Assembly: GCF_002261265.1 (NCBI RefSeq)
Contig: NZ_NEVK01000004.1
Coordinates: forward strand, 372,001 to 436,000
Length of the DNA: 64,000 nt
Source of the DNA: Bordetella genomosp. 7
GTDB lineage: Bacteria; Pseudomonadota; Gammaproteobacteria; Burkholderiales; Burkholderiaceae_B
Direction of reading: 5' to 3'
In this document: positions 1 to 64,000 of the stretch, piece by piece
How the letters are laid out: the number at the start of each line of letters is the position of its first letter
Numbering within the stretch: position 1 is the stretch's first letter
Program-made: the position numbers and the translations under genes
The notes under the pieces: model-generated
What the model was told of the DNA's origin: nothing
The model's input: the letters and a program-made list of their open reading frames with translations, nothing else
Database searches by the model: none

Positions 1-230
1 GCACAGCCGCCGCACACGCCGAAATGCGGGCAGCGCGGCGCTACCCGCAGGGGTGACGGGCGCAGGACATCCTGGACGCGGGCGATTTCATACGACGGCT
101 TGCGCCTGACAGTTTCTGCAGTGACGCGCTCGCCGGGCAATGCGCCTTCGACAAATATGGCTTTGCCATCGCGGTGGGCGATTCCCCGGGCCTCCAGGTC
201 CAGGGATTCGATATTCAGTACTTCGGCCAT
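1..230 (-). CDS. rlmD: 23S rRNA (uracil-5-)-methyltransferase RlmD, N-terminal part (cut by window edge)
   Basis: Partial gene that starts at 230 and runs off the left edge. The visible ~76 residues begin [20 protein letters not shown] and look like a TRAM RNA-binding domain with the conserved motif EGALPGERV. They are followed by the start of the iron-sulfur cysteine cluster, [10 protein letters not shown]. This combination is typical of RlmD (RumA), which methylates U1939 of 23S rRNA using SAM and carries a [4Fe-4S] cluster. The SAM-binding catalytic domain lies outside the window. The TorF-type gene on the same strand stops only 71 bases upstream of this start, so the two could be co-transcribed. 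The family call is firm; the choice between RlmD and the RlmC/TrmA relatives rests on the TRAM domain and is good but not certain. Confidence 0.85.
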
Positions 231-301
231 CTTGGGTAGGTCCAGGCTGATTCGGGCAACCGGCCATTGTAAAAGAAGCCGAAGTGCTGCGCGCGCGACG
301 T

Positions 302-1051
302 CTAGAAGCTGCGGCTGACGGAGAACACCGCGCCCAGCCGCCCCGACGGGTGGCCGTTCTTGGTGGGCAGCCAGTTGTCTTCGCTCGCCCCTACGGCGGC
401 CAGCCCCAGTACCCAGCCATTGAGGTCTTTGGTGACCCCCAGCTTGTAGTCCACATAATGGCCGATGGAATCGCCATCCATGTTCTGCTGCTTCTTCAGC
501 TTCTGGTAGCCCACGTGCGCCACCAGGCCCCAGCCTTCGCCCAGGTCGAAATTGGCCGTGCCGTCCAGATACCACGTGCCCTTCGTGTCGGGCGTGCTGA
601 AGAAATCGCTTGGCGTGTACGAATACTTCAGCGAGTAAGAGCCGTAGCTGAGCCCGACGTACAGATCCGTGTTGTTGTAGTTGCCGCCCTTGGGCGACGA
701 GGAACCGGGGTAGTAGTAATAGAGGGCGCCTACGTCAAGACCGATTCCGTGCCCCACTTCGCCCTTCCAGCCTCCGTAGAAGTCCATTTCCAGGTTGCCT
801 TCCGGAAACACGTAGTCGGACACATTCGAGTTCCAGTTGCCCACATAAAAGCCCGAACTGTGGGACAGATCGAAACCCACCTGCACGGCGGGACGGAAGT
901 TGGTCTGCGAGTATCCGCGGAAACGGTAGTCGTTGACGATGGTGGCGTTGCCGCTGAGCGAGAAGCCCGCGCCCAGGTCGGTTTCGGCGTATGAAGTGGC
1001 GGCGAATGCGGCGCAAAGCGCCAGGGGCAAGGCAAGCAGCGTGCGTTTCAT
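302..1051 (-). CDS. TorF family putative porin (outer-membrane beta-barrel)
   Basis: 249-residue exported protein. The start at 1051 was chosen because it opens a clean signal peptide ([20 protein letters not shown], cleavage near YAE); an upstream in-frame extension would be Arg-rich and unlike a leader. The mature protein is rich in Gly, Tyr, Asn and Asp in alternating patterns, with segments such as [18 protein letters not shown] and a C-terminal aromatic residue (VSRSF). These are hallmarks of an outer-membrane beta-barrel. The 'YRFRGYSQT' segment matches the family usually labelled conserved hypothetical/TorF putative porin (TIGR02001). No substrate can be inferred. Its own promoter is probably in the 332-base gap at 1052-1383. 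Confidence 0.8.
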
Positions 1052-1383
1052 GGATGCGTATCCTGTGCGGAAAGGTCCGGAACGCCGGCGGGACTGCCGG
1101 TCTGGTGTTTCCGTGGCGCCCCGGTGAAGCGCCACTGGCCCTGTTCACAAAGCACCTTTCATGCCAACTCCGGACATGCTGCATGCGCCGTGTCGACAGG
1201 CTTGCCGCAGCGCTGCCATGCACCGTATCGGGGCTGCACGCACATTCTCGGAGCAATCCGCCGGCCGGGCTTGCGCCGGTCCGGGGCATGCCGCCAGATG
1301 CCGGCCTCGCGCGAAAAAAAAGCGGCCCATAGGGCCGCCCGCCGGCAGGTGCTGCGCGTCTGCGCAGCACACCCGCGTGCACG
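1052..1383. other. Intergenic gap between the porin and the Spy-like gene
   Basis: Non-coding stretch of 332 bases. It holds the terminator of the Spy-like gene near 1314-1338 and presumably the promoter of the porin gene nearer 1052. I see no convincing -35/-10 pair and no small gene with a credible start. Confidence 0.5.
1314..1338 (-). terminator. Rho-independent terminator of the Spy/CpxP-like gene
   Basis: Read on the minus strand, GCGGCCC-TAT-GGGCCGC forms a 7-bp GC stem with a 3-base loop, followed directly by a run of eight T. It lies about 45 bases past the stop of the gene at 1384. Confidence 0.85.
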
Positions 1384-1995
1384 TCAGTTGGCCGGCGCCG
1401 CGCTGGCCGCAGCAGGCTGCGCGGCAGAGCGCTCTTGCCTCTTGGCCTGCCTTTCCTGCATCTTGGCGATGCGCTGCTGCATCTTGTCGTGACGCGCCTT
1501 GACCCATTCGGCCACCTGCTTGCGTTGGCCATCGTTCAGAGTATCCCAGGCGGCCAGCCACTTGCCTTGAACCTCGCCGGCCTGCTGGCGGAATTGCTCG
1601 CGGCCTTCATCGGCGCTGGCCACGAGCGCCCGGGGGTCAAGCTTGCCATCAGCCAGCTGGCTCTTGAGCAGGTCGTGACGCTGGGCGCCGGCCTCGCGCA
1701 TGGATTTGCGCAGCGCATCCTGGGACCGCCGGGCGGCATCAAAAGCGGACTTCTGGCTGGCGTCGAGCTTCAGCGCTTCAACCTGCTTCTTGGAAAGCGG
1801 GCCGACACCGGGGATCATGAATCCATCCTTGTACATGCCGAAATGGTGATGGCCATGTTTGCCGCCGCGATGGTGGCGCTGGTCATGGCGCGCGCCGTCG
1901 GCATCGGGCGCCGCGAACGCAGGAGCTGTGAAGCCTGCGGCGGCCACGGCCAGGCCAAGGGCGGCAAGCGTAGAACGGATCGCGATTCGGGACAT
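1384..1995 (-). CDS. Spy/CpxP-like periplasmic protein with LTxxQ-type motifs
   Basis: 203-residue exported protein. The start at 1995 follows a good ribosome site (AAGGAGACC) and opens a signal peptide ending at AFA-AP. The mature N-terminus is His-rich (HDQRHHRGGKHGHHHFG), a plausible metal-binding segment. The rest is highly charged and helical, with two degenerate LTxxQ-like elements, LDASQKSAF and LNDGQRKQVAEW, as in Spy and CpxP, periplasmic chaperone/stress proteins. The C-terminal ~35 residues are a Lys/Arg/Gln helix and an Ala-rich tail. By family it may bind unfolded periplasmic proteins or metal; no two-component pair lies next to it. A terminator follows the stop. Confidence 0.75.
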   Translation of the reverse strand: MSRIAIRSTLAALGLAVAAAGFTAPAFAAPDADGARHDQRHHRGGKHGHHHFGMYKDGFMIPGVGPLSKKQVEALKLDASQKSAFDAARRSQDALRKSMREAGAQRHDLLKSQLADGKLDPRALVASADEGREQFRQQAGEVQGKWLAAWDTLNDGQRKQVAEWVKARHDKMQQRIAKMQERQAKRQERSAAQPAAASAAPAN

Positions 1996-2096
1996 AAAGG
2001 TCTCCTTGAAGTAGAACGCGAGACCATTGTCCGGCCGGGCCGGTTTCATGCGGGTTACTGGCAGCCCGCCCGATATTTCAGTTGGTTGCGGCCGCC

Positions 2097-2879
2097 CTAG
2101 CCCCCCGCGTTCCAGGCCGCCAGGTACTCGCGCCAGTGCGCGGCCTGGCTGCTCGCGAGGGTGTCGCGTACCAGCTGGACTTCGGCCTGGTATGCGTCGG
2201 TGTCGAGTTCGCCGCGCAGGAAACGGAAGCGGCAGTACACCAGCCAGGTGTTGACCACGTCGGTTTCACAGTAGGCGCGGATCTCGTCGGCCTTGCCCTG
2301 CTGCCATGCGGGCCACACCTGGCTGCCATCCATGCCCAGCTTGCCCGGAAAACCGCACAGCTTGGCCAATTCATCGAGCGGAGCATTGGCGCGGCCGTTG
2401 TACTTGGCCAGCAAGTCCATCAGGTCGATGTGGCGGTTGTGATATCGGCCCAGATAGTTGTTGAACTTGAACTCGCGGTCGTCTTCACCGGTATCCCAGT
2501 AGCGCGGGGCGGGCACGCCGTGGATCAGGCTGCGATAGTGCAGCACCGGCAGGTCGAAGCCCGAACCGTTCCAGCTGACCAGGCGCGGGGTGTAGCGTTC
2601 GATGGTCTTGAAAAACAGGCCGAGCAGCGTGGCCTCGGAGTCGCCCGGCTGGCCGAGTGTCTTGACGCGAAACCCCTGGTCGTCGCGGAACACGCAGCCG
2701 ATGACGGCCACGCGCTGCAGGTGCAGGGGCAGGAAATCGTGTCCCACCGTGTCGCGGCGCGCCTGGAAGGCGCGCTCTGCGACTTCGGCGTCCGGAACTT
2801 CGGGACCCCAGCCGTTCAGCTTGCGCAGCCCGTCGACATCAGGCAGCGTTTCGAGGTCGAACACGAGCGTGGGCGTCAT
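2097..2879 (-). CDS. Predicted 3'-5' exonuclease related to the PolB exonuclease domain (RNase H-like)
   Basis: 260 residues forming one DEDD-type exonuclease domain. Exo I is LVFDLETLPD at residues 5-14 (Asp and Glu for metal binding), Exo II is SWNGSGFDLPVL, and Exo III is around YCETDVVNTWLVY. The family is the stand-alone PolB-like exonuclease (PF10108 type), assumed to degrade single-stranded DNA. Its start overlaps the stop of nlpD by 4 bases (ATGA), so it is the last gene of a surE-pcm-nlpD-exonuclease operon. In many gammaproteobacteria rpoS follows nlpD; here this exonuclease takes that position. Confidence 0.85.
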   Translation of the reverse strand: MTPTLVFDLETLPDVDGLRKLNGWGPEVPDAEVAERAFQARRDTVGHDFLPLHLQRVAVIGCVFRDDQGFRVKTLGQPGDSEATLLGLFFKTIERYTPRLVSWNGSGFDLPVLHYRSLIHGVPAPRYWDTGEDDREFKFNNYLGRYHNRHIDLMDLLAKYNGRANAPLDELAKLCGFPGKLGMDGSQVWPAWQQGKADEIRAYCETDVVNTWLVYCRFRFLRGELDTDAYQAEVQLVRDTLASSQAAHWREYLAAWNAGG

Positions 2880-3730
2880 CGGGGCGGCAGATATTGCAGC
2901 GGGTCGACAGGCGTGCCCTGGCGGCGAATCTCGAAATGCAGGCGGGGCGACGTGGTGTCGCTCTGGCCGACTTCGGCGATCTTGGCGCCGCGCTTGACGG
3001 TTTGCCCGGTCTTGACCAGCAGCGTCTGGTTGTGCGCGTAGGCGGTGATGAAACCGTTCTGGTGGTTGATGATGATGAGATTGCCCAGGCCGCGCACGCC
3101 GTTGCCGCTGTACATGACCTTGCCGTCGGCCGCGGCGGCCACCGGATCGCCGAGCGAACCGCCGATGTCGATGCCTTTGGTGCTGCTGCTGAACGCTTGC
3201 AGAATGGGGCCGCTTGCCGGCCAGCCCCAGCTGATGAGGCTGGCGTCCGACGCGCGCGGCGGCGTGGGCACCGCGGCCGGCGCCTCGGCAGGCGGCGTAG
3301 CGGTGGCGGGCGGCTCGGGCTGGTCCAGCGGAACCGGCTTGGGCTCGGCGGACACGGCAGGGGTGACCGGCGTGGCGGGCGGCGTGCTGGCGCCAGCCGC
3401 GCTGCCGGACAATTTCAGCACCTGCCCCACCGACAACTGGTTGGCGTCGCTGATGTTGTTCCAGCGCTTGATCTCATCGATTCCCAGGTTATGCGCCCGG
3501 GCAATCTGGTATAGCGTGTCGCCCGGCTTGACGACATACGTGCCGCCCGGCTGCACCGACGCGGGTGGCTGGTTCGAGAGATCGACGACCGGGGCGCGGT
3601 TCTTGTTGAACGAGCACCCGGCCAGCAGTGCCAGGCTGAACATACCCGCCAGCCGCGCGGTTCGCGGCAAGCGCGCGGCGCGAACCGCGGGATAAGAAAG
3701 TTCGGTCAGTGGCAACTGCCCGTTGAGCAT
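2876..3730 (-). CDS. nlpD: NlpD-like lipoprotein: LysM domain plus degenerate M23 (LytM) domain
   Basis: 284 residues. The start at 3730 is preceded by AGGAGAAAC. A lipoprotein signal with lipobox LLAGC gives the lipidated Cys39. A LysM peptidoglycan-binding domain follows at about 65-108 (YVVKPGDTLYQIARAHNLG), then a Pro/Ala-rich linker, then an M23-like domain at about 185-284. The zinc-binding His-x3-Asp region reads GIDIGG and the distal HxH is LHFE. The metal site is therefore incomplete, as in E. coli NlpD, which activates the amidase AmiC instead of cutting peptidoglycan. Inferred role: activator of septal peptidoglycan amidase at the outer membrane. It lies downstream of pcm in the same operon, with a 17-base gap. 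Confidence 0.9.
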   Translation of the reverse strand: MLNGQLPLTELSYPAVRAARLPRTARLAGMFSLALLAGCSFNKNRAPVVDLSNQPPASVQPGGTYVVKPGDTLYQIARAHNLGIDEIKRWNNISDANQLSVGQVLKLSGSAAGASTPPATPVTPAVSAEPKPVPLDQPEPPATATPPAEAPAAVPTPPRASDASLISWGWPASGPILQAFSSSTKGIDIGGSLGDPVAAAADGKVMYSGNGVRGLGNLIIINHQNGFITAYAHNQTLLVKTGQTVKRGAKIAEVGQSDTTSPRLHFEIRRQGTPVDPLQYLPPR

Positions 3731-3747
3731 GTGTTTCTCCTGGTAGC

Positions 3748-4563
3748 TCAAGATTGTATTCCGGCCCTGAGCGGGACGAAGCGGACGGCTTCGAGCTCGG
3801 TGCGCTTCCAGCTGGCGGCGCCCGTACGTTCGATGAGCACCAGCCGCTGGCTGGATCCGCCTTCGGGTGCGATCAGACGGCCGCCCATCGCCAGCTGCGT
3901 CAGCAACGCCTGGGGGATGGACAGCCCGGCCGCAGCCACAACAATAGCATCGAAAGGCGCGGCGCCGGGCAGGCCCAGCATGCCGTCGCCATGGACCAGC
4001 CGTACGCGCGTGGTCAGCCGCAAGGCGCGCAGATGGGTGCGGGCCAGTTCGAACAGGCCCCGGATGCGCTCGATGGCGTGCACATCGCGCACGAACTGCG
4101 CGAGTACCGCGGCTTGATAACCGCAACCTGCGCCGACCTCGAGCACGCGCGTAGGCGTACGGTCTTCGCAGGCGGCGGCGATCATGCGCGCCACCACCCA
4201 GGGCTGTGAAATTGTCTGAGAATGGCCGATAGGCAACGCGGCGTCTTCATAGGCCCGGCTGGCCAACGCCTCGTCGACGAAAATGTGGCGCGGCACGGCG
4301 GCCATGGCATTGAGTACGCGCTCATCGCTGATGCCCTGGCTGCGCAGACGCTGCACCATGGCATGGCGCAGGCGGTCGGAGTTCAACCCCAGGTTGCCGC
4401 CCTGCCCTGCTGCCCCGCCGGCTGGCGCAGGCCGCGCCAGCGTGGGGGGCGAGATGCGGGTATTGCTGTTGGCCGCGGTAATGCCGGGCGCAAGCGCCGT
4501 AGATCCATACTGGGCCTGGCGCGGACGCGACGCGGCGCCGGGAGGTGTCACTGGCTTGCGCAT
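3748..4563 (-). CDS. pcm: Protein-L-isoaspartate O-methyltransferase
   Basis: 271 residues. It repairs isoaspartyl residues in damaged proteins using SAM. The SAM-binding motif I is [11 protein letters not shown] at about 140-150; other family segments are [18 protein letters not shown] and [11 protein letters not shown]-like [11 protein letters not shown]. The start at 4563 (MRKPVTPPG) lies 16 bases inside the end of surE, a normal operon overlap. A longer reading into surE would be Arg-rich and is rejected. Compared with the usual ~210 residues there is an N-terminal extension of about 60 residues rich in Pro, Ala and Gly, probably disordered. The surE-pcm-nlpD order is conserved across proteobacteria. 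Confidence 0.92.
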
Positions 4564-5306
4564 AGCGGTTCCGCCCATTGCCGGACTTCGTCGAGCTGGC
4601 TGTGCTGTGTCAGGTCCAGGCGCAACGGGGTGATAGACACCGCGCCCTGCGTCACGGCATGAAAGTCGGTGCCGGGCGCGGCATCCGCGGCCAGGCCCAC
4701 GCGGCCGATCCAATACACCGTATCTCCGTAAGGCGTGGTGGTGCGCACCACCGGCTCGGACGGATGGCGCTTGCCCAGCCGCGTGACCTCGATGCCGCTG
4801 ATAGCCTCGTACGGCAGGCTGGGGATATTGACATTGAGCAGCAGGGGCGCGGCCAGGCGTTGGGCGATCTGCCTTTCAACGATCTGGCGCGCAATGCGGG
4901 CGGCCGCGTCAATGTGTTGCCAGCCCTTTTCGACCAGCGAGAACGCGATGGCCGGGATGCCGAACAGGTATCCCTCGGCCGCAGCGGCCACGGTGCCGGA
5001 ATACAGGGTGTCGTCGCCCATATTGGCGCCGTTGTTGATACCCGACACCACCAGGTCGGGGCGGGCGTCCATGAGGCCCGTGAGCGCGACGTGTACACAA
5101 TCGGAAGGCGTTCCGTTGACACACACAAAGCCGTTGGCGGCGGTGCGCACGGTGAGCGGACGATTCAGCGTAAGCGAATTCGAGGCGCCGCTGTGATTGG
5201 TTTCGGGCGCCACGACAGTCAGTTCGCCCAGCCCCTGCAGGGCCTGAACCAGGGCTTCCAGGCCTGGCGCCGTATAGCCATCGTCGTTAGAAACCAGAAT
5301 CCGCAT
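4548..5306 (-). CDS. surE: 5'/3'-nucleotidase SurE
   Basis: 252 residues, the normal family length. Metal-dependent nucleoside monophosphatase linked to stationary-phase survival. The start at 5306 puts the catalytic acidic pair at the N-terminus ([16 protein letters not shown], Asp8-Asp9). Further family motifs are [15 protein letters not shown] (Ser at the metal site), [13 protein letters not shown] (metal-binding Asn) and the [11 protein letters not shown] segment. It is the first gene of the surE-pcm-nlpD-exonuclease operon. The divergent plsY starts 202 bases away, so promoters for both directions sit in 5307-5508. Confidence 0.95.
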
Positions 5307-5508
5307 TGTGCATCCAGAAGAAAGCGCACTCATTGAAACGCGACCGATTGTACCGCCGTAATGCTGCCGGCCAGTGTCCGGAACACCACGGGAGCCGGGC
5401 CGCAGTCTGGCCTTATGGATAACCCGCAGACGCCGCCGCGGGCTGCGCGGTAGAATCCGCAGCCACGAGCTCTATGCGAGCGATCAGCTATCAAAACGGA
5501 CTTCAGTC

Positions 5509-6150
5509 ATGGTGCAGACAGCCCCTTCGTTCTTCTTCAGCGCGGCGCTTGTCGCCCTGGCCTACCTGATCGGGTCCATCCCCTTCGCGGTGGTGGTCAG
5601 CAAGCTGATGGGCCTGAAAGACCCGCGCAGCTACGGCTCGAAGAACCCTGGCGCCACCAATGTGCTGCGCTCGGGCAGCAAGGCCGCGGCCGCGCTGACG
5701 CTCGTGGGCGATGCCGCCAAGGGCTGGTTTGCACTGTGGCTGGCGCAGGCGCTGGCGCCGGGCCTGACCTGGAACGCGTTCGCCATGGTGGCGCTGGCCG
5801 CCTTTCTGGGCCATCTGTACCCGGTATTCCTGGGCTTTCGCGGAGGCAAGGGCGTCGCGACCGCCCTGGGCATCCTGCTGGCCATCCATCCCGGCCTGGC
5901 GCTGGCAACCGCGGCCACGTGGGTGATCGTGGCGGTATTCACCCGCTATTCGTCGCTGGCCGCCCTGGTGGCCGCGTTTTTCGCGCCCGTGTACTACCTG
6001 TTCGGTTCCGGCGTGGCGTGGTACGCCCAGGCGCCCATCGGCGTGGCGCTGGGCGTCATTACCATTTTGCTGTTCTACCGGCACCGCGCCAATATTGCAC
6101 GGCTGATGGCCGGCACAGAAAGCCGCATCGGCAGCCGTAAAAAAGCCTAG
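5509..6150 (+). CDS. plsY: Glycerol-3-phosphate acyltransferase PlsY
   Basis: 213 residues, an integral membrane protein with about five hydrophobic segments. It transfers the acyl group of acyl-phosphate to sn-glycerol 3-phosphate, the first step of phospholipid synthesis. All three family motifs are visible: Motif 1 [24 protein letters not shown] (seen across residues 24-47), motif 2 [17 protein letters not shown], and a C-terminal [16 protein letters not shown]. The start was chosen at 5509 because the family begins directly before the first membrane segment. A TAGAAT sequence at 5451-5456 could be a -10 element. Its stop overlaps that of convergent tsaD. Confidence 0.95.
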
Positions 6151-7199
6151 CGCGCGGGGGCCGCGTCCGCGCCAATGTCGGCCAGGTCCCAGCGGGGCCG
6201 CACGGTAAACGCGTGCTGGCCGGCGCGCAGCGTGGCCAGGCCCGCCTTGACCCGCTCGGCCGCGGCAAAGGCGATCATGGCGCCATTGTCGGTGCACAGT
6301 GACAGCGGCGGGAAATAGGCGCGTGCGCCCAAGGGCTTCAAGGCGCGCGCGAGCTGTTCGCGCAACTGTTCGTTGGCGCCCACCCCTCCGGCCACCACCA
6401 GGCGCTTCAGCCCCGTTTGCTTGAGCGCGCGCGCGGACTTGGCCACCAGCACTTCAACAATCGCCGCCTGCGTGGCCGCCGCCAGGTCGGCGCGCGCGGC
6501 ATCATCCAGCCCCCCTTCGCGCTCGGCCTCTTTTACCCGCGTCAGGACGGCGGTTTTCAGGCCGCTGAAGCTGAAGTCCAGGTCGCCGCTGTGCAGCATG
6601 GGGCGCGGCAGGACGAAACGCTGCGCATTGCCGTGGGACGCCAGGCGCGCCAGCGCCGGCCCGCCGGGGTACCCCAGGCCCAGCAGCTTGGCCGACTTGT
6701 CGAACGCCTCGCCCGCCGCGTCATCCAGGGTTTCGCCCAGCAAGGCGTAGCGGCCCACGCCGTCCACACGCATCAGCTGCGTATGGCCGCCCGACACCAG
6801 CAGCGCCACAAAAGGGAAATCGGGGCGCGGATCATCCAGCAGAGGCGACAGCAAATGCCCTTCCAGGTGATGAATGGGAATGGCAGGCAGTCCGCGGGCC
6901 CAGGCAAATGCCTGCGCCACACTGGCGCCGACCAGCAAGGCCCCGGCCAGGCCCGGCCCGGCCGTGTAGGCCACCGCGTCGACATCCTGCAGGCCCAGGC
7001 CCGCATCGGCCAGAACCTGGCGGGCCAGCGGCACTGTGCGGCGGATATGGTCGCGCGAGGCGAGCTCGGGCACCACGCCGCCGTATTCCTGATGCATGGC
7101 GATCTGGGTATGTAGCGCGTGCGAGAGCAAACCGCGTTCGGTGCATACGGCCGCCACGCCGGTTTCATCACACGAACTTTCAAAGCCTAGGATGATCAT
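6147..7199 (-). CDS. tsaD: tRNA N6-adenosine threonylcarbamoyltransferase TsaD
   Basis: 350 residues. With TsaB and TsaE it transfers threonylcarbamoyl onto A37 of ANN-decoding tRNAs. It starts at 7199 with [16 protein letters not shown], the canonical TsaD N-terminus; an upstream extension is rejected. The metal-binding HLEGH motif is present in [14 protein letters not shown], and the ASKHA-fold segments [12 protein letters not shown] and [14 protein letters not shown] are clear. The gene converges on plsY with stop codons overlapping by three bases (shared CTAG). The divergent purine permease starts 75 bases upstream. Confidence 0.96.
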
Positions 7200-7274
7200 G
7201 GCAGGAAGTTTACATCTGGTGCGAAAATGGCGGCTTTCTAACACCGCGCCTACCAATTACCGGGGAACCGAAAA

Positions 7275-8567
7275 ATGCTGGAGAAGCTATTCAAACTGCG
7301 CGAGCACGGTACCAATGCCCGTACCGAGATCGTCGCCGGCCTGACGACATTCCTGACGATGTCCTACATCATCTTCGTCAATCCGGATATCTTGTCGTCA
7401 ACCGGCATGGACCGTAATGCCGTGTTTGTCGCCACATGCCTGGCCGCCGCGCTGGGCACTCTGATCATGGCGCTGGTGGCCAACTGGCCCATCGGGATGG
7501 CGCCTGGCATGGGCCTGAATGCCTTCTTCGCGTTCACCGTGGTCAAGACCATGGGCTATACCTGGGAACAGGCGCTGGGCGCAGTGTTCATCTCCGGCGT
7601 GATCTTCCTGCTGCTTACCGTTACCGGCGCGCGCGGATGGCTGATCAAGGGCATTCCGCATTCGCTGCGCAGCGCCATCGCGGCCGGCATCGGGCTGTTC
7701 CTGGCCATTATCGCGCTGTCCAACGCCGGTATCGTGGTGGCGCATCCGGCTACCAAGGTAACCTTGGGCGACCTGCGCGGCCACGGCCCGCTGTTCGCCA
7801 TTCTGGGGTTCTTCATCATCGCAGCGCTGGACGCATTGCGCGTGCGCGGAGCCATCCTGATCGGCATCCTGGCCGTCACGCTGCTGTCCATGGCCCTGGG
7901 CTACAACGAATTCCACGGCGTCTTCTCGTCGCCGCCCAGCCTGGCGCCCACGTTCATGCAACTGGACATCATGGGCGCCCTGCACACGGGCTTCGTGCAC
8001 GTGATCCTGGTGTTCGTGCTGGTTGAAGTCTTCGACGCCACCGGCACGCTGATGGGCGTGGCCAAGCGGGCCGGCCTGGTGCCCGAAGACCGCCCCAACC
8101 GCCTGGGCCGCGCGCTCTTCGCAGACAGCACCGCCATCGTGGCCGGCTCCGTGCTGGGCACCAGCAGCACAACCGCATATGTCGAAAGCGCCTCGGGCGT
8201 ACAAGCCGGCGGCCGCACCGGCCTGACGGCACTGGTGGTCGGCGTGCTGTTCCTGGCCGCACTGTTCATTTCGCCGCTTGCCGGCTCGGTGCCCGCCTAC
8301 GCCACGGCGCCCGCCCTGCTCTATGTGGCGGGCCTGATGATGCGCGAGCTGATCGATATCGACTGGAACGAAGTGTCCGAAGCCACTCCCGCGGCTTTGA
8401 CGGCGCTGATCATGCCATTCACCTATTCGATCGCCAACGGGCTGGCCTTCGGGTTCATCAGCTACGTCGTGCTCAAGACCTGCACCGGCCGCGCCCGCGA
8501 AGTCCATGCCGCCACGTGGCTGGTGGCAGCGCTGTTCGTCATACGGTACGCATTCTTCCCCGAGTGA
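7275..8567 (+). CDS. NCS2 family purine permease (AzgA/PbuG-like adenine/guanine/hypoxanthine transporter)
   Basis: 430 residues with about 12-13 hydrophobic segments. Family signatures are GLTTFLTMSYIIFVNPDIL near the N-terminus, GMAPGMGLNAFFAFTVV (substrate-site motif of the AzgA branch), GTSSTTAYVESASGVQAGGR and ALTALIMPFTYSIANGLAFG. The AzgA subfamily imports adenine, guanine or hypoxanthine with protons; the exact purine cannot be read from sequence. The ATG at 7275 is the only sensible start. Nothing downstream is co-directional for 870 bases; a repeat-rich block follows the stop. Confidence 0.88.
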   Translation: MLEKLFKLREHGTNARTEIVAGLTTFLTMSYIIFVNPDILSSTGMDRNAVFVATCLAAALGTLIMALVANWPIGMAPGMGLNAFFAFTVVKTMGYTWEQALGAVFISGVIFLLLTVTGARGWLIKGIPHSLRSAIAAGIGLFLAIIALSNAGIVVAHPATKVTLGDLRGHGPLFAILGFFIIAALDALRVRGAILIGILAVTLLSMALGYNEFHGVFSSPPSLAPTFMQLDIMGALHTGFVHVILVFVLVEVFDATGTLMGVAKRAGLVPEDRPNRLGRALFADSTAIVAGSVLGTSSTTAYVESASGVQAGGRTGLTALVVGVLFLAALFISPLAGSVPAYATAPALLYVAGLMMRELIDIDWNEVSEATPAALTALIMPFTYSIANGLAFGFISYVVLKTCTGRAREVHAATWLVAALFVIRYAFFPE

Positions 8568-8613
8568 CGGATAGAGCATGAAGCGAGTGCAGCTCGCTGC
8601 GGGAACCGGTCTC

Positions 8614-8825
8614 GGTGTCTGACACCCTTCGGGAGTCAGACACCTGACGAAGTCCGCGAGACCCAGGCTTCCTGGTCGGGGCGGCTGATCGCGGTGTCTG
8701 ACACCCTTCGATCTCGATGTCTGACACCCTTCGGGAGTCAGACACCTGACGAAGTCGGCGAGACCCAGGCTTGCTGGTCGTGGTGCCTGATCGCGGTGTC
8801 TGACTCCCTTCGGGTGTCAGACACC
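8614..8825. repeat. Palindromic repeat cluster 1a: three full units and one half unit in tandem
   Basis: Full units lie at 8614-8644, 8718-8746 and 8795-8825; a left half-unit lies at 8693-8710. Each full unit pairs GGTGTCTGAC (or its last 8 bases) with GTCAGACACC, around a short inner stem CCC/GGG and loop TTC. An A-A mismatch separates the two stems; the unit at 8795 has T-T instead. The 48-base spacers at 8645-8692 and 8747-8794 are near-identical (TGACGAAGTC.GCGAGACCC...), so spacer plus palindrome was duplicated together. Confidence 0.9.
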
Positions 8826-8881
8826 TGGCGGATATGCGCGCCCGCGCGAGAACGACACCGCTCCATCGCTTTCTTGCCACA

Positions 8882-9012
8882 GTCCCGCGCCGTGGGGGCT
8901 TGCAGGGCGGCGCGTTGGGCGGCGGGGCAGCCGGCGCAGCCGGCCGAGGGCGCCTGCATGCGCCCGAGCCCGACGCACGTGCGCCGCCCTGCAAGCCCCC
9001 ACGGCGCGGGAC
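8882..9012. repeat. Perfect 32-bp inverted repeat with 67-base GC-rich spacer
   Basis: The left arm 8882-8913 begins GTCCCGCGCCGTGGGGGCTT. The right arm 8981-9012 is its exact reverse complement. The spacer holds a smaller hairpin, GGGCGC (8948-8953) with GCGCCC (8960-8965). The whole would fold into a long hairpin as RNA or a cruciform as DNA. It is flanked on both sides by TGTCTGAC palindromes. No target-site duplication is seen at the arm ends and no reading frame resembles a transposase. Confidence 0.9.
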
Positions 9013-9057
9013 GGCGCCAGAACCGAACAAGGCCGCGACTGCTTACCGGTGTCTCGA

Positions 9058-9140
9058 TGTCTGACACCCTTCGGGAGTCAGACACCTGACGCACTCTACG
9101 GGGGCAGGCACCTGACGCACTCTACGGCGGTCAGACGCCT
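9058..9140. repeat. Palindromic repeat cluster 1b and degenerate tandem units
   Basis: One full palindrome (TGTCTGACACC-CTTCGGG-AGTCAGACACC) at 9058-9086 is followed by a roughly 26-base tandem repeat (CACCTGACGCACTCTACG, twice) and a decayed half-site GGTCAGACGCC near 9128-9138. Confidence 0.8.
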
Positions 9141-9440
9141 GTCGTACCCCGCGGAAGTCGGGCATGGGACGAAGCTGACCCGCACCGGACTGCACAGCCC
9201 GTCGTTGCCATGCCGGCGCCTACGCCGGACGCTGCGTCCATCGGCATGGCGATTGCGTGCCTGCGCGCCAACAGCAACCCGCCCGTGCATACTTCCTCGG
9301 CCATTGGCAGTTTCTATCGACCTGATCAAGAGTGCGGTTGATCGCGCCTTGCAGCGCAATCGCCGATACACTGTCCGGAAATTGCACAGGCGCCCGGCTT
9401 CGGGCGCTTTATTGTCATGACTTCCGGGAGCCTTACCACC

Positions 9441-10457
9441 ATGACCGATCTGGCCCGCGTGCCGTTTTCCGTACTGGACCTTGCCCCCATCGTGCAGGGC
9501 GGCACTGCCGCGCAGGCGTTCCAGAACACCGTGGACCTGGCCCAGCACGTCGAGCGCTGGGGATACAAGCGGTTCTGGCTCGCCGAACACCACAACATCA
9601 CCGGAGTGGCCAGCAGCGCCACCGCCGTGCTCATCGGCCACGTTGCCGCCCGCACCAGCACCCTGCGAGTGGGTTCGGGCGGCATCATGCTGCCCAACCA
9701 TGCCCCGCTGATCATCGCCGAACAGTTCGGCACCCTGGAAAGCCTGTTTCCCGGACGCATCGACCTGGGCCTGGGCCGCGCGCCGGGCAGCGACGGCGCC
9801 ACACAGCACGCCTTGCGGCGCGGCCCGCGCAGCGGGCTGGAATTTCCTGCCCTGCTCGACGAACTGCGCGCCTTCCTGGCGCCGGAACGCCCCGGCCAGA
9901 GCGTGCGCGCCATTCCCGGCGCCGGCCTGGACATCCCCATCTGGCTATTGGGTTCCAGCGACTTCAGCGCACGCCTGGCAGCCGAACTGGGGCTGCCCTT
10001 CTCGTTCGCCGGCCACTTCTCGCCCGAAGGCATGGCCGCCATGCGCCTGTACCGGCATCTGTTCAAGCCATCGGCAACGCTGTCGCGCCCCTACGCGATG
10101 ATAGGCGTACCGGTAATCGCCGCCGACACCGACGAGCACGCCCGTTACCTGGCCACCACCCAGCAATTGAAATTCCTGTCGCTGGTGCGCGGCAACCGCC
10201 TGCAGCTGCAGCCCCCGGTCGCCAGCATGGACGGGCTCTGGAACGAGTGGGAGCAGCATGCAGTGGAACAGAAACTGGCAGCCTCGATCGTCGGAGGCCC
10301 TGCCACCGTCAAGGCCGGTCTGCAGGCGCTGATCGCCCAGACCGAGGCCGACGAGGTCATGATTGTTTCCGATTTCTATCGCCACGCCGATCGCCTGCGC
10401 TCTTACGAAATACTTGCTACGCTGAAGCAAAACGCAGCCGCCCAGGCCGCAGCGTAG
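9441..10457 (+). CDS. LLM class flavin-dependent oxidoreductase (luciferase-like monooxygenase family)
   Basis: 338 residues as started here. The ATG at 9441 has GGGAG 10 bases upstream; an in-frame ATG at 9417 has no ribosome site and is less likely. One bacterial-luciferase TIM-barrel domain. Visible family features are [40 protein letters not shown], and the [10 protein letters not shown] loop typical of the subfamily often annotated as alkanal monooxygenase-like or MsnO8-like (TIGR03558). It would use FMNH2; substrate unknown. Thioredoxin follows 111 bases downstream on the same strand. Confidence 0.85.
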
Positions 10458-10466
10458 GCCCGCACC

Positions 10467-10487
10467 CCCGCCCCGCGGCGGGATTTT
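10467..10487 (+). terminator. Possible weak terminator after the LLM oxidoreductase
   Basis: CCCGCC-CCGC-GGCGGG (10467-10482) can form a 6-bp GC stem followed by ATTTT. The T run is short, so termination may be partial. Confidence 0.4.
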
Positions 10488-10568
10488 CGCGCGGACGCCC
10501 GGCAAGCGCCCGCCCAATCGGCCGATCCGGCCATCGACGCCGCCCATTCGGCGGCAAGGACGCCAAGC

Positions 10569-10946
10569 ATGAGCAGCATTCTCGAACTCACCAAAGAATC
10601 CTTCCAGGAAGCCATCACGCCCGACAACACCCTGATCGTGGACTTCTGGGCGCCCTGGTGCGGCCCCTGCCGCGGCTTCGCTCCCGTATTCGAGCAAGCC
10701 GCCAAAGACCACACCGACGTAACCTTTGCCAAGGTCAATACCGACGAAGAGCAGGAGCTGGCCGGCGCCCTGGGCATCCGCTCGATTCCCACCCTGATGG
10801 TGTTCCGTGAACAAGTGCTGATGTTCTCGCAGCCCGGCGCCCTGTCCGCCGGCCAGCTTCAGGAACTGCTCGAGAAGATCAAGGCGGTGGACATGGAAAA
10901 GGTGCACCAGGAAATCGCCGCCGCGCAAGGCGACACCGACAAATAG
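10569..10946 (+). CDS. Thioredoxin
   Basis: 125 residues, one thioredoxin fold. The active site is WAPWCGPCRGFAP at about residues 27-39, with the cis-Pro loop in GIRSIPTLMVFR. It reduces protein disulfides in the cytoplasm; there is no signal peptide. The C-terminus is about 15 residues longer than E. coli TrxA, with an extra charged helix (MEKVHQEIAAAQGDTDK). This is probably a secondary thioredoxin rather than the housekeeping one, because Arg replaces the usual Lys after WCGPC and the tail is extended. Converges on the YigZ gene with a 19-base gap. Confidence 0.92.
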   Translation: MSSILELTKESFQEAITPDNTLIVDFWAPWCGPCRGFAPVFEQAAKDHTDVTFAKVNTDEEQELAGALGIRSIPTLMVFREQVLMFSQPGALSAGQLQELLEKIKAVDMEKVHQEIAAAQGDTDK

Positions 10947-10965
10947 GCGCCTGCGGGCTCGCCGG

Positions 10966-11553
10966 CTAATCGCGGACTTGCCAGCCGGCGCGGCCGCGCG
11001 TAACGTCGGCGGCGATCTGTTCCACGTTGGATAACGCGTCGCGCGGCACCCGCAGCACCAGCGACGCGCCCTCGCCGCCAAAAGATTCGGCCTGCACCTG
11101 CGCGCCGGCTTGCGCGACGCGCGCCTTGAGCAAGGGCAGTTCAGCGTATTCGCAGCGGCACGTAACGGTGGCCATATCCACAATCGGGACGCGGGGCGCC
11201 AGGCGCAGGCATTGTGCCGCGCAGCCGCCGTAGGCCCGCACCAGGCCGCCCGCGCCCAGCTTGACGCCCCCGAACCACCTGACCACCAGCACCGCGACCC
11301 GATCCAGCCCCTGCCCCTCTATGGCCTGCAATATGGGGCGCCCGGCCGTCCCGCCCGGCTCGCCATCGTCATTGAAGCGATAAGCCTGCCCGATACGGTA
11401 AGCCCAGCAATTGTGGGTGGCCGTCGGATCGCTGTGCGCGGCGAAAAACGCCATGGCTTCGTCCACGCTGGCCACCGGCGCCGCGTAAGCCTGGAAACGG
11501 CTCTTCTTGATGTCTTCTTGATGCGCGCTCGCCGCGCTCAGGGTTTCGCTCAT
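10966..11553 (-). CDS. YigZ/IMPACT family protein
   Basis: 195 residues. The N-terminal UPF0029/IMPACT domain shows the conserved block HNCWAYRIG, FNDDGEPGGTAGRPIL and VVRWFGGVKLGAGGLVRAY. The C-terminal ferredoxin-like domain (DUF1949 type) covers about 135-195. The biochemical role of bacterial YigZ is not well settled; eukaryotic IMPACT regulates translation through GCN1. The ATG at 11553 is the natural start. Confidence 0.88.
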   Translation of the reverse strand: MSETLSAASAHQEDIKKSRFQAYAAPVASVDEAMAFFAAHSDPTATHNCWAYRIGQAYRFNDDGEPGGTAGRPILQAIEGQGLDRVAVLVVRWFGGVKLGAGGLVRAYGGCAAQCLRLAPRVPIVDMATVTCRCEYAELPLLKARVAQAGAQVQAESFGGEGASLVLRVPRDALSNVEQIAADVTRGRAGWQVRD

Positions 11554-11589
11554 ACCCCGGGATTGTAGGCGGCCGGCGCCCGCCGCCCG

Positions 11590-12447
11590 TCAGCCGTGGC
11601 AGTCGGGGACTTCCTGGTCCAGATAAACGTCGAACGCGACGTCGCGCGCCCACTTGCGCGCCATGGCTTGCCAGACGCCCTGGCTGCGCCATTGGCGCAT
11701 GGTGGCGGCCAGCCAGCGGGCCGTGGCCTGATCGCCATTGCGGGCCACCCATACCAGTTCCGCCTGCGGGCCGGTGACAGGCAGCGTTGCCGAAAACTTC
11801 TTCCATTCGGGGAACTGCATCAACGGGCCCCACACCGTGTCGTCCACCAGGCCGATATCGCAGCTGCCTTCCCGTACCGCCACCAGCGCATCGGACGGCA
11901 CCCGATGAGTCTGCACCTTTGCGCCCCAGGTCGCGGCCAGCGCCTGCGCCTGAAAGGCAGCGGTGGACATGCATACGGTAAGGCCCTTTGCCTGGCTCCA
12001 GTCGCGCAACGGCGTGTCGCTGCGGATAACCGCCTTGGGGCGCGTCACATAGCCCGCCGCCACCACGGCCGTGCCGTCGCCCTGCAACGCGGGGGCAGAC
12101 TGGTCCGCGACACGGTCGGCGAGCAGCACGTCGACCACGCCGTCGGCCAGCGCCTGGGCCTGTCGCGCGGGCGGGATCTGCACCACTTCAAGGGCGAGGC
12201 CGAGCTGCTCGGCCAGGCGCGCCGCCGCAACAGTGTCCAGGCGCTCGGGCGTACGCACCTTGGCGCCTGCCGCCGCAGGCGGCGCCAGGTATGGCACGCC
12301 AACCACGAGCGTGCCGCGTTCGCGCGCCTTTCCGAACGGCTGGTCCGCCGCATCGGCCGGACCCGCCGCCTGCGCGCACAGCAGCCAGGCCGCAAGCCCT
12401 GTGGCCAGGGCGCGGCGCGCGTGAGAAACAACTTTCAAGCCAGGCAT
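11590..12447 (-). CDS. Periplasmic substrate-binding protein, family 3 type
   Basis: 285 residues from ATG at 12447. A TTG at 12468 has a better GGAAGG site and would add seven residues, so the start is open. Signal peptide cleaved near GPADA-AD. The mature protein starts GTLVVGVPYLAPP, the usual opening of type 3 binding proteins, and has the two-lobe pattern including LTVCMSTAAFQAQALA and SCDIGLVDDTVWGPL. It ends an operon of ATPase, binding protein, permease and this second binding protein, with a 39-base gap after the permease. Family 3 proteins usually bind amino acids or small polar solutes; a ligand cannot be named. Having two unlike binding proteins for one permease is unusual. Confidence 0.75.
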   Translation of the reverse strand: MPGLKVVSHARRALATGLAAWLLCAQAAGPADAADQPFGKARERGTLVVGVPYLAPPAAAGAKVRTPERLDTVAAARLAEQLGLALEVVQIPPARQAQALADGVVDVLLADRVADQSAPALQGDGTAVVAAGYVTRPKAVIRSDTPLRDWSQAKGLTVCMSTAAFQAQALAATWGAKVQTHRVPSDALVAVREGSCDIGLVDDTVWGPLMQFPEWKKFSATLPVTGPQAELVWVARNGDQATARWLAATMRQWRSQGVWQAMARKWARDVAFDVYLDQEVPDCHG

Positions 12448-12486
12448 GGTGCTAAGCGGCGGGGGCAAGCCCCGCCTTCCGTCCGG

Positions 12487-13281
12487 TTAAACGTACTGAT
12501 ACCGCAACAGGCGGTGCTTGAGGTTTTCAAGCACGAGCTGGTCGATCAGGGCGGCAAGAATCGCTATCACCAGGATGTTCATCATCACGCCGCTCATGTC
12601 GGCGATTTCACCCGAATACGCCAGCGACCGCCCCAACCCTTTGCCGAAGCCGATCAGCATTTCGGCCGAAATCAGGGCCCGCCACGCATTGCCGAAGGCC
12701 AGTTGCGCGCCGGTGATCAGCTCGGGCATGACGGCGGGCAGATAGACGCGCTTGATCAAGCCCCAGCGCGTGGCGCCCATGACGCGCGCGGCCGACACAT
12801 GCACCCGTTGCACGGATTCGGTGGCGTTCATGACGCTGAGCGCCGCCGGAAAGAACGCCGCCAACGCGACGACCACAATGATGGGCGCGCTGCCGAACCC
12901 CATGACGATCAGAAAGAGCGGCACCCAGGCAATGGACGGAATGGATTGCAGGATGACAATGGCGCTGCGCAGCACTTCGCGAAAGAAATACAGCACCGCC
13001 GCCACCAGCCCGAACCCGACACCGGCCAGCAGGGCCAGGCCGTAGCCCGCTCCCAGCCGGCCCAGCGTGCCCATGAGGCTCTGGTGAAAGCCCGGGTCGC
13101 CCAGGTCGTGCAGCAGGCGCAGCACCACCGTGGGCACGCCCGGCATCAGGAAGTCGGGCAGCGCCCAGGCCGCGGCTTGCCAGAGCAGTAGGATGAAAGC
13201 CACGCCAAGCACCCCGGCGAGGTGCTTGCGCAGCCCTGTTACGCGGGTCGAGGAGGTCAAAGCTTGCGCGCCTCTTGCCAC
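12487..13281 (-). CDS. ABC transporter permease, nitrate/sulfonate/taurine (SsuC/TauC-like) family
   Basis: 264 residues with about six membrane segments and the cytoplasmic EAA loop that docks on the ATPase (SVQRVHVSAARVMGATRWGLIKR). The GTG at 13281 overlaps the preceding binding-protein gene by 25 bases. A TTG at 13260, overlapping its stop, is an alternative start that would remove seven residues. It works with the ATPase at 14355 and the binding protein at 13257. Family members import nitrate, taurine, aliphatic sulfonates, bicarbonate or thiamine precursors. Confidence 0.88.
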   Translation of the reverse strand: MARGAQALTSSTRVTGLRKHLAGVLGVAFILLLWQAAAWALPDFLMPGVPTVVLRLLHDLGDPGFHQSLMGTLGRLGAGYGLALLAGVGFGLVAAVLYFFREVLRSAIVILQSIPSIAWVPLFLIVMGFGSAPIIVVVALAAFFPAALSVMNATESVQRVHVSAARVMGATRWGLIKRVYLPAVMPELITGAQLAFGNAWRALISAEMLIGFGKGLGRSLAYSGEIADMSGVMMNILVIAILAALIDQLVLENLKHRLLRYQYV

Positions 13282-14264
13282 GAAAGGTCAACGATGGTCG
13301 AGACATCGTACGGCTTGCCGTCGCGGGTCTTGAGCGAGCCCTGCGCCTGCAGGATATCGGCGATTTCCTGCATGCGCGCCGCGTCCTTGTCGGTAAGCTT
13401 GGCCGTAAAGACCTGCGTCTTGATGGCTTCTTCGATGACCGTCTCGCGCGGCAGCTCGCCACGCTTGAGCGTCTTGAGGGTAGGCTCGGCAATGAAGTAA
13501 GAAGCGATCAGGCTTGCGGCCTTGGAGGGATTCTGCTGCAGCAGGTCGATGGCGGCCTTTTGCGCGTCCAGCGCCTTCCATACATCGTCCTTGCGCTTTT
13601 CAAGCACTTCGCCCGAGGTGATCACCACCATGCACGGGAACGGCCAGGCCTGGCCCACCTCGTAGATCTGCTTGACCGGGGCGACCAGTTGCGCGATGCG
13701 GTCATAGGGCTCGAACAGGAACGCCGCGTCGACGCGCTGCCCGACCAGCGATTGCACCGCAACGGCAGGGCTGACGCCCATGATGTTCACGTCCGAGGGC
13801 TGCAGGCCGCCCTCTTTCAGCACTACGCCCTTGAGCACCACGTCCGCCGTACTGCCCTCGCTCTGTGAGGCCAGCGTCTTGCCCTTGAGGCCCGCGATAT
13901 CGTCGATGCCCGTGCCTTCGCGCACCAGCAGCGAGTGGTACCCCTGTTGCGCGCCGCCCACGACCTTCAGATCGGCGCCCTTGGACGCCCACGCCACGGC
14001 GTTGGTAAAGCCCAGCACGCCGATGTCGAGCTGGCCGCCGACAATCGCCTTGATCAGGTCGGTGCCCGACTTGAACTCCACCAGCTCAGTATCCAGCCCG
14101 GCGTTCTTGTAGAAGTCGCCCTCCTGGGCCACGATGGCCTGCGCATCGTCCATGACGCGCAGATAGCCCACGCGGAACTTTTCGGCCGCGGCGGCAGTCG
14201 AGGCGAGCGCCATGGCCGCCGCTGCGGTGGCCAGCGTGGCGGCCAACCAGTTCTTGAGTCTCAT
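13257..14264 (-). CDS. ABC transporter substrate-binding protein, SsuA/TauA/NrtA-like
   Basis: 335 residues. ATG at 14264 has GGAGAGC upstream. Signal peptide ends at STAAAA-EK. The mature start KFRVGYLRVMDDAQAIVAQE, followed by GLDTELVEFKSGTDLIKAIVGGQLDIG, is the standard pattern of the NMT1/SsuA-like fold: an N-terminal lobe strand, then the FKSGTD.I.A...GQ.D element. It captures the ligand in the periplasm and delivers it to the permease downstream. An oxyanion such as a sulfonate, or a thiamine-like compound, is possible; sequence alone does not decide. Second gene of the operon. Confidence 0.88.
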   Translation of the reverse strand: MRLKNWLAATLATAAAAMALASTAAAAEKFRVGYLRVMDDAQAIVAQEGDFYKNAGLDTELVEFKSGTDLIKAIVGGQLDIGVLGFTNAVAWASKGADLKVVGGAQQGYHSLLVREGTGIDDIAGLKGKTLASQSEGSTADVVLKGVVLKEGGLQPSDVNIMGVSPAVAVQSLVGQRVDAAFLFEPYDRIAQLVAPVKQIYEVGQAWPFPCMVVITSGEVLEKRKDDVWKALDAQKAAIDLLQQNPSKAASLIASYFIAEPTLKTLKRGELPRETVIEEAIKTQVFTAKLTDKDAARMQEIADILQAQGSLKTRDGKPYDVSTIVDLSWQEARKL

Positions 14265-14354
14265 TGTTTGCTCTCCAGTGCTTCAACAGATAGTGATATG
14301 AAATTCGATGCGGCGCCGTCGGGCGCCATGGAAGGGCCGCGGGCCGGGGCGCCG

Positions 14355-15113
14355 TCAGGCCGCCAGCGCGATGTCGCTGTCGGCGACGCGGATGCCCAAC
14401 AGGCTGAGGATCTCGCGCTTTTCGCCGGCGAGGTCGGCCAGGTCGTGCGTCTTGCGGCGATGCTTCAGATTGAATTCGCGCAGCACACGAGCAGGCCGCG
14501 CGCTGAACACGACCACGCGGTCGGCCAGGAACAGGGCCTCGTCCACATCGTGCGTGACCAGCAGCACAGAAGGCTTTTCTTGTTGAATAAGCTGGCGCAG
14601 GACGTCTTGCAGGCTGAGCCGAGTCAGCGCATCCAGCGCGCCGAACGGCTCATCCATCAGCATGGTCTGGGGTTGCGCGATAAACGCGCGCGCCAGAGCC
14701 GCACGCTGGCGCATGCCCCCTGAAACCTGTTGCGGATAATAGTTTTCGAAGCCTTCCAGCCCCACTCGCGCCAGCCAGCCCACGGCCTTTTCGCGCGCCG
14801 TCGCCTTGGCGACATTCTGGAATTCCAGGGCCAGCGCCACGTTGTCGCGCAGCGTCAGCCACGGGTACAGCGCGTGTTCCTGGAACACCAGCGTGCGGCT
14901 GGGGTGCGGGCCGGCCACCGGCTTGCCGTCGGCCAGCACCTGACCCTGCGTGGGGGTCTCGAGCCCGGCGGCCATGTGCAGCAAGGTGGACTTCCCGCAG
15001 CCGGACGGACCCACCAGGGCGACCAGCTCTCCAGTCTTGAATTCACTGGAGAAACCGTCCACGACCTGCAGGGCGCCGAAGTTCTTGTGGACGTGATCGA
15101 AAGTCAGATTCAT
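14355..15113 (-). CDS. ABC transporter ATP-binding protein, SsuB/TauB-like
   Basis: 252 residues, one ABC domain: Walker A GPSGCGKST (about 34-42), Q-loop LVFQEHALYPWLTL, signature VSGGMRQR, Walker B TMLMDEPFGALD, and switch His in LLVTHDVDEAL. The 'FQEHALYPW' and 'DEPFGALDALTR' wording is typical of the nitrate/sulfonate/taurine importer subfamily. First gene of the operon; an AT-rich control region lies just upstream. About 30 residues past the core domain form a charged tail. Confidence 0.92.
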   Translation of the reverse strand: MNLTFDHVHKNFGALQVVDGFSSEFKTGELVALVGPSGCGKSTLLHMAAGLETPTQGQVLADGKPVAGPHPSRTLVFQEHALYPWLTLRDNVALALEFQNVAKATAREKAVGWLARVGLEGFENYYPQQVSGGMRQRAALARAFIAQPQTMLMDEPFGALDALTRLSLQDVLRQLIQQEKPSVLLVTHDVDEALFLADRVVVFSARPARVLREFNLKHRRKTHDLADLAGEKREILSLLGIRVADSDIALAA

Positions 15114-15150
15114 GGGGATGGGGCTCGCACGGTGGCGTGTAAAGAGCCCC

Positions 15151-15222
15151 TAATCTAACAATCCGTTATATGAATCCAAACAATATTTTTATAATTCTTT
15201 AATAACTATCAGGCATATAGAA
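15151..15222 (-). promoter_or_regulatory. AT-rich promoter/control region of the nitrate/sulfonate-type ABC operon
   Basis: A sharply AT-rich stretch in an otherwise GC-rich region, immediately upstream of the ATPase gene. On the minus strand it contains several TATAA-like words (ATTATAAAAATATTG, CATATAACGG) and a possible TTGGAT...TAGATT pair with 16-base spacing. No one promoter stands out. The AT content and repeated ATAAC/TTAT elements would fit a LysR-type activator site (for example CysB-like), which is inference. Confidence 0.55.
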
Positions 15223-15224
15223 AG

Positions 15225-15260
15225 AGCCGGCGCGGGCAGGCCGGCCCGCCTGGGCCGGCT
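15225..15260 (-). terminator. Probable terminator of the ABC-F gene
   Basis: On the minus strand AGCCGGC ... GCCGGCT (outer 7-bp stem, 15260 to 15225) is followed by CTTTCTAT. The inner GCCGGCCC-AGGC-GGGCCGGC is an alternative 8-bp stem. It starts ten bases past the ABC-F stop. Confidence 0.5.
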
Positions 15261-15269
15261 TTGGGCCGG

Positions 15270-16874
15270 TCAGCCTTCGATGCCGCGGGAAGCCAGGTAG
15301 TCTTCGTATCCGCCACGGTAGTCCACGATTTCGCCGTCGGGCAGGATTTCGATGACCCGTGTGGCCAGGCCGGACACGAACTCGCGGTCGTGCGACACGA
15401 ATATCAGGGTGCCCTGGTATTTTTCGAGCGCGAACTGCAGCGATTCGATGGATTCCATGTCCAAGTGGTTGGTCGGCTCGTCGAGCAGCATGACGTTATG
15501 CCGGCCCAGCATCAGTCGGCCGAAGGTCATGCGGTTTTTCTCGCCCCCCGACAGCACGCGCGGCGCCTTGGGCAGGTCGTCGGCCGAGAACAACAGGCGG
15601 CCCAGCACGGACCGGATGGCCTGATCGTCGTCGCCGGGCTGGCGGTATTCGCTCATCCAGTCGAACAGATTGATGTCCGACTGCTGGAACTGGTCGGATA
15701 CGTCTTGCGCCATGTAGCCGAGGTCGGCGTTATCCGACCATTTGATCGAGCCCGAATCGGGCGCGAGATCGCCCGCCAGCATGCGCAGAAGCGTGGTCTT
15801 GCCCACGCCGTTGGCGCCGATGATGGCGATCTTTTCGCCGGCGTCGATCATGGCCGAAAAATCGCGAATGACAGGCGCGTCGTACGACTTGGACAAGCGT
15901 TCGATGGTGGCGGCCAGGCGATGCATGACCTTGTTCTGTTCGAACCGTATGTACGGGTTCTGGCGCGATGATGGCTTGACGACGACCTGCTCTGCTTTGA
16001 TGCGGTCGATCTGCTTCAGGCGCGAGGTCGCCTGGCGCGACTTGGACTTGTTGGCCGAGAAGCGCCGCACGAAGTCCTGGAGTTCGGCGACGCGCTCCTT
16101 GGCCTTGGCGTTGTTGGCCACCAGGCGCTCGCGGGCTTGCGTGGACGCCAGCATGTAGTCGTCGTAGTTGCCCGGATAGATGCGGATTTCGCCATAGTCC
16201 ACGTCCGCCATATGGGTGCAGACCTGGTTCAGGAAGTGCCGGTCGTGGCTGATGATGATCATGGTGCTCTGGTAGCTGTTGAGCACCGTTTCCAGCCAGC
16301 GGATGGTGTTGATATCGAGGTTGTTGGTGGGTTCGTCGAGCAGCAGCACGTCCGGATTGGAAAACAGCGCCTGCGCAAGCAGCACGCGCAGTTTCCAGCC
16401 GGGCGCGATTTCGCGCATGGGCAGTTGGTGCTGGTCGACGGCGAACTCCAGCCCCAGCAGCAGTTCGCCCGCGCGGGCTTCGGCCGTGTAGCCGTCGTAT
16501 TCGGCGAACTTGGCCTCGAGCTCGGCGGCCCGCATGTAGTCGTCTTCGGTGGCGTCGGGGTTGGCGTAGATCGCGTCGCGCTCGGTCATGGCCGCCCACA
16601 TTTCGGTGTGGCCCATCATCACGACGTCGAGCACGCGCATGTCTTCATACGCGAACTGGTCCTGGCGCAACTTGCCCAGCCGCACCCCCGGCTCGAGCGA
16701 CACGTTGCCGGCCGACGGCTCGAGATCGCCGCCGATGATTTTCATGAACGTCGACTTGCCCGAGCCGTTGGCCCCGATCAGACCATATCGGTTGCCTTCC
16801 CCGAACTTGACGCTGACGTTTTCGAATAGGGGCTTGGGGCCGAACTGGATAGTGAGATTGGCGGTAGAAATCAC
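15270..16874 (-). CDS. ABC-F family ATPase (YbiT-like ribosome-associated ATPase)
   Basis: 534 residues without membrane segments, containing two ABC domains. Domain 1: Walker [10 protein letters not shown] (about 35-43), Walker [12 protein letters not shown], signature-region [14 protein letters not shown]. Domain 2: Walker [10 protein letters not shown], signature LSGGEKNRM, Walker [12 protein letters not shown]. The charged linker between them at about 250-320 ([20 protein letters not shown], then [10 protein letters not shown]) is the P-site tRNA interaction motif region. Size and linker resemble YbiT more than EttA or Uup. Inferred role: acting on stalled or idle ribosomes. Monocistronic. 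Confidence 0.9.
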
Positions 16875-17196
16875 GGCTGTGGAATTGGAGGCAGGCGCGT
16901 CGCAGACGCAGGGGTAAACCGGGTAGTTTAGCAGCCAAGGGGCCCTTCCCGCGAATGGCGCCGCGCGCGGACGGTGGACGTTCGGCAGAATCGGTACGGG
17001 TTATCACCAAGCGTCAGGCAATTGTCAGATCACGCCCGGCACGGTTTAATCGCCTTGCGACCCACCCGCCATGCGGCGGCTGTTTCTCTGTGCGGCCGCA
17101 CGCTTCATGCATTGCGCTTTGTCCTGTAGTCCGCTGTCCCACAAGTTGTGCACAACAAGTTGGTTCACGCAGTCAAAAAACCGGAGACAACAAGCC
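16875..17196. other. Divergent intergenic region between the ABC-F gene and the TRAP operon
   Basis: 322 bases holding the TRAP operon promoter (17022-17050) and its roughly 140-base leader. The ABC-F promoter must lie near 16875-16980 but no clear elements are visible. The leader has no recognised riboswitch. Confidence 0.5.
17022..17050 (+). promoter_or_regulatory. Predicted sigma-70 promoter of the TRAP transporter operon
   Basis: TTGTCA (17022-17027; 5 of 6 to TTGACA), spacer of exactly 17 bases, then TTTAAT (17045-17050; 5 of 6 to TATAAT). It lies about 145 bases ahead of the dctP-like ATG at 17197. Confidence 0.6.
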
Positions 17197-18321
17197 ATGC
17201 AACACCCCCCCTCTTCCCGCCGTCGTTTCATCGCGGGCGCGACGTCCATAGCGGGCACCGCGGCCCTGGGCTTTCCGGCCATTACCCGCGCGCAGGGCTC
17301 GCCTGTGTCGCTGCGCTTCCAGAGCACCTGGCCGTCCAACGACATTTTCCACGAGTTCGCGCAAGACTACGCACGCAAGGTCAACGACATGGCCGAGGGC
17401 CAGTTGAAGATAGAGGTGCTGCCCGCGGGCGCCGTCGTCAAGGCGTTCGACCTGCTCGACGCCGTTTCGGCCGGCACGCTCGATGGCGGCCACGGCGTGG
17501 TGGCTTATTGGTACGGCAAGAACACGGCGGTGGCGCTGTGGGGATCCGGCCCTGCGTTCGGCATGGACGCCAACATGCTGCTGGCCTGGCACGAGTATGG
17601 CGGCGGCAAGGAACTGCTGACGGAAATACAGCAGGCCATGGGGGTGAACGTGGTGTCGCTGATGTATGGCCCCATGCCCACCCAGCCCTTCGGCTGGTTC
17701 AAGCGTCCCATTACCAAGGCCGAAGACGTAAAGGGCGTGAAATTCCGCACCGTGGGCCTGGCCATCGACATGTATTCGGCCATGGGGGCTGCCGTGAACG
17801 CGCTGCCGGGCGGCGAGATCGTGCCCGCCCTGGACCGGGGCCTGCTGGACGGCGCCGAATTCAACAACGCATCGTCCGACCTGGCATTGGGCTTCCAGGA
17901 TGTGTCCAAGATCTGCATGTTGCAGAGCTTTCACCAGAGCGCCGAACAGTTCGAGGTGCTGTTCAATAAAAAGCGGTATGACGCGCTGCCCCAGCACCTG
18001 AAGCACATCCTGGCATATGCCGCGCAGGCCGCCAGCGCCGATATGTCGTGGAAGGCGGCCGACCGCTATTCGTCCGACTACATCAAGCTGCAGAAGGATC
18101 ACAACGTCAAGTTCTACAAAACGCCCGACGCGATCCTGCAACAGCAGCTCAAGATCTGGGATCAGATGATCGAAAAGCGGTCCGCCGAGAATCCGTTGTT
18201 CAAGAAGGTGCTGGACTCGCAACGCGCCTTTGCCGAACGCGCGGGGCGCTGGCACAACGACGTATCGGTCAACTTCAGGATGGCGTTCAACCATTACTTC
18301 GCTCGCAAGCCGGCCGCCTGA
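17197..18321 (+). CDS. TRAP transporter periplasmic receptor, DctP family
   Basis: 374 residues. ATG at 17197 follows CCGGAGAC. The leader has a twin-arginine type motif (SRRRFIAGATS) and a hydrophobic segment ending ITRAQ, suggesting Tat export. The mature part shows DctP patterns: FQSTWPSNDIFHEFAQDYARKV, LKIEVLPAGAVVKAFDLLDAV, KGVKFRTVGLAIDMYSAMGA and ALDRGLLDGAEF. Receptors of this size in the mannitol/chloroaromatic group bind organic acids; the ligand is unknown. First gene of a dctP-dctQ-dctM operon. Confidence 0.9.
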   Translation: MQHPPSSRRRFIAGATSIAGTAALGFPAITRAQGSPVSLRFQSTWPSNDIFHEFAQDYARKVNDMAEGQLKIEVLPAGAVVKAFDLLDAVSAGTLDGGHGVVAYWYGKNTAVALWGSGPAFGMDANMLLAWHEYGGGKELLTEIQQAMGVNVVSLMYGPMPTQPFGWFKRPITKAEDVKGVKFRTVGLAIDMYSAMGAAVNALPGGEIVPALDRGLLDGAEFNNASSDLALGFQDVSKICMLQSFHQSAEQFEVLFNKKRYDALPQHLKHILAYAAQAASADMSWKAADRYSSDYIKLQKDHNVKFYKTPDAILQQQLKIWDQMIEKRSAENPLFKKVLDSQRAFAERAGRWHNDVSVNFRMAFNHYFARKPAA

Positions 18322-18445
18322 ACTGCCGCGGGCTGATGGATCGCCGCGGCTGTGCACCCGCCCCTACCCGCGCCCCCGACATTGAGCGGCGCGGCGGGCG
18401 GGTGCGTTGTTTTGCACGCCCTGTTCACGACCTGGATGGCATTCG

Positions 18446-19069
18446 ATGCTCAAGCTGATACGCATGGTAGACCGGCTGTCTACCTTCGTGGGCCAGGCCT
18501 TCGCCTGGCTCATCGTGGTACTGACCGTACATATATGCTGGGAAGTGACGGCCCGGTATGTGTTCAACACTCCCAGCGCCTGGGCATTCGACCTGCAGCT
18601 GATGTATTACGGTGTGCTGTTCATGATGGCCGGAGCCTACACACTGGCCAAGAACGGGCACGTGCGCGGAGACATCCTGTACGGCTTCCTGCCGCCGCGC
18701 GTACAGGCCACCCTGGATATCGTGCTGTACATCGCGTTTTTCATACCCGGCGTGGTGGCCCTGGTCTGGGCCGGGTGGTATTACGCGGGCGAGTCGATCG
18801 CCATACGCGAGCATTCGTCGCTGATGGCCGATGGCCCGCCCATCTATCCGTTCAAGGCGTTCATTCCCATTGCGGGGGCATTCCTGCTGTTGCAAGGGCT
18901 CGCGGAAATCGCCCGTTGCGCCCTGTGCCTGCGACAGGGCAAGTGGCCATCGCGCGAAGAAGATGTGGAGGAAGTCGACGTCGACAAGCTCAAGGAACTG
19001 GTGCAGGTCAAGGATGAGGATATTGCCGAGCTGGACCGATACGTTGTAGATGAGGAGAAGGCCAAATGA
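18446..19069 (+). CDS. TRAP transporter small permease, DctQ family
   Basis: 207 residues with four hydrophobic segments, the DctQ topology. Family motif-like segments are WEVTARYVFNTPSAWAFDLQ and GHVRGDILYGFLPPR. The start at 18446 follows GGATGG and gives a normal N-terminus (MLKLIRMVDRL). The C-terminal ~40 residues are strongly acidic (REEDVEEVDVDKLKELVQ) and cytoplasmic; such a tail is not essential to the family. The stop overlaps the start of dctM by four bases (ATGA). Confidence 0.9.
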   Translation: MLKLIRMVDRLSTFVGQAFAWLIVVLTVHICWEVTARYVFNTPSAWAFDLQLMYYGVLFMMAGAYTLAKNGHVRGDILYGFLPPRVQATLDIVLYIAFFIPGVVALVWAGWYYAGESIAIREHSSLMADGPPIYPFKAFIPIAGAFLLLQGLAEIARCALCLRQGKWPSREEDVEEVDVDKLKELVQVKDEDIAELDRYVVDEEKAK

Positions 19070-20991
19070 GAATCCACAAGGCACTGTGGTTTGGCCTGAG
19101 CTGCATAGGCATCGTTCTTGCGCTGATCGGTTTTCTGACACCCTGGTCGGACATCACCACCGGACACCTGGGGCTGCTGATGCTGGCTCTTATCGTGGTG
19201 GCCATCATGCTGGGCTTTCCCACGGCGTTCACCCTGATGGGCATGGGCGTCATCTTTACCTTCCTGGCCTATTTCCTGCAGAACCCCGACGCGCAATTGT
19301 CGTTGCGGCAGACCCTGGACCTGATGGTGCAGCGAACCTACGCCACCATGACCAACGACGCGCTGATCTCGGTGCCGTTGTTCGTGTTCATGGGCTACCT
19401 GGTCGAGCGCGGCAACCTGATCGAAAAACTGTTCCGCTCCATGCATCTGGCCCTGGCCCGGCTGCCCGGCGCGCTGGCGGTGGCCACGCTGGCCACCTGC
19501 GCCATCTTCGCGACAGCAACCGGTATCGTCGGCGCAGTGGTCACCTTGATGGGGCTGCTGGCCATGCCGGCCATGCTGAAGGCGGGTTACAGCGTGCGCC
19601 TGACGGCGGGGTCGATTACCGCGGGTGGCTGCCTGGGCATCCTGTTGCCGCCATCCGTGATGCTGATCGTGTACGGGGCCACGACGGGCGTATCGGTCGT
19701 GCAGTTGTACGCAGGCGCGTTCTTTCCCGGCCTGATGCTGACCGCCCTGTACGTGGGCTATGTGATGGTGGTGGCAAAGTTGCGGCCCGACATGGCGCCG
19801 CCCCTTACGGCAGAAGAGCGGCGCCTGCCACTGCCCGCCGACGCGGACACCCTGACGCGCCAGGGCTATACGCACGCCGTGACAGGCATGCTGGCGGCCA
19901 TGTTCAAGGGGCGGCGCAACAGTTCGGTGTCGTTCGCCTTCCTGAGCCGCAATATGGCGGCAGCATTGTTGCCGCTGCTGGCATTCGCGGTGCTGACGGG
20001 CAGCGTATACCACGTCGTCACCAAGCCCCCGGTCGTGTACGAGATTCCTGACGAACTGCGGCTGGGCAGCGGCCAGGATTATGACTACGGGCTTGCCGAG
20101 CCGCCCATAGAGGGCGGCTCGCTGGCCGAACCGCCGGCCGATGGGGGCCTGAGCGAGCCGCCGGGCACCCCGTCCGCCGATGGCGCAGGCGCCGCTCCCC
20201 CGGACACGCCCCAGGCGGATGAAGGCCCCGCACGCCTGCCGGCGCCGGCCGGATACTGGATTTTCTTTGGCGTATGCCTGGCTTTGCTGGCGCTGTTCTA
20301 CGCGCTGCTGACATGGGTGCGGCTGGAAGTCTTCAAGATGCTGCTGGGCTCGTTCTTCCCCCTGAGCATGCTGATCGCCGCCGTGCTGGGCACTATCACC
20401 TTTGGGCTGGCGACGCCCAGCGAGGCGGCCGCGATGGGCGCGATGGGCGGCGCGCTGCTGGCGCTGGCATACCGGCGCCTGAACATGCCAATGCTGAAAG
20501 AGTCGGTGTATCTGACCGCCAAGACATCCGCCATGGTGTGCTGGCTGTTCGTGGGGTCGTCGATCTTCTCGGCGGCCTTTGCCTTGCTGGGCGGACAGCG
20601 CCTGATCGAGGAATGGGTGCTGTCGATGGGCCTGACGCCCGTCGAGTTCATGCTGCTGGCCCAGATCATCATCTTCCTGCTGGGATGGCCCCTGGAATGG
20701 ACGGAGATCATTGTTATCTTCATGCCGATTTTCGTGCCGCTGCTCGTCAGCTTCGATATCGACCCGCTGTTCTTCGGCCTGCTGGTGGCGCTGAACCTGC
20801 AAACCGCCTTCCTGTCGCCGCCCGTGGCCATGTCGGCGTTCTATTTGAAGGGTGTGTCGCCGCCGCACGTGACACTGAACCAGATCTTCCTGGGGATGAT
20901 GCCCTTCATGGCCATACAGGTGGTTGCGATCTTCCTGTTGTACATGTTTCCGGGCATCGGCATGTGGTTGCCCACTGTGCTCTACCGTTGA
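19066..20991 (+). CDS. TRAP transporter large permease, DctM family, with a long inserted loop
   Basis: 641 residues, against about 425-450 for ordinary DctM. It forms the ion-coupled channel of the TRAP system. Family features are FVFMGYLVERGNLIEKLF, the GGCLGILLPPSVMLIVYG block (substrate/ion site), and FGLATPSEAAAMGAMGGALL. Between the two halves, roughly residues 245-400, is an insertion with one or two extra hydrophobic segments and a Pro/Gly/acidic stretch at about 321-393 containing LAEPPIEGG, LAEPPADGG and LSEPPGTP repeats. Similar large DctM proteins occur in the mannitol/chloroaromatic TRAP group. Translationally coupled to dctQ. Confidence 0.9.
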   Translation: MRIHKALWFGLSCIGIVLALIGFLTPWSDITTGHLGLLMLALIVVAIMLGFPTAFTLMGMGVIFTFLAYFLQNPDAQLSLRQTLDLMVQRTYATMTNDALISVPLFVFMGYLVERGNLIEKLFRSMHLALARLPGALAVATLATCAIFATATGIVGAVVTLMGLLAMPAMLKAGYSVRLTAGSITAGGCLGILLPPSVMLIVYGATTGVSVVQLYAGAFFPGLMLTALYVGYVMVVAKLRPDMAPPLTAEERRLPLPADADTLTRQGYTHAVTGMLAAMFKGRRNSSVSFAFLSRNMAAALLPLLAFAVLTGSVYHVVTKPPVVYEIPDELRLGSGQDYDYGLAEPPIEGGSLAEPPADGGLSEPPGTPSADGAGAAPPDTPQADEGPARLPAPAGYWIFFGVCLALLALFYALLTWVRLEVFKMLLGSFFPLSMLIAAVLGTITFGLATPSEAAAMGAMGGALLALAYRRLNMPMLKESVYLTAKTSAMVCWLFVGSSIFSAAFALLGGQRLIEEWVLSMGLTPVEFMLLAQIIIFLLGWPLEWTEIIVIFMPIFVPLLVSFDIDPLFFGLLVALNLQTAFLSPPVAMSAFYLKGVSPPHVTLNQIFLGMMPFMAIQVVAIFLLYMFPGIGMWLPTVLYR

Positions 20992-21018
20992 TTCACCGTC
21001 ATTTGAAGGACGCTGCAT

Positions 21019-21813
21019 ATGCTGCAAACCGTGGAAGTTGCGTATGGCCCCCAGACTGCCGTGGTCTGGCTCAACCGGCCGGAGGTGCGCAACGCGCTGG
21101 ATGCGCGGATGATCGCCGAGCTGACCGACGTGTTCGCGACGCTGGAACAGGACGCCGAAGTGCGCGCCATTGTGCTGGCCGCACGCGGCAAGGCCTTTTG
21201 CGCGGGCGCGGACCTGAACGCGATGCGCCAGAGCGCACAGGCGAGCCAGGACGAGAACCGCGCCGACGCCATGGGCCTGGCCAACTTGCTGCACAGCATC
21301 TACACGTGCTCCAAACCCACCATCGCGCGTGTCCACGGGCCCTGCATGGCTGGCGGCATGGGGCTGGTTACCGCGTGCGATATTGCCGTGGCCGGCCGCG
21401 AGGCGCGATTTGCGCTGACCGAGACACGGCTGGGCCTGATACCGGCAATGATCTCGCCCTATGTATTGCGCGCGATCGGCGCGCGCGCGGCCAGCCGCTG
21501 GTTCCTGACCGCCGAGACCTTCGATGCCGCCGAAGCGTGGCGCCTGGGCCTGGTGCAGGAACTATGCGAGACAGACGAACTGGACTCGCACATCAATGCC
21601 CTGCTGGGGGCCTTCATGTTCGCTTCGCCGCACGCCGTGGCGCAGTGCAAGCGGTTGATTCGCGACCTGGCTGGCCGCGCTATCGACGCCGACGCAATAG
21701 GCGACACGGCCGCCCGGCTGGCGGCGCAGCGCGCCAGCGACGATGGCCGCGAAGGCATTGCGGCATTTCTGGAAAAGCGCCGGCCGCGCTGGGCTCCGCC
21801 CGAAGCGTCGTAA
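21019..21813 (+). CDS. Enoyl-CoA hydratase/isomerase family protein, methylglutaconyl-CoA hydratase (LiuC/AtuE)-like
   Basis: 264 residues, one crotonase fold. The oxyanion hole is formed by GKAFCAGADLNAM and HGPCMAGGMGL. The segment FALTETRLGLIPAMISPYVL carries the catalytic Glu and matches the wording usual for methylglutaconyl-CoA hydratases of leucine or isoprenoid breakdown. It follows dctM by 27 bases on the same strand and is likely in the same transcript. This suggests that the TRAP substrate may be an organic acid activated to a CoA ester (inference). No other liu genes are nearby. Confidence 0.82.
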   Translation: MLQTVEVAYGPQTAVVWLNRPEVRNALDARMIAELTDVFATLEQDAEVRAIVLAARGKAFCAGADLNAMRQSAQASQDENRADAMGLANLLHSIYTCSKPTIARVHGPCMAGGMGLVTACDIAVAGREARFALTETRLGLIPAMISPYVLRAIGARAASRWFLTAETFDAAEAWRLGLVQELCETDELDSHINALLGAFMFASPHAVAQCKRLIRDLAGRAIDADAIGDTAARLAAQRASDDGREGIAAFLEKRRPRWAPPEAS

Positions 21814-21849
21814 TGACGCCGAGCCGCGCCGAGCGGCAAACCGGTAAGG

Positions 21850-24159
<2,310 letters not shown>

Positions 24160-24198
24160 GAAAGCGGCGCAAAGTCGGCAATAGCCGACATTTTGCCT

Positions 24199-24233
24199 GA
24201 TTGCGGCCCCGGGCGTGGCCGGGAACCGCAATC
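24199..24233 (-). terminator. Hairpin between the proline-rich gene and the HAD gene
   Basis: GATTGCGG (24199-24206) pairs perfectly with CCGCAATC (24226-24233), with further GC pairing inside (CCCGG/CCGGG). It lies 11 bases past the stop of the gene at 24245, but no T run follows on the minus strand. It may be a partial terminator or an mRNA 3' stabiliser. Confidence 0.4.
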
Positions 24234-24244
24234 AGCACGCCGCG

Positions 24245-24868
24245 TTAACGCGCCGGCACGGGCGTGACGGGCGCCGGCGGCGGCGCGACAGTGCCCGGCG
24301 CGGCGCCCGGCGACACGGGAGCCGGCATGGGGGCCCCAGGCGCCGTGGCCGGCGGCAAGGGCGTTGCCGGAGCCGGCGTTGTCGTGCCAGGGATACCCGC
24401 GCCCGGCGTGACGACGCCCGGCGTACCGACGCCCGGCGTGCCGACGCCCGGCGTGCTGGCGCCAGACGGCTGGGCGGGAACCTGGATCACCGTCTCGCGC
24501 AGCACCCCGCCGCTTTCCACGCTGCCTCTGACGCTGCTGGGCGAGGCCATCTGGCGCAGGCAATCTTCACGCTGGGTTGCTGGCAAGTTGTTGCAGCGCG
24601 CCGTGGCGTTGGCATCGAAGTTGGCGGACTGGTTGTTGTCCAACCGGTTGCGCGCGGCCTCTTCGCGGGCCGCTCCGGCCTCGCGCAGGCAGGTGGCGCG
24701 ATCCTGGTGAGTCTGCCCCGTGTTGCACCGCTGTACATCGAGTTCATACTGGGACTGGATGGAGCCGGACGCCGCCGCGCCGGCTGCCAGGGCTGCTGGC
24801 GCACCGGCCAGGCCCGCTGCGCCCAGGGCCAGGGCGCAATACAGTTGCTGCATACGTCGCATGTTCAT
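24245..24868 (-). CDS. Exported hypothetical protein with Pro/Gly/Thr-rich repeat tail
   Basis: 207 residues; I do not recognise the function. Signal peptide MNMRRMQQLYCALALGAAGL ends near ALA-AG. Residues about 35-110 form a Cys- and Arg-containing helical region (four or five Cys: VQRCNTG, ATCLREAG, ARCNNLP, EDCLRQM), consistent with two disulfides in the periplasm. From about 125 onward the chain is disordered, with tandem TPGVG-type pentapeptides (STPGVGTPGVGTPGVVTPG) followed by Pro/Ala-rich sequence. The repeat is encoded by a near-perfect 15-base tandem. The start at 24868 is preceded by AAGGAGCG. Confidence 0.75.
   Translation of the reverse strand: MNMRRMQQLYCALALGAAGLAGAPAALAAGAAASGSIQSQYELDVQRCNTGQTHQDRATCLREAGAAREEAARNRLDNNQSANFDANATARCNNLPATQREDCLRQMASPSSVRGSVESGGVLRETVIQVPAQPSGASTPGVGTPGVGTPGVVTPGAGIPGTTTPAPATPLPPATAPGAPMPAPVSPGAAPGTVAPPPAPVTPVPAR
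24413..24462 (-). repeat. 15-bp coding tandem repeat (TPGVG)
   Basis: About three copies of a 15-base unit (plus-strand ACGCCCGGCGTGCCG with small changes) in the exported-protein gene. Unit length is a multiple of three, so copy changes would alter tail length without a frameshift. Confidence 0.75.
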
Positions 24869-24953
24869 CTTTCGCTCCTTTTGCTGCGCCGCGCCAGGGC
24901 GCGGCCGTGCATTTAAGGTAAGGGAAAGCGCGTGCCCAAGCGGAATGCAGATG

Positions 24954-25325
24954 TTACAGATCCGTCCGCCCGTAACGTTCGCGGGGCGGCGCATCGGCGG
25001 GGTAGGCTTCGCCCCGTTTGCGGCGGCCGCGATAAATGGCGGCGCGCATCAGCAGCATGGCCGTGACCGGCGAGGACACGAACAGCAACAGTGTGATCAG
25101 GATTTCGTGCACCACGGGCCGGTGTTCAGTAGCGGAGAACACCAGCATCGAGGCCGCCAGTACGCACCCCGCGCCCATGGTGTTGCCCAGCGTGGGCGCG
25201 TGGATCCGGCAGAAAAAATTGTCAAAGCGCAGCAGGCCCAGCGAACCGACCAGCGCCAGCAAGCCGCCGGCCACCAAGAGGATCGCGGCAGGAATGCCCG
25301 CCCACAGGGGGATATCGGCGCTCAT
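24954..25325 (-). CDS. phaG: Pha/Mrp-type K+(Na+)/H+ antiporter subunit G
   Basis: 123 residues with three hydrophobic segments. Family signature LGLLRFDNFFCRIHAPTLGNT near residue 30 and LLLFVSSPVTAMLLMRAA are typical of MnhG/PhaG. Small essential subunit of the multi-subunit cation/proton antiporter. Last gene of the six-gene operon; its start overlaps the phaF stop by four bases. The C-terminus is a short charged tail. Confidence 0.92.
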   Translation of the reverse strand: MSADIPLWAGIPAAILLVAGGLLALVGSLGLLRFDNFFCRIHAPTLGNTMGAGCVLAASMLVFSATEHRPVVHEILITLLLFVSSPVTAMLLMRAAIYRGRRKRGEAYPADAPPRERYGRTDL

Positions 25326-25603
25326 GGCTCGATGACCTCGCCGCGCAGCAGGAACTTGGCCATCGCCGTGGCGCCCACGAAGCCGAACAGGGCAATCAGC
25401 AGAGCCACGTCAAAGTACACGGCTGTGCCCGACCGGATGCCGAAGGTCAGGATGCCCAACATGCCATTGACGTAAAAGGCGTCCAGGCCCAGCACGCGGT
25501 CTTGCGCCGTAGGGCCGCGCACCATGCGGACCGTGGCGCAAGCCATGCCCAGTACGAAGCACAGCAGCGCGAAGGAAGCTGCCCAGTACAGCACGGTGTT
25601 CAT
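25322..25603 (-). CDS. phaF: Pha/Mrp-type antiporter subunit F
   Basis: 93 residues, three hydrophobic segments, with the MnhF signature VRMVRGPTAQDRVLGLDAFYVN. The start at 25603 overlaps the phaE stop by four bases (ATGA). In related systems subunit F also affects bile-salt or cholate efflux. Confidence 0.92.
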   Translation of the reverse strand: MNTVLYWAASFALLCFVLGMACATVRMVRGPTAQDRVLGLDAFYVNGMLGILTFGIRSGTAVYFDVALLIALFGFVGATAMAKFLLRGEVIEP

Positions 25604-26076
25604 TCGAAGATCTCCTTCAGGGTCCGCTCGTAGCGCTGCTTGATCAGGTCGATCCAGGCCTGCTCGTTTTCGAGGTCGAGCACGTGCAGCGTCAGCGTGT
25701 TGTCGGACACATCCACCCACACGGTGCCGGGCGTGTAGGTGACGATGCACCCGAGCAGCGCCTGCGCGTGCGGATCGCGCAGGTCGAGCGGTATATGGAC
25801 ATAGCCCGGGTTGAATTCACGACGGTGGTCGATGATGAGCCGGCCCACGGCAATGTTGGACTTGGCAATATCGACCGCCACCCGCCACAGCAGGCCCGGA
25901 AACAGCCACAGGCGGTGCGGGCGGCTGCGCAGCGGCCGCAGCCGCGTGGACGCGTATCCCAGCCATAGCGCCAGCGCCGCGCCCAACGCGATCTGCCCAG
26001 CCGACAGAGACTGATTGAGCACCAGCCAGAGCGCCAGCAGCACCAGCGGCAACAGAAACCAGTACAGGCGCCGCAT
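25600..26076 (-). CDS. phaE: Pha/Mrp-type antiporter subunit E
   Basis: 158 residues with two or three N-terminal hydrophobic segments and a soluble C-terminus. The family pattern is visible in DIAKSNIAVGRLII and ALLGCIVTYTPGTVWVDV. The ATG at 26076 overlaps the phaD stop (TGATG); a GTG directly before it is an equally possible start. Confidence 0.92.
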   Translation of the reverse strand: MRRLYWFLLPLVLLALWLVLNQSLSAGQIALGAALALWLGYASTRLRPLRSRPHRLWLFPGLLWRVAVDIAKSNIAVGRLIIDHRREFNPGYVHIPLDLRDPHAQALLGCIVTYTPGTVWVDVSDNTLTLHVLDLENEQAWIDLIKQRYERTLKEIFE

Positions 26077-27701
26077 CACTTGCCCTCCAGGCTGCGCACC
26101 GTGTCGGCCGACAGCACGGCATCGATGTACTGCGCCGGCTGGTCGAGCGAACGCGCCGCCTCATCCAGGTAGGCCGAGACGGGCCCGGCCCCCGCGGCCA
26201 GCGCCACGCACAGCAGGATCAGCACCGCCACGGGGCCTGCCTCGATCACGCGCAGCCGCGGCGTGGTGCGCTCGTCGGCGCTCCAGAACACGCGCATGCC
26301 GGCGCGGCCGAATGCCACGATGCCGGCCAGGCCGGAAACCAGCACCGCCGCCACGAGAATCCAGGCATCGGCGGGTTGGGCCGACTCGTTGGCCGCGGTT
26401 ACCGCAGCCGACAGCAACGAGAACTTGGCCACGAAGCCGGACAGCGGCGGCAGCCCCGTCACGAGCAAGGCGCAGGACACGAACGCCAGGCCCAGGAAGG
26501 CCATGGCGGCCGGGATCGCCACGCCCACCACGTCGTCGGACCGGTTGGGCGTCTCGGGATCGTCCAGGTCGAACATGTCCATGGTGACGGCGAGGACGTT
26601 GGCGCCGAAGGTGCGGGTGCGCTCGACGAGCTCGACCAACAGGAAAAAGGCCCCGGTGGTCAGCACCGAGCTCAGCAGGTAGAACAGCGCGGGCCCCGTC
26701 AGGGTGACGCCCGGCATGCCCAGCGCGGTCAGCAGCGTGCCGGCCGATATGATGACGCAGTAGCTCACCATCTGTTCGAGCTGCTGCGTGGCCAGCAGGC
26801 CTATCGCCCCGAACACCAGGGTGGCCAGGCCCGCGGCGAACATCCATTCGAGGCTGAAGGCCGCCGGCGCGCCGGTGGGCAGCAGCAGCGAACCGATGCG
26901 CAGCAACGCATAGATGCCGACTTTGGTCATGATGGAAAACACCGCCGCCACCGGCGCGCTGGCCGAACCGTAGCCGCGCACGAGCCACAGGTTGAGCGGC
27001 CATGCGCCCGCCTTCACCAGGAACGCCAGGCCCAGCACCGCGGCGCCTGCTTCGAACAGCAGGCGCTCGCTGCCGTCCAGCGTGCCCGCGCGCACCGCCA
27101 GGTCGGCCATGTTCAGGGTGCCGGTCACGCCGTAGATCAGGGCGATGCTGATCAGCAGCAGGAACGATGCCACCAGGTTCACGACAATGTAATGCAGCCC
27201 CGCGCTGACCCGCGCCACGCCGGAGCCGTGCAGCAGCAAGCCATAGGATGCCGCCAGCAGCACTTCGAAGAATACGAAGAGGTTGAACAGGTCGCCGGTG
27301 AGGAAGGCTCCGTTCAGTCCCATCAGCAAGAACTGGAACAACGGATGGAAATGCACGCCCAGGCGGTCCCAGCGTGCCAGCGAATAAATGAGCGCCATCA
27401 ACCCCAGTACGGCATTGAGCGCGAGCATGATCGCAGCCAGGCGGTCGACCACCAGCACGATGCCGAACGGCGCGGGCCAGTCACCCGGCAGGTACACGCC
27501 GATTTCATTGGGCCAATAACCCCAGGCCCCGGCCGCGAGGGCCAGCAGCACCACCGCGGCGGCCAGCTGGGCCAGACTCGAAACCACGGCGATCGCGGCG
27601 CGCGCATTGCGGCTCGTGTCGGCCAGCAGCAGCATGGCTGCGCCGGCCACCAGCGGCACCGCAATGGGATAGATAGGAGCGTGTTGCAGCAGGTCGATCA
27701 A
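26076..27701 (-). CDS. phaD: Pha/Mrp-type antiporter subunit D (proton-translocating, NuoN/ND2-like)
   Basis: 541 residues with about 14 hydrophobic segments, homologous to complex I antiporter-like subunits. The half-channel Lys region is in AFLVKAGAWPLNLWLV and a conserved motif in LLHGSGVARVSAGLHYIVVN. TTG start at 27701 overlaps the phaC stop (TTGA). A loop near residues 370-390 is acidic (FDLDDPETPNRSDD). Confidence 0.93.
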   Translation of the reverse strand: MIDLLQHAPIYPIAVPLVAGAAMLLLADTSRNARAAIAVVSSLAQLAAAVVLLALAAGAWGYWPNEIGVYLPGDWPAPFGIVLVVDRLAAIMLALNAVLGLMALIYSLARWDRLGVHFHPLFQFLLMGLNGAFLTGDLFNLFVFFEVLLAASYGLLLHGSGVARVSAGLHYIVVNLVASFLLLISIALIYGVTGTLNMADLAVRAGTLDGSERLLFEAGAAVLGLAFLVKAGAWPLNLWLVRGYGSASAPVAAVFSIMTKVGIYALLRIGSLLLPTGAPAAFSLEWMFAAGLATLVFGAIGLLATQQLEQMVSYCVIISAGTLLTALGMPGVTLTGPALFYLLSSVLTTGAFFLLVELVERTRTFGANVLAVTMDMFDLDDPETPNRSDDVVGVAIPAAMAFLGLAFVSCALLVTGLPPLSGFVAKFSLLSAAVTAANESAQPADAWILVAAVLVSGLAGIVAFGRAGMRVFWSADERTTPRLRVIEAGPVAVLILLCVALAAGAGPVSAYLDEAARSLDQPAQYIDAVLSADTVRSLEGK

Positions 27702-28042
27702 GATTCCGACTCCCTGCCATCAACATGGTCGGTGCCGGTGAGGCCGCGGGATGCAAGCAGCACGACCAGGAACAGCGCCGTCGTGGCAAAGCCGATGACA
27801 ATGGCGGTGAGCACCAGCGCCTGGGGCAGCGGATCGGCCAGTGTGGAGGGATCGACAGCCCCGGTGGTTTCCAGCACGGGAGGCCGCCCCACCATCAGCC
27901 GGCCCATTCCGAAAATGAACAGGTTCACGGCATAGGAAACCAGCGTCAGGCCCATGATGACCTGGAATGTGCGCGGGCGCAGGATCAGCCACACGCCCGA
28001 CCCTGCCATCACGCCTATCGCCGCCGCGTAAATGAGTTCCAT
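27698..28042 (-). CDS. phaC: Pha/Mrp-type antiporter subunit C (NuoK-like)
   Basis: 114 residues with three hydrophobic segments, a NuoK-like subunit (GLTLVSYAVNLFIFGMGRL and PQALVLTAIVIGFATTALFL). The start at 28042 overlaps the stop of phaAB (TGATG). A longer upstream reading is out of context with the family and is rejected. Confidence 0.92.
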   Translation of the reverse strand: MELIYAAAIGVMAGSGVWLILRPRTFQVIMGLTLVSYAVNLFIFGMGRLMVGRPPVLETTGAVDPSTLADPLPQALVLTAIVIGFATTALFLVVLLASRGLTGTDHVDGRESES

Positions 28043-30954
28043 CAGGCAGCGCTCCCCGATTCGATTGCCGCCTGGGCCTCGGCGGCTGCCTTGCGTTGCG
28101 CGCGCAGCGATTGGTGCGCCAGCGCGACCAAGATCAATAACGTGCCGCCCACAACCAGCATATAAACCCCAATATCGAACAACAGCACAGTTGAAACATG
28201 AATATGGCCAATCAGCGGCACGGCCAGGTCCCAGGCCAGCGCCGACAGGAACGGACGAGACGCCAGTCCGGCGGCCAGCGCCGTCAGGCCGGCGCACAAC
28301 AGCCCGAGCGCGATCCAGTGTTGCGGATTGAGGCGGCTGCGCGATTCCACCCAATACACGCCGCCCACCATGTATTGCAACAGAACGGCGGTCGCCATTA
28401 CGAGGCCCCCCACGAACCCGCCACCCGGCTGGTTATGGCCGCGCAGCAGCAAGTACGCCGACGCCATTGCCGCAATGGGCAGCAACAGGCGCACCAGCAC
28501 AGCGGGCAGCGCGAGCGCGCCCGCAGGCAGCACCGCGTGAATATCGGGCGCGGCCGTGGGAGCGCTGGCCGGGTCTTGCTGCTGGTGCGGCAGGCCGGCG
28601 CTTTCGGGAGCCGGCCGGAAGCGGCGCAGCAGCGCATAGACCGTCAGGGCAACAATGCCCACCACGGTGATCTCGCCCAGCGTATCAAAGCCGCGGAAGT
28701 CGACCAGGATCACGTTTACCACATTGGTGCCGCCCCCTTCGGACAGCGCCTTGTCGACAAAGAACTCGGAGATTGTCTGTTGCGGACCGCGGGTCAGGAC
28801 GGCATAGGCAAGCGCCGCCACCGACGTGCCCGCTACGGCAGCAATCACGAGATCGCGTGTGCGGCGCAATTGGGCGCGCGTTTCGTGGCGTTCGCCGTCC
28901 AGCCCGCCTTCGATACGGCGCGGCAGCCAGCGCAGGCCCGACAACAGCAGCACAACGGTCACCACTTCGACGGCCAGCTGCGTGAGCGCCAGGTCGGGCG
29001 CCGAGAACCAGACGAAGGTCATGCAGGTGGCCAGGCCTGCGCCCCCGGCAAGAATCAGGGCGGCAAGGCGGTGATACTTGGCCTGGAACGCTGTCCCTAT
29101 TGCGCAAATGCCGCCCACGATCCAGAGCACGGCAAAGGCGGGGTCCAACGGCGTAAGGCCGGCCGGCGCGTCGTTCCAGTCGCCCGTGTGCAGCGGCAGC
29201 CATGCCACCAGCAAGGCGCCCAGTACGATCAACAGCATCTGCACCTGCAGGCGGGGCGACGCCAACCGGGCCAGCAGCCAGCTGGCGGCCACGCTGGAAT
29301 AGTCAAGCAGGAATTCGAACGAACGCCGGCCGTCGAAGCGGTAGATGAATGGCACACGGCCCGGATACTTGCGCTGGCGCGCGCGCAACGCCAGGTACAG
29401 CGCCACGCCGGCAACCATGGCGACGAAGCTCATCATCAAAGGCAGGTTCAGGCCGTGCCATACCGACAGGCTGTAGGCCGGCATGTCCGGGCCCAGCACG
29501 CTGCCCGCGGCCGTGTGCAGGAACGGGCCCACCGTCAGCCCCGGAATGATGCCCACCACCAGGCAGCACAGCACCAGCAAGCCGCTGGGCACCAGCATCC
29601 ACCGCGGCGGCTCATGGGGAGCGCGCGGCAGGTCGTGCGCCGGCGGGCCGAAGAATACCTGCAGGATGAACCGCAGCGAGTACGTGACGCTGAACGCGCT
29701 GGCCAGCACGGCCATGGCCGGCAACCCATACTGCACGACCGGATCGCCGCTGACGAACGTGGTCTCGGCAAAGAACATTTCTTTGGAGATGAAGCCGTTG
29801 AGCAGCGGAACGCCGGCCATGGCAGCGGCCGCCACCATGGCCAGCGTGGCGGTAATGGGCATGGCGCGCCGCAGGCCGCTGAGCCGGGAAAGGTCGCGCG
29901 TGCCGGTTTCGTGGTCGACGATGCCGGCCGCCATGAACAGCGACGCCTTGAACGTGGCGTGATTGACCATGTGGAATATGGCGGCCACCAGCCCCAGCGG
30001 GCTGTTCATGCCCAGCAGCAAGGTGATCAGTCCAAGATGGCTGATGGTGGAATACGCCAGCACGCCTTTCATGTCCTGCTGGAAAATCGCCGCGTAGGCG
30101 CCCAGCACCAGCGAACACAGCCCTGCTCCTCCGATGATCCAGAACCATTCGTCGGTGCCGGCCAGCACCGGCCAGAAGCGGGCCAGCAAAAAGACCCCGG
30201 CCTTCACCATGGTGGCTGAATGCAGATACGCCGACACCGGGGTGGGCGCCGCCATGGCGTTGGGCAGCCAGAACTGGAACGGGAACTGGGCGCTCTTGGT
30301 CAGCGCCCCGAGAGCGACCAGGATAATTACGGCCGGATACCAGGGGTCGTTGCGAACCAGCTCGCCAGAAGCCAGCACCTGGTCGAGGTCGTAGCTACCC
30401 ACGATATGGCCCAGGATGAGCACCCCTGCCAGCAAGCACAGGCCGCCCGCCCCGGTGACCGTCAATGCCATGCGGGCGCCCCGCTTGGCGTCGAGCCGGT
30501 GATGCCAGTAAGCGATCAGCATGAACGAGGCCAGGCTGGTCATTTCCCAGAACAGCACGAGCTGTATCAGATTGCCCGACAGCACCACCCCGAGCATGGC
30601 CGCCATGAACGCCTGGAAAAACGAGAAAAAGCGCGGCACCGGATCTTCGGGCGACATGTAATACCGCGCATACAGCACGACCAGCGCCCCCATGGCCGAC
30701 ACGATCAGCGCGAACAGCCATGCAAACCCGTCCATGCGCAGCGTGAACTGCAGGCCCAGCGCGGGCGCCCATTCCAGATCGGCGCGGACGATGCCGCCAT
30801 CGGCGACGTGCGGATACTGGAAGGCCACCAGCAAGGTACAGGCAAGCGCGATCAGGCCGGCCAGCCACGCTTCGGCATTGCGGGCATTGGAAGGCAGCAG
30901 CGCGGCGCACAGGCTGCCGATAAACGGCAGAGCGAGGATAAGAATCAGCGACAT
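28042..30954 (-). CDS. phaAB: Pha/Mrp-type antiporter subunit A fused to subunit B
   Basis: 970 residues. The start at 30954 gives MSLILILALPFIGSLCAALL, the normal MrpA N-terminus; a further upstream start would add an Arg-rich segment. The first ~500 residues are an ND5-like proton channel (FWEMTSLASFMLIAYWHH, YLHSATMVKAGVFLLARFWP). Next come the MrpA C-terminal segments, the MrpB N-terminal DUF4040-like region (FRGFDTLGEITVVGIVALTVY) and the MnhB domain (RGHNQPGGGFVGGLVMATAVLLQYM). Fusion of A and B is characteristic of group 2 systems (PhaAB of rhizobia, also Bordetella and Pseudomonas). The operon phaAB-C-D-E-F-G is tightly overlapping and probably gives pH and K+/Na+ tolerance. Confidence 0.94.
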   Translation of the reverse strand: MSLILILALPFIGSLCAALLPSNARNAEAWLAGLIALACTLLVAFQYPHVADGGIVRADLEWAPALGLQFTLRMDGFAWLFALIVSAMGALVVLYARYYMSPEDPVPRFFSFFQAFMAAMLGVVLSGNLIQLVLFWEMTSLASFMLIAYWHHRLDAKRGARMALTVTGAGGLCLLAGVLILGHIVGSYDLDQVLASGELVRNDPWYPAVIILVALGALTKSAQFPFQFWLPNAMAAPTPVSAYLHSATMVKAGVFLLARFWPVLAGTDEWFWIIGGAGLCSLVLGAYAAIFQQDMKGVLAYSTISHLGLITLLLGMNSPLGLVAAIFHMVNHATFKASLFMAAGIVDHETGTRDLSRLSGLRRAMPITATLAMVAAAAMAGVPLLNGFISKEMFFAETTFVSGDPVVQYGLPAMAVLASAFSVTYSLRFILQVFFGPPAHDLPRAPHEPPRWMLVPSGLLVLCCLVVGIIPGLTVGPFLHTAAGSVLGPDMPAYSLSVWHGLNLPLMMSFVAMVAGVALYLALRARQRKYPGRVPFIYRFDGRRSFEFLLDYSSVAASWLLARLASPRLQVQMLLIVLGALLVAWLPLHTGDWNDAPAGLTPLDPAFAVLWIVGGICAIGTAFQAKYHRLAALILAGGAGLATCMTFVWFSAPDLALTQLAVEVVTVVLLLSGLRWLPRRIEGGLDGERHETRAQLRRTRDLVIAAVAGTSVAALAYAVLTRGPQQTISEFFVDKALSEGGGTNVVNVILVDFRGFDTLGEITVVGIVALTVYALLRRFRPAPESAGLPHQQQDPASAPTAAPDIHAVLPAGALALPAVLVRLLLPIAAMASAYLLLRGHNQPGGGFVGGLVMATAVLLQYMVGGVYWVESRSRLNPQHWIALGLLCAGLTALAAGLASRPFLSALAWDLAVPLIGHIHVSTVLLFDIGVYMLVVGGTLLILVALAHQSLRAQRKAAAEAQAAIESGSAA

Positions 30955-31196
30955 GTCGTTCCGGGAAGACCATCGGCGTCGCTCGCGGGCAAGAGCGGCG
31001 CCAATGGCCGGGCTGGCATTATTCGGAGACCCTGGCATGGCACGCCATTGCGGCGCCGCGGCCGCGACGCCTGCGCGTCAACGAAGCCGGCCGGGAATCC
31101 CCCCCGAAAAATATCAGATTCTAGTAAGGTTCGCACGGTGCAATAAAACCCCTTTTTACCGGCCAGTTGGCCAGCAAGCCCAGACGGAGACGTAAG

Positions 31197-32180
31197 TTGA
31201 AGAAGAAAACCGCCATCAAAACAGCAATTATCACCGCAGCAGCCGCGTGCTTCCTGGGAGGCGGCGCTGCCCATGCGCAAGCTTACCCCGAGCGCCCCGT
31301 GCGCCTGCTGGTGCCGTTTGCGGCCGGGGGCACCACCGACCTTGTGGCGCGCATCGTGGCCGATGGCCTGGGCCGTGAGCTGGGCCAGCCGGTGGTAGTA
31401 GAAAACCGCGGCGGAGGCGGCGGATCCATCGGCGCGGAAGCCCTGACCAACGCCGCGCCCGACGGTTACACGATAGGCGTGGCCACCGTCAGCACCATGG
31501 CGACCAACCCGGCCACCAATGCGCAGACGCCCTACGATCCGCTGAAGGACTTCGTGCCCATCATCAACCTGGTCAATGTGCCCAACGTATTGAGCGTCAA
31601 CCCCAAGACGCCGGCCGGCAACCTGCAGGAGTTCATTGCGCTGCTCAAGGAGAACCCCGGCAAGTACAGTTACGCCTCGGCCGGCACAGGCAGTATTTCG
31701 CATCTGGATGGCGAGCTGTTCAAATCGTTGACCGGCACCGACATGATCCACGTGCCCTACCGGGGATCGGGTCCGGCCCTGAACGACACCCTGGCCGGGC
31801 AGGTAAGCGCGCAATTCGACAACCTGCCCTCTTCTATTGCGCACATCCAGGCGGGCAAGCTGCGCGCCCTGGCGGTGGCGTCCACGGCTCGCGTCGCCGG
31901 GCTGCCCGACGTGCCGACCTTTGCGGAAGCGGGCCTGCCCGCCATGGACAACATGGCCTGGTATGGCCTGGTGGCCCCGGCCGGCGTGTCGCCCGCCATC
32001 GTGGCTCGCGTGCACGACGCGGCCGCCAAGGCGCTGCAGGACCCGGCCATCCGCCAGCGCCTGCAAGACCGCGGCGCACTGGTCGACGGCGGCACGCCCG
32101 AGCAGTATGCGGCGCTGATCAAGCGCGAGCTTGAGCTGCGCAAGCGCATCGCCAACGAGCAGAACATCAAGCTGAACTGA
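31197..32180 (+). CDS. Bug/TctC family periplasmic receptor (tripartite tricarboxylate transporter type)
   Basis: 327 residues. The TTG at 31197 has GGAGA eight bases upstream and begins a clean signal peptide (MKKKTAIKTAIITAAAACFL ... AHAQ), so it is preferred to an earlier TTG at 31167 lacking a site. The mature N-terminus YPERPVRLLVPFAAGGTTDL is the Bug signature; VVVENRGGGGGSIGAEAL and HVPYRGSGPALNDTLAGQV are further family blocks. Bug receptors bind carboxylates or similar compounds. No tctA/tctB permease is present, as for most of the many Bug genes in Bordetella. Repeat cluster 2 begins 24 bases past the stop. Confidence 0.92.
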   Translation: MKKKTAIKTAIITAAAACFLGGGAAHAQAYPERPVRLLVPFAAGGTTDLVARIVADGLGRELGQPVVVENRGGGGGSIGAEALTNAAPDGYTIGVATVSTMATNPATNAQTPYDPLKDFVPIINLVNVPNVLSVNPKTPAGNLQEFIALLKENPGKYSYASAGTGSISHLDGELFKSLTGTDMIHVPYRGSGPALNDTLAGQVSAQFDNLPSSIAHIQAGKLRALAVASTARVAGLPDVPTFAEAGLPAMDNMAWYGLVAPAGVSPAIVARVHDAAAKALQDPAIRQRLQDRGALVDGGTPEQYAALIKRELELRKRIANEQNIKLN

Positions 32181-32203
32181 CGCGCCGCGCAGGCGCGCGG
32201 GTG

Positions 32204-32400
32204 GGTGTCTGACACCTTCGGAGTCAGACACCGCAGTACGTTGCCGCGCGTCGGACGCCGCAGTACCGTTGCCGAAACCGGTGTCTGACTCCGAAGGTGT
32301 CAGACACCGCCATACCGATGTTTGAACCGTCCTCGAAGGTGTCAGACACCGCCGTACCGACGCTTGCTCCGAAGGTGTCAGACACCGCCGTACCGACGCT
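32204..32400. repeat. Palindromic repeat cluster 2 in a convergent intergenic region
   Basis: Full units at 32204-32232 and 32280-32308 are exact reverse complements of each other (29 bases each, inner stem CC/GG, loop TTC or GAA). Two right-half units follow at about 32334-32350 and 32371-32386, each followed by a CCGTACCGACGCTTG-like spacer, in 36- to 42-base tandem periods. The cluster fills nearly all of the space between the stops of the Bug gene (32180) and the ATPase gene (32410). Confidence 0.9.
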
Positions 32401-32409
32401 TGAACCGGC

Positions 32410-35034
32410 CTACGCGGGAACAGACCGGATGCCCACGCCCATGTCCTGCCAGGCTTGGGGGTGGCAGGTAAAAAGCAGCACCTGATGGCGCGATGCCGCG
32501 TCGTAGAGCGCGCGTTTCATCAATTCGCGGCGCTTTTCGTCCGCGTGCACCAGGGTGTCGTCCAGCACCAGCAAGGTAGGACGCCCGGCCTGCTGCAGCA
32601 GGTCGGCATATGCCAGGCGCGCCAGCACGCCAAGCTGTTCGCGCGTGCCGAAACTTAACGCATCGAGCGCATCTTCGCCGCCTCCGCGGGCCAGCGCCGC
32701 GGGTGTCAGCGTCTCATCCAGGCGCGATTGCGCACCGGGAAACAGCAGACCCACATAGTGCTGCAGCCGCCGCGCCAGCGGATCCAGAAGCCGCTGCGTG
32801 GCCGCCGCCCGCCCTTCTGCGAGCAAGCGCCAGAGCAGGTCCAGGGCCTGTGCGCGCGCGGCGAACTCGTCGCGACGCCTGGCCAAGCGCTGGGCATCGG
32901 CCTGCGCCTGCAGCAGCTGTTCGCCCAGCCCCTGGGCCTGCGCCTGCTCAAGCTTGCCCTGCAGCTGCAGCAGTTCGGCATGGCGACGCTCTTGTTCGGC
33001 GCGCGCCAGCACTGCCGACTGTTCGTAGCGTTGCACATCTTGCTGGATCAGTTCGGGCTGGTGCGCCTGCAGGGCGGCCTGCGCCTCGTGCACGCGACGC
33101 GCCAGCGTGTCCCGCCCCGCTCGCACTTCGACCAGCCTGGCGCTGCGCTGGTCACGCTGCTCGGCCCGCGTGGCGCTGTGGAACTCGCGCTGCTGCGCCA
33201 TCCATTGGTCGTGCAGCACCTGTGCGCGCGCTCGCAGGGTATCCAGATAGGTGCGCGCATGCACCACGCCTTGCGCGGCCTGGTCGGCCTCGCCGGTTGC
33301 GTCACGCTGGGCCTGCTGCGCCTGCGCCAGATCCGCGACGGGCTGGCGGGGTTCGGGCAGGCGCTCGCGCAAGCCCTGCAGCTGCGCGCGCCGCTCCTGG
33401 GCTTGCGCGCGGGCGGCATGCAGAGCGTCTGTGCCGTCCGGCGCCTGGATGCGCAGGTATTTGTCCGCCAGATCGAGATCGCGGCGTGCCTGCTCGTAGG
33501 CCGCGGCGCGCGATTCGGCAGCAGCAAGGTCGTCGGCCTGCAGGCGTGCGAGCAAGGCGCCGCGCTCGCCCAACGCCGTCTGCAACGCGGCCTGCACCGC
33601 AGGCAGGTCGCGCCCGCCCGGCTCGATGCGCAATGTACCGACGCCGGGGATGCGCAGCGCAACGGCCTCGACCAGCAGCGTGTCGCCGGCTCCGGCCAGG
33701 GCGGCGCCGTCCAGATCGATTTGCTGGCCGCCTTGCAGGTCGTACTGCAGTCGCGTCGCGCCGGCGCGCTGCTGCGTCTGCAACTGGACAATGCGCTGTT
33801 CCAGTTCGCGCAACGCGCGCAAGGCCTGCATATCGATAGCCAGGCTTGCCACGGTGCGCTGCAACTGCTGTCGCTGCTCCTGGATCTGCGCGGCCTGCGC
33901 AATGGCGTCATCCAGCCTGCGCAGGTCGTCATCGAGCCGGCTCAGTTGCGCGTCGCAATCCTGCCTTTGCGCGGCCTGGTGCGCCGCGGCAACTTGCGCC
34001 TGACACTGCGCCAGGCGCTCGCCGGCCTGCTGCTGCAATTGCTGGGCGCGCTCGAGCGCCGCGCCGGCCGGCTCGATTTCGGCGGCTGCCGCCTCGGCCT
34101 TGGCCTGCAGCTCGCGCAGCACCTCGCCGTCGCGCTGGTCGCGCTGGACCTGGTCGTGCAGCAGCGACAGCGTGTCGTCGGCTTGTGCGAGCTCGCGCTG
34201 CAAACCGGCCAGCGCCTCGCGCTCGCGGCTGATCTCGGCAAGCCGTGCGCGCGCCTGCGCGGCCCGCTGCTCGAGCTCGAGCCATGGCTGTTCTTGCTGT
34301 GCCTTGTCGTAGTCGCGCCGCAGTTCGGCAAGCCGGTCGACATCGGCGTCCAGCGCGCCCTTGGCGGCAGCGAGCGCCTCGGCTTTCTGCATCGCCTGCA
34401 GGAAGGCGTCTTCTGCGTCGCGAAAAGCCCCCTTGGGCCGGCCGCTGCGCGCGTCGCGCAACGCGGCGCGTTCGGCTTCGACGCGCTCGTACAGGTAATC
34501 GCCGTCGGCGCCGGCAAGCTCGCCTGTCAGCCGCGTCAGGGCGTCGCGCAAATGCGCCTGCGCATGCGCGGCCGGCTCGGCCAGGTTCTGCCCTTCGCCT
34601 TGCGCGATCCACAGCAAGCCCGGTATGCCGCCATGTTCGGGGCGACTGCTCCCCTTGGCCGGAAATTCGAACCCCAGCAGGCTGGCCAGCGCGGTTTCGG
34701 CGGCCTCGCCTTCGTGGCGCTCGGCGCCGCCGTCGACCAGCAGCTCGCAGCGCGCGCGGCTGAGAAACGATTTGCGCAGCAGGTAGCGACGGCCGGCGTG
34801 CTCGAAATCGATCTCGATGGACGGCCGGGCGCCCTGCATGCCCCACGGAGCCAGGTCGGCCACCTTGGTGGTCTTGTAGCGTTCCAGAAACGCCGCCCGG
34901 ATCGCCGCCACGAACGTGCTCTTGCCCGCCTCGTTGGGGCCGGCAATGACGTTCAGCCCGTCGGCCAGATCGTCCAGCGCCGCGCCGCTGCGAAATCTGC
35001 GGAACTCTTCAATGGCTATGCGGCGCAGTTTCAT
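32410..35034 (-). CDS. SMC/Rad50-like AAA ATPase (YhaN/SbcC-like)
   Basis: 874 residues. N-terminal ATPase half: FRRFRSGAAL, Walker A GPNEAGKST at about 33-41. A long Gln/Ala/Arg-rich coiled-coil region extends from about 190 to 740. The C-terminal half has the ABC-like signature LSFGTREQLGVLARL and Walker B LLVLDDTLVH. No CxxC zinc hook was seen in the coiled coil, and the GPNEAGKST P-loop is the YhaN rather than classical SbcC style. It overlaps the start region of the nuclease gene by four bases, so the two form a two-gene unit, expected to act as an ATP-dependent DNA end-processing or hairpin-opening complex. Its stop lies about ten bases from repeat cluster 2. Confidence 0.88.
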   Translation of the reverse strand: MKLRRIAIEEFRRFRSGAALDDLADGLNVIAGPNEAGKSTFVAAIRAAFLERYKTTKVADLAPWGMQGARPSIEIDFEHAGRRYLLRKSFLSRARCELLVDGGAERHEGEAAETALASLLGFEFPAKGSSRPEHGGIPGLLWIAQGEGQNLAEPAAHAQAHLRDALTRLTGELAGADGDYLYERVEAERAALRDARSGRPKGAFRDAEDAFLQAMQKAEALAAAKGALDADVDRLAELRRDYDKAQQEQPWLELEQRAAQARARLAEISREREALAGLQRELAQADDTLSLLHDQVQRDQRDGEVLRELQAKAEAAAAEIEPAGAALERAQQLQQQAGERLAQCQAQVAAAHQAAQRQDCDAQLSRLDDDLRRLDDAIAQAAQIQEQRQQLQRTVASLAIDMQALRALRELEQRIVQLQTQQRAGATRLQYDLQGGQQIDLDGAALAGAGDTLLVEAVALRIPGVGTLRIEPGGRDLPAVQAALQTALGERGALLARLQADDLAAAESRAAAYEQARRDLDLADKYLRIQAPDGTDALHAARAQAQERRAQLQGLRERLPEPRQPVADLAQAQQAQRDATGEADQAAQGVVHARTYLDTLRARAQVLHDQWMAQQREFHSATRAEQRDQRSARLVEVRAGRDTLARRVHEAQAALQAHQPELIQQDVQRYEQSAVLARAEQERRHAELLQLQGKLEQAQAQGLGEQLLQAQADAQRLARRRDEFAARAQALDLLWRLLAEGRAAATQRLLDPLARRLQHYVGLLFPGAQSRLDETLTPAALARGGGEDALDALSFGTREQLGVLARLAYADLLQQAGRPTLLVLDDTLVHADEKRRELMKRALYDAASRHQVLLFTCHPQAWQDMGVGIRSVPA

Positions 35035-36149
35035 GGCGTCTGCTCCCGCTCGCGCTGGAACTGCACCAGCAGGCGCAGCGCCTGCCGGGCCGGCGCAGCC
35101 TGCGTGGGGTCATCCTGCAACGCCTGCAATTGCGCCGCGACTTCGGCCACGTAGCCGCTCGCACCCAGCGCGGCCAGATCCTGCATGTGGGGCGTCAGGG
35201 ATACCTGCTCGGCGTCCAGCAGCAAGGCCCGCGCACGGGCCGTGGCGCGCGCAATGGCGTCCTGCAGTGCATCCCAGGCGTCCAGAGGCAGCTGGCCGGA
35301 CAGTTCCACGCGCAGCACATCGTCCGGGCCCACGGCCTGCAGCCGGTGCGCGAGCGCTTCGGCGTCCGACGGCAACACCAGCGATTCGGCCCATTGCTGC
35401 CAGCGATACCGGGCCACCGGCAACTGCTCGACCACGGGCACTGCGCCGGGCCCGGGTATGCGCACGTCCAGCACGCAGCCGGAGGCATTGGCCCGGAACC
35501 GGTCGGGCTCCGGCGTGCCCGAATACCAGGTTCGCGCATCGATCTGCAGACATCCGTGCCAATCGCCCAGGGCCAGGTAGTCCAGGCCAGCGCGGCTGGC
35601 CCGGTCGGCGGCGACCGGGTTGGCGGAATCCACGGCATCCGGCAGCCGGCCGGCGACGCTGCCGTGCGCAAGCCCCACCCGTATGCGCCCCGCCTCGGCG
35701 GCCAGCGTATCGAATACGGCGGTGGTGTCATCGTAGGTGTGGCGTTGCGTGAGCGGCGCGGCCAGCACGGCCAGGTTCAGGTCCGGGAAATCGACCAGGG
35801 CGGGCCGCAGGGGGATATGTACGTTGGGCCTGACGCAGCCCAGCTGACGCGCCCGCGTCCAGACACTGTCGGCCAGCGCCGCGTCGTGGTTCCCGGCAAT
35901 CAGCACCCACGGACCGGAATACGCGTCCAGAGCGTCGAACAGCCTGCGGATGCTGCGGTCGGACACGGCCTGGGTATCGAACACGTCGCCGGCCACCAGC
36001 ACCGCATCGACCCGCCGCTGGGCAGCCAATGCCGCAATGCGGCCAACTGCCTCGTAGCGGGCCTCGGCCAGCATGGCGGCATCATCGTTATCGAACTGGC
36101 CGTACTGCCGGCCGATCTGCCAGTCGGCGGTATGTAGAAGGTGGATCAC
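35031..36149 (-). CDS. Metallophosphoesterase, SbcD/Mre11/YhaO-like DNA exonuclease
   Basis: 372 residues. Calcineurin-like phosphoesterase motifs in order: HTADWQIGRQYG (residues 5-16), VLVAGDVFD, VLIAGNHDAAL, GLAHGSV and LGDWHGCLQ. These supply the Asp/His metal ligands for two Mn ions. The C-terminal ~150 residues are the capping/DNA-binding part. Its stop overlaps the ATPase start by four bases (ATGA). Together they resemble SbcCD or B. subtilis YhaO-YhaN; I favour the latter because of the P-loop and absent hook in the partner. Confidence 0.88.
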   Translation of the reverse strand: MIHLLHTADWQIGRQYGQFDNDDAAMLAEARYEAVGRIAALAAQRRVDAVLVAGDVFDTQAVSDRSIRRLFDALDAYSGPWVLIAGNHDAALADSVWTRARQLGCVRPNVHIPLRPALVDFPDLNLAVLAAPLTQRHTYDDTTAVFDTLAAEAGRIRVGLAHGSVAGRLPDAVDSANPVAADRASRAGLDYLALGDWHGCLQIDARTWYSGTPEPDRFRANASGCVLDVRIPGPGAVPVVEQLPVARYRWQQWAESLVLPSDAEALAHRLQAVGPDDVLRVELSGQLPLDAWDALQDAIARATARARALLLDAEQVSLTPHMQDLAALGASGYVAEVAAQLQALQDDPTQAAPARQALRLLVQFQREREQTP

Positions 36150-36252
36150 GCGTCGTTACCCGGGTAGTGCCTGCGCCTGACGGCGGCCATGCGCGATTGT
36201 GGCACAAGGCCGGCGCAGATCGCGCCGGCCCGGGAAGTTGCGTGGCGGCGCG

Positions 36253-37557
36253 CTACGCCGCCGAACGCGCGCCCAGCGGTTCGCGGCCCGCCCGCAGGCG
36301 CGAGGCCCCGTAGCGCGACAGGTCGAGGTCGTCGGCGCGTATGGCGGGCTGGTGCCCGGTGACCAGGTCGGCCACCAGCTTGCCGGATCCGCAGGCCATG
36401 GTCCAGCCCAGCGTGCCATGCCCCGTATTGAGAAACAGGTTGGCATAGCGCGTGGGGCCCACGATGGGCGTGCTGTCGGGCGTCATGGGGCGCAGCCCGG
36501 TCCAGAATTCCGCCTGGGACACGTCGCCGCACCCGGGATACAGGTCGGTGACCACGCGTTCGAGCGTACGACGGCGTGCCGGCTTGAGGCTCAAGTCGAA
36601 CCCTGCGAGCTCGGCCATGCCGCCGACGCGGATACGGTTGTCGAAACGAGTAATGGCCACTTTGTAGGTTTCATCCAGCACCGTGGACACCGGCGCGGCA
36701 TCGGCCTGGGCCAGGGGCACGGTAAGGGAATATCCCTTGACCGGGTAGACCGGCAGGTCCAGCCCCAGCGGCGCCAGAAAACCCCGGGTATAGCTGCCGA
36801 ACGCCGCGACATAGCGGTCGGCCGACAGTAGTTCGCCATCCACCTGCACGCCCTGCACCTGAGCGCCGGCCGTTTGCAGGCCCTGCACTTGCTGGCCATG
36901 GCGGAACTCGACGCCCAGGTCGGCCGCCATCTGCGCGAGCCGGCGCGTGAACAGGCGGCAGTCGCCGGTTTCGTCGTTGGGCAGACGCAAACCGCCCGCC
37001 AGCTTATGGGCGCTGCGGGCCAGGGCCGGCTCGGCTGTCTGCAGGCGTGCGCGGTCGAGCAGCTCGTAGGGCACGCCGCAGCGCTCGAGCACCTGGATGT
37101 CACGCTGCGCGGCGGCAAACTGGGCGGGGGTGCGGAACAGCTGCAGCGTGCCCAAAGCGCGTTGTTCGTACTGGATGCCGGTCTCGGCCCGCAGTTCGCG
37201 CAGGCAATCACGGCTGTATTCGGCCAGGCGCAGCATGCGCTCTTTATTGACGGCATAGCGGCTGGCGGAACAATTGGCCAGCATCGCCGCCATCCAGCGC
37301 CACTGGTACAGGGTGCCGTCGGGCCGTATGGCCAACGGCGCGTCTTTCTGGAACAACCATTTCAGGGCCTTGAGCGGAATGCCCGGCGCCGCCCAGGGGG
37401 TGGAATAGCCGGGCGAGACCTGGCCGGCATTGGCGTAGCTGGTTTCGCTGGCGGCCTCGGGCTGGCGATCCAGCACCGTTACCCTGGCGCCGTGCCGCGC
37501 GAGGTAGTAAGCGGTTGTCACGCCGATGACGCCGGCGCCCAGGACGATGACATGCAT
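36253..37557 (-). CDS. dadA: D-amino acid dehydrogenase small subunit DadA
   Basis: 434 residues. FAD-dependent membrane-associated enzyme that oxidises D-amino acids such as D-alanine to keto acids. The FAD motif is [18 protein letters not shown] at about 7-24. Family blocks include [22 protein letters not shown] and the C-terminal [18 protein letters not shown] and [16 protein letters not shown]. The divergent Lrp-type gene starts 138 bases away and very probably regulates it, as in many proteobacteria where an Lrp/BkdR-type protein responds to alanine. No alanine racemase (dadX) follows. Confidence 0.93.
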
Positions 37558-37695
37558 AAGAAATTCCGTTTTAGACAGGCCACACTGATAAACAAATAGT
37601 CTAGGAGCGATGCGGCAGTGAAAAGCACTAAAATCGGCGGCCCCGATTCAATTTTTTACTGGCGGCATGGCCTTTAAGCGCCCTGCAAGAGTGAA
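37558..37695. promoter_or_regulatory. Divergent control region between dadA and the Lrp-type regulator
   Basis: AT-richer than its surroundings. A TAAAAT at 37629-37634 could be the -10 of the lrp-like gene, with transcription starting about 60 bases ahead of its ATG. Words such as AAACAAATAGTCTAG and TTCAATTTTTTACTGG may include Lrp-type sites, but no clear repeat pair is visible. Confidence 0.5.
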
Positions 37696-38166
37696 ATGCG
37701 CGAACTCGACCGTACCGACCTGAAAATTCTCGATATCCTGCAGCGCGACGGGCGGATGTCCATTACCGACCTGGCCGAGCGCGTCAACCTGTCGGCCACG
37801 CCATGTTCCGAGCGCGTCAAGCGCCTGGAACGCGAAGGCGTCATCTCGGGCTATTACGCTCGCGTCAATCCGGCGGCCCTGGGTCGCAATTTGCTGGTGT
37901 TCCTGGAAATCAAGCTGTCGGCCAAGTCGGGCGACATGTTCGACCGCGTCAAGCAGGAACTGCTTTACGTGCCCGAAGTCATGGAATGCCACCTGGTGTC
38001 GGGCGATTTCGACTATCTGGTAAAGGCCCGGCTGACCGAAATGAACGAATACCGGCGGCTGTTGGGCGAGATCCTGAAGCGCCTGCCGGCCTCGGCCGAG
38101 TCGCGCAGCTATGTCGTAATGGAAGAAATCAAGGAAACTCTGTTCCTGCCGACCTACAGCCACTGA
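37696..38166 (+). CDS. lrp: Lrp/AsnC family transcriptional regulator
   Basis: 156 residues. N-terminal winged helix-turn-helix at about 1-60 (LDRTDLKILDILQRDGRMS, then VNLSATPCSERVKRLEREG as recognition helix), then the RAM/effector-binding domain (VMECHLVSGDFDYLVKARL at about 95-115). Near-identical in style to E. coli Lrp and to DadA regulators. It is divergent from dadA, so the simplest role is control of D-amino-acid catabolism and of itself; a global Lrp role is not excluded. Confidence 0.9.
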   Translation: MRELDRTDLKILDILQRDGRMSITDLAERVNLSATPCSERVKRLEREGVISGYYARVNPAALGRNLLVFLEIKLSAKSGDMFDRVKQELLYVPEVMECHLVSGDFDYLVKARLTEMNEYRRLLGEILKRLPASAESRSYVVMEEIKETLFLPTYSH

Positions 38167-38176
38167 GGATCGCGAC

Positions 38177-38944
38177 ATGCCCGCCCCTAAGCCTTACCGG
38201 AAACTCATTTCCATGACACGCCTGTCCCGATACTTTTTTCGCGGTCTGATTACCTTATTGCCGATCGCACTGACGATCTACGTTCTGTATATCCTGCTTT
38301 CCTGGACCGAACGTGTGGCCATGGCGCTGCTCAGCCCGTTCATCGGCAGTTTCTACATACCCGGCATGGGCCTGGGCCTGGGCATACTGGGCATCCTGCT
38401 GGTGGGGTACCTGGTCTCGAAGGAACGCGTGCAGCGTGTGTTCCTGCTGGTGGAAATGCCGTTCACCAACATACCGGTGGTCAAGAGCATCTATTCGTCG
38501 CTCAAGAGCTTTGCCGACTATTTCTCGCCCAGCGCCAAGACCGACACTCAGCACGTGGTGGTGTTGCGCATCCCCGGGCAGCCCCTGGAACTGGTCGGGC
38601 TGATTACACGCCGCGGCACGGCCGGGCTGCCGGAAGGTTTTTTACCGGGCGAGCGCGTGGCGGTGTATCTGCCCATGGGATACATGATCGGCGGCTACAC
38701 GGTGTTCGTGCCCACCGAATGGGTCAACCCCATCGACATGTCGGTCGAAGAAGCCATGCGCGCCTCGCTGATCGCATGGATGGCGCGCGCCCCGGACGGG
38801 TCGGCAAGTGCGGCGCCCCAACCGGCCGCTCCCGCGGCCGCTCCCGCGGGCACGCCGACGCCTGCCGCCGCCCCGGCCGAACCCGCTGAACCCGCCGCGC
38901 CGGCCCCGGGGCCGGCCGCCTCGTCGGACGCGCCTCGCCCGTGA
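38177..38944 (+). CDS. DUF502 family membrane protein
   Basis: 255 residues. Two or three hydrophobic segments near the N-terminus (FRGLITLLPIALTIYVLY, GLGLGILGILLVGYLVSK), followed by the DUF502 block MPFTNIPVVKSIYSSLKSF, PGQPLELVGLITRRGTAGLP and VPTEWVNPIDMSVEEAMRA. The last ~55 residues are Pro/Ala repeats (PAAPAAAPAGTPTPAAAPAE), probably disordered. The ATG at 38177 has GAGGA; an ATG at 38213 is possible. DUF502 proteins have no settled function. Ten bases after the lrp stop, so likely co-transcribed with it. Confidence 0.82.
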   Translation: MPAPKPYRKLISMTRLSRYFFRGLITLLPIALTIYVLYILLSWTERVAMALLSPFIGSFYIPGMGLGLGILGILLVGYLVSKERVQRVFLLVEMPFTNIPVVKSIYSSLKSFADYFSPSAKTDTQHVVVLRIPGQPLELVGLITRRGTAGLPEGFLPGERVAVYLPMGYMIGGYTVFVPTEWVNPIDMSVEEAMRASLIAWMARAPDGSASAAPQPAAPAAAPAGTPTPAAAPAEPAEPAAPAPGPAASSDAPRP

Positions 38945-38989
38945 CGGGTCGGCGCCGCAGTCAACCGGAACACTGAATAGGAACATTGC

Positions 38990-39583
38990 ATGAAGTTCAT
39001 GGCCAGGAATTCGCTGTTCGGTATCTTGCTGCGCTCGCCGTGGTGGATCAGCCTAGTGATCGCGACCGCGCTGGTGGTGGTTGCGGTGGCGGCAGTGCCG
39101 CCGGCGTACGCGGCATTTCCGGCATTCGGCGCCATTCCGTTCCTTGTGATCGCCGGGATCGCCGCCTGGAAGCAACGCGGCAAACCGTCGGCGGCGCGCG
39201 TCGAGCAGACCGCCGCGACCTTGGCCGCCCTGCCCTGGCCGGCCTTTGCCGACGTGCTCGAAGCCGCCCTGCGCCGCGACGGCTGCGAGGTCACCCGGCT
39301 GGACGGCAAGGCCGCCGATTTCGCGCTGACCCGCGCCGGCGGCGCCCGGGCGCTGCTTTCCGCGCGGCGCTGGAAGGCTGCGCACACGGGCGTCGAACCT
39401 CTGCAACGCCTGCACGCCGCACTGGCGGCCGCCGGCGCCGGGGAAGGCATTTACGTATCCCTGGGTACGCCATCGGCCCCCGCGCGGGAGTTCGCGGCAC
39501 GGCACAGCATCCGCTTCATGGATGCCGAGTCGCTGGCGCGCCTGTTGCCGCGGGGGATACCGCAAGTTTCCGCTCAACGGTAG
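38990..39583 (+). CDS. Membrane-anchored Mrr-like (restriction endonuclease fold) protein with degenerate active site
   Basis: 197 residues. Two hydrophobic segments (about 15-35 and 42-60) anchor a C-terminal Mrr_cat-like domain at about 75-190. It begins LPWPAFADVLEAALRRDGCE; the expected catalytic Asp is in AADFALTRAGG. The usual (E/Q)xK, as in VQCK, reads LLSARRWK here, so the conserved acidic/amide residue is missing and Lys is shifted. The later block GEGIYVSLGTPSAPAREFAA resembles the fold's core. Likely a binding or inactive nuclease-like protein at the membrane; DNA cleavage is doubtful. Followed 62 bases later by the Tgl-like gene. Confidence 0.65.
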   Translation: MKFMARNSLFGILLRSPWWISLVIATALVVVAVAAVPPAYAAFPAFGAIPFLVIAGIAAWKQRGKPSAARVEQTAATLAALPWPAFADVLEAALRRDGCEVTRLDGKAADFALTRAGGARALLSARRWKAAHTGVEPLQRLHAALAAAGAGEGIYVSLGTPSAPAREFAARHSIRFMDAESLARLLPRGIPQVSAQR

Positions 39584-39645
39584 AATCTGGCGCCACACGG
39601 CGCCGCCATCAGCCCCCCCACTGCGCCGGCAAGCGGAGCCGACGC

Positions 39646-40797
39646 ATGCCCCACACCGACACGCCCCCCGACATCGCCGCGCGGCAAGGCATACGCATCG
39701 AGACTGCCCACGAGCGAGCCCTGCCTGCCGAACGCGACGCCGCGCTTGCCATGTTGCGCGCATGGGGCTTGCACCCGTACTTCGTGGCGCTGCCCGACGG
39801 GCCCTGCGCCGTGCAGTTCGAGCCCGCGCCCGCCCTGCCGAAACTGGCGCCGCAACGCGATACCACCGGCCTTTGCACGGCGCTGGGCCTGGACACGCAT
39901 GGCAATGCCGACGACCTGGCGCGCGAAATCGTGCTGGCGATGCTGCTGGGACCTGAGCCGTTTCCGTTTCCCGGGGCGGCAGAAATGCGCAGCGCGGTGC
40001 GGATACGCCAGCATATTGTCCAGGCCGCCCGCAAGACGGCCCTGGCGTTCGACACCGAACACGCCGAGCGCCCGGCGGGGTACTGGCGCTACGACGACGC
40101 GCGCGGTTTCACGATCGAACCCGGCGTGTCACTGATCGACGCGCTGCGCAAGGCCACGCAGCCGGAAGCGTCGGGCAAGTTGTATTCGTTTTCGTGCTAC
40201 CGGGCCACAGAATACGTGACGCTGCTGGGCATTGCGCTTGAACTGCAGGCAGCGCACCCGGCGCTGTACGAGCGCCTGCAGAAGCAGTGGGAAACGCGGG
40301 CCATCATGTCTGGGCAGTTCCACGAGGTGTTCCTGCGCGAGTACGGCTCGATGCAGCACCCGTTGCCGTCCAGGTATTACGTGCCGGGCGATCGCCTGTG
40401 GTTCCGCAACCCCGACGCGCATTCATCCAATGTCGAGGGCTACGAAGGGTCTTGGGTGTTTTACCTGGGCGGCGGGTTGTTCAACAACTTCTGGAAGCGC
40501 GACCGGCCGTATACGCTGGCCGCGAAATGCGTCGAAATCTACCATTGGCGTGACGCGGCGCAGCGGGATGCGCAGGGCCGGCTCATGATCGACGAAGCCA
40601 TTGTCGAAGAACACGCGGCACGCACCTTGGGCGACCCGGCTGCGTTGGACAGCGTACTGGCGCGCATGCTGCGGCGGCGCGATCCGCAGGGCGTGTACGC
40701 GGACGGCGGCTGTATCGACGCCACCCGCGAATGCGCGCTATGGGTGCTGCCCGGCACGGCCCGGATCGCACTGCCGGATGTGGGGGAAGGTGTCTGA
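39646..40797 (+). CDS. Tgl-like protein-glutamine gamma-glutamyltransferase homologue
   Basis: 383 residues. ATG at 39646 follows AAGCGGAG. The middle part resembles Bacillus spore-coat transglutaminase Tgl: SAVRIRQHIVQAARKTALAF, PAGYWRYDDARGF, LYSFSCYRATEYVTLLGIAL with putative catalytic Cys184, and GDRLWFRNPDAHSSNVEGYE. In my by-eye alignment the Glu before that Cys is Ser, the second Glu (WRGEN in Bacillus) is Gly/Ser (YEGSW), and the His region is FNNF. Activity is therefore uncertain. There are extra domains of about 115 residues before and about 90 after the core. The last codons and stop (GGT GTC TGA) come from repeat cluster 3. Confidence 0.65.
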   Translation: MPHTDTPPDIAARQGIRIETAHERALPAERDAALAMLRAWGLHPYFVALPDGPCAVQFEPAPALPKLAPQRDTTGLCTALGLDTHGNADDLAREIVLAMLLGPEPFPFPGAAEMRSAVRIRQHIVQAARKTALAFDTEHAERPAGYWRYDDARGFTIEPGVSLIDALRKATQPEASGKLYSFSCYRATEYVTLLGIALELQAAHPALYERLQKQWETRAIMSGQFHEVFLREYGSMQHPLPSRYYVPGDRLWFRNPDAHSSNVEGYEGSWVFYLGGGLFNNFWKRDRPYTLAAKCVEIYHWRDAAQRDAQGRLMIDEAIVEEHAARTLGDPAALDSVLARMLRRRDPQGVYADGGCIDATRECALWVLPGTARIALPDVGEGV

Positions 40798-40895
40798 CAC
40801 CCTACGGGAGTCAGACACCGGAGGCGCAGTGGAAGGCAGTCAGACGCCGCAGGCGGAGAGAAAAGGTGTCTGACTCCCGTAGGGTGTCAGACACC
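40789..40895. repeat. Palindromic repeat cluster 3: an inverted pair of full units
   Basis: Units at 40789-40819 and 40865-40895 are exact reverse complements of each other (31 bases). The loop is TAC/GTA instead of TTC/GAA, while the A-A (or T-T) mismatch is kept. A decayed half-site (GCAGTCAGACGCCG) lies near 40837-40850. The first unit overlaps the stop codon of the Tgl-like gene. Confidence 0.92.
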
Positions 40896-40978
40896 TTCCG
40901 CGCGAGAGACACCCTGGGTGCGCGAGACACCTTCCGTGCAAAAGACCCCCTGGGTGCGCGAGATGCCTTCCACGCGCG
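40896..40978. repeat. Short tandem repeat beside cluster 3
   Basis: Two copies of a ~37-base unit that begins CTGGGTGCGCGAGA and contains CACCTTCC- or TGCCTTCC-like words, preceded by a partial copy. It ends three bases before the stop of glpV. Confidence 0.7.
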
Positions 40979-40980
40979 GA

Positions 40981-42711
40981 TCAACGCACTTTGCCGGCCT
41001 TCCAGGCTTGCAGCAGCTGGTCGTACGGAATGGTCTGGCCTTGCGGTTTCTCGTTGGCCAGTTTCTTCCAGGGGGCGTGCTCATCGGACAGCCACTTCGA
41101 CGGGTCGCTCTTCTTGTTGAGCTTGGGCGCGCACTGGGCCATGCCGGCGCGCTCAAGACGGGCCATCACGCGGTCCATTTCGTCGGCAAGGTTATCCATG
41201 GCCTGCTGCGGGGTCTGTTCGCCCGTGACCGCCGTGGCGACATTCTTCCACCACAATTGCGCCAGCTTGGGATAGTCGGGCACGTTGTTGCCCGTGGGGG
41301 TCCAGGCCACGCGCGCCGGGCTGCGATAGAACTCTATCAGCCCGCCGTAGCGGTCGGCATTTTCCGTAAAGTAATCGCTGTTGATGTCGCTGTCTCGAAT
41401 GAAAGTCAGCCCGGTTATCGATTTTTTCAGCGACACGGTCTTGGACGTGACGAACTGCGCATACAGCCACGCGGCGGCCAGCCGGTCAGGATCGGTGGAC
41501 TTGAAGAAGGTCCACGACCCCACGTCCTGGTAGCCGTTCTGCATGCCCTCTTTCCAGTAGGGCCCGTAAGGCGACGGCGCCATGCGCCACTTGGGCGTGC
41601 CGTCTTCGTTGACGACCGGCAGGCCTTTCTTGGTCATGTCCGCGGTAAAGGCGGTGTACCAGAAGATCTGCTGGGCGATCTGGCCCTGCGCCGGCACGGG
41701 GCCGGACTCGGAGAAGGTCATGCCCATGGCCTGCGGCGGCGCGTATTTCTTCATCCAGTCGACGTACTTGGTCAGCGCATACACCGCGGCCGGACTGTTG
41801 GTGGCCCCGCCGCGCGCCACAGACGCGCCCACCGGCGTGCATTTATCATCGGCCACGCGTATGCCCCATTCGTCGACCGGCATGCCGTTGGGCAGCCCTT
41901 TGTCGGCCGCGCCTGCCATCGACAGCCAGGCGTCGGTAAAGCGCCACCCCAGCGACGGATCTTTCTTGCCGTAGTCCATGTGGCCATAGACCTTCTTGCC
42001 ATCGAGTTCCTTTACATCGTTGGTAAAGAAGTCGGCAATGTCCTCGTAGGCCGACCAGTTGGTCGGCACGCCCAGGTCATATCCGTACTTGGCCTTGAAC
42101 TTCTCGCGCAGGTCCGGACGCGCGAACCAGTCGGCGCGGAACCAGTACACATTGGCGAACTGCTGGTCCGGCAGCTGATACAGCTTGCCGTCGGGCGCGG
42201 TGGTGAACTTCGTGCCGATGAAGTCGTTCAAGTCCAGCCCCGGGTTCGTCCACTCTTTGCCCGCGCCGGCGATATAGTCCGACAGCGGCAGGATCGCGCC
42301 ATAGCGATAATGCGTGCCGATCAGGTCCGAGTCGGAGATCCAGCCGTCGTAGATCGACTTGCCCGACTGCATCGACGTCTGCAGCTTCTCGACCACGTCG
42401 CCTTCCTGGATGAGATCGTGGTTGACCTTGATGCCGGTGATCTCGGTGAAAGCCCGCGCCAGCGTCTTGGATTCGTACTCGTGGGTCGTGATGGTCTCGG
42501 ACACGACATTGACCTCGTTGACGCCCTTGGCCTTGAGCTTGGCGGCCGCTTCGATGAACCATTGCATTTCGGCCAGCTGCTGATCCTTTGACAACGTCGA
42601 CGGCTGAAATTCGGCGTCCACCCATTTCTGGGCCTCGGGCATTGCTGCCCATGCGGCCGAGCACCCCATCAGGGCGATGCTTGCCGCCACGGCTTGCCTG
42701 CGCAGTTTCAT
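40981..42711 (-). CDS. glpV: Glycerol ABC transporter substrate-binding protein GlpV
   Basis: 576 residues, large for a family 1 binding protein but normal for GlpV. Start at 42711 opens a signal peptide (MKLRRQAVAASIALMGCSAA, cleavage near AWA-AM). Mature part: ETITTHEYESKTLARAFTEITGIKVNHDLI, then YGAILPLSDYIAG and LPDQQFANVYWFRADWF, as in rhizobial GlpV. Binds glycerol in the periplasm. Last gene of glpS-glpT-glpP-glpQ-DUF2160-glpV. Its stop is only a few bases from repeat cluster 3. Confidence 0.9.
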   Translation of the reverse strand: MKLRRQAVAASIALMGCSAAWAAMPEAQKWVDAEFQPSTLSKDQQLAEMQWFIEAAAKLKAKGVNEVNVVSETITTHEYESKTLARAFTEITGIKVNHDLIQEGDVVEKLQTSMQSGKSIYDGWISDSDLIGTHYRYGAILPLSDYIAGAGKEWTNPGLDLNDFIGTKFTTAPDGKLYQLPDQQFANVYWFRADWFARPDLREKFKAKYGYDLGVPTNWSAYEDIADFFTNDVKELDGKKVYGHMDYGKKDPSLGWRFTDAWLSMAGAADKGLPNGMPVDEWGIRVADDKCTPVGASVARGGATNSPAAVYALTKYVDWMKKYAPPQAMGMTFSESGPVPAQGQIAQQIFWYTAFTADMTKKGLPVVNEDGTPKWRMAPSPYGPYWKEGMQNGYQDVGSWTFFKSTDPDRLAAAWLYAQFVTSKTVSLKKSITGLTFIRDSDINSDYFTENADRYGGLIEFYRSPARVAWTPTGNNVPDYPKLAQLWWKNVATAVTGEQTPQQAMDNLADEMDRVMARLERAGMAQCAPKLNKKSDPSKWLSDEHAPWKKLANEKPQGQTIPYDQLLQAWKAGKVR

Positions 42712-42810
42712 GACCTTGCTCCTCGATGTACCTTCCCCTTTTGCTGCGGACCGGGCCTGGGAAGACATGGCCGACGGTCGTCTCACAACTCGTTATCGGA
42801 ACGGCAACAG

Positions 42811-43119
42811 CTATCCTTTGCGCATGATCCACGCCAGCACCAGCATCGACACCGCGAAACTGATCCAGACCGTGGGCGGATCGTCGAGCCCGAACCAATC
42901 CATCAGGTGCTCGCCCAGGCCCACATAGGCCAGGTTCACCCACGCCGCCGCCATCAGCCCGATGAACAGGCGATCGCCACGCGTGGTAGCAATAGGCAGG
43001 AACCCCTTGCGCAGCCGTGTGGGCGATTTGAGTTCCCACACCGTCATGCCGGCCAGCATCAGCACGATGCAGGCAAAAAACACTGCCACCGGCGTTGTCC
43101 ATACCATCCAGTCGAACAT
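42811..43119 (-). CDS. DUF2160 family small membrane protein of the glycerol ABC locus
   Basis: 102 residues with three hydrophobic segments (VFFACIVLMLAGMTVWELK, LFIGLMAAAWVNLAYVGLG, VWISFAVSMLVLAWIM). Belongs to the DUF2160 family, found almost only between glpQ and glpV of glpSTPQV-type operons. Function unknown; position suggests a small accessory subunit of the importer. 17 bases after glpQ. Confidence 0.88.
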   Translation of the reverse strand: MFDWMVWTTPVAVFFACIVLMLAGMTVWELKSPTRLRKGFLPIATTRGDRLFIGLMAAAWVNLAYVGLGEHLMDWFGLDDPPTVWISFAVSMLVLAWIMRKG

Positions 43120-43136
43120 GCCCGTCCTCCGCGTCG

Positions 43137-43941
43137 CTATACCCGGCCCATCGCAAAACCCTTGGCGATGTAGTGCCGGACGAACCAGATCACGATGCCC
43201 CCGGGCACGATCGTCAGCACGCCCGCCGCCGCCAGCACGCCCCAGTCCATGCCGGACGCCGACACGGTGCGCGTCATGGTGGCCACGATGGGCTTGGCGT
43301 TGACCGAGGTCAGCGTGCGGGCCAGCAGCAGCTCGACCCAGCTGAACATGAAGCAGAAAAAGGCGGCGACTCCCACGCCCGATTTGATCAGCGGCAGGAA
43401 GATCGTCAGGAAGAAACGCGGGAACGAATAACCGTCGACGTACGCGGTTTCATCGATCTCGCGCGGGACGCCCGACATGAAGCCTTCGAGTATCCATACG
43501 GCCAGGGGCACGTTGAACACCAGGTGCGCCAATGCGACCGCCAGGTGCGTGTCCATCAACCCCAACGAGCTGTACAGCTGGAAGAACGGCAGCAAGAACA
43601 CCGCAGGCGGCGTCATGCGATTGGTAAGCAGCCAGAAAAACACATGCTTGTCGCCGATGAAGCGGTAGCGCGAAAACGCATACGCCGCGGGCAGCGCCAC
43701 CGCCAGCGACACGACGGTGTTGATGGCCACATAGATCAGCGAGTTGATATACCCCGAATACCAGGCCGGATCCGTGAAGATGGTGCGGTAGTGGTCCAGG
43801 GTGAAATTGCGCGGCCAGAACGTAAGCGTGCTGACGATCTCGGTATTGGTCTTGAACGACATGTTCAACATCCAATACAGCGGCAGGATGGCGAACACCA
43901 GGTACAACACCAGGAACGCCGCGCGCCCGACGGTGAATCGA

Positions 43942-43949
<8 letters not shown>
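43137..43949 (-). CDS. glpQ: Glycerol ABC transporter permease GlpQ
   Basis: 270 residues, six membrane segments, MalG-type. EAA loop in EIDETAYVDGYSFPRFFLTIFLP. First segment FLVLYLVFAILPLYWMLNMSFK followed by the periplasmic region is standard. Its start lies eight bases inside the end of glpP. Pairs with GlpP to form the channel. Confidence 0.92.
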
Positions 43950-44819
<870 letters not shown>

Positions 44820-44823
<4 letters not shown>

Positions 44824-45905
44824 GTCAGGCGCTCCTCGTTGCGGTAGAAGCAGGTATGCGGATTCACCAGCGGCAGCCACGCCGTATCGCCGACGGCAGG
44901 AGCGTGGCCCGCCGCGGCGCGCGCCCGCAGCACGGCGCCCTGGAAATCGCCGGTAAGCAGCAAATAGGTGCCCAGGTCCTGCACGCGCGTGATGCGCACC
45001 GGCACCGCGCCCTGCGTATGCGGTTCGCAAGGCTGCAGGTATTCGGGCCGCACACCCAGCTGCAGCGTGTCGGCGCCCGCCAGTACATCGGCCTGGCCGG
45101 GCGACAGGCCGGCAAGGCGGTATCCGCCGACTTCCAGGGCGCCCTCGCGCCACTGCGCCGGCAGGAAGTTCATGCCCGGCGAGCCGATGAAATGCCCCAC
45201 GAAAGTATGCGCGGGCCGCTCGAACAAGTCGCCCGGCGTGCCGATCTGCACCGCCTTGCCGCGCGACATCACCACCACGTGTTCGGCAAACGTCAGCGCC
45301 TCGGTCTGATCGTGCGTCACATAAATCAGCGTCAGCTTGAGCTCTTGATGGATCTCTTTCAGCTTGCGCCGCAGCTGCCACTTGAGGTGGGGATCGATGA
45401 CGGTGAGCGGCTCGTCAAACAGCACGGCGGACACGTCGCTGCGCACCAGCCCGCGTCCCAGCGAAATTTTCTGCTTGGCGTCGGCCGCCAGTCCGCTGGC
45501 GCGGCGGTCCAGCAGCGCGGACAGTTCCAGCATTTCGGCGATGCGGCCCACGCGCTCGCGGATATGCGCCGGCGGCATGCCGCGGTTGCGCAACGGAAAC
45601 GCCAGATTCTGCGCCACCGTCATGGTGTCGTACACCACCGGAAACTGGAATACCTGGGCGATATTGCGCTGCTGGGGGGTCAGACCGGTGACGTCACGCC
45701 CGTCGAACAATATGCGGCCCTGCGACGGGCGCAACAGCCCCGACACGCAGTTCAGCAGCGTTGTCTTCCCGCAGCCCGACGGCCCGAGCAGCGCGTACGC
45801 TCCGCCGTCCCGGAAGGTGAAATGCAATGGCAGCAAAGCGTAATCGTCGTCGCTGCGCGGGTTGCGCACATACGAATGCGCCAGGTCGAGTTCAATGGCC
45901 GCCAT
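44820..45905 (-). CDS. glpT: Glycerol ABC transporter ATP-binding protein GlpT
   Basis: 361 residues: ABC domain plus a C-terminal TOBE/OB region as in MalK. Walker A GPSGCGKTT, Q-loop QVFQFPVVYDTMTV, Walker B VLFDEPLTVIDP, and H-loop VTHDQTEAL. The signature is degenerate: the LSGGQ place reads LAADAKQKISLGRG, as in rhizobial GlpT. This argues for an asymmetric heterodimer with GlpS, where the consensus signature sits (inference). Start at 45905 overlaps the glpS stop (TGATG). Confidence 0.9.
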
Positions 45906-46981
45906 CAGCCTGCCTCCCCGGGGCCGCCGGCAGCCAGCAAGCGGCCATCGGCATCGAAGGCATACAGGCTGGCGGGGTCGAAGTACAGGGTCAACGCATC
46001 GTCCAACCCATGGTGGTGCACCCCAGGCAGCTGGGCCACCACGGCGCCGGCCGCCGTTTCCGCATGCAGGTAGGTGTCGGAACCGGATATCTCGGCCAGT
46101 TTCACCACGCCCGGCAAGGCCACCCGTCCCGGCGCGGGCTGCAGATGGAAGGCTCCGGCGCGCAACCCCGCCGTCAGCGTGTCCGACTCCACGCCCTGGG
46201 CCAGGCGCCGCGCGGCGGCCACGCCGCCAGGCAGCACGATGGCGTCGGCGGTGCGCTGCGCCGCGAACAGATTCATGGGCGGGTCGCTGTAGGCCAGGGC
46301 CACCCGCAGCGAGGCCGGCCGGTGAAACACCTGCGCGGCCGGACCGTACTGCAGCAGCTCCCCCGCATCGAGCACGGCCGTATAACCGCCCAGCAGCAAG
46401 GCTTCGGCGGGTTCCGTGGTGGCGTACACGACGGTGGACGCGCCGTCGGCAAACAACGCCGCCAGCTCATCGCGCAGGGCTTCGCGCAGCTTGTAGTCCA
46501 GGTTCACCAGCGGCTCGTCCAGCAGGATCAGCGGCGCGTCTTTGGCCAGGGCGCGCGCCAGGGCGACCCGCTGTTGCTGTCCGCCCGACAGTTCGGCGGG
46601 ATAGCGCTGCAGCAAATGCTCGATATGCAGCCGTTCGGCCATGGCCAGCACGCGGCGGGCGATGTCGGGCGCGCCGCTGAGCTTCAGCGGCGACGCGATG
46701 TTGTCGTACACCGTCATCGACGGATAGTTGATGAACTGCTGGTACACCATCGCCACGTTGCGCCGCCGCACGGGAACCCCGGTGACGTCGGCGCCGTCGA
46801 CCAGCACCCTGCCCTGTGTCGGGCGATCCAGGCCTGCCATGATGCGCATCAGGCTCGTCTTGCCCGCCTGCGTGGCGCCCAGCAACACCGTCATCGCGCC
46901 GGGCACGGGGGCCAGGCTCATGGGATACAGGTGGGTCTGCGAGCCCGCCTGCAGGGCAATCTGGTCCAGCGTCAACTGCAT
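45905..46981 (-). CDS. glpS: Glycerol ABC transporter ATP-binding protein GlpS
   Basis: 358 residues. Walker A GATQAGKTS (non-standard but with the essential GKT/S), Q-loop MVYQQFINYPSMTV, canonical signature LSGGQQQRVALARAL, Walker B LILLDEPLVNLD. The usual switch His (THD) reads YATTEPAEAL, so the H-loop His is missing. This complements GlpT, which has the His but lacks LSGGQ. One composite ATP site would therefore be catalytically complete and one degenerate. Start at 46981 after GGAGAACG. First gene of the operon. Confidence 0.9.
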   Translation of the reverse strand: MQLTLDQIALQAGSQTHLYPMSLAPVPGAMTVLLGATQAGKTSLMRIMAGLDRPTQGRVLVDGADVTGVPVRRRNVAMVYQQFINYPSMTVYDNIASPLKLSGAPDIARRVLAMAERLHIEHLLQRYPAELSGGQQQRVALARALAKDAPLILLDEPLVNLDYKLREALRDELAALFADGASTVVYATTEPAEALLLGGYTAVLDAGELLQYGPAAQVFHRPASLRVALAYSDPPMNLFAAQRTADAIVLPGGVAAARRLAQGVESDTLTAGLRAGAFHLQPAPGRVALPGVVKLAEISGSDTYLHAETAAGAVVAQLPGVHHHGLDDALTLYFDPASLYAFDADGRLLAAGGPGEAG

Positions 46982-47009
46982 CGTTCTCCTCCGGGGTGGG
47001 CTGATGCAC

Positions 47010-47102
47010 TTCGCTTTCGTTGTTTTTTTGCTTTTTTGCGTTTTACCCAACAAGCGAACGAAAAACAATCTTGCAGCGCGTCATTATTTTTCGCTTTTGT
47101 TG
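47010..47102. promoter_or_regulatory. Candidate GlpR operators between glpS and glpR
   Basis: TTCGCTTTCGTTG (47010-47022) and TTCGCTTTTGTTG (47090-47102) are direct repeats 80 bases apart with one difference. Between them CAAGCGAACGAAAAACAA (47051-47068) carries related words on the opposite strand. DeoR-family GlpR proteins bind TTTCG/CGAAA-type sites, so these fit operators for both divergent transcripts. A TATGAT at 47106-47111 may be the glpR -10, placing its start of transcription at or very near the ATG. Confidence 0.6.
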
Positions 47103-47117
47103 CTTTATGATTCGAAT

Positions 47118-47933
47118 ATGACACTGAACCCGCGCCAAAGCGCCCTGGTGGAGCTGGTCCGCTCCCAGGGGTCCGCCACCATCGAAGCCCTGGCCCGCCA
47201 CTTCGGCGTCACGCTGCAAACGGTGCGGCGCGACGTCAACCTGTTGGCCGAGGCCGGGCTGCTGTCGCGCTTTCACGGCGGTGTGCGCATCGAGGCCTCC
47301 ACCATCGAGAACATCGCATACCGCAAGCGGCAAGGCCTGCACGCCGACGCCAAGCAGCGTATCGCAGATGCCGTCGCGCAAGCCGTGCCCGACGGCTGTT
47401 CGCTGATCCTGAACATCGGCACCACCACCGAAGCCATTGCGCGCGCCCTGCTGCACCACCGCGGCCTGCGGGTCATTACCAACAACCTGCACGTGGCGGA
47501 CATCCTGTCGGACAACCCCGACTGCGAAGTCATTATCGCCGGCGGCGTCGTGCGGCCGCGCGACCGCGGCATCGTGGGCGAAGCCACCATCGACTTCATC
47601 CGCCAGTTCAAGGTCGACATCGGCCTGATCGGCATTTCGGGCATCGAAGCCGACGGCACGCTGCGCGACTACGACTTCCGCGAAGTGCGCGTGGCGCGCT
47701 GCATCATCGAACAGTCCCGCGAAGTCTGGCTGGCCGCCGACAGCAGCAAGTTCCAGAGACAGGCCATGGTCGAACTGGCGCACATTTCGCAGATCGACCG
47801 CTTCTTTACCGACGCATGGCCGCAAGAACCCCTTGCCCAGGCATTGCAGGAAGCCGGCGTGCGCTGCGAAATCGCCGCCGCCGGCGACCAAGCCGACGCC
47901 CTGCCCGCCATGACCGCGCACCCCGGCTCTTGA
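47118..47933 (+). CDS. glpR: DeoR family repressor GlpR
   Basis: 271 residues. N-terminal DeoR helix-turn-helix at about 1-57 (ALARHFGVTLQTVRRDVNLL), then the sugar-phosphate-sensing domain: LILNIGTTTEAIARALLHH, VRPRDRGIVGEATIDFI, GISGIEADGTLRDYDF and VWLAADSSKF. By family it represses glycerol genes and is released by glycerol 3-phosphate. It lies between the divergent glpS operon and glpD, matching control of both. About 20 residues longer than E. coli GlpR at the C-terminus. Confidence 0.92.
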   Translation: MTLNPRQSALVELVRSQGSATIEALARHFGVTLQTVRRDVNLLAEAGLLSRFHGGVRIEASTIENIAYRKRQGLHADAKQRIADAVAQAVPDGCSLILNIGTTTEAIARALLHHRGLRVITNNLHVADILSDNPDCEVIIAGGVVRPRDRGIVGEATIDFIRQFKVDIGLIGISGIEADGTLRDYDFREVRVARCIIEQSREVWLAADSSKFQRQAMVELAHISQIDRFFTDAWPQEPLAQALQEAGVRCEIAAAGDQADALPAMTAHPGS

Positions 47934-47970
47934 ACCTTTATCCACGCCATATGCCGACCGTCTTTCCCTT

Positions 47971-49569
47971 ATGAATCCCACCCCTGCTTCCCAGCCCATG
48001 CCGAGCCGCCCCGCCCTGCTCGAAACCTTGAACGACCCGGCCGCCTGGGACGTCATCGTGATCGGCGGCGGTGCCACCGGGCTGGGCACCGCCGTGGACG
48101 CCGCAGCGCGCGGATACCGCACATTGCTGATCGAAGCGGCCGACTTCGCCAAAGGCACATCCAGCAAGGCCACTAAGCTCGTGCACGGCGGCGTGCGTTA
48201 CCTGGCCCAGGGCAATATCAGCCTGGTGCGCGAGGCCCTGCACGAGCGCGGCCTGCTCAACCGCAACGCCCCCCACCTGGTGTGGCCGCTGGGCTTCGTG
48301 GTGCCCGCCTACGGCCTGTTCGACCAGCCGTTCTACGGCGCCGGCCTGAAAATGTATGACATGCTGGCCGGCAGGCTGAACCTGTCGCCCAGCCGCTGGC
48401 TGTCGCGCACCGAAACCCTGACCCAGGCGTCCACCGTGGCGCAATCCGTGGGCGGGCGCAGGCTGCGCGGCGGCGTGCTGTATTACGACGGCCAGTTCGA
48501 CGATGCGCGGCTGGCCATGGCCCTGATGCGTACGCTGTTCGACCTGGGCGGCACCGCCATCAACTACGTGCGGGCCGGCGGCCTGACGCGCAACCGGCAG
48601 GGCGCCATCGACGGAGTGGTCGTGCAGGACGTGCTGGGCGATACGCAATACACGCTGCGCGCCCGCTGCGTGATCAACGCCACCGGGGTGTGGGTCGACA
48701 GCGTGCGCCGCATGGACGACCCGCAGGCGCAAACCATGGTGGCGCCCAGCCAGGGCGTGCACCTGACACTGCCGCGCGACTTCCTGCCGGGCGACAAGGC
48801 CGTTCTCATTCCCAAGACCGACGACGGCCGGGTGCTGTTCGTGGTGCCCTGGAACGGTCACACCATTGTCGGCACCACCGATGCGCCGCGCGACGACCTG
48901 CCGCTGGAACCGCCGGCCAGGGACGACGAAATCACCTTTATCCTGCAGACGGCCGCCCGCTACCTGAGCCGGCAGCCCACCCGCGCCGACGTCACCAGCG
49001 TCTGGGCCGGCCTGCGTCCGCTGGTGAAAGCCACCGGAGAAGCCTCTACCAAGAGCCTGTCGCGCGAGCACACCATCGTGGTGTCGCGCGCCGGCCTGGT
49101 GACGGTAACCGGCGGCAAATGGACCACCTATCGCAAGATGGCGCAGGATGTGATCGACACCGCCATCCAGCACCAGTTGCTGCCCCAGGCGTTCTGCCGC
49201 ACCGCCGAATTGCCGCTGCACGGCGCCGGCGCGCTGCCCGATGGCGTGCACTACGGCACGCCCGACAGCTACTACGGCACCGACCTGCCGGCGCTACGCG
49301 CGCTGCCGGGCCTGGATCATGTGCTGGTCAAGGCCAGCGGCCTGACCGAAGCGCACGTGCGGTTCGCCGCGCGGCACGAGCTTGCGCGCAGCGCCGAAGA
49401 CGTGCTGGCGCGGCGCAATCGGGCATTGTTCCTGGACAGCCAGGCCGCCATGCTGGCCGCCCCCGAAGTCGCCCGCATCCTGGCCGAAGAATTGGGCCAC
49501 GACGCGGCCTGGCAACGCGGCACGGTCGAAGACTTCGCGCGCACCGCGGCGCATTACCGCCTGGACTGA
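47971..49569 (+). CDS. glpD: Aerobic glycerol-3-phosphate dehydrogenase GlpD
   Basis: 532 residues. FAD enzyme feeding electrons to quinone. FAD motif VIVIGGGATGLGTAVDAAA at about 30-48; KGTSSKATKLVHGGVRYLAQ is the next conserved block. The C-terminal DAO part includes RVLFVVPWNGHTIVGTTDAP and GGKWTTYRKMAQDVID, and an ALPHA_glycerophosphate oxidase-like C domain follows. 37 bases after glpR in the same direction. No glycerol kinase gene is in the window, so glpK must be elsewhere. Confidence 0.95.
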   Translation: MNPTPASQPMPSRPALLETLNDPAAWDVIVIGGGATGLGTAVDAAARGYRTLLIEAADFAKGTSSKATKLVHGGVRYLAQGNISLVREALHERGLLNRNAPHLVWPLGFVVPAYGLFDQPFYGAGLKMYDMLAGRLNLSPSRWLSRTETLTQASTVAQSVGGRRLRGGVLYYDGQFDDARLAMALMRTLFDLGGTAINYVRAGGLTRNRQGAIDGVVVQDVLGDTQYTLRARCVINATGVWVDSVRRMDDPQAQTMVAPSQGVHLTLPRDFLPGDKAVLIPKTDDGRVLFVVPWNGHTIVGTTDAPRDDLPLEPPARDDEITFILQTAARYLSRQPTRADVTSVWAGLRPLVKATGEASTKSLSREHTIVVSRAGLVTVTGGKWTTYRKMAQDVIDTAIQHQLLPQAFCRTAELPLHGAGALPDGVHYGTPDSYYGTDLPALRALPGLDHVLVKASGLTEAHVRFAARHELARSAEDVLARRNRALFLDSQAAMLAAPEVARILAEELGHDAAWQRGTVEDFARTAAHYRLD

Positions 49570-49575
49570 CGCTGC

Positions 49576-49610
49576 GGCCCAGCGCAGCACCGCTGCCTGG
49601 GCCTCTTCCT
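49576..49610 (+). terminator. Probable terminator of glpR-glpD
   Basis: GGCCCAG (49576-49582) pairs with CTGGGCC (49597-49603), with an inner AGC/GCT, followed by TCTTCCT. The T content is modest. Confidence 0.5.
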
Positions 49611-49653
49611 GCCGCCATCGAGCGGTTCGTGCCCGGCCTCGTATGCCTGCCTC

Positions 49654-49681
49654 TTTTAATTAACTAATTAGTTAATTAAAA
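49654..49681. promoter_or_regulatory. Perfect 28-bp AT palindrome, likely TetR operator
   Basis: TTTTAATTAACTAATTAGTT (49654-49673) continues to complete a perfect 28-base palindrome ending at 49681. It lies seven bases ahead of the tetR ATG and is the only long A/T run in this region. Repeated TTAA/TAAT words suggest a dimer or dimer-of-dimers site for the adjacent TetR protein, with autoregulation. Confidence 0.85.
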
Positions 49682-49688
49682 TGCCGCC

Positions 49689-50390
49689 ATGACCGATGCC
49701 ACCCGCTCCCCACCTCGCAAGCCCGGCCGTCCGCGGCGCGCCGATGGCCGCGACGCCTTGCTCGATGCCGCCACGACGCTGTTCGCCTCGAAAGGGGTGG
49801 CCGGCACCACGCTTGCCCACATCGCGGTGCACGCAGGCGTCACTCCAGCCATGGTGCATTACTACTTCAAGAACCGGGATCAACTGCTCGACGTCGTGGT
49901 GGCCGAACGCCTGGGGCCCCTCATCGCTTATGTGTGGGCCCCCGCCGCCGCCGCGCAAAGCGCCGCCCCCGATCTGCGCGCCATGGCCACCCAGATCGTG
50001 ACGCGCATCGTGCAATGCGCCAGCGAACGCCCGTGGCTGCCCCCGCTGTGGATGCGCGAAGTCGTCAACGAAGGCGGCATGCTGCGGGAAAGAGTATTCA
50101 GCCGTTTGCCTGTCGACCGCCTGCACGGGTTCGCCCACGCTATCCGCGCCGGGCAGGCGGCCGGCATCGTGAACCCGGGGATCGAGCCGCGCCTGGTGTT
50201 TTTGTCGATTCTGGGCATCACGATGCTGCCCATGGCCACGGCCGCGTTGTCGCAGCGCCTGTGGAAAGACGCGGACAACGCCGCGCCCGATGCCGGCACG
50301 ATTATTGCCCACGCGCTCGCCTTGTTGTCCGGAGGACTGTTCACGGCTTCTGCCGCGCCACCCTCCGCCGCCTCTCATCCTGGAGCCTGA
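49689..50390 (+). CDS. TetR family transcriptional regulator of an ABC efflux operon
   Basis: 233 residues. HTH at about 20-65: RDALLDAATTLFASKGVAGT and HIAVHAGVTPAMVHYYFKNR. The ligand-binding C-terminal part is helical with DUF-like C-terminal features (PWLPPLWMREVVNEGGML). The ATG at 49681 is out of frame with a quick stop; the start at 49689 is correct. It is the first gene of a five-gene tetR-hlyD-ATPase-permease-OMF operon and directly follows its likely operator. Confidence 0.9.
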   Translation: MTDATRSPPRKPGRPRRADGRDALLDAATTLFASKGVAGTTLAHIAVHAGVTPAMVHYYFKNRDQLLDVVVAERLGPLIAYVWAPAAAAQSAAPDLRAMATQIVTRIVQCASERPWLPPLWMREVVNEGGMLRERVFSRLPVDRLHGFAHAIRAGQAAGIVNPGIEPRLVFLSILGITMLPMATAALSQRLWKDADNAAPDAGTIIAHALALLSGGLFTASAAPPSAASHPGA

Positions 50391-50391
50391 T

Positions 50392-51384
50392 ATGCCCGCC
50401 CGATCGCGCCCGCTCGCGAATCGCCGTAATCTGCGGCTGCGCCACGTTCTGGCCGCTGCCTGCCTGCCCCTGCTGCTGGCCGCCTGCGATGACAACCGCC
50501 AGGCCTTCTATCAAGGTTACGTGGAAGGCGAATTCGTCTACATGGCGCCCGAGCGCCCCGGGCGCTTGCAGGCATTGCACGTTGCGCGAGGCGACGAGGT
50601 TGCCGCCGGGGCCCCGCTTTTTTCGCTGGACGCCACGCCGGAAGCCCAGGCGCGGCGCGAAGCACGCGCCCGGCTGGACGCCGCGCGGGCGCGGCGCCTG
50701 GACCTGGACAGCGGCAAGCGCCCTCAGGAAGTCGAGGTCGTGCGCGCGCAGCTCGCGCAGGCCGACGCCGAAGCCGGCCGCGCCGCGGCGCAGTACAAGC
50801 GCGATCGCGCCCAATTCGCGGCCGGCGGCATCGCGCAAGCCCAGCTCGATGACAGCCGCGCCCAGGCGCAAGCCAGCGCCGCCCGCGCGCGCGAATTGCG
50901 CGCGCAGCTGCAGGTCGCGGAACTGCCGGGCCGGCGCGAACAATTGAAGGCGCAGGACGCCCAGGTCGAGGCGGCAAGCGCCGCGCTGGCCCAGGCTGAA
51001 TGGGCCCTGGCGCAAAAGCAGGTTGCCGCCGCCCAGGCCGCACGCGTGTACGACACCATGTTCCGCCCCGGAGAATGGGTGGCGGCCGGCAACCCCGTGG
51101 TGCGCCTGCTGCCGCCGGACAACATCAAACTGCGGTTCTTCGTGCCCGAAGCGGCGCTGGGCGCGCTGCGCATCGGCCAGCGCGTGGACGTGCATTGCGA
51201 CGGTTGCGGCCAGGCGATACCCGCGGCCATCACTTACGTGTCGCAGCAAGCCGAATACACCCCGCCGGTGATCTACAGCCGCGACAGCCGCGGCAAACTC
51301 GTCTACATGATCGAAGCGCACCCCGAACCGCAGGCCGCGGCGCGCCTGCATCCGGGCCAGCCCGTGGAGGTCACGCTGCAATGA
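50392..51384 (+). CDS. HlyD-type membrane fusion protein (periplasmic adaptor), lipoprotein-like
   Basis: 330 residues. Leader with lipobox-like LLLAAC followed by DDN. Barrel-sandwich halves YMAPERPGRLQALHVARGDEV and YDTMFRPGEWVAAGNPVVRL flank an Ala/Arg/Gln coiled coil (about 95-220). C-terminal beta domain IKLRFFVPEAALGALRIGQRV. Start at 50392 after GGAG; the stop overlaps the ATPase start (ATGA). Similar to YbhG/YhiI adaptors. Connects the inner-membrane ABC pump to the outer-membrane channel. Confidence 0.9.
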   Translation: MPARSRPLANRRNLRLRHVLAAACLPLLLAACDDNRQAFYQGYVEGEFVYMAPERPGRLQALHVARGDEVAAGAPLFSLDATPEAQARREARARLDAARARRLDLDSGKRPQEVEVVRAQLAQADAEAGRAAAQYKRDRAQFAAGGIAQAQLDDSRAQAQASAARARELRAQLQVAELPGRREQLKAQDAQVEAASAALAQAEWALAQKQVAAAQAARVYDTMFRPGEWVAAGNPVVRLLPPDNIKLRFFVPEAALGALRIGQRVDVHCDGCGQAIPAAITYVSQQAEYTPPVIYSRDSRGKLVYMIEAHPEPQAAARLHPGQPVEVTLQ

Positions 51385-52328
51385 GCGCAACTGCCGACAG
51401 CGAACTGGTGATCGATGTGCAGGGCCTGAGCAAGCGGTTCGGCGACAAGCAAGTGGTCAACGACGTGTCGCTGCAGGTGCGCCGGGGCGAGATCTTCGGG
51501 TTCCTGGGCCCGAACGGCAGCGGCAAGACAACCTGCATACGGCTCATGTGCGGCCTGCTTACGCCCGATTCGGGCAGCGGCACCTGCCTGGGCTACGACA
51601 TCCTGACCCAAAGCGCCGACATCAAGCGCCACGTGGGATACATGACGCAGAAGTTCTCGTACTGGGAAGACCTGACCATACGCGAGAACCTCGACTTCGT
51701 CGCGCGCATGTACGAAATGCCCAACCGCCGCGACGCCGTCGACCAGGCGCTCGAAAACCTGGGCCTGCAGAGCCGCGCCAACCAGCTTACCGGCGCACTG
51801 TCGGGCGGATGGAAGCAGCGCCTGGCCCTGGCGGCCTGCCTGCTGCACGAGCCCCGGCTCCTGCTGCTGGACGAACCCACCGCGGGGGTCGACCCCACGG
51901 CGCGCCGCGACTTCTGGGAAGAGCTCCACATGCTGGCCGCGCGCGGCATTTCCGTGCTGGTCAGCACGCACTACATGGACGAAGCCGAACGCTGCCATAA
52001 GCTGGCGTACCTGGCCTATGGCCGGCTGCTGACCCAGGGCACGGCCGCCAGCGTCACCGCCGAACAGGGATTGGCGACCTGGGCCATCCACGGGCAGGAT
52101 CTGGTTTCGCTGGGCCAGCGCCTGCGCAGCAGCCCCGGCGTGGACCAGACCGTTGCCTTCGGCGCGGCGCTGCACGTCAGCGGCGCCGACCACGACACGC
52201 TTGAACGCACCGTGCGCGCGGCCATCCAGGGCAGCGACCTGCGCGCCGAGCCCGTCGACACCAGCCTGGAAGACGTGTTCATCTACCTGATGAACCGCTC
52301 CACCGACAACTACGGCGGGCGGCCATGA
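51381..52328 (+). CDS. ABC transporter ATP-binding protein of efflux pump
   Basis: 315 residues. Walker A GPNGSGKTT, signature LSGGWKQRLALAACL, Walker B LLLLDEPTAGVDP, switch VSTHYMDEAER. The DrrA/CcmA-type style is that of exporters like YbhF (half) or RbbA. Only one ABC domain, so two copies are needed. Start at 51381 overlaps hlyD by four bases. Confidence 0.9.
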   Translation: MSATADSELVIDVQGLSKRFGDKQVVNDVSLQVRRGEIFGFLGPNGSGKTTCIRLMCGLLTPDSGSGTCLGYDILTQSADIKRHVGYMTQKFSYWEDLTIRENLDFVARMYEMPNRRDAVDQALENLGLQSRANQLTGALSGGWKQRLALAACLLHEPRLLLLDEPTAGVDPTARRDFWEELHMLAARGISVLVSTHYMDEAERCHKLAYLAYGRLLTQGTAASVTAEQGLATWAIHGQDLVSLGQRLRSSPGVDQTVAFGAALHVSGADHDTLERTVRAAIQGSDLRAEPVDTSLEDVFIYLMNRSTDNYGGRP

Positions 52329-53470
52329 GCGCGCGCGAGCGGCGGTTTTCGTGGCTGCGGTGGTGGAGCATGGTGCTCAAGGAATTCCTGCAGCTGCGCC
52401 GCGACCGCCTTACCTTCGGCATGATCGTGGGCATACCCATCATGGAACTGGCCCTGTTCGGATATGCCATCAACACGGACCCCAAGCAGATGCCCACGGC
52501 GGTCATCGCATCCGACCACAGCGAGTTCACCCGCACCTTCGTGTCGGCCATGAAGGCGTCGGACTACTTCAATATCGTCGAAGAACTGCCCAACGAAGAG
52601 GCGGGCCGCGCAGCGCTGGCGCAGGGGCGTGTCCTGTTCGTGCTGACCATTCCGCCCGATTTCACGCGCAGCCTGCTGCGCGGCGAACGGCCCGCGCTGC
52701 TGATCGAGGCCGACGCAACCGACCCTACCGCCACGGGCATGGCGGTGGCCGCGGCCACGCAGCTGAGCCAGGCCGTGGCGCGCAAAGACCTTACCGGCCC
52801 GCTGGCGCACCTGGCCGGCGGCGAGCCGCCATTCGACGTGCGCGTGCACCGCCTGTACAACGAAGAGCAGATCGCCCAATACAACACCGTGCCCGGCCTG
52901 ATGGGCGTGATATTGAGCATGACGCTGGTGATGATGACGGGCCTGGCCATGACCCGCGAACGCGAACGCGGCACCATGGAAAACCTGCTGGCCACGCCGG
53001 TGCATCCGCTGGAAGTCATGACCGGCAAGATCGTGCCCTACATTTTCATCGGGCTTGCGCAGGCCACCATCATCCTGCTGGCCGCCCGCTACGTGTTCCA
53101 CGTGCCCTTCATGGGCAGCCTGGTGGCGGCATACCTGGCGGCCTCGCTGTTCGTGGCGGCCAACCTGACCGTGGGCATCACCCTGTCTTCGCTGGCGCAG
53201 AACCAGCTGCAGGCCATGCAGCTGACCACGTTCTATTTCCTGCCCAACATCCTGCTGTCGGGGTTCATGTTTCCGTTTCACGGCATGCCCATCTGGGCGC
53301 AGCACGTGGGCAACCTGCTGCCGCTGACATACTTCAACCGGCTGATCCGCGGCATCCTGCTCAAGGGCAGCGGCTGGGCCGACCTGTGGCCGCATGTATG
53401 GCCGCTGCTGCTGTTCACGGTCCTGGTCATGGCACTGGCGGTGAAGTTCTATCGCCGCACCCTGGATTGA
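52325..53470 (+). CDS. ABC-2 type transporter permease of efflux pump
   Basis: 381 residues. ABC-2 membrane protein: an N-terminal segment (MVLKEFLQLRRDRLTFGMIV), a periplasmic domain of about 150 residues, then five C-terminal membrane segments with TRERERGTMENLLATPVHPL, the family's conserved cytoplasmic block. YhhJ/YbhS-like. Overlaps the ATPase gene by four bases. Confidence 0.9.
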   Translation: MSARERRFSWLRWWSMVLKEFLQLRRDRLTFGMIVGIPIMELALFGYAINTDPKQMPTAVIASDHSEFTRTFVSAMKASDYFNIVEELPNEEAGRAALAQGRVLFVLTIPPDFTRSLLRGERPALLIEADATDPTATGMAVAAATQLSQAVARKDLTGPLAHLAGGEPPFDVRVHRLYNEEQIAQYNTVPGLMGVILSMTLVMMTGLAMTRERERGTMENLLATPVHPLEVMTGKIVPYIFIGLAQATIILLAARYVFHVPFMGSLVAAYLAASLFVAANLTVGITLSSLAQNQLQAMQLTTFYFLPNILLSGFMFPFHGMPIWAQHVGNLLPLTYFNRLIRGILLKGSGWADLWPHVWPLLLFTVLVMALAVKFYRRTLD

Positions 53471-53473
53471 CGC

Positions 53474-55039
53474 ATGAGCCCTTATCTTCTCGTTTCGCGA
53501 TTGATGCGGCGGCCCGGCGTGGCCTGGGCCGGCGGCATCCTGGCTGCGGCCCTGTCCGGCTGCGCCGTCGGCCCCGATTTCGAGCGTCCGGCCCCGCCGG
53601 ACGTACAGCGCTACGCGGCCGCGCCCGCCGCGGCGTCGACATCCGGCAACGAGTCGGTTCCCGCACAACGCCTGCATGCGGGCACGGACATCCCGGCTCA
53701 ATGGTGGACGCTGTTCCGCTCGCCCGCCCTGGACCAGCTGGTGCGCCAGGCCCTGGAACACAGCCCCACACTGCAACAGGCGCGCGCACGCCTGTTGCAG
53801 GCGCAGGAAGAACTGCGCGCGCAAGCCGGCGCGCGCACCCTGCCTTCAGTTGACGCGGAAGCGTCAGGCGCGCGCCAGAAAGTCGACCCCTCGGCCTATG
53901 GCATTCCCGTCACCGAACTGCCACCCCCCTTCACGCTGTACAACGCGTCTATCGAAGTGTCGTACACGCTGGATGTGTTCGGCGCCGAACGTAGCGCGAT
54001 AGAAGGGCTGCAGGCGCAGGCCGACCACCAGCAATACGAGTTGCAGGCGGCCCGCATGATGCTCGCCGGCAACGTGGTGACAACCGCGATCCGCCAGGCC
54101 GGCCTGCAGGAGTGCCTGGACGCCCATCGCGAATTACTGGCCGCGCAGACACGCCAGCTGGCCATCCTGCGCCAGCGCCACCATGCAGGCGGCGTGTCGG
54201 CCCTGGATGTGCGGCGCCAGGAATCGCTGGTGGCGCAGGCGCGCGCCGAGCTGCCGCCCCTGGAACAAGAGCTGGATCGCGCGCGCCACCAGCTCGCGGT
54301 GTACCTGGGGCGGTTGCCGTCGCAGGCTGCGCTGCCGGCGTTGTCGCTGGCCGACCTGCAACTGCCGCTGGACGTGCCGCTGGGCGTACCGTCGCAACTG
54401 GTGCGGCAGCGGCCGGACATCCTCGCGGCGGAATCCCTGTGGCGGCGCGCCACCGCCGACGCGGGCGTGGCCGCGGCAAACCGCTACCCCCGTTTTACGC
54501 TGACAGGCAGTTTCGGATCACAACGCACCCGGGCCGGCGACATGGCCGACGGTGTCAATGTCTGGAACCTGGCATTGGGGCTGACCCAGCCGCTGTTTCG
54601 CGGCGGCGAATTGCTGGCCCGCCAGCGCGCGGCCGAGGCGGCTTTGCAGGGCGCTGCGGCGGCTTATCGCGACACCGTGCTGCAGGGCTTCCAGCAAGTG
54701 GCCGATGCCTTGCGCGCGGTGCATGCGGATGCCGCGACCCTGCAGGCGGCCACCGAAGCCGACCAACAGGCCGAGCAGGCATATCGCATTACCGAGCGGC
54801 TTTACCAGGCGGGGGGCGTCAGTCAGCTGGCGTTGCTGGACGCCCGGCGCGAGCAATGGCGCACGCGAGCGGCGCGCGTGCAGGCCCAGGCCGACCGCTA
54901 CGCAGACACCGCCGCATTGCTGCAGGCCCTGGGCGGCGGGTGGTGGAACGAGGCAGAAAGCGTATCATCCCCGCATCCGGACGCTTCGTCGTCCAATTGC
55001 CATGAATGTGCTCCCGCGTATGCCGGCCCGGCCAACTGA
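53474..55039 (+). CDS. Outer-membrane efflux lipoprotein, NodT/OprM family (TolC-type channel)
   Basis: 521 residues. Lipoprotein signal with ALSGCAVGPDFERP, the NodT N-terminus. Two OEP repeats in the coiled-coil domain, including WWTLFRSPALDQLVRQALEH, RARLLQAQEELRAQAGAR and WNLALGLTQPLFRGGELLARQ. Starts three bases after the permease stop. Completes a tripartite ABC exporter (adaptor, pump, channel); transported substance unknown. Confidence 0.93.
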   Translation: MSPYLLVSRLMRRPGVAWAGGILAAALSGCAVGPDFERPAPPDVQRYAAAPAAASTSGNESVPAQRLHAGTDIPAQWWTLFRSPALDQLVRQALEHSPTLQQARARLLQAQEELRAQAGARTLPSVDAEASGARQKVDPSAYGIPVTELPPPFTLYNASIEVSYTLDVFGAERSAIEGLQAQADHQQYELQAARMMLAGNVVTTAIRQAGLQECLDAHRELLAAQTRQLAILRQRHHAGGVSALDVRRQESLVAQARAELPPLEQELDRARHQLAVYLGRLPSQAALPALSLADLQLPLDVPLGVPSQLVRQRPDILAAESLWRRATADAGVAAANRYPRFTLTGSFGSQRTRAGDMADGVNVWNLALGLTQPLFRGGELLARQRAAEAALQGAAAAYRDTVLQGFQQVADALRAVHADAATLQAATEADQQAEQAYRITERLYQAGGVSQLALLDARREQWRTRAARVQAQADRYADTAALLQALGGGWWNEAESVSSPHPDASSSNCHECAPAYAGPAN

Positions 55040-55098
55040 ATCACGCCGCGCCGCGGCGCCAGCCGCAACGCAGGCGGGCACCCGACAGGAAACGTGTT

Positions 55099-55875
55099 AT
55101 GTGTCTGGCCGTGCTGGCCCTGCATGCCGTCACCGGCATCCCGGTCTTGATCGCCGCCAATCGCGATGAATTCCATGCGCGCCCCACCCAGCCCGCGGCC
55201 GCCTGGCCGGCCCGCCCCGTCATCTATGGCGGGCGCGACCTGCGAGCCGGCGGCGCATGGATGGCCGCGAATGAGCGCGGACGCTATGCGCTCGTCACCA
55301 ACTTCCGCGACCCCGCCAACGTGTTGCCCGACGCGCCGACGCGCGGCGCGCTGGTCGAAGACTATCTGCGCGGCGAGGCTTCGCCCGCCGACTACGCCGC
55401 CGCGGTGCACGAGCGCGGCGGCCGGTACAACGGATTCAACCTGATCGTGGGCGATGCGGCCGTCTGCTGGTATGTCAGCAACCGCAATGGCGCGCCACGC
55501 CAGTTGACGCCCGGCATCTACGCCGTATCCAACCACCTGCTCGACACCCCGTGGCCCAAGCTGGCGCGCGTCAAGGCCGCCTTCCGGCGTGTACTGCGCG
55601 CCACGCCGCAACCCGATCTCGCGGCGTTGTACGACGCCTTGCGCGACGACACGCCGGCCGACGACGCCAGCCTGCCCGACACCGGCATCGGCCTGGCGCG
55701 CGAGCGGCTGCTGAGCAGCCCGTTCATCATCAGCCCCGATTACGGCACGCGCGGATCCACGGTGCTGGCGCTGCACGCCGGCGGGCGCGGCGAGCTGCAC
55801 GAGCGCCGCTACGGCCCCGATGGCCAGCCGCAGGGCGACAGCGACCTGTTGTTCGCGTGGCGCGCCGCCCCGTGA
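55099..55875 (+). CDS. NRDE family protein (TANGO2-like)
   Basis: 258 residues starting MCLAVLALHAVTGIPVLIAANRDEFHARPT with the NRDE motif. Family block GGRDLRAGGAWMAANERGRYALVTNFRDP is clear, and NLIVGDAAVCWYVSNRNG is consistent. The Cys2 near the N-terminus is typical and may act as nucleophile after Met removal. Role in bacteria not settled; animal TANGO2 is linked to heme or lipid handling. ATG at 55099 after ACAGGA. Confidence 0.88.
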   Translation: MCLAVLALHAVTGIPVLIAANRDEFHARPTQPAAAWPARPVIYGGRDLRAGGAWMAANERGRYALVTNFRDPANVLPDAPTRGALVEDYLRGEASPADYAAAVHERGGRYNGFNLIVGDAAVCWYVSNRNGAPRQLTPGIYAVSNHLLDTPWPKLARVKAAFRRVLRATPQPDLAALYDALRDDTPADDASLPDTGIGLARERLLSSPFIISPDYGTRGSTVLALHAGGRGELHERRYGPDGQPQGDSDLLFAWRAAP

Positions 55876-56056
55876 CGCGCCGGTCACACGCGCCGTAAAC
55901 CGCCCGGAAACGGGACACTTGCGGAAACACCGGTTGCAACCTGTGGCGTGACGAACTCGCCGCCCGCAATATCATCTAAATGGTTACGCCCGGCGGGCCG
56001 GGCGCCCGCGAGCCCGGCCGCGGCTGGCGCCGGGCCTTTCCTATCGGAGAATGCCC

Positions 56057-56494
56057 ATGAACCCACGCCATACTCCTTCGCGCCTGGCCGCCGCGCTGGC
56101 GGCCGGGTGCCTGGCACTGGCCGCCGGATCGGCCGGCGCGCAAACCGCCGGCGTCCTGCCGCCGGTGCAGCAGCAAGGCCAGGTGCAATATCTGACCGGG
56201 GGATTCGGTTATGACGAGTCCGAGGCCATCAAGGCCGCCAGCAGCCAGTATCCGCTGGCACTGACATTCGCGTCGTCGCAAGGCGGCGCCTACCTGGCCG
56301 ACGTGCGGGTCAAGATCACCGACGCGCAAGGCGCCACGGTGCTCGATACCACTGCCAACGGCCCCTATCTGCTGGTGAAGCTGCCGGCCGGGCGCTACCA
56401 CGTATCGGCCAGCTTCAAGGACGATGAAAAAACCCGGCAGATCTCCGTGCCGCAGAGCGGCACGGCGCGGGCCACATTCACCTGGAATGCCTGA
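56057..56494 (+). CDS. Small exported protein with carboxypeptidase-regulatory-like (beta-sandwich) domain
   Basis: 145 residues. The second of two nearby ATGs (56057) has GGAGA at good spacing. Signal peptide ends GSAGA-QT. The mature domain has the pattern ADVRVKITDAQGATVLDTTANGPYLLVKLPAGRYHVSASF, typical of CarboxypepD_reg-like beta-sandwiches. Probably periplasmic; function unknown. Isolated gene. Confidence 0.75.
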   Translation: MNPRHTPSRLAAALAAGCLALAAGSAGAQTAGVLPPVQQQGQVQYLTGGFGYDESEAIKAASSQYPLALTFASSQGGAYLADVRVKITDAQGATVLDTTANGPYLLVKLPAGRYHVSASFKDDEKTRQISVPQSGTARATFTWNA

Positions 56495-56559
56495 CCCGGC
56501 AGGCCGGGACGCAAAGCGTCGGCCGGCGCCCGGCGCCCCACGCGGCGCACCGCAGGTCG

Positions 56560-57255
56560 CTATGCGCCGCGTGCGGACTGGCGCGCTGCCGGCTTGAGGC
56601 TGTCGGCCCATTCGCGCGCCAGGTCGCGATGCGCGCGCCAGTTAGCCAACGCGGTCACCAGCATCGCAATGCAGGCGCCTGCGGCGGCCAGGGCCATGTC
56701 TTTCTGGGCGTCCCAGATATCGCCCTGGGTACCCAGATAGGCTGTTCCCAGGTCGCCGCCGAACATCACGGCGGCGCCCCATTCGACCAGTTCATAAAGC
56801 GCCGAGGTAGACAGCGCCACGTCCAGCGGCAGCAGGTACCCCCAGAAGCCCCGCACCTCGACCACGCGCAGGAAGATTTCGCGGATGGGATAGGCAAACA
56901 GCAGGCCATACGAAAAGTGCACCAGGCGGTCGAAATGGTTGCGCTGCCAGCCAAGCGCCTCGTTCAGGCTGTGCCCGGTCAGGGCGCGCCACCAGTCGTC
57001 GTAGGGCACCAGCGAATAGGTGTAGTGCGAGCCGACGGCATGCAGGCACATGAACAGGAAGATCAAGGTGTACGACACGCGCGAAAACGCGAACCAGCGC
57101 CGCGTGAACACCAGCGCCGCCCCAAACAGCAGCACCAGCGCGTTTTCCAGCAGCCATGCCGGACGGTCATGCGGATCAATGGCCAGTATCAGCCACCATA
57201 TCGCGTACAGCGTGGCCAGCAGGCAAAGATAGGCGTGGCGAGGGGGCGCTTTCAT
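56560..57255 (-). CDS. DUF2238 family integral membrane protein (YjdF-like)
   Basis: 231 residues with six hydrophobic segments. Family features YPIREIFLRVVEVRGFWGYLLPLD, YELVEWGAAVMFGGDLGTAYLG and TQGDIWDAQKDMALAAAGA match DUF2238. The conserved H and D/E residues in HFDRLVHF, ELVEW and GDIWDAQKD hint at metal-dependent function but none is established. Arf B gene lies upstream on the same strand, 36 bases away. Confidence 0.85.
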   Translation of the reverse strand: MKAPPRHAYLCLLATLYAIWWLILAIDPHDRPAWLLENALVLLFGAALVFTRRWFAFSRVSYTLIFLFMCLHAVGSHYTYSLVPYDDWWRALTGHSLNEALGWQRNHFDRLVHFSYGLLFAYPIREIFLRVVEVRGFWGYLLPLDVALSTSALYELVEWGAAVMFGGDLGTAYLGTQGDIWDAQKDMALAAAGACIAMLVTALANWRAHRDLAREWADSLKPAARQSARGA

Positions 57256-57291
57256 GTGTGGGTGTCGTGATTGGGCAAATGGGGCCGCGCT

Positions 57292-57708
57292 TCAGTCATC
57301 GCTGATCTTGCCCCGCAGGCGCTTGATCTCGCCGCGCAGCACTTTGCGCTGCACCCGGCGGCGCTGCGAGGCGCGCGTGGGCCGGGTGGGATGGCGCGGC
57401 TTGGCCGGCCGGGCGGCCAGCCGCACCATATCGGCCAGCCGCTCGAGCGCCTCGGCGCGGTTCTTTTCCTGGCTGCGGGAGCTCTGCGCCTTGATCACGA
57501 TGACGCCTTCGCCGGACACCCGGCGGTCGGGCAGCGCGCACAGCGCTTCCTTGATGTGCGCCGGCAGGCCGGATGCGCGCACATCGAAGCGCAGATGGAC
57601 GGCGCTGGATACCTTGTTGACGTTCTGGCCGCCGGCGCCCTGCGCGCGGATCATGCCGAACTCGATATCGCGTTCGTCCAGGTACAGGTCATCTTGAACG
57701 TGGTACAT
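57292..57708 (-). CDS. arfB: Alternative ribosome-rescue factor ArfB (YaeJ)
   Basis: 138 residues. GGQ catalytic motif in RAQGAGGQNVNKVSSAVHLR at about 21-40. A long basic C-terminal tail (RPTRASQRRRVQRKVLRGEI) enters the empty mRNA channel in the family. Hydrolyses peptidyl-tRNA on non-stop ribosomes. Divergent from queE, starting 101 bases away. Confidence 0.93.
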   Translation of the reverse strand: MYHVQDDLYLDERDIEFGMIRAQGAGGQNVNKVSSAVHLRFDVRASGLPAHIKEALCALPDRRVSGEGVIVIKAQSSRSQEKNRAEALERLADMVRLAARPAKPRHPTRPTRASQRRRVQRKVLRGEIKRLRGKISDD

Positions 57709-57809
57709 GGCAGGCCGTCAGTCTACGCCAGCCAGCCCGCCGCCGCGACTGGCGCCGTGCCGCTAAAATGGCGGTTTGGACAGGGCCGGCCATGTGCCGC
57801 CTGCATGGC

Positions 57810-58442
57810 ATGACATACTCCACCAAAGAAATCTTCAAGACACTGCAGGGCGAAGGCGCCCAGGCAGGCCGCGCCGCAGTATTCTGCCGCTTTGCCGGCT
57901 GCAACCTGTGGTCGGGGCGCGAATCCGACCGTGCGGCGGCGGCCTGCACGTTCTGCGACACCGACTTCGTGGGCACCGACGGCCCGGGCGGCGGCAAGTT
58001 CGCCAGCGCGGCCCTGCTGGCCGACGCAATCGCCGCGGCATGGGGGCCGGATACGCGCGACCGCTACGTGGTGTTCACGGGCGGCGAACCCCTGCTGCAG
58101 CTCGACGCCCCCTTGCTGCACGAAGTGCACGCCCGCGGCTTTACCGTGGCCATTGAAACCAACGGCACGCTGCCCGCGCCCGACGGCGTCGACTGGATCT
58201 GTGTCAGCCCCAAGGGCAGCGCGGAAGTGGTGATCGAACGCGGGCACGAGCTCAAGCTGGTCTATCCGCAACCCGACGCGCGGCCCGAAGCGTTTGCGCA
58301 CCTGGACTTCCAGCATTTTTTCCTGCAGCCCATGGATGGCCCCCGGCGCGCGGCCCACACCGAGCAGGCGGTGCAGTATTGCCTGCAGCACCCTCAATGG
58401 CGGCTCAGCCTGCAAACCCACAAATACATAGGCATTCCATGA
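57810..58442 (+). CDS. queE: 7-carboxy-7-deazaguanine synthase QueE
   Basis: 210 residues from ATG at 57810 (MTYSTKEIFKTLQGEG, the usual N-terminus); an ATG at 57792 would add six residues. Radical SAM enzyme in queuosine/7-deazapurine synthesis. The cluster motif is CX14CX2C, visible as CNLWSGRESDRAAAACTFC, instead of CX3CX2C, as in Burkholderia QueE. VFTGGEPLLQLD is the SAM-binding GGE motif. The queD gene follows in the same direction, 28 bases later. Confidence 0.95.
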   Translation: MTYSTKEIFKTLQGEGAQAGRAAVFCRFAGCNLWSGRESDRAAAACTFCDTDFVGTDGPGGGKFASAALLADAIAAAWGPDTRDRYVVFTGGEPLLQLDAPLLHEVHARGFTVAIETNGTLPAPDGVDWICVSPKGSAEVVIERGHELKLVYPQPDARPEAFAHLDFQHFFLQPMDGPRRAAHTEQAVQYCLQHPQWRLSLQTHKYIGIP

Positions 58443-58470
58443 ACTGTTCACGTGCCTGGCGGAGCCACGC

Positions 58471-58914
58471 ATGATCTCGGTGACCCGCAAACTCGAATTC
58501 GACGCCGGCCACCGCATTCCCGACCATCGCAGCCAGTGCCGAAACCTGCACGGGCATCGCTATGTTCTTGAAATCACGTTGCAGGGCGACGTGGTCGATG
58601 CGCCCGGCCAGTCCGACAACGGCATGCTGATGGATTTCTCGGAAATCAAGGCCATCGCCAAGCGTCATATCGTCGACCCCTGGGACCACGCGTTCCTGGT
58701 CTATCGCGGCGACACGGCGGTGCGCGAGTTTCTCGACAGCCTGCCCGGCCACAAGACCGTGGTGCTCGACTGCATACCCACGGCCGAAAACCTGGCGCAG
58801 GTGGTTTTCGCCACCCTGGCGCCGCACTATCACAGCCACTATGGCGCGCAACTGCGCCTGGCGCGCGTACGCCTGTACGAGACCCCCAACTGCTGGGCCG
58901 ACTGCACGGGCTAG
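58471..58914 (+). CDS. queD: 6-carboxytetrahydropterin synthase QueD
   Basis: 147 residues. Zinc His ligands in FDAGHRIPDH and NLHGHRYVLE; catalytic Cys just before NLHGH (SQCRNLHGH). LMDFSEIKAI and DHAFLVYRGD match QueD. Produces the substrate for QueE. Same direction, probably co-transcribed. Confidence 0.95.
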   Translation: MISVTRKLEFDAGHRIPDHRSQCRNLHGHRYVLEITLQGDVVDAPGQSDNGMLMDFSEIKAIAKRHIVDPWDHAFLVYRGDTAVREFLDSLPGHKTVVLDCIPTAENLAQVVFATLAPHYHSHYGAQLRLARVRLYETPNCWADCTG

Positions 58915-58933
58915 CGGCCAGGCGACCTGCTCG

Positions 58934-60019
58934 CTATAGGCCCTGCTGGCGGGTCGCCATCAGGTAGTTCTCGGCGGCGCCGTCGTTGACGCTGGCCCAC
59001 AGCAGCTGGTCATTGCGGAAGGCTCGCCACGAAGCCAGCACTTTCGCAAAGGCAGGATTCTTGCCGGCGTATTCCTCCAGCACCTCGCGCGTGGCGCGCT
59101 GCATGGCGTGCATGACCTCGGGCGGCCACGACTTCAGCTTGACGCCCTGCCCCACCAGGCGCTTGAGCGCCCCGATATTGTTGGCGTCGTATTTGGCGAG
59201 GAGGTCATCGGCCGCGAGTGCGCTGGCCGCACGCAGGGCCTCCTGGTAGCGGGGCGGGAGCCTGGCCCAGCTGTCGCGGTTGACGGTGACGCACAGATTG
59301 GCGCCCAGCTCCATGACGCCGGGGCCGTAGTAATACTGGGCCACCTTGGCAAAGCCCAGCTTCTCGTCATCGTAGGGGCCCACGAATTCCACGGCATCGA
59401 GCGCGCCTTTCTCCAGGGCGGGGTAGATATCGCTGCCGGCCACCTGCTGTGGAATGGCGCCCAGCTTCTGGTACACCATGCTGAGCAGCCCGGGCGTACG
59501 GATTCGCAAGCCCTTGAAATCGGCGGGAGTGTTGATTTCCTTGCGGAACCAGCCGCCCATCTGCGCGCCCGTGTTGCCGCACGGAATCGCCAGGGCGTTG
59601 AAGCCGGCATACAGCTCATCGATCAACTGCGCGCCGCCGCCATACAGCAGCCACGCATTGTGCTGACGCGGGGTCAACCCGAACGGCACGCCCGTGTCGA
59701 ACACCAGCGCAGGCTCTTTGCCCACGTAATAAAAACCCGCCGTGTGGCCGCATTCGGTGGTGCCATTCTGCACCGCATCCAGCACCTGCAGCGGCGGCAC
59801 CAGTTCTCCCGCCGAAAACGGCCGGATGCTGAACTTGCCATCGGTCAGCGCAGCCACGCGCGCGCACAGGAACTCCGCCGCTCCCCACACGGTATCGAGC
59901 GATCGCGGAAAGCTGCTGGGCATGCGCCACTGGATCACGGGCGCATCCTGCGCCACTGCCGGCGCAGCCAGCGCGGCGCCACCGGCGCCGGCGAGAGTCA
60001 GAAAACGACGTCGTTGCAT
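58934..60019 (-). CDS. TRAP transporter periplasmic receptor (DctP family), orphan
   Basis: 361 residues. Tat-like leader MQRRRFLTLAGAGGAALAAP ending AVAQ. WRMPSSFPRSLDTVWGAAEF and FSIRPFSAGELVPPLQVLDAV are the signature of the monocarboxylate 2-oxoacid-type TRAP receptors, and FKGLRIRTPGLLSMVYQKLGA is the Arg-containing ligand-binding region. No permease is next to it. It lies 12 bases after a class II aldolase gene, which suggests a shared pathway. Confidence 0.9.
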   Translation of the reverse strand: MQRRRFLTLAGAGGAALAAPAVAQDAPVIQWRMPSSFPRSLDTVWGAAEFLCARVAALTDGKFSIRPFSAGELVPPLQVLDAVQNGTTECGHTAGFYYVGKEPALVFDTGVPFGLTPRQHNAWLLYGGGAQLIDELYAGFNALAIPCGNTGAQMGGWFRKEINTPADFKGLRIRTPGLLSMVYQKLGAIPQQVAGSDIYPALEKGALDAVEFVGPYDDEKLGFAKVAQYYYGPGVMELGANLCVTVNRDSWARLPPRYQEALRAASALAADDLLAKYDANNIGALKRLVGQGVKLKSWPPEVMHAMQRATREVLEEYAGKNPAFAKVLASWRAFRNDQLLWASVNDGAAENYLMATRQQGL

Positions 60020-60031
60020 GGCACGGATTCC

Positions 60032-60820
60032 TTAATCGATGCAATCGGGCGCCTCGCGCAGGGCGCGGCGGGCGAAATAGGCGAACGTCAGGCCCAGGAT
60101 CTTGGGCTTGACCAGGAAATCATGGGCCTCGCGAGCGCGTTCGGCGGGCACCGGCTTGACCGGCCCTATTGCGCGGGCCCGCAATTGCAACGCCGCCACT
60201 TGCTCCAGCCACAAGGCCATCACCGTGGCCTCTTCGATTGACTTGCCGGCGGTCAGCATGCCGTGGTTGGCCAGCAGAATGGCGCGCTTGTCGCCCAACG
60301 CGGTCGAAATGATCTGGCCCTCGTCGTCACCGATGGGCAGGCCCGGCCATTCGGCCAGGTAGGCGCAATCATCGAAGAAAGGCGTGGCGTCCATGTGCGC
60401 TACCACCAGCGGCTCGCCCACCATCGACAGCGCAGACACCGCGGGTGGATGCGTATGCACAATGCACTGCACGTCGGGCCGGTGCCGGTAGATCCACGCG
60501 TGAAAGCGGTTGGCGGGGTTGGGCAGCGACTTGCCGTCCAGCGGGTTGATGTCTTCATCGATGAGGATCAACTCGCTGGCGCGGGCCTCGTCGGCGCCCA
60601 GGCCGAACGGCAAGGTCCAGATGGTGCCCGGCTGGTCGCCGCGCGCGGTGATCTGGCCGGCCAAGCCACCGTGCCAATGGCCTTGCGCGGCCAGCATGCG
60701 GCAGGCCAGCGCCATTTTCTGGGCGGAGGTCCAGTCGGCCTGCTGGGTCGCGCGTTCTTCGATCTCGCGATCGACACGGCGGCGCAGCGCGTCCTTGTCT
60801 TGGGAAGCGTAATCAGACAT
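60032..60820 (-). CDS. Class II aldolase/adducin family protein
   Basis: 262 residues. Zinc-binding His pattern VQCIVHTHPPAVSALS and ILLANHGMLTAGKS with a Glu/Asp in the middle, as in fuculose-phosphate aldolase relatives. The N-terminal block LAAQGHWHGGLAGQITAR varies from the usual GTxGNxS. Start ATG at 60820 after AGGATGATG. Probably acts on a hydroxy- or keto-acid derivative; no specific call. First of a two-gene unit with the TRAP receptor. Confidence 0.85.
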   Translation of the reverse strand: MSDYASQDKDALRRRVDREIEERATQQADWTSAQKMALACRMLAAQGHWHGGLAGQITARGDQPGTIWTLPFGLGADEARASELILIDEDINPLDGKSLPNPANRFHAWIYRHRPDVQCIVHTHPPAVSALSMVGEPLVVAHMDATPFFDDCAYLAEWPGLPIGDDEGQIISTALGDKRAILLANHGMLTAGKSIEEATVMALWLEQVAALQLRARAIGPVKPVPAERAREAHDFLVKPKILGLTFAYFARRALREAPDCID

Positions 60821-60879
60821 CAATCATCATCCTGGTAAATGCCGGCTGGCGCGAAGGCCTGCCTGATGTAGTTTTTGTG

Positions 60880-60896
60880 GTTGCCTTTTAGGCAAC
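60880..60896. promoter_or_regulatory. Palindromic operator candidate ahead of the aldolase-TRAP operon
   Basis: GTTGCCT-TTT-AGGCAAC, 7-bp arms with a 3-base centre. A further half-site TTGCCT lies at about 60919-60924. It sits between the divergent aldolase and XRE-cupin genes and is the best site for that regulator. A looser TTGTT...AACAA pair lies at 60897-60918. Confidence 0.65.
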
Positions 60897-61019
60897 TTGT
60901 TGTCTAACGTACAAACAATTGCCTGATTCCTCAACAAGGGGAAACCCGCAGGGCGCCCCTGCCACACAATCACAAAAGTGGCATCATGCAGCCTTCGCCG
61001 TCCTGACTGCCCTTCATCC

Positions 61020-61619
61020 ATGCCGCCGAAACGCCGCACACTCGCCGCCGCCACCGCCCCCGATGCCCAGCAGGTGGGATTGCGGATACGGGCGATGCGC
61101 CGCCAGCGCAAGTTGACACTGGCGGGGTTGTCCGAACTGACCCAGCTCGACAAAGGCTTCCTGTCGCGCCTGGAGCGCGGCGAGAAATTCGCGTCGGTGG
61201 GGTCGTTGCACACCGTGGCGGTGGTCCTGGGTACGTCGCTGTCGGCGCTGCTGGGCGAAACCGATCCGCAGGATGAAATCCACGTCGTGCGCGCCGACGA
61301 ACGGCACAGGGTGGCGACGGCGCCCGGCGATCCGGGCGAGCACGCCTACGAAGCCATTACGATGGGCGCGCCCAACAGCGGTCTGTCGGTAATGGTGGTG
61401 CAGGTAGGCACGCATGGCCAACAGAGCGTGGCGCGCCACAACGGAGACGAACTGATCTTCGTGCTGGAAGGCCGGGTGCGGGTGCATTTCGGCGAACATA
61501 CCGTCGTGCTCGAACGCGACGACAGCGTGCGCTTTCCGGGATACCTGCCCCACAGCCTGAGCGCCGAGGGCCGCAAGACCGCCCGTGCGCTGGTCATCAT
61601 CGCCAGCGGCCAGGCCTGA
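61020..61619 (+). CDS. XRE-family regulator with C-terminal cupin domain
   Basis: 199 residues. HTH at about 20-75: RIRAMRRQRKLTLAGLSELT and KGFLSRLERGEKFASVGSL. Cupin at about 120-195: HNGDELIFVLEGRVRVHFGE and DSVRFPGYLPHSL. This architecture normally senses a small molecule through the cupin. Divergent from the aldolase/TRAP receptor genes, so it most likely controls their expression. Start at 61020 avoids an upstream Ser/Pro-rich extension. Confidence 0.9.
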   Translation: MPPKRRTLAAATAPDAQQVGLRIRAMRRQRKLTLAGLSELTQLDKGFLSRLERGEKFASVGSLHTVAVVLGTSLSALLGETDPQDEIHVVRADERHRVATAPGDPGEHAYEAITMGAPNSGLSVMVVQVGTHGQQSVARHNGDELIFVLEGRVRVHFGEHTVVLERDDSVRFPGYLPHSLSAEGRKTARALVIIASGQA

Positions 61620-61648
61620 AGCCGCGGCGGCCGGAAGGCGGGAACAAG

Positions 61649-62347
61649 CTAATGCAGGGTCGTGCCCTGGGGCGGTGTCTGGGACAGACCCAGGGCCGCT
61701 TCCCAGCTGCGCAGCGGCACACAGGTTTGCAGGCGTTCAATGGCCCGTTGCACCAGGGCCGGATGCAACGAGTGGCCGACGCGGCTGGCAACGTCTATCG
61801 TGGCATCGCCATGCAGCGCCTGCAGCCGCGCCTGCGCGGCCTGCGTATGCCCCACGGCCATCACCGGATCATCGGCGCCATGCAGCAGGTGGATGGTGGT
61901 GTATTGCGGCGCTGCCTTGGGCAGCTGGGCATACCGGCCGGAAAACGCCAACACGCGCCCGGCCAACCCATCGTGGGCCTGCACGGCTTCGAGCGCCATG
62001 ATCGCGCCTTGTGAAAACCCCGCCAGTGCGGTGTCGGATTGCAGCAGGCCGAACCGCGCCTGCGCCCCGCGAACGTAATCGACCAGGGCCGGCATGGCAC
62101 GGGCCACGCGTTCGGGGCGGTTGTCGTCGGTGACGCCGCTGACCGAGAACCACTGCCGGCCGGCAGCGGCGCCGTCATAGGGTTCGAAGCCGGCCGGGAC
62201 CAGGATCGCGGCCTGCGGGAACGCCCCGCGCAGGGCCTGCGCCAGCGGCTGCATGTCCTGGGGCGTGCCCCCCACGCCGTGCAGCAGGATGAACAACTGC
62301 CTGATATCGGCGGCAGGCAGGGATTCGTAGGCGTCGGCGTGGGACAT
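61649..62347 (-). CDS. Alpha/beta hydrolase, carboxylesterase/phospholipase family (YpfH-like)
   Basis: 232 residues. Nucleophile elbow LAGFSQGAIMALEA (GxSxG), oxyanion LFILLHGVGGTPQDM, catalytic Asp in LLHGADDPVM and His in RVGHSLHP. Close to E. coli YpfH esterase. The ATG at 62347 opens the family-length protein; an upstream reading is non-homologous and crosses the LexA box. Acts on short-chain esters. Confidence 0.87.
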   Translation of the reverse strand: MSHADAYESLPAADIRQLFILLHGVGGTPQDMQPLAQALRGAFPQAAILVPAGFEPYDGAAAGRQWFSVSGVTDDNRPERVARAMPALVDYVRGAQARFGLLQSDTALAGFSQGAIMALEAVQAHDGLAGRVLAFSGRYAQLPKAAPQYTTIHLLHGADDPVMAVGHTQAAQARLQALHGDATIDVASRVGHSLHPALVQRAIERLQTCVPLRSWEAALGLSQTPPQGTTLH

Positions 62348-62450
62348 GAGAGGAACGGGGCGCGGCTGTGGATGTGGCGTTGGATCATTGTAGACCTGGG
62401 GGCACGACGGTGATGCGGCGCGAATAGGCCAGCCCACTTCCTCGGACAAA

Positions 62451-62470
62451 TACTGTATATTTGTACAGTA
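62451..62470 (+). promoter_or_regulatory. LexA (SOS) box upstream of imuA
   Basis: TACTGTATATTTGTACAGTA has the CTGT-N8-ACAG core and matches 18 of 20 positions of the E. coli consensus TACTGTATATATATACAGTA. It ends 14 bases ahead of the imuA ATG. SOS control of imuAB operons is established in related bacteria. Confidence 0.93.
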
Positions 62471-62484
62471 AATACGTTTTTGCC

Positions 62485-63189
62485 ATGCAGCCCGAACACA
62501 TCCACCCCGCCCTGTGGCGCGCCACGCAATTGGCGCGCAGCGCCGCCCGCGGCGTGCCCACCGGCCATGCCGCACTGTCTGCGCAGTTGCCCGCGGGCGG
62601 GTGGCCGCAGGGCGCGCTGGTCGAACTGCTGGCCCCCCATCCCGGCATTGGCGAAATCCGCCTGTTGCAGCCGGCGCTGGCCCAACTCGACCGCCGCCAT
62701 GTCATCGCGCTGGTGCAGCCTCCTCATGTCCCGCATCTGGCCTGCTGGCAAGGCTGGCGGCTGGATCCCCGGCAACTGCTCTGGGTGGCGCCCGAACGTC
62801 CTGCCGACGCCCTGTGGGCTGCCGAGCAAATCCTGAAACACGGCACTTGCGGGGCCTTGATGTGCTGGCTGCCCCGGGCGCGGCCCGAGGCATTGCGCCG
62901 GCTGCACCTGGCGGCCCAGGGCCACGACACGCTGTGCTTCATCCTGCGTCCGGCTACGGCGGCCCAGCAGGCTTCGCCTGCGCCGCTGCGCCTGGCCCTG
63001 GCCCCCGCCCCCGGCGGGCTGTCGGTTCATATCCTGAAGCGGCGCGGGCCGGCCTGCGCCGAACCCCTGCATATCGTTTTCGAGCCCGCTTCGGCGCCGG
63101 CTTACGCCCCCACTCGCCATGCCCCTCTGGATCGCCGTCTTCCTGCGCTGCCTGCCGCTGGACGCCGCACGCCCTCAGTGGTCTCCTGA
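62485..63189 (+). CDS. imuA: ImuA, SOS mutagenesis protein
   Basis: 234 residues. RecA/SulA-like family. Characteristic segments are VPTGHAALSAQLPAGGWPQGALVELLAP and GEIRLLQPALAQLDRRHV at the N-terminal half; there is no clear Walker A, as usual for ImuA. With ImuB and DnaE2 it forms the mutasome for error-prone bypass of DNA damage. ATG at 62485; a TTG inside the LexA box is rejected. The 3' end overlaps imuB by 71 bases. Confidence 0.88.
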   Translation: MQPEHIHPALWRATQLARSAARGVPTGHAALSAQLPAGGWPQGALVELLAPHPGIGEIRLLQPALAQLDRRHVIALVQPPHVPHLACWQGWRLDPRQLLWVAPERPADALWAAEQILKHGTCGALMCWLPRARPEALRRLHLAAQGHDTLCFILRPATAAQQASPAPLRLALAPAPGGLSVHILKRRGPACAEPLHIVFEPASAPAYAPTRHAPLDRRLPALPAAGRRTPSVVS

Positions 63190-64000
63190 TGCGGCGTTTG
63201 CGGTGCTGGACCACGAACGCATCGCCGCCCTGACGCCGGCAGCGGCCGCCGCCGGGTTGCGGGCCGGCATGCGCCGCGCGGGCGCGGCCGCCATGGCGCC
63301 CGATATTCCGCTGCTGGATCGCGATGCGCCTGCCGAAAACACGCTGCTGCACGAAGCCTCGCTGGCCCTGCTGCAGTACACGCCCGACATCGCCCTGGCC
63401 GGCCCGGATACCGTGTTGCTGCAAGTGGGCGCCAGCCTGACGTATTTCGGCGGGCCGCGCGCCCTGCACCGGCGCGTGGCCGCCACCTTGCGCGCCATGA
63501 GCCTGCATGCCCGGCTGGGCATGGCCCCTACCGCCCAGGGCGCCTGGCTGCTGGCACACCACGCGGCGGCCCGCACACCGCGCCGGGCATTGCAGGCGGC
63601 AACCCTGGCGCGGCGCCTCGATGCCCTGCCCTGCGCCCTGCTGCCGGGCGCCAGGCCCCGCCTGGAATGGCTGGGCGACCTGGGCTGCCATACGCTGGGC
63701 GCCTTGCGCCGCCTGCCCCGCGCCGGTCTGCAGCGGCGCTGCGGTACCACGCTCACCCAAGAGCTCGATGCCGCCTACGGCACGCAACCCGAATGCCACG
63801 CCTGGATCCAGCCGCCCGCGCGCTTCCGGCAACGGCTGGAACTGCCCGATTATCTCCAGCACGCCGACGCCCTGCTGGCCTGGACGCGCCGCCTGCTCGA
63901 ACCCCTGTGCGGCTGGCTGGCTGCACGGCGGCGCGCCGTGCAGCACCTGAACCTGATCCTCGAACACGAACGCGGCCGGCACGCCCGGGCCCCTACCGAA
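63119..64000 (+). CDS. imuB: ImuB, Y-family polymerase-like mutagenesis protein (N-terminal part, cut by window edge)
   Basis: 294 residues seen; the rest lies beyond the right edge. Begins MPLWIAVFLRCLPLDAARPQ, the common ImuB start. Palm and finger features are weakly conserved: ALLQYTPDIALAGPDTVLLQVGASLTYFGG carries the region where Y-family polymerases have catalytic acids, and AWLLAHHAAARTP and LEWLGDLGCHTLGALRRLPR (helix-hairpin-helix-like) follow. ImuB lacks catalytic acids and tethers DnaE2 to the clamp. Overlaps imuA by 71 bases, so translation may be coupled. dnaE2 is expected next. Confidence 0.9.
   Translation, partial: MPLWIAVFLRCLPLDAARPQWSPDAAFAVLDHERIAALTPAAAAAGLRAGMRRAGAAAMAPDIPLLDRDAPAENTLLHEASLALLQYTPDIALAGPDTVLLQVGASLTYFGGPRALHRRVAATLRAMSLHARLGMAPTAQGAWLLAHHAAARTPRRALQAATLARRLDALPCALLPGARPRLEWLGDLGCHTLGALRRLPRAGLQRRCGTTLTQELDAAYGTQPECHAWIQPPARFRQRLELPDYLQHADALLAWTRRLLEPLCGWLAARRRAVQHLNLILEHERGRHARAPTE

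Follow-up and report, generated by a model that had tools for sequence, protein, structure and literature searches.

What are the short palindromes that recur at gene ends in this part of the Bordetella genomosp. 7 genome, and what maintains them? The window (the whole 64,000-nucleotide stretch that we analyzed) contains 19 occurrences of TGTCTGAC, where 0.81 would be expected, and 100 shuffles all gave fewer. A preliminary description reported eight full units in three blocks, and reading the sequence confirmed this: there are eight units of 29-31 bp, all with 9-bp arms. The units, the single arms, and the neighboring genes are:

7275..8567, + strand: permease gene (PF00860), upstream of block 1
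8614..8644, + strand: full unit, block 1; A.A orientation, loop TTC; 46 bp past the permease stop
8693..8705, + strand: single arm GGTGTCTGACACC, 13 bp, partner missing
8716..8746, + strand: full unit, block 1; A.A orientation, outer stem 9 bp, starts with GATGTC
8795..8825, + strand: full unit, block 1; T.T orientation, loop TTC
9056..9086, + strand: full unit, block 1; A.A orientation, outer stem 9 bp, starts with GATGTC
31167..32180, + strand: TctC receptor gene (PF03401), left of block 2
32204..32232, + strand: full unit, block 2 (convergent genes on either side); A.A, inner stem 2 bp, loop TTC
32280..32308, + strand: full unit, block 2; T.T orientation, loop GAA
32338..32350, + strand: single arm GGTGTCAGACACC within a ~36-bp tandem repeat, block 2
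32374..32386, + strand: single arm GGTGTCAGACACC, in the ~36-bp tandem repeat shared with the arm at 32338
32410..35034, - strand: AAA ATPase gene, SMC-like, right of block 2
38986..40797, + strand: TGL gene (PF20085), left of block 3; its last codons lie inside a palindrome
40789..40819, + strand: full unit, block 3 (convergent); A.A, loop TAC; provides the TGA stop of the ORF at 38986-40797
40865..40895, + strand: full unit, block 3; T.T orientation, loop GTA
40981..42786, - strand: extracellular solute-binding protein gene (PF01547), right of block 3

Besides the single arms at 8693, 32338, and 32374, degenerate arms are also present in these blocks. The window had no match in Rfam.

Structure of the units

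As had been described, an A.A or T.T pair occupies a fixed place in all eight units, which also have an inner GC stem of 2-3 bp and a loop of TTC, GAA, TAC, or GTA. The outer stem was given as 9-10 bp, but it is limited to 9 bp in the units at 8716 and 9056 because of how they start. We folded five representatives, including one or two with a sequence found in the window, and obtained the described structure with both RNA and DNA parameters.

The mismatch is not universal: among 99 units from 867 kb of the window's genome, 75 have A.A or T.T, 23 have a paired A-T, and one has T.C. The pairing of the arms is compensatory. Across 110 distinct units, pair 7 is Watson-Crick in 86 (shuffles: mean 46.6, maximum 64) and pair 9 in 104 (shuffles: mean 59.2, maximum 76).

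Copy number and distribution

The genome-wide search that the preliminary description proposed gave a high number: the window's genome (4.13 Mb) contains 320 strict copies, and the reversed control gave none. The strict pattern was found in seven of nine genomes from the genus and in none of 32 genomes from 32 other genera. In a sample of 250 genomes from the family, nine contained 41-906 copies and the remaining 241 contained at most seven; these counts of presence and absence are phylogenetically non-independent. The palindromes are a family with hundreds of copies, in intergenic locations, in a group of Bordetella.

Location relative to genes

Of 93 units in 864 kb of the window's genome, not one had more than half of its length in a called gene. 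The earlier statement that all units are outside genes is largely correct, but the unit at 40789 supplies a stop codon. Blocks are also concentrated between convergent genes (17/25, versus 103/617 gene gaps overall; p = 1.7e-8). In a related genome (G004), nine of 28 units fell within called genes: six were at most ~330 bp from the 5' end of the ORF call, one was near a 3' end, and two were deep inside.

The location between convergent genes might indicate that the units are transcription terminators that were selected at gene 3' ends and whose repetition is incidental, and the RNA hairpins are stable (-21 to -23 kcal/mol). But when blocks 2 and 3 were scanned for terminators, the one site found was away from the units, and none of the units there coincided with a hairpin followed by a run of T. 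Canonical terminators are no rarer in the convergent gaps that contain units (2/17) than in the others (14/86). Furthermore, several orthologous gaps manage without units, and the number of units tracks the transposase (see below). We consider it quite unlikely that the units are terminators.

Orthologous sites are filled or empty according to the species. Full units are present at the site of block 1 in 3/9 genomes, of block 2 in 3/9, and of block 3 in 4/7, and the insertions at orthologous sites do not coincide to the base. In the two members of the genus that lack units, the orthologous gaps lack them as well.

A linked transposase gene

The preliminary description suggested a comparison with RAYT genes. 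We found one RAYT-type gene in the window's genome, flanked by units of the family. At all six loci in the genus, the transposase gene has these palindromes on either side, in the sequence variant of its own genome. According to Pfam, six of the seven unit-bearing genomes in the genus have one copy of Y1_Tnp, and neither of the two unit-free genomes does. We also built a profile from five Bordetella proteins, leaving out the gene from the window's genome and two genes from Achromobacter; because of this source, the ranking favors Bordetella proteins. At E <= 1e-90, the profile had one match in each of eight of the nine unit-rich genomes and none in the 241 others. The exception, G004, has 313 units (wide pattern) yet no transposase match; we assume that the gene was lost. 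So among the 250 sampled genomes, bulk occurrence of the palindromes is limited to genomes with this transposase lineage, with one exception that lacks the gene, and the number of units tracks the transposase in two genera. The flanks of the transposase gene from A. agilis (G229) contain half-site words only, and full hairpins were not found there.

All five intact proteins match PF01797 and, at E <= 1, NF047646 (REP-Tyr-transposase); the first protein, which we compared to the curated cut-off of 80 for NF047646, scored 87.4 bits. All five contain the HVH and YIELNP motifs. The best relative with a solved structure is TnpAREP from E. coli (4er8, E = 1.2e-5). An in-frame TGA lies ahead of the catalytic tyrosine motif in the gene from the window's genome (one assembly), while five relatives have an intact gene. 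For the gene from the window's genome, dN/dS is saturated versus three of these relatives and is 0.19 versus the other two, so relaxation is not demonstrable.

The palindromes are high-copy, show compensatory pairing, are mostly intergenic, and flank a one-copy transposase gene. In all likelihood, they are non-autonomous REP-like palindromes of a Y1 HUH tyrosine transposase, on the TIRYT side. We infer that they were mobile and that the one-copy transposase very probably spread them.

Comparison to known repeat families

The original REP/BIME-like reading is supported by the copy number, the intergenic location, the covarying arms, and the flanked RAYT-type gene, and so is a REP/RAYT-like assignment. 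REPs, BIMEs, and REPINs, with their RAYT or TnpAREP transposases, share with our family the short extragenic hairpins, the hundreds of copies, the inverted doublets, the RAYT gene ringed by repeats, and a stem mismatch that gives strand polarity. In E. coli, the bulge of the REP is needed for activity (Nunvar 2010, PMC2817692; NAR 2021, PMC8266576; Quentin 2018, PMC6006769). In contrast to REPs, which have a GT[AG]G foot, the Bordetella units have no such foot beside them: GTAG, GTGG, and CGTC are absent from the flank profiles of the window's genome (G000), G003, and G008. Instead, the profiles of G003 and G008 have a 5' C and a 3' TG(G). Outer ends of CCA...TGG are present in the units of relatives, and this tag has been lost in the window's genome. 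Also, W94, Q95, E100, H101, and R104 of E. coli TnpAREP correspond to W, E, S, R, and D here, by our own reading of the alignment with 4er8. Relative to REP/RAYT systems, the differences include the GGTGTCNGAC arms (of the Bordetella/Achromobacter family), the polar A.A/T.T mismatch, and the CCA...TGG ends in relatives. The missing GTAG-type foot, the truncated gene, and the relationship between unit number and transposase in two genera go beyond the preliminary description.

The TIRYT/TIRtron elements (Di Nocera et al. 2013, PMC3733652) also have a Y1 HUH gene between inverted repeats and a dispersed repeat family. Their end, GGGGWSAS, fits at several sister loci (GGGGTCAG, GGGGACAG), with GGTGTCAG one base off, and the Bordetella end GGTGTCNG is one or two bases off; these are fits to an 8-mer, without a chance control. 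Unlike TIRYT repeats, the Bordetella-type repeats are hairpins of 29-34 bp that number in the hundreds and form doublets and tandem arrays. The C-terminal helix-turn-helix of TIRYT subclass 2.1 was not detected by Pfam in the five Bordetella proteins, which have Y1_Tnp alone.

Are the units just REPs of the usual GTAG type, or are they the "Bor" repeats that are already known from Bordetella? Their size and location would fit: Bor repeats are palindromes of 26-30 bp near genes, and they were tabulated for bronchiseptica, parapertussis, and pertussis (Petrillo 2006, PMC1590033). But Bor repeats are reported at 42-75 copies of a 30-mer, and the foot of GTAG-type REPs is missing. We consider either identification very unlikely, with Bor and the GGTGTCTGAC family compared at the level of their descriptions. 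BRE repeats (Hot 2011, PMC3110155) are also intergenic Bordetella repeats that are at times in tandem, but BRE is a beta-proteobacterial repeat of ~90 bp with at most 29 copies per genome (again compared by description). At the level of listings and text passages, which would miss a description within a figure, we recognized no paper that describes the GGTGTCNGAC family.

Near-invariant arms and a truncated transposase

Because an in-frame stop precedes the catalytic tyrosine, dispersal in the window's genome has probably ended. But the arms are nearly invariant. Across six tandem arrays, 8/2300 arm positions differ (0.35%), versus 459/4478 spacer positions (10%). We considered whether our strict pattern masks neutral decay, and the number of arm mismatches over all copies rejects this: 77 units have no mismatches, 14 have one, four have two, and four have three. 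The near-invariance of the arms despite the truncated gene suggests that selection or homogenization acts on the palindromes themselves. This makes the window's genome a natural experiment, in which one can ask what retains REPs after mobility ends.

One candidate is a host factor. In E. coli, the BIMEs that bind gyrase or IHF are insulator-like. Similarly, the units might be putative binding sites, via the 13-bp dyad GGTGTCWGACACC, that act for example as topological insulators and are kept by host selection, with mobility being past or minor. This would account for invariant arms beside variable spacers in the same arrays and for arrays between convergent genes; also, judging from the sequence, each unit with A.A or T.T retains one perfect dyad while the other is broken. 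However, the two unit-free members of the genus are empty at the orthologous gaps too, and the link with the transposase is left unexplained. The number of dyads is not conserved either, as each of eight sampled units from G006 has two perfect dyads and most units elsewhere have one. Overall, binding by a host factor seems rather unlikely.

The identity of the arms could instead reflect a mutational process, such as template switching, by which a palindrome corrects itself, or gene conversion between the copies. Palindromes are hot spots of templated correction, and there are hundreds of near-identical copies. But a unit that corrected itself would be expected to lose the A.A/T.T mismatch as well, and three quarters of the units (75/99) have kept it. 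This objection applies to self-correction and not to conversion among copies. We doubt that mutation rather than selection explains the arms.

Possible origin from terminal inverted repeats

On the formation of REPs, Di Nocera et al. (PMC3733652) suggested that TIR-type relatives may illuminate it and may be less productive than RAYTs. Sister transposases are flanked by plain terminal inverted repeats (TIRs) with the same end or by GGGGTCNGAC palindromes (1,359 in one genome, from another genus). TIR ends in the TIRYT lineage may thus have given rise to the units, perhaps on two occasions. One reading, somewhat less likely than not, is that high-copy REP-like palindromes had at least two origins in this bacterial family, through the joining of TIRYT TIRs (GGTGTCNGAC in Bordetella/Achromobacter and GGGGTCNGAC in another genus), and that in the window's genome they outlived the truncated transposase and were kept by selection as tandem arrays in convergent gaps. 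Since related transposases have plain TIRs, low-copy palindromes, or up to 906 (Bordetella) or 1,359 (the other genus) units, the order of the steps is testable.

Polarity and arrays

Inverted doublets and clusters, which are a feature of REPINs and BIMEs, are present. In the window's genome, 18 of the 21 scorable blocks (out of 27) have the order A..T: six are plain AT, ten are longer A(n)T or AT(n) arrays, and two have other forms (ATAAT and AoT). The first unit past each stop reads A in 31 cases versus 2, but units near the 5' ends of genes have the same polarity (6 versus 2), so we dropped the idea of an independent, gene-oriented rule (the first unit after the stop is A) and view this as a consequence of the doublet. 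We also dropped core inversion within arrays as the cause of the switch between A and T, since both A(n)T and AT(n) follow from an A-spacer-T doublet by unequal exchange in its palindromic arms.

We propose that the transposase would recognize the hairpin as single-stranded DNA, and probably with one polarity of the strand. This polarity would be set by the A.A/T.T mismatch and also, in relatives, by the ends CCA...TGG. The transposase would then move or copy two inverted units together, as a doublet, into intergenic gaps. In the window's genome, unequal exchange between palindromic arms would multiply one half of the doublet, along with the local spacer, to give arrays of the forms A(n)T and AT(n).

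In other genomes, the order T..A was found in 8/9 blocks from G004, 6/9 from G008, and 3/12 from G003, which also has A..A in 7/12. The polarity in the window's genome is reversed relative to G004 and G008.

Structure, copy number and location of the units

The preliminary description reported eight full units of 29-31 bp in three blocks, and reading the window bore this out; we also saw three single arms, plus some that are degenerate. Over these 64 kb, TGTCTGAC occurs 19 times, versus 0.81 expected. Each full unit fits the proposed hairpin, with an outer stem of 9-10 bp, one A.A or T.T mismatch, a GC stem of 2-3 bp, and a 3-base loop, and RNA and DNA folding parameters predict the same hairpin for representative units. 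Because A.A reads as T.T on the opposite strand, a unit has a direction (A or T). Among 110 distinct units from six genomes, arm pair 7 is Watson-Crick in 86 (shuffle maximum 64) and arm pair 9 in 104 (shuffle maximum 76), so the pairing of the arms is conserved; arm pair 5 was uninformative in this test. Most units have A.A or T.T in the mismatch column; a few other combinations occur, T-A never. A paired A-T replaces the mismatch in 23/99 units of this genome (G000), in 8/8 units of B. genomosp. 2 AU8256 (G006), and in 1/34 units of another Bordetella, G004.

Genome-wide, the units are indeed a dispersed family. In the 4,129,154 bases (8 contigs) of G000, a strict pattern found 320 places and its reversed form found none; looser patterns found 438 (relaxed) or 459 (widest). 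We rejected an artefact of the strict pattern: across the 20 arm positions, 77 units have no mismatches, 14 have one, four have two, and four have three. Four arm mismatches were found at 6 places (versus 1 in the reversed control), and five or more were near the control level (31 and 178, versus 26 and 185 reversed).

In 864 kb of G000 (positions 1-800 kb of contig C1, plus the window, with genes called by a simple codon-usage script), 0 of 93 units lie more than half within a called gene. The earlier claim that all units are outside genes does not quite hold in the window, since a block 3 unit, in its overlap at 40789-40797, took over the stop codon of the ORF at 38986-40797. The final residues of this ORF are unlike those in its relatives. 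In G004, 9/28 units are inside called genes: six are within ~330 bp of the 5' end of the ORF call, one is near the 3' end, and two are well inside. The six near 5' ends are possibly due to wrong start calls.

Across the same 864 kb, the gene gaps with units are mostly convergent (17/25; 7/25 are tandem and 1/25 is divergent), as compared to 103/617 of all gaps (p = 1.7e-8). This location would suit transcription terminators, which the sequence does not support: a terminator scan of blocks 2 and 3 found no T run at their units, and there is no trade-off between units and canonical terminators. The units might also act on DNA topology or bind a protein between convergent genes.

A single-copy transposase in the genus

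G000 has one match to Y1_Tnp (Pfam), which is a putative REP-associated tyrosine transposase (RAYT), with three units on either side. We surveyed nine genomes of the genus (G000-G008).

Y1_Tnp matches and units in nine Bordetella genomes (strict counts are for the forward pattern)
G000: Y1_Tnp 1; units 320 strict, 438 relaxed
G001 (B. petrii MY10): Y1_Tnp 1; units 26 strict, 237 relaxed
G003 (B. petrii DSM 12804): Y1_Tnp 1; units 158 strict, 350 relaxed
G005: Y1_Tnp 1; units 6 strict, 88 relaxed
G006 (B. genomosp. 2 AU8256): Y1_Tnp 1; units 17 strict, 101 relaxed
G008 (B. petrii BT 1 9.2): Y1_Tnp 1; units 468 strict, 874 relaxed
G002: Y1_Tnp 0; units 0 strict, 0 relaxed
G004: Y1_Tnp 0; units 84 strict, 297 relaxed
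G007: Y1_Tnp 0; units 0 strict, 0 relaxed

At all six loci, both flanks of the gene carry units, with arms in that genome's own sequence variant (for instance GGTGTCCGGC in G001, GGTGTCAGGC in G005, and GGTGTCAGAC in G006). Five of the proteins are intact; within this set, the other members are 66-89% identical to the first. NCBIfam's profile for REP-associated tyrosine transposases matches all five (E <= 1), and the first scores 87.4 bits (cut-off, 80). The nearest solved structure is E. coli TnpAREP (E = 1.2e-5). For the 9/10 intact pairs with computable dS, dN/dS across the first 99 codons is 0.07-0.17, which implies that the gene is under constraint. The G000 gene has an in-frame TGA upstream of the catalytic tyrosine motif. 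In B. genomosp. 2 (loci L022 and L025), the transposase is flanked on either side by a copy of the end stretch of a neighboring gene that includes two units.

Sites of the blocks vary across the genus. Full units are present in the gap orthologous to block 1, downstream of the same gene, in G000, G003, and G008 (3/9 genomes); at block 2, in G000, G004, and G008 (3/9, with a different next gene in G002, G005, and G007); and at block 3, in G000, G003, G004, and G005 (4/7). Gaps that are free of units are short or contain other DNA, and the block 1 gap of G001 has degenerate arms.

Polarity and arrays

If units are read in the A direction, the 3' flank opens with TG in 41/44 distinct flanks from G003, 26/32 from G004, 7/7 from G005, and 19/31 from G008, but rarely in G000 (13/71). 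In these relatives, doublets at 22-35 bp are mostly of the T..A form (8 in G003, 8 in G004, 6 in G008, and 2 in G005), versus three A..T, in G008. Many have CCA...TGG outer ends, and their spacers are partly shared. Per block, T..A accounts for 8/9 in G004, 6/9 in G008, 2/3 in G005, and 3/12 in G003, where blocks are mostly A..A (7/12). G000 has the opposite polarity: 18/21 blocks are A..T, including the two beside the transposase.

Blocks in G000 frequently form tandem arrays, each with spacers specific to that block. The 18 A..T blocks comprise six plain doublets, ten longer A(n)T or AT(n) forms, and two of other form. The longer forms would be expected from an A-spacer-T doublet that expands by unequal exchange at its palindromic arms, with the outer units preserved. 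In six arrays chosen for their many units (37 copies, including one that the strict pattern missed), arms vary at 8/2300 compared sites and spacers at 459/4478. An unselected count points in the same direction but is weaker (34 mismatches in 99 units x 20 arm positions). That the palindromes are kept, though the transposase lacks its catalytic end, might reflect selection, conversion between copies, or a stop that arose very recently. One array (C1:254296-255064) has twelve mismatch-free units with a period of 67-68 bp, between two convergent genes.

Units and transposase across the family

An even sample of 250 genomes was taken from a larger number in the family. A wide pattern (GGTGYCNGRC..GYCNGRCACC) found 41-906 places in nine of them and no more than 7 in each of the other 241. 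The nine are seven members of the genus, Achromobacter sp. RTa (76), and A. agilis LMG 3411 (41). A profile of the five intact proteins had a single match (E <= 1e-90) in each of exactly eight genomes, which are the nine minus G004. Five of the eight contributed to the profile; G000 and the two Achromobacter were outside it. The gene in Achromobacter sp. RTa is flanked on one side by a series of GGGTGTCAGACAC..GTGTCTGACACCC hairpins, whose loops are longer, and on the other by single words. In A. agilis, single words of 13-14 bp are on both sides, and we did not find a full hairpin on either flank. The profile search found no gene in G004, which has 313 places by the wide pattern. Because its units still show the relatives' CCA...TGG ends and doublets, G004 likely lost its transposase recently. 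Mobility driven by the transposase best explains where the units came from and how they spread.

Related transposases and the origin of the palindromes

The next-ranked transposases (E = 1e-66 to 1e-78) are from six genomes in two genera (g4 and g52). At four of six loci (G243, G257, G197, and G203), the two flanks of the gene carry plain inverted repeats ending in ...GTCTGACACC; the same comparison found none in G259, and G151, which was outside the comparison, has a short locus without the half-site. In G257, two long-looped palindromes with the GTCTGACACC end also lie upstream. Among the following four transposases (E = 1e-45 to 1e-48), GGGGTCNGAC..GTCNGACCCC palindromes adjoin the gene in G043, G047, and G078; that pattern has zero matches genome-wide in G163. 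The 4.4-Mb genome of G047 (genus g40) has 1359 GGGGTCNGAC palindromes and a single related transposase gene, flanked by them (L148). There are three such palindromes each in G043 and G078 and one in G081, from the same genus as G047. Elsewhere in the 250 genomes, the count peaks at 27, in G181, whose transposase match is distant (E = 4e-20).

In far relatives of other classes, flank repeats often end in GGGGACAG, GGGGACAC, or GGTGACAG, and at many loci we saw none. These ends fit or come near GGGGWSAS, given by Di Nocera et al. (PMC3733652) as the consensus for TIRYTs, the relatives with terminal inverted repeats (TIRs); so short a word may also match by chance. A 35-row tree groups the palindrome-labelled proteins from Bordetella and Achromobacter in one clade (97/91), and two changes of the label are required. 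We assigned the label to A. veterisilvae from half-site words close to its gene, and to A. agilis from such words plus its 41 genome-wide places. Given the TIR-bearing sisters and the labels on the tree, the palindromes seem to have arisen from TIR ends, perhaps on two occasions; this direction relies on midpoint rooting and on our own labels.

In the literature consulted (PMC3733652, PMC6006769, PMC2817692, PMC8266576, PMC1590033, PMC2267715, PMC3110155, PMC2572626), most described REPs bear GTAG/GTGG or CGTC; subclass 2.1 (TIRYT) is reported to lack REP-like sequences next to the gene, and subclass 2.6 to have atypical ones. Di Nocera et al. (PMC3733652) include the Bordetella "Bor" repeats among untagged REP-like families. 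Our units were set beside the Bor (PMC1590033) and BRE (PMC3110155) repeats by published description. The 13-mer GGTGTCTGACACC had no match in the text of the literature searched.

Other repeats beside the units

Two other repeats adjoin units in the window:
8875-9019, within block 1: a second element, in which a 67-nt core lies between 39-nt inverted arms (92% complementary)
40889-40976, beside block 3: an 18/36-bp tandem repeat of half arms containing AGACACC

A 21-bp word from the core of the second element (both strands summed, up to 2 mismatches) occurs 37 times in G003 (B. petrii), 15 in G004, 10 in G000, 6 in G008, 4 in G001, 3 in G005, and 0 in three genomes. In the G004 copy that we read, the arms differ yet pair, as judged by eye.
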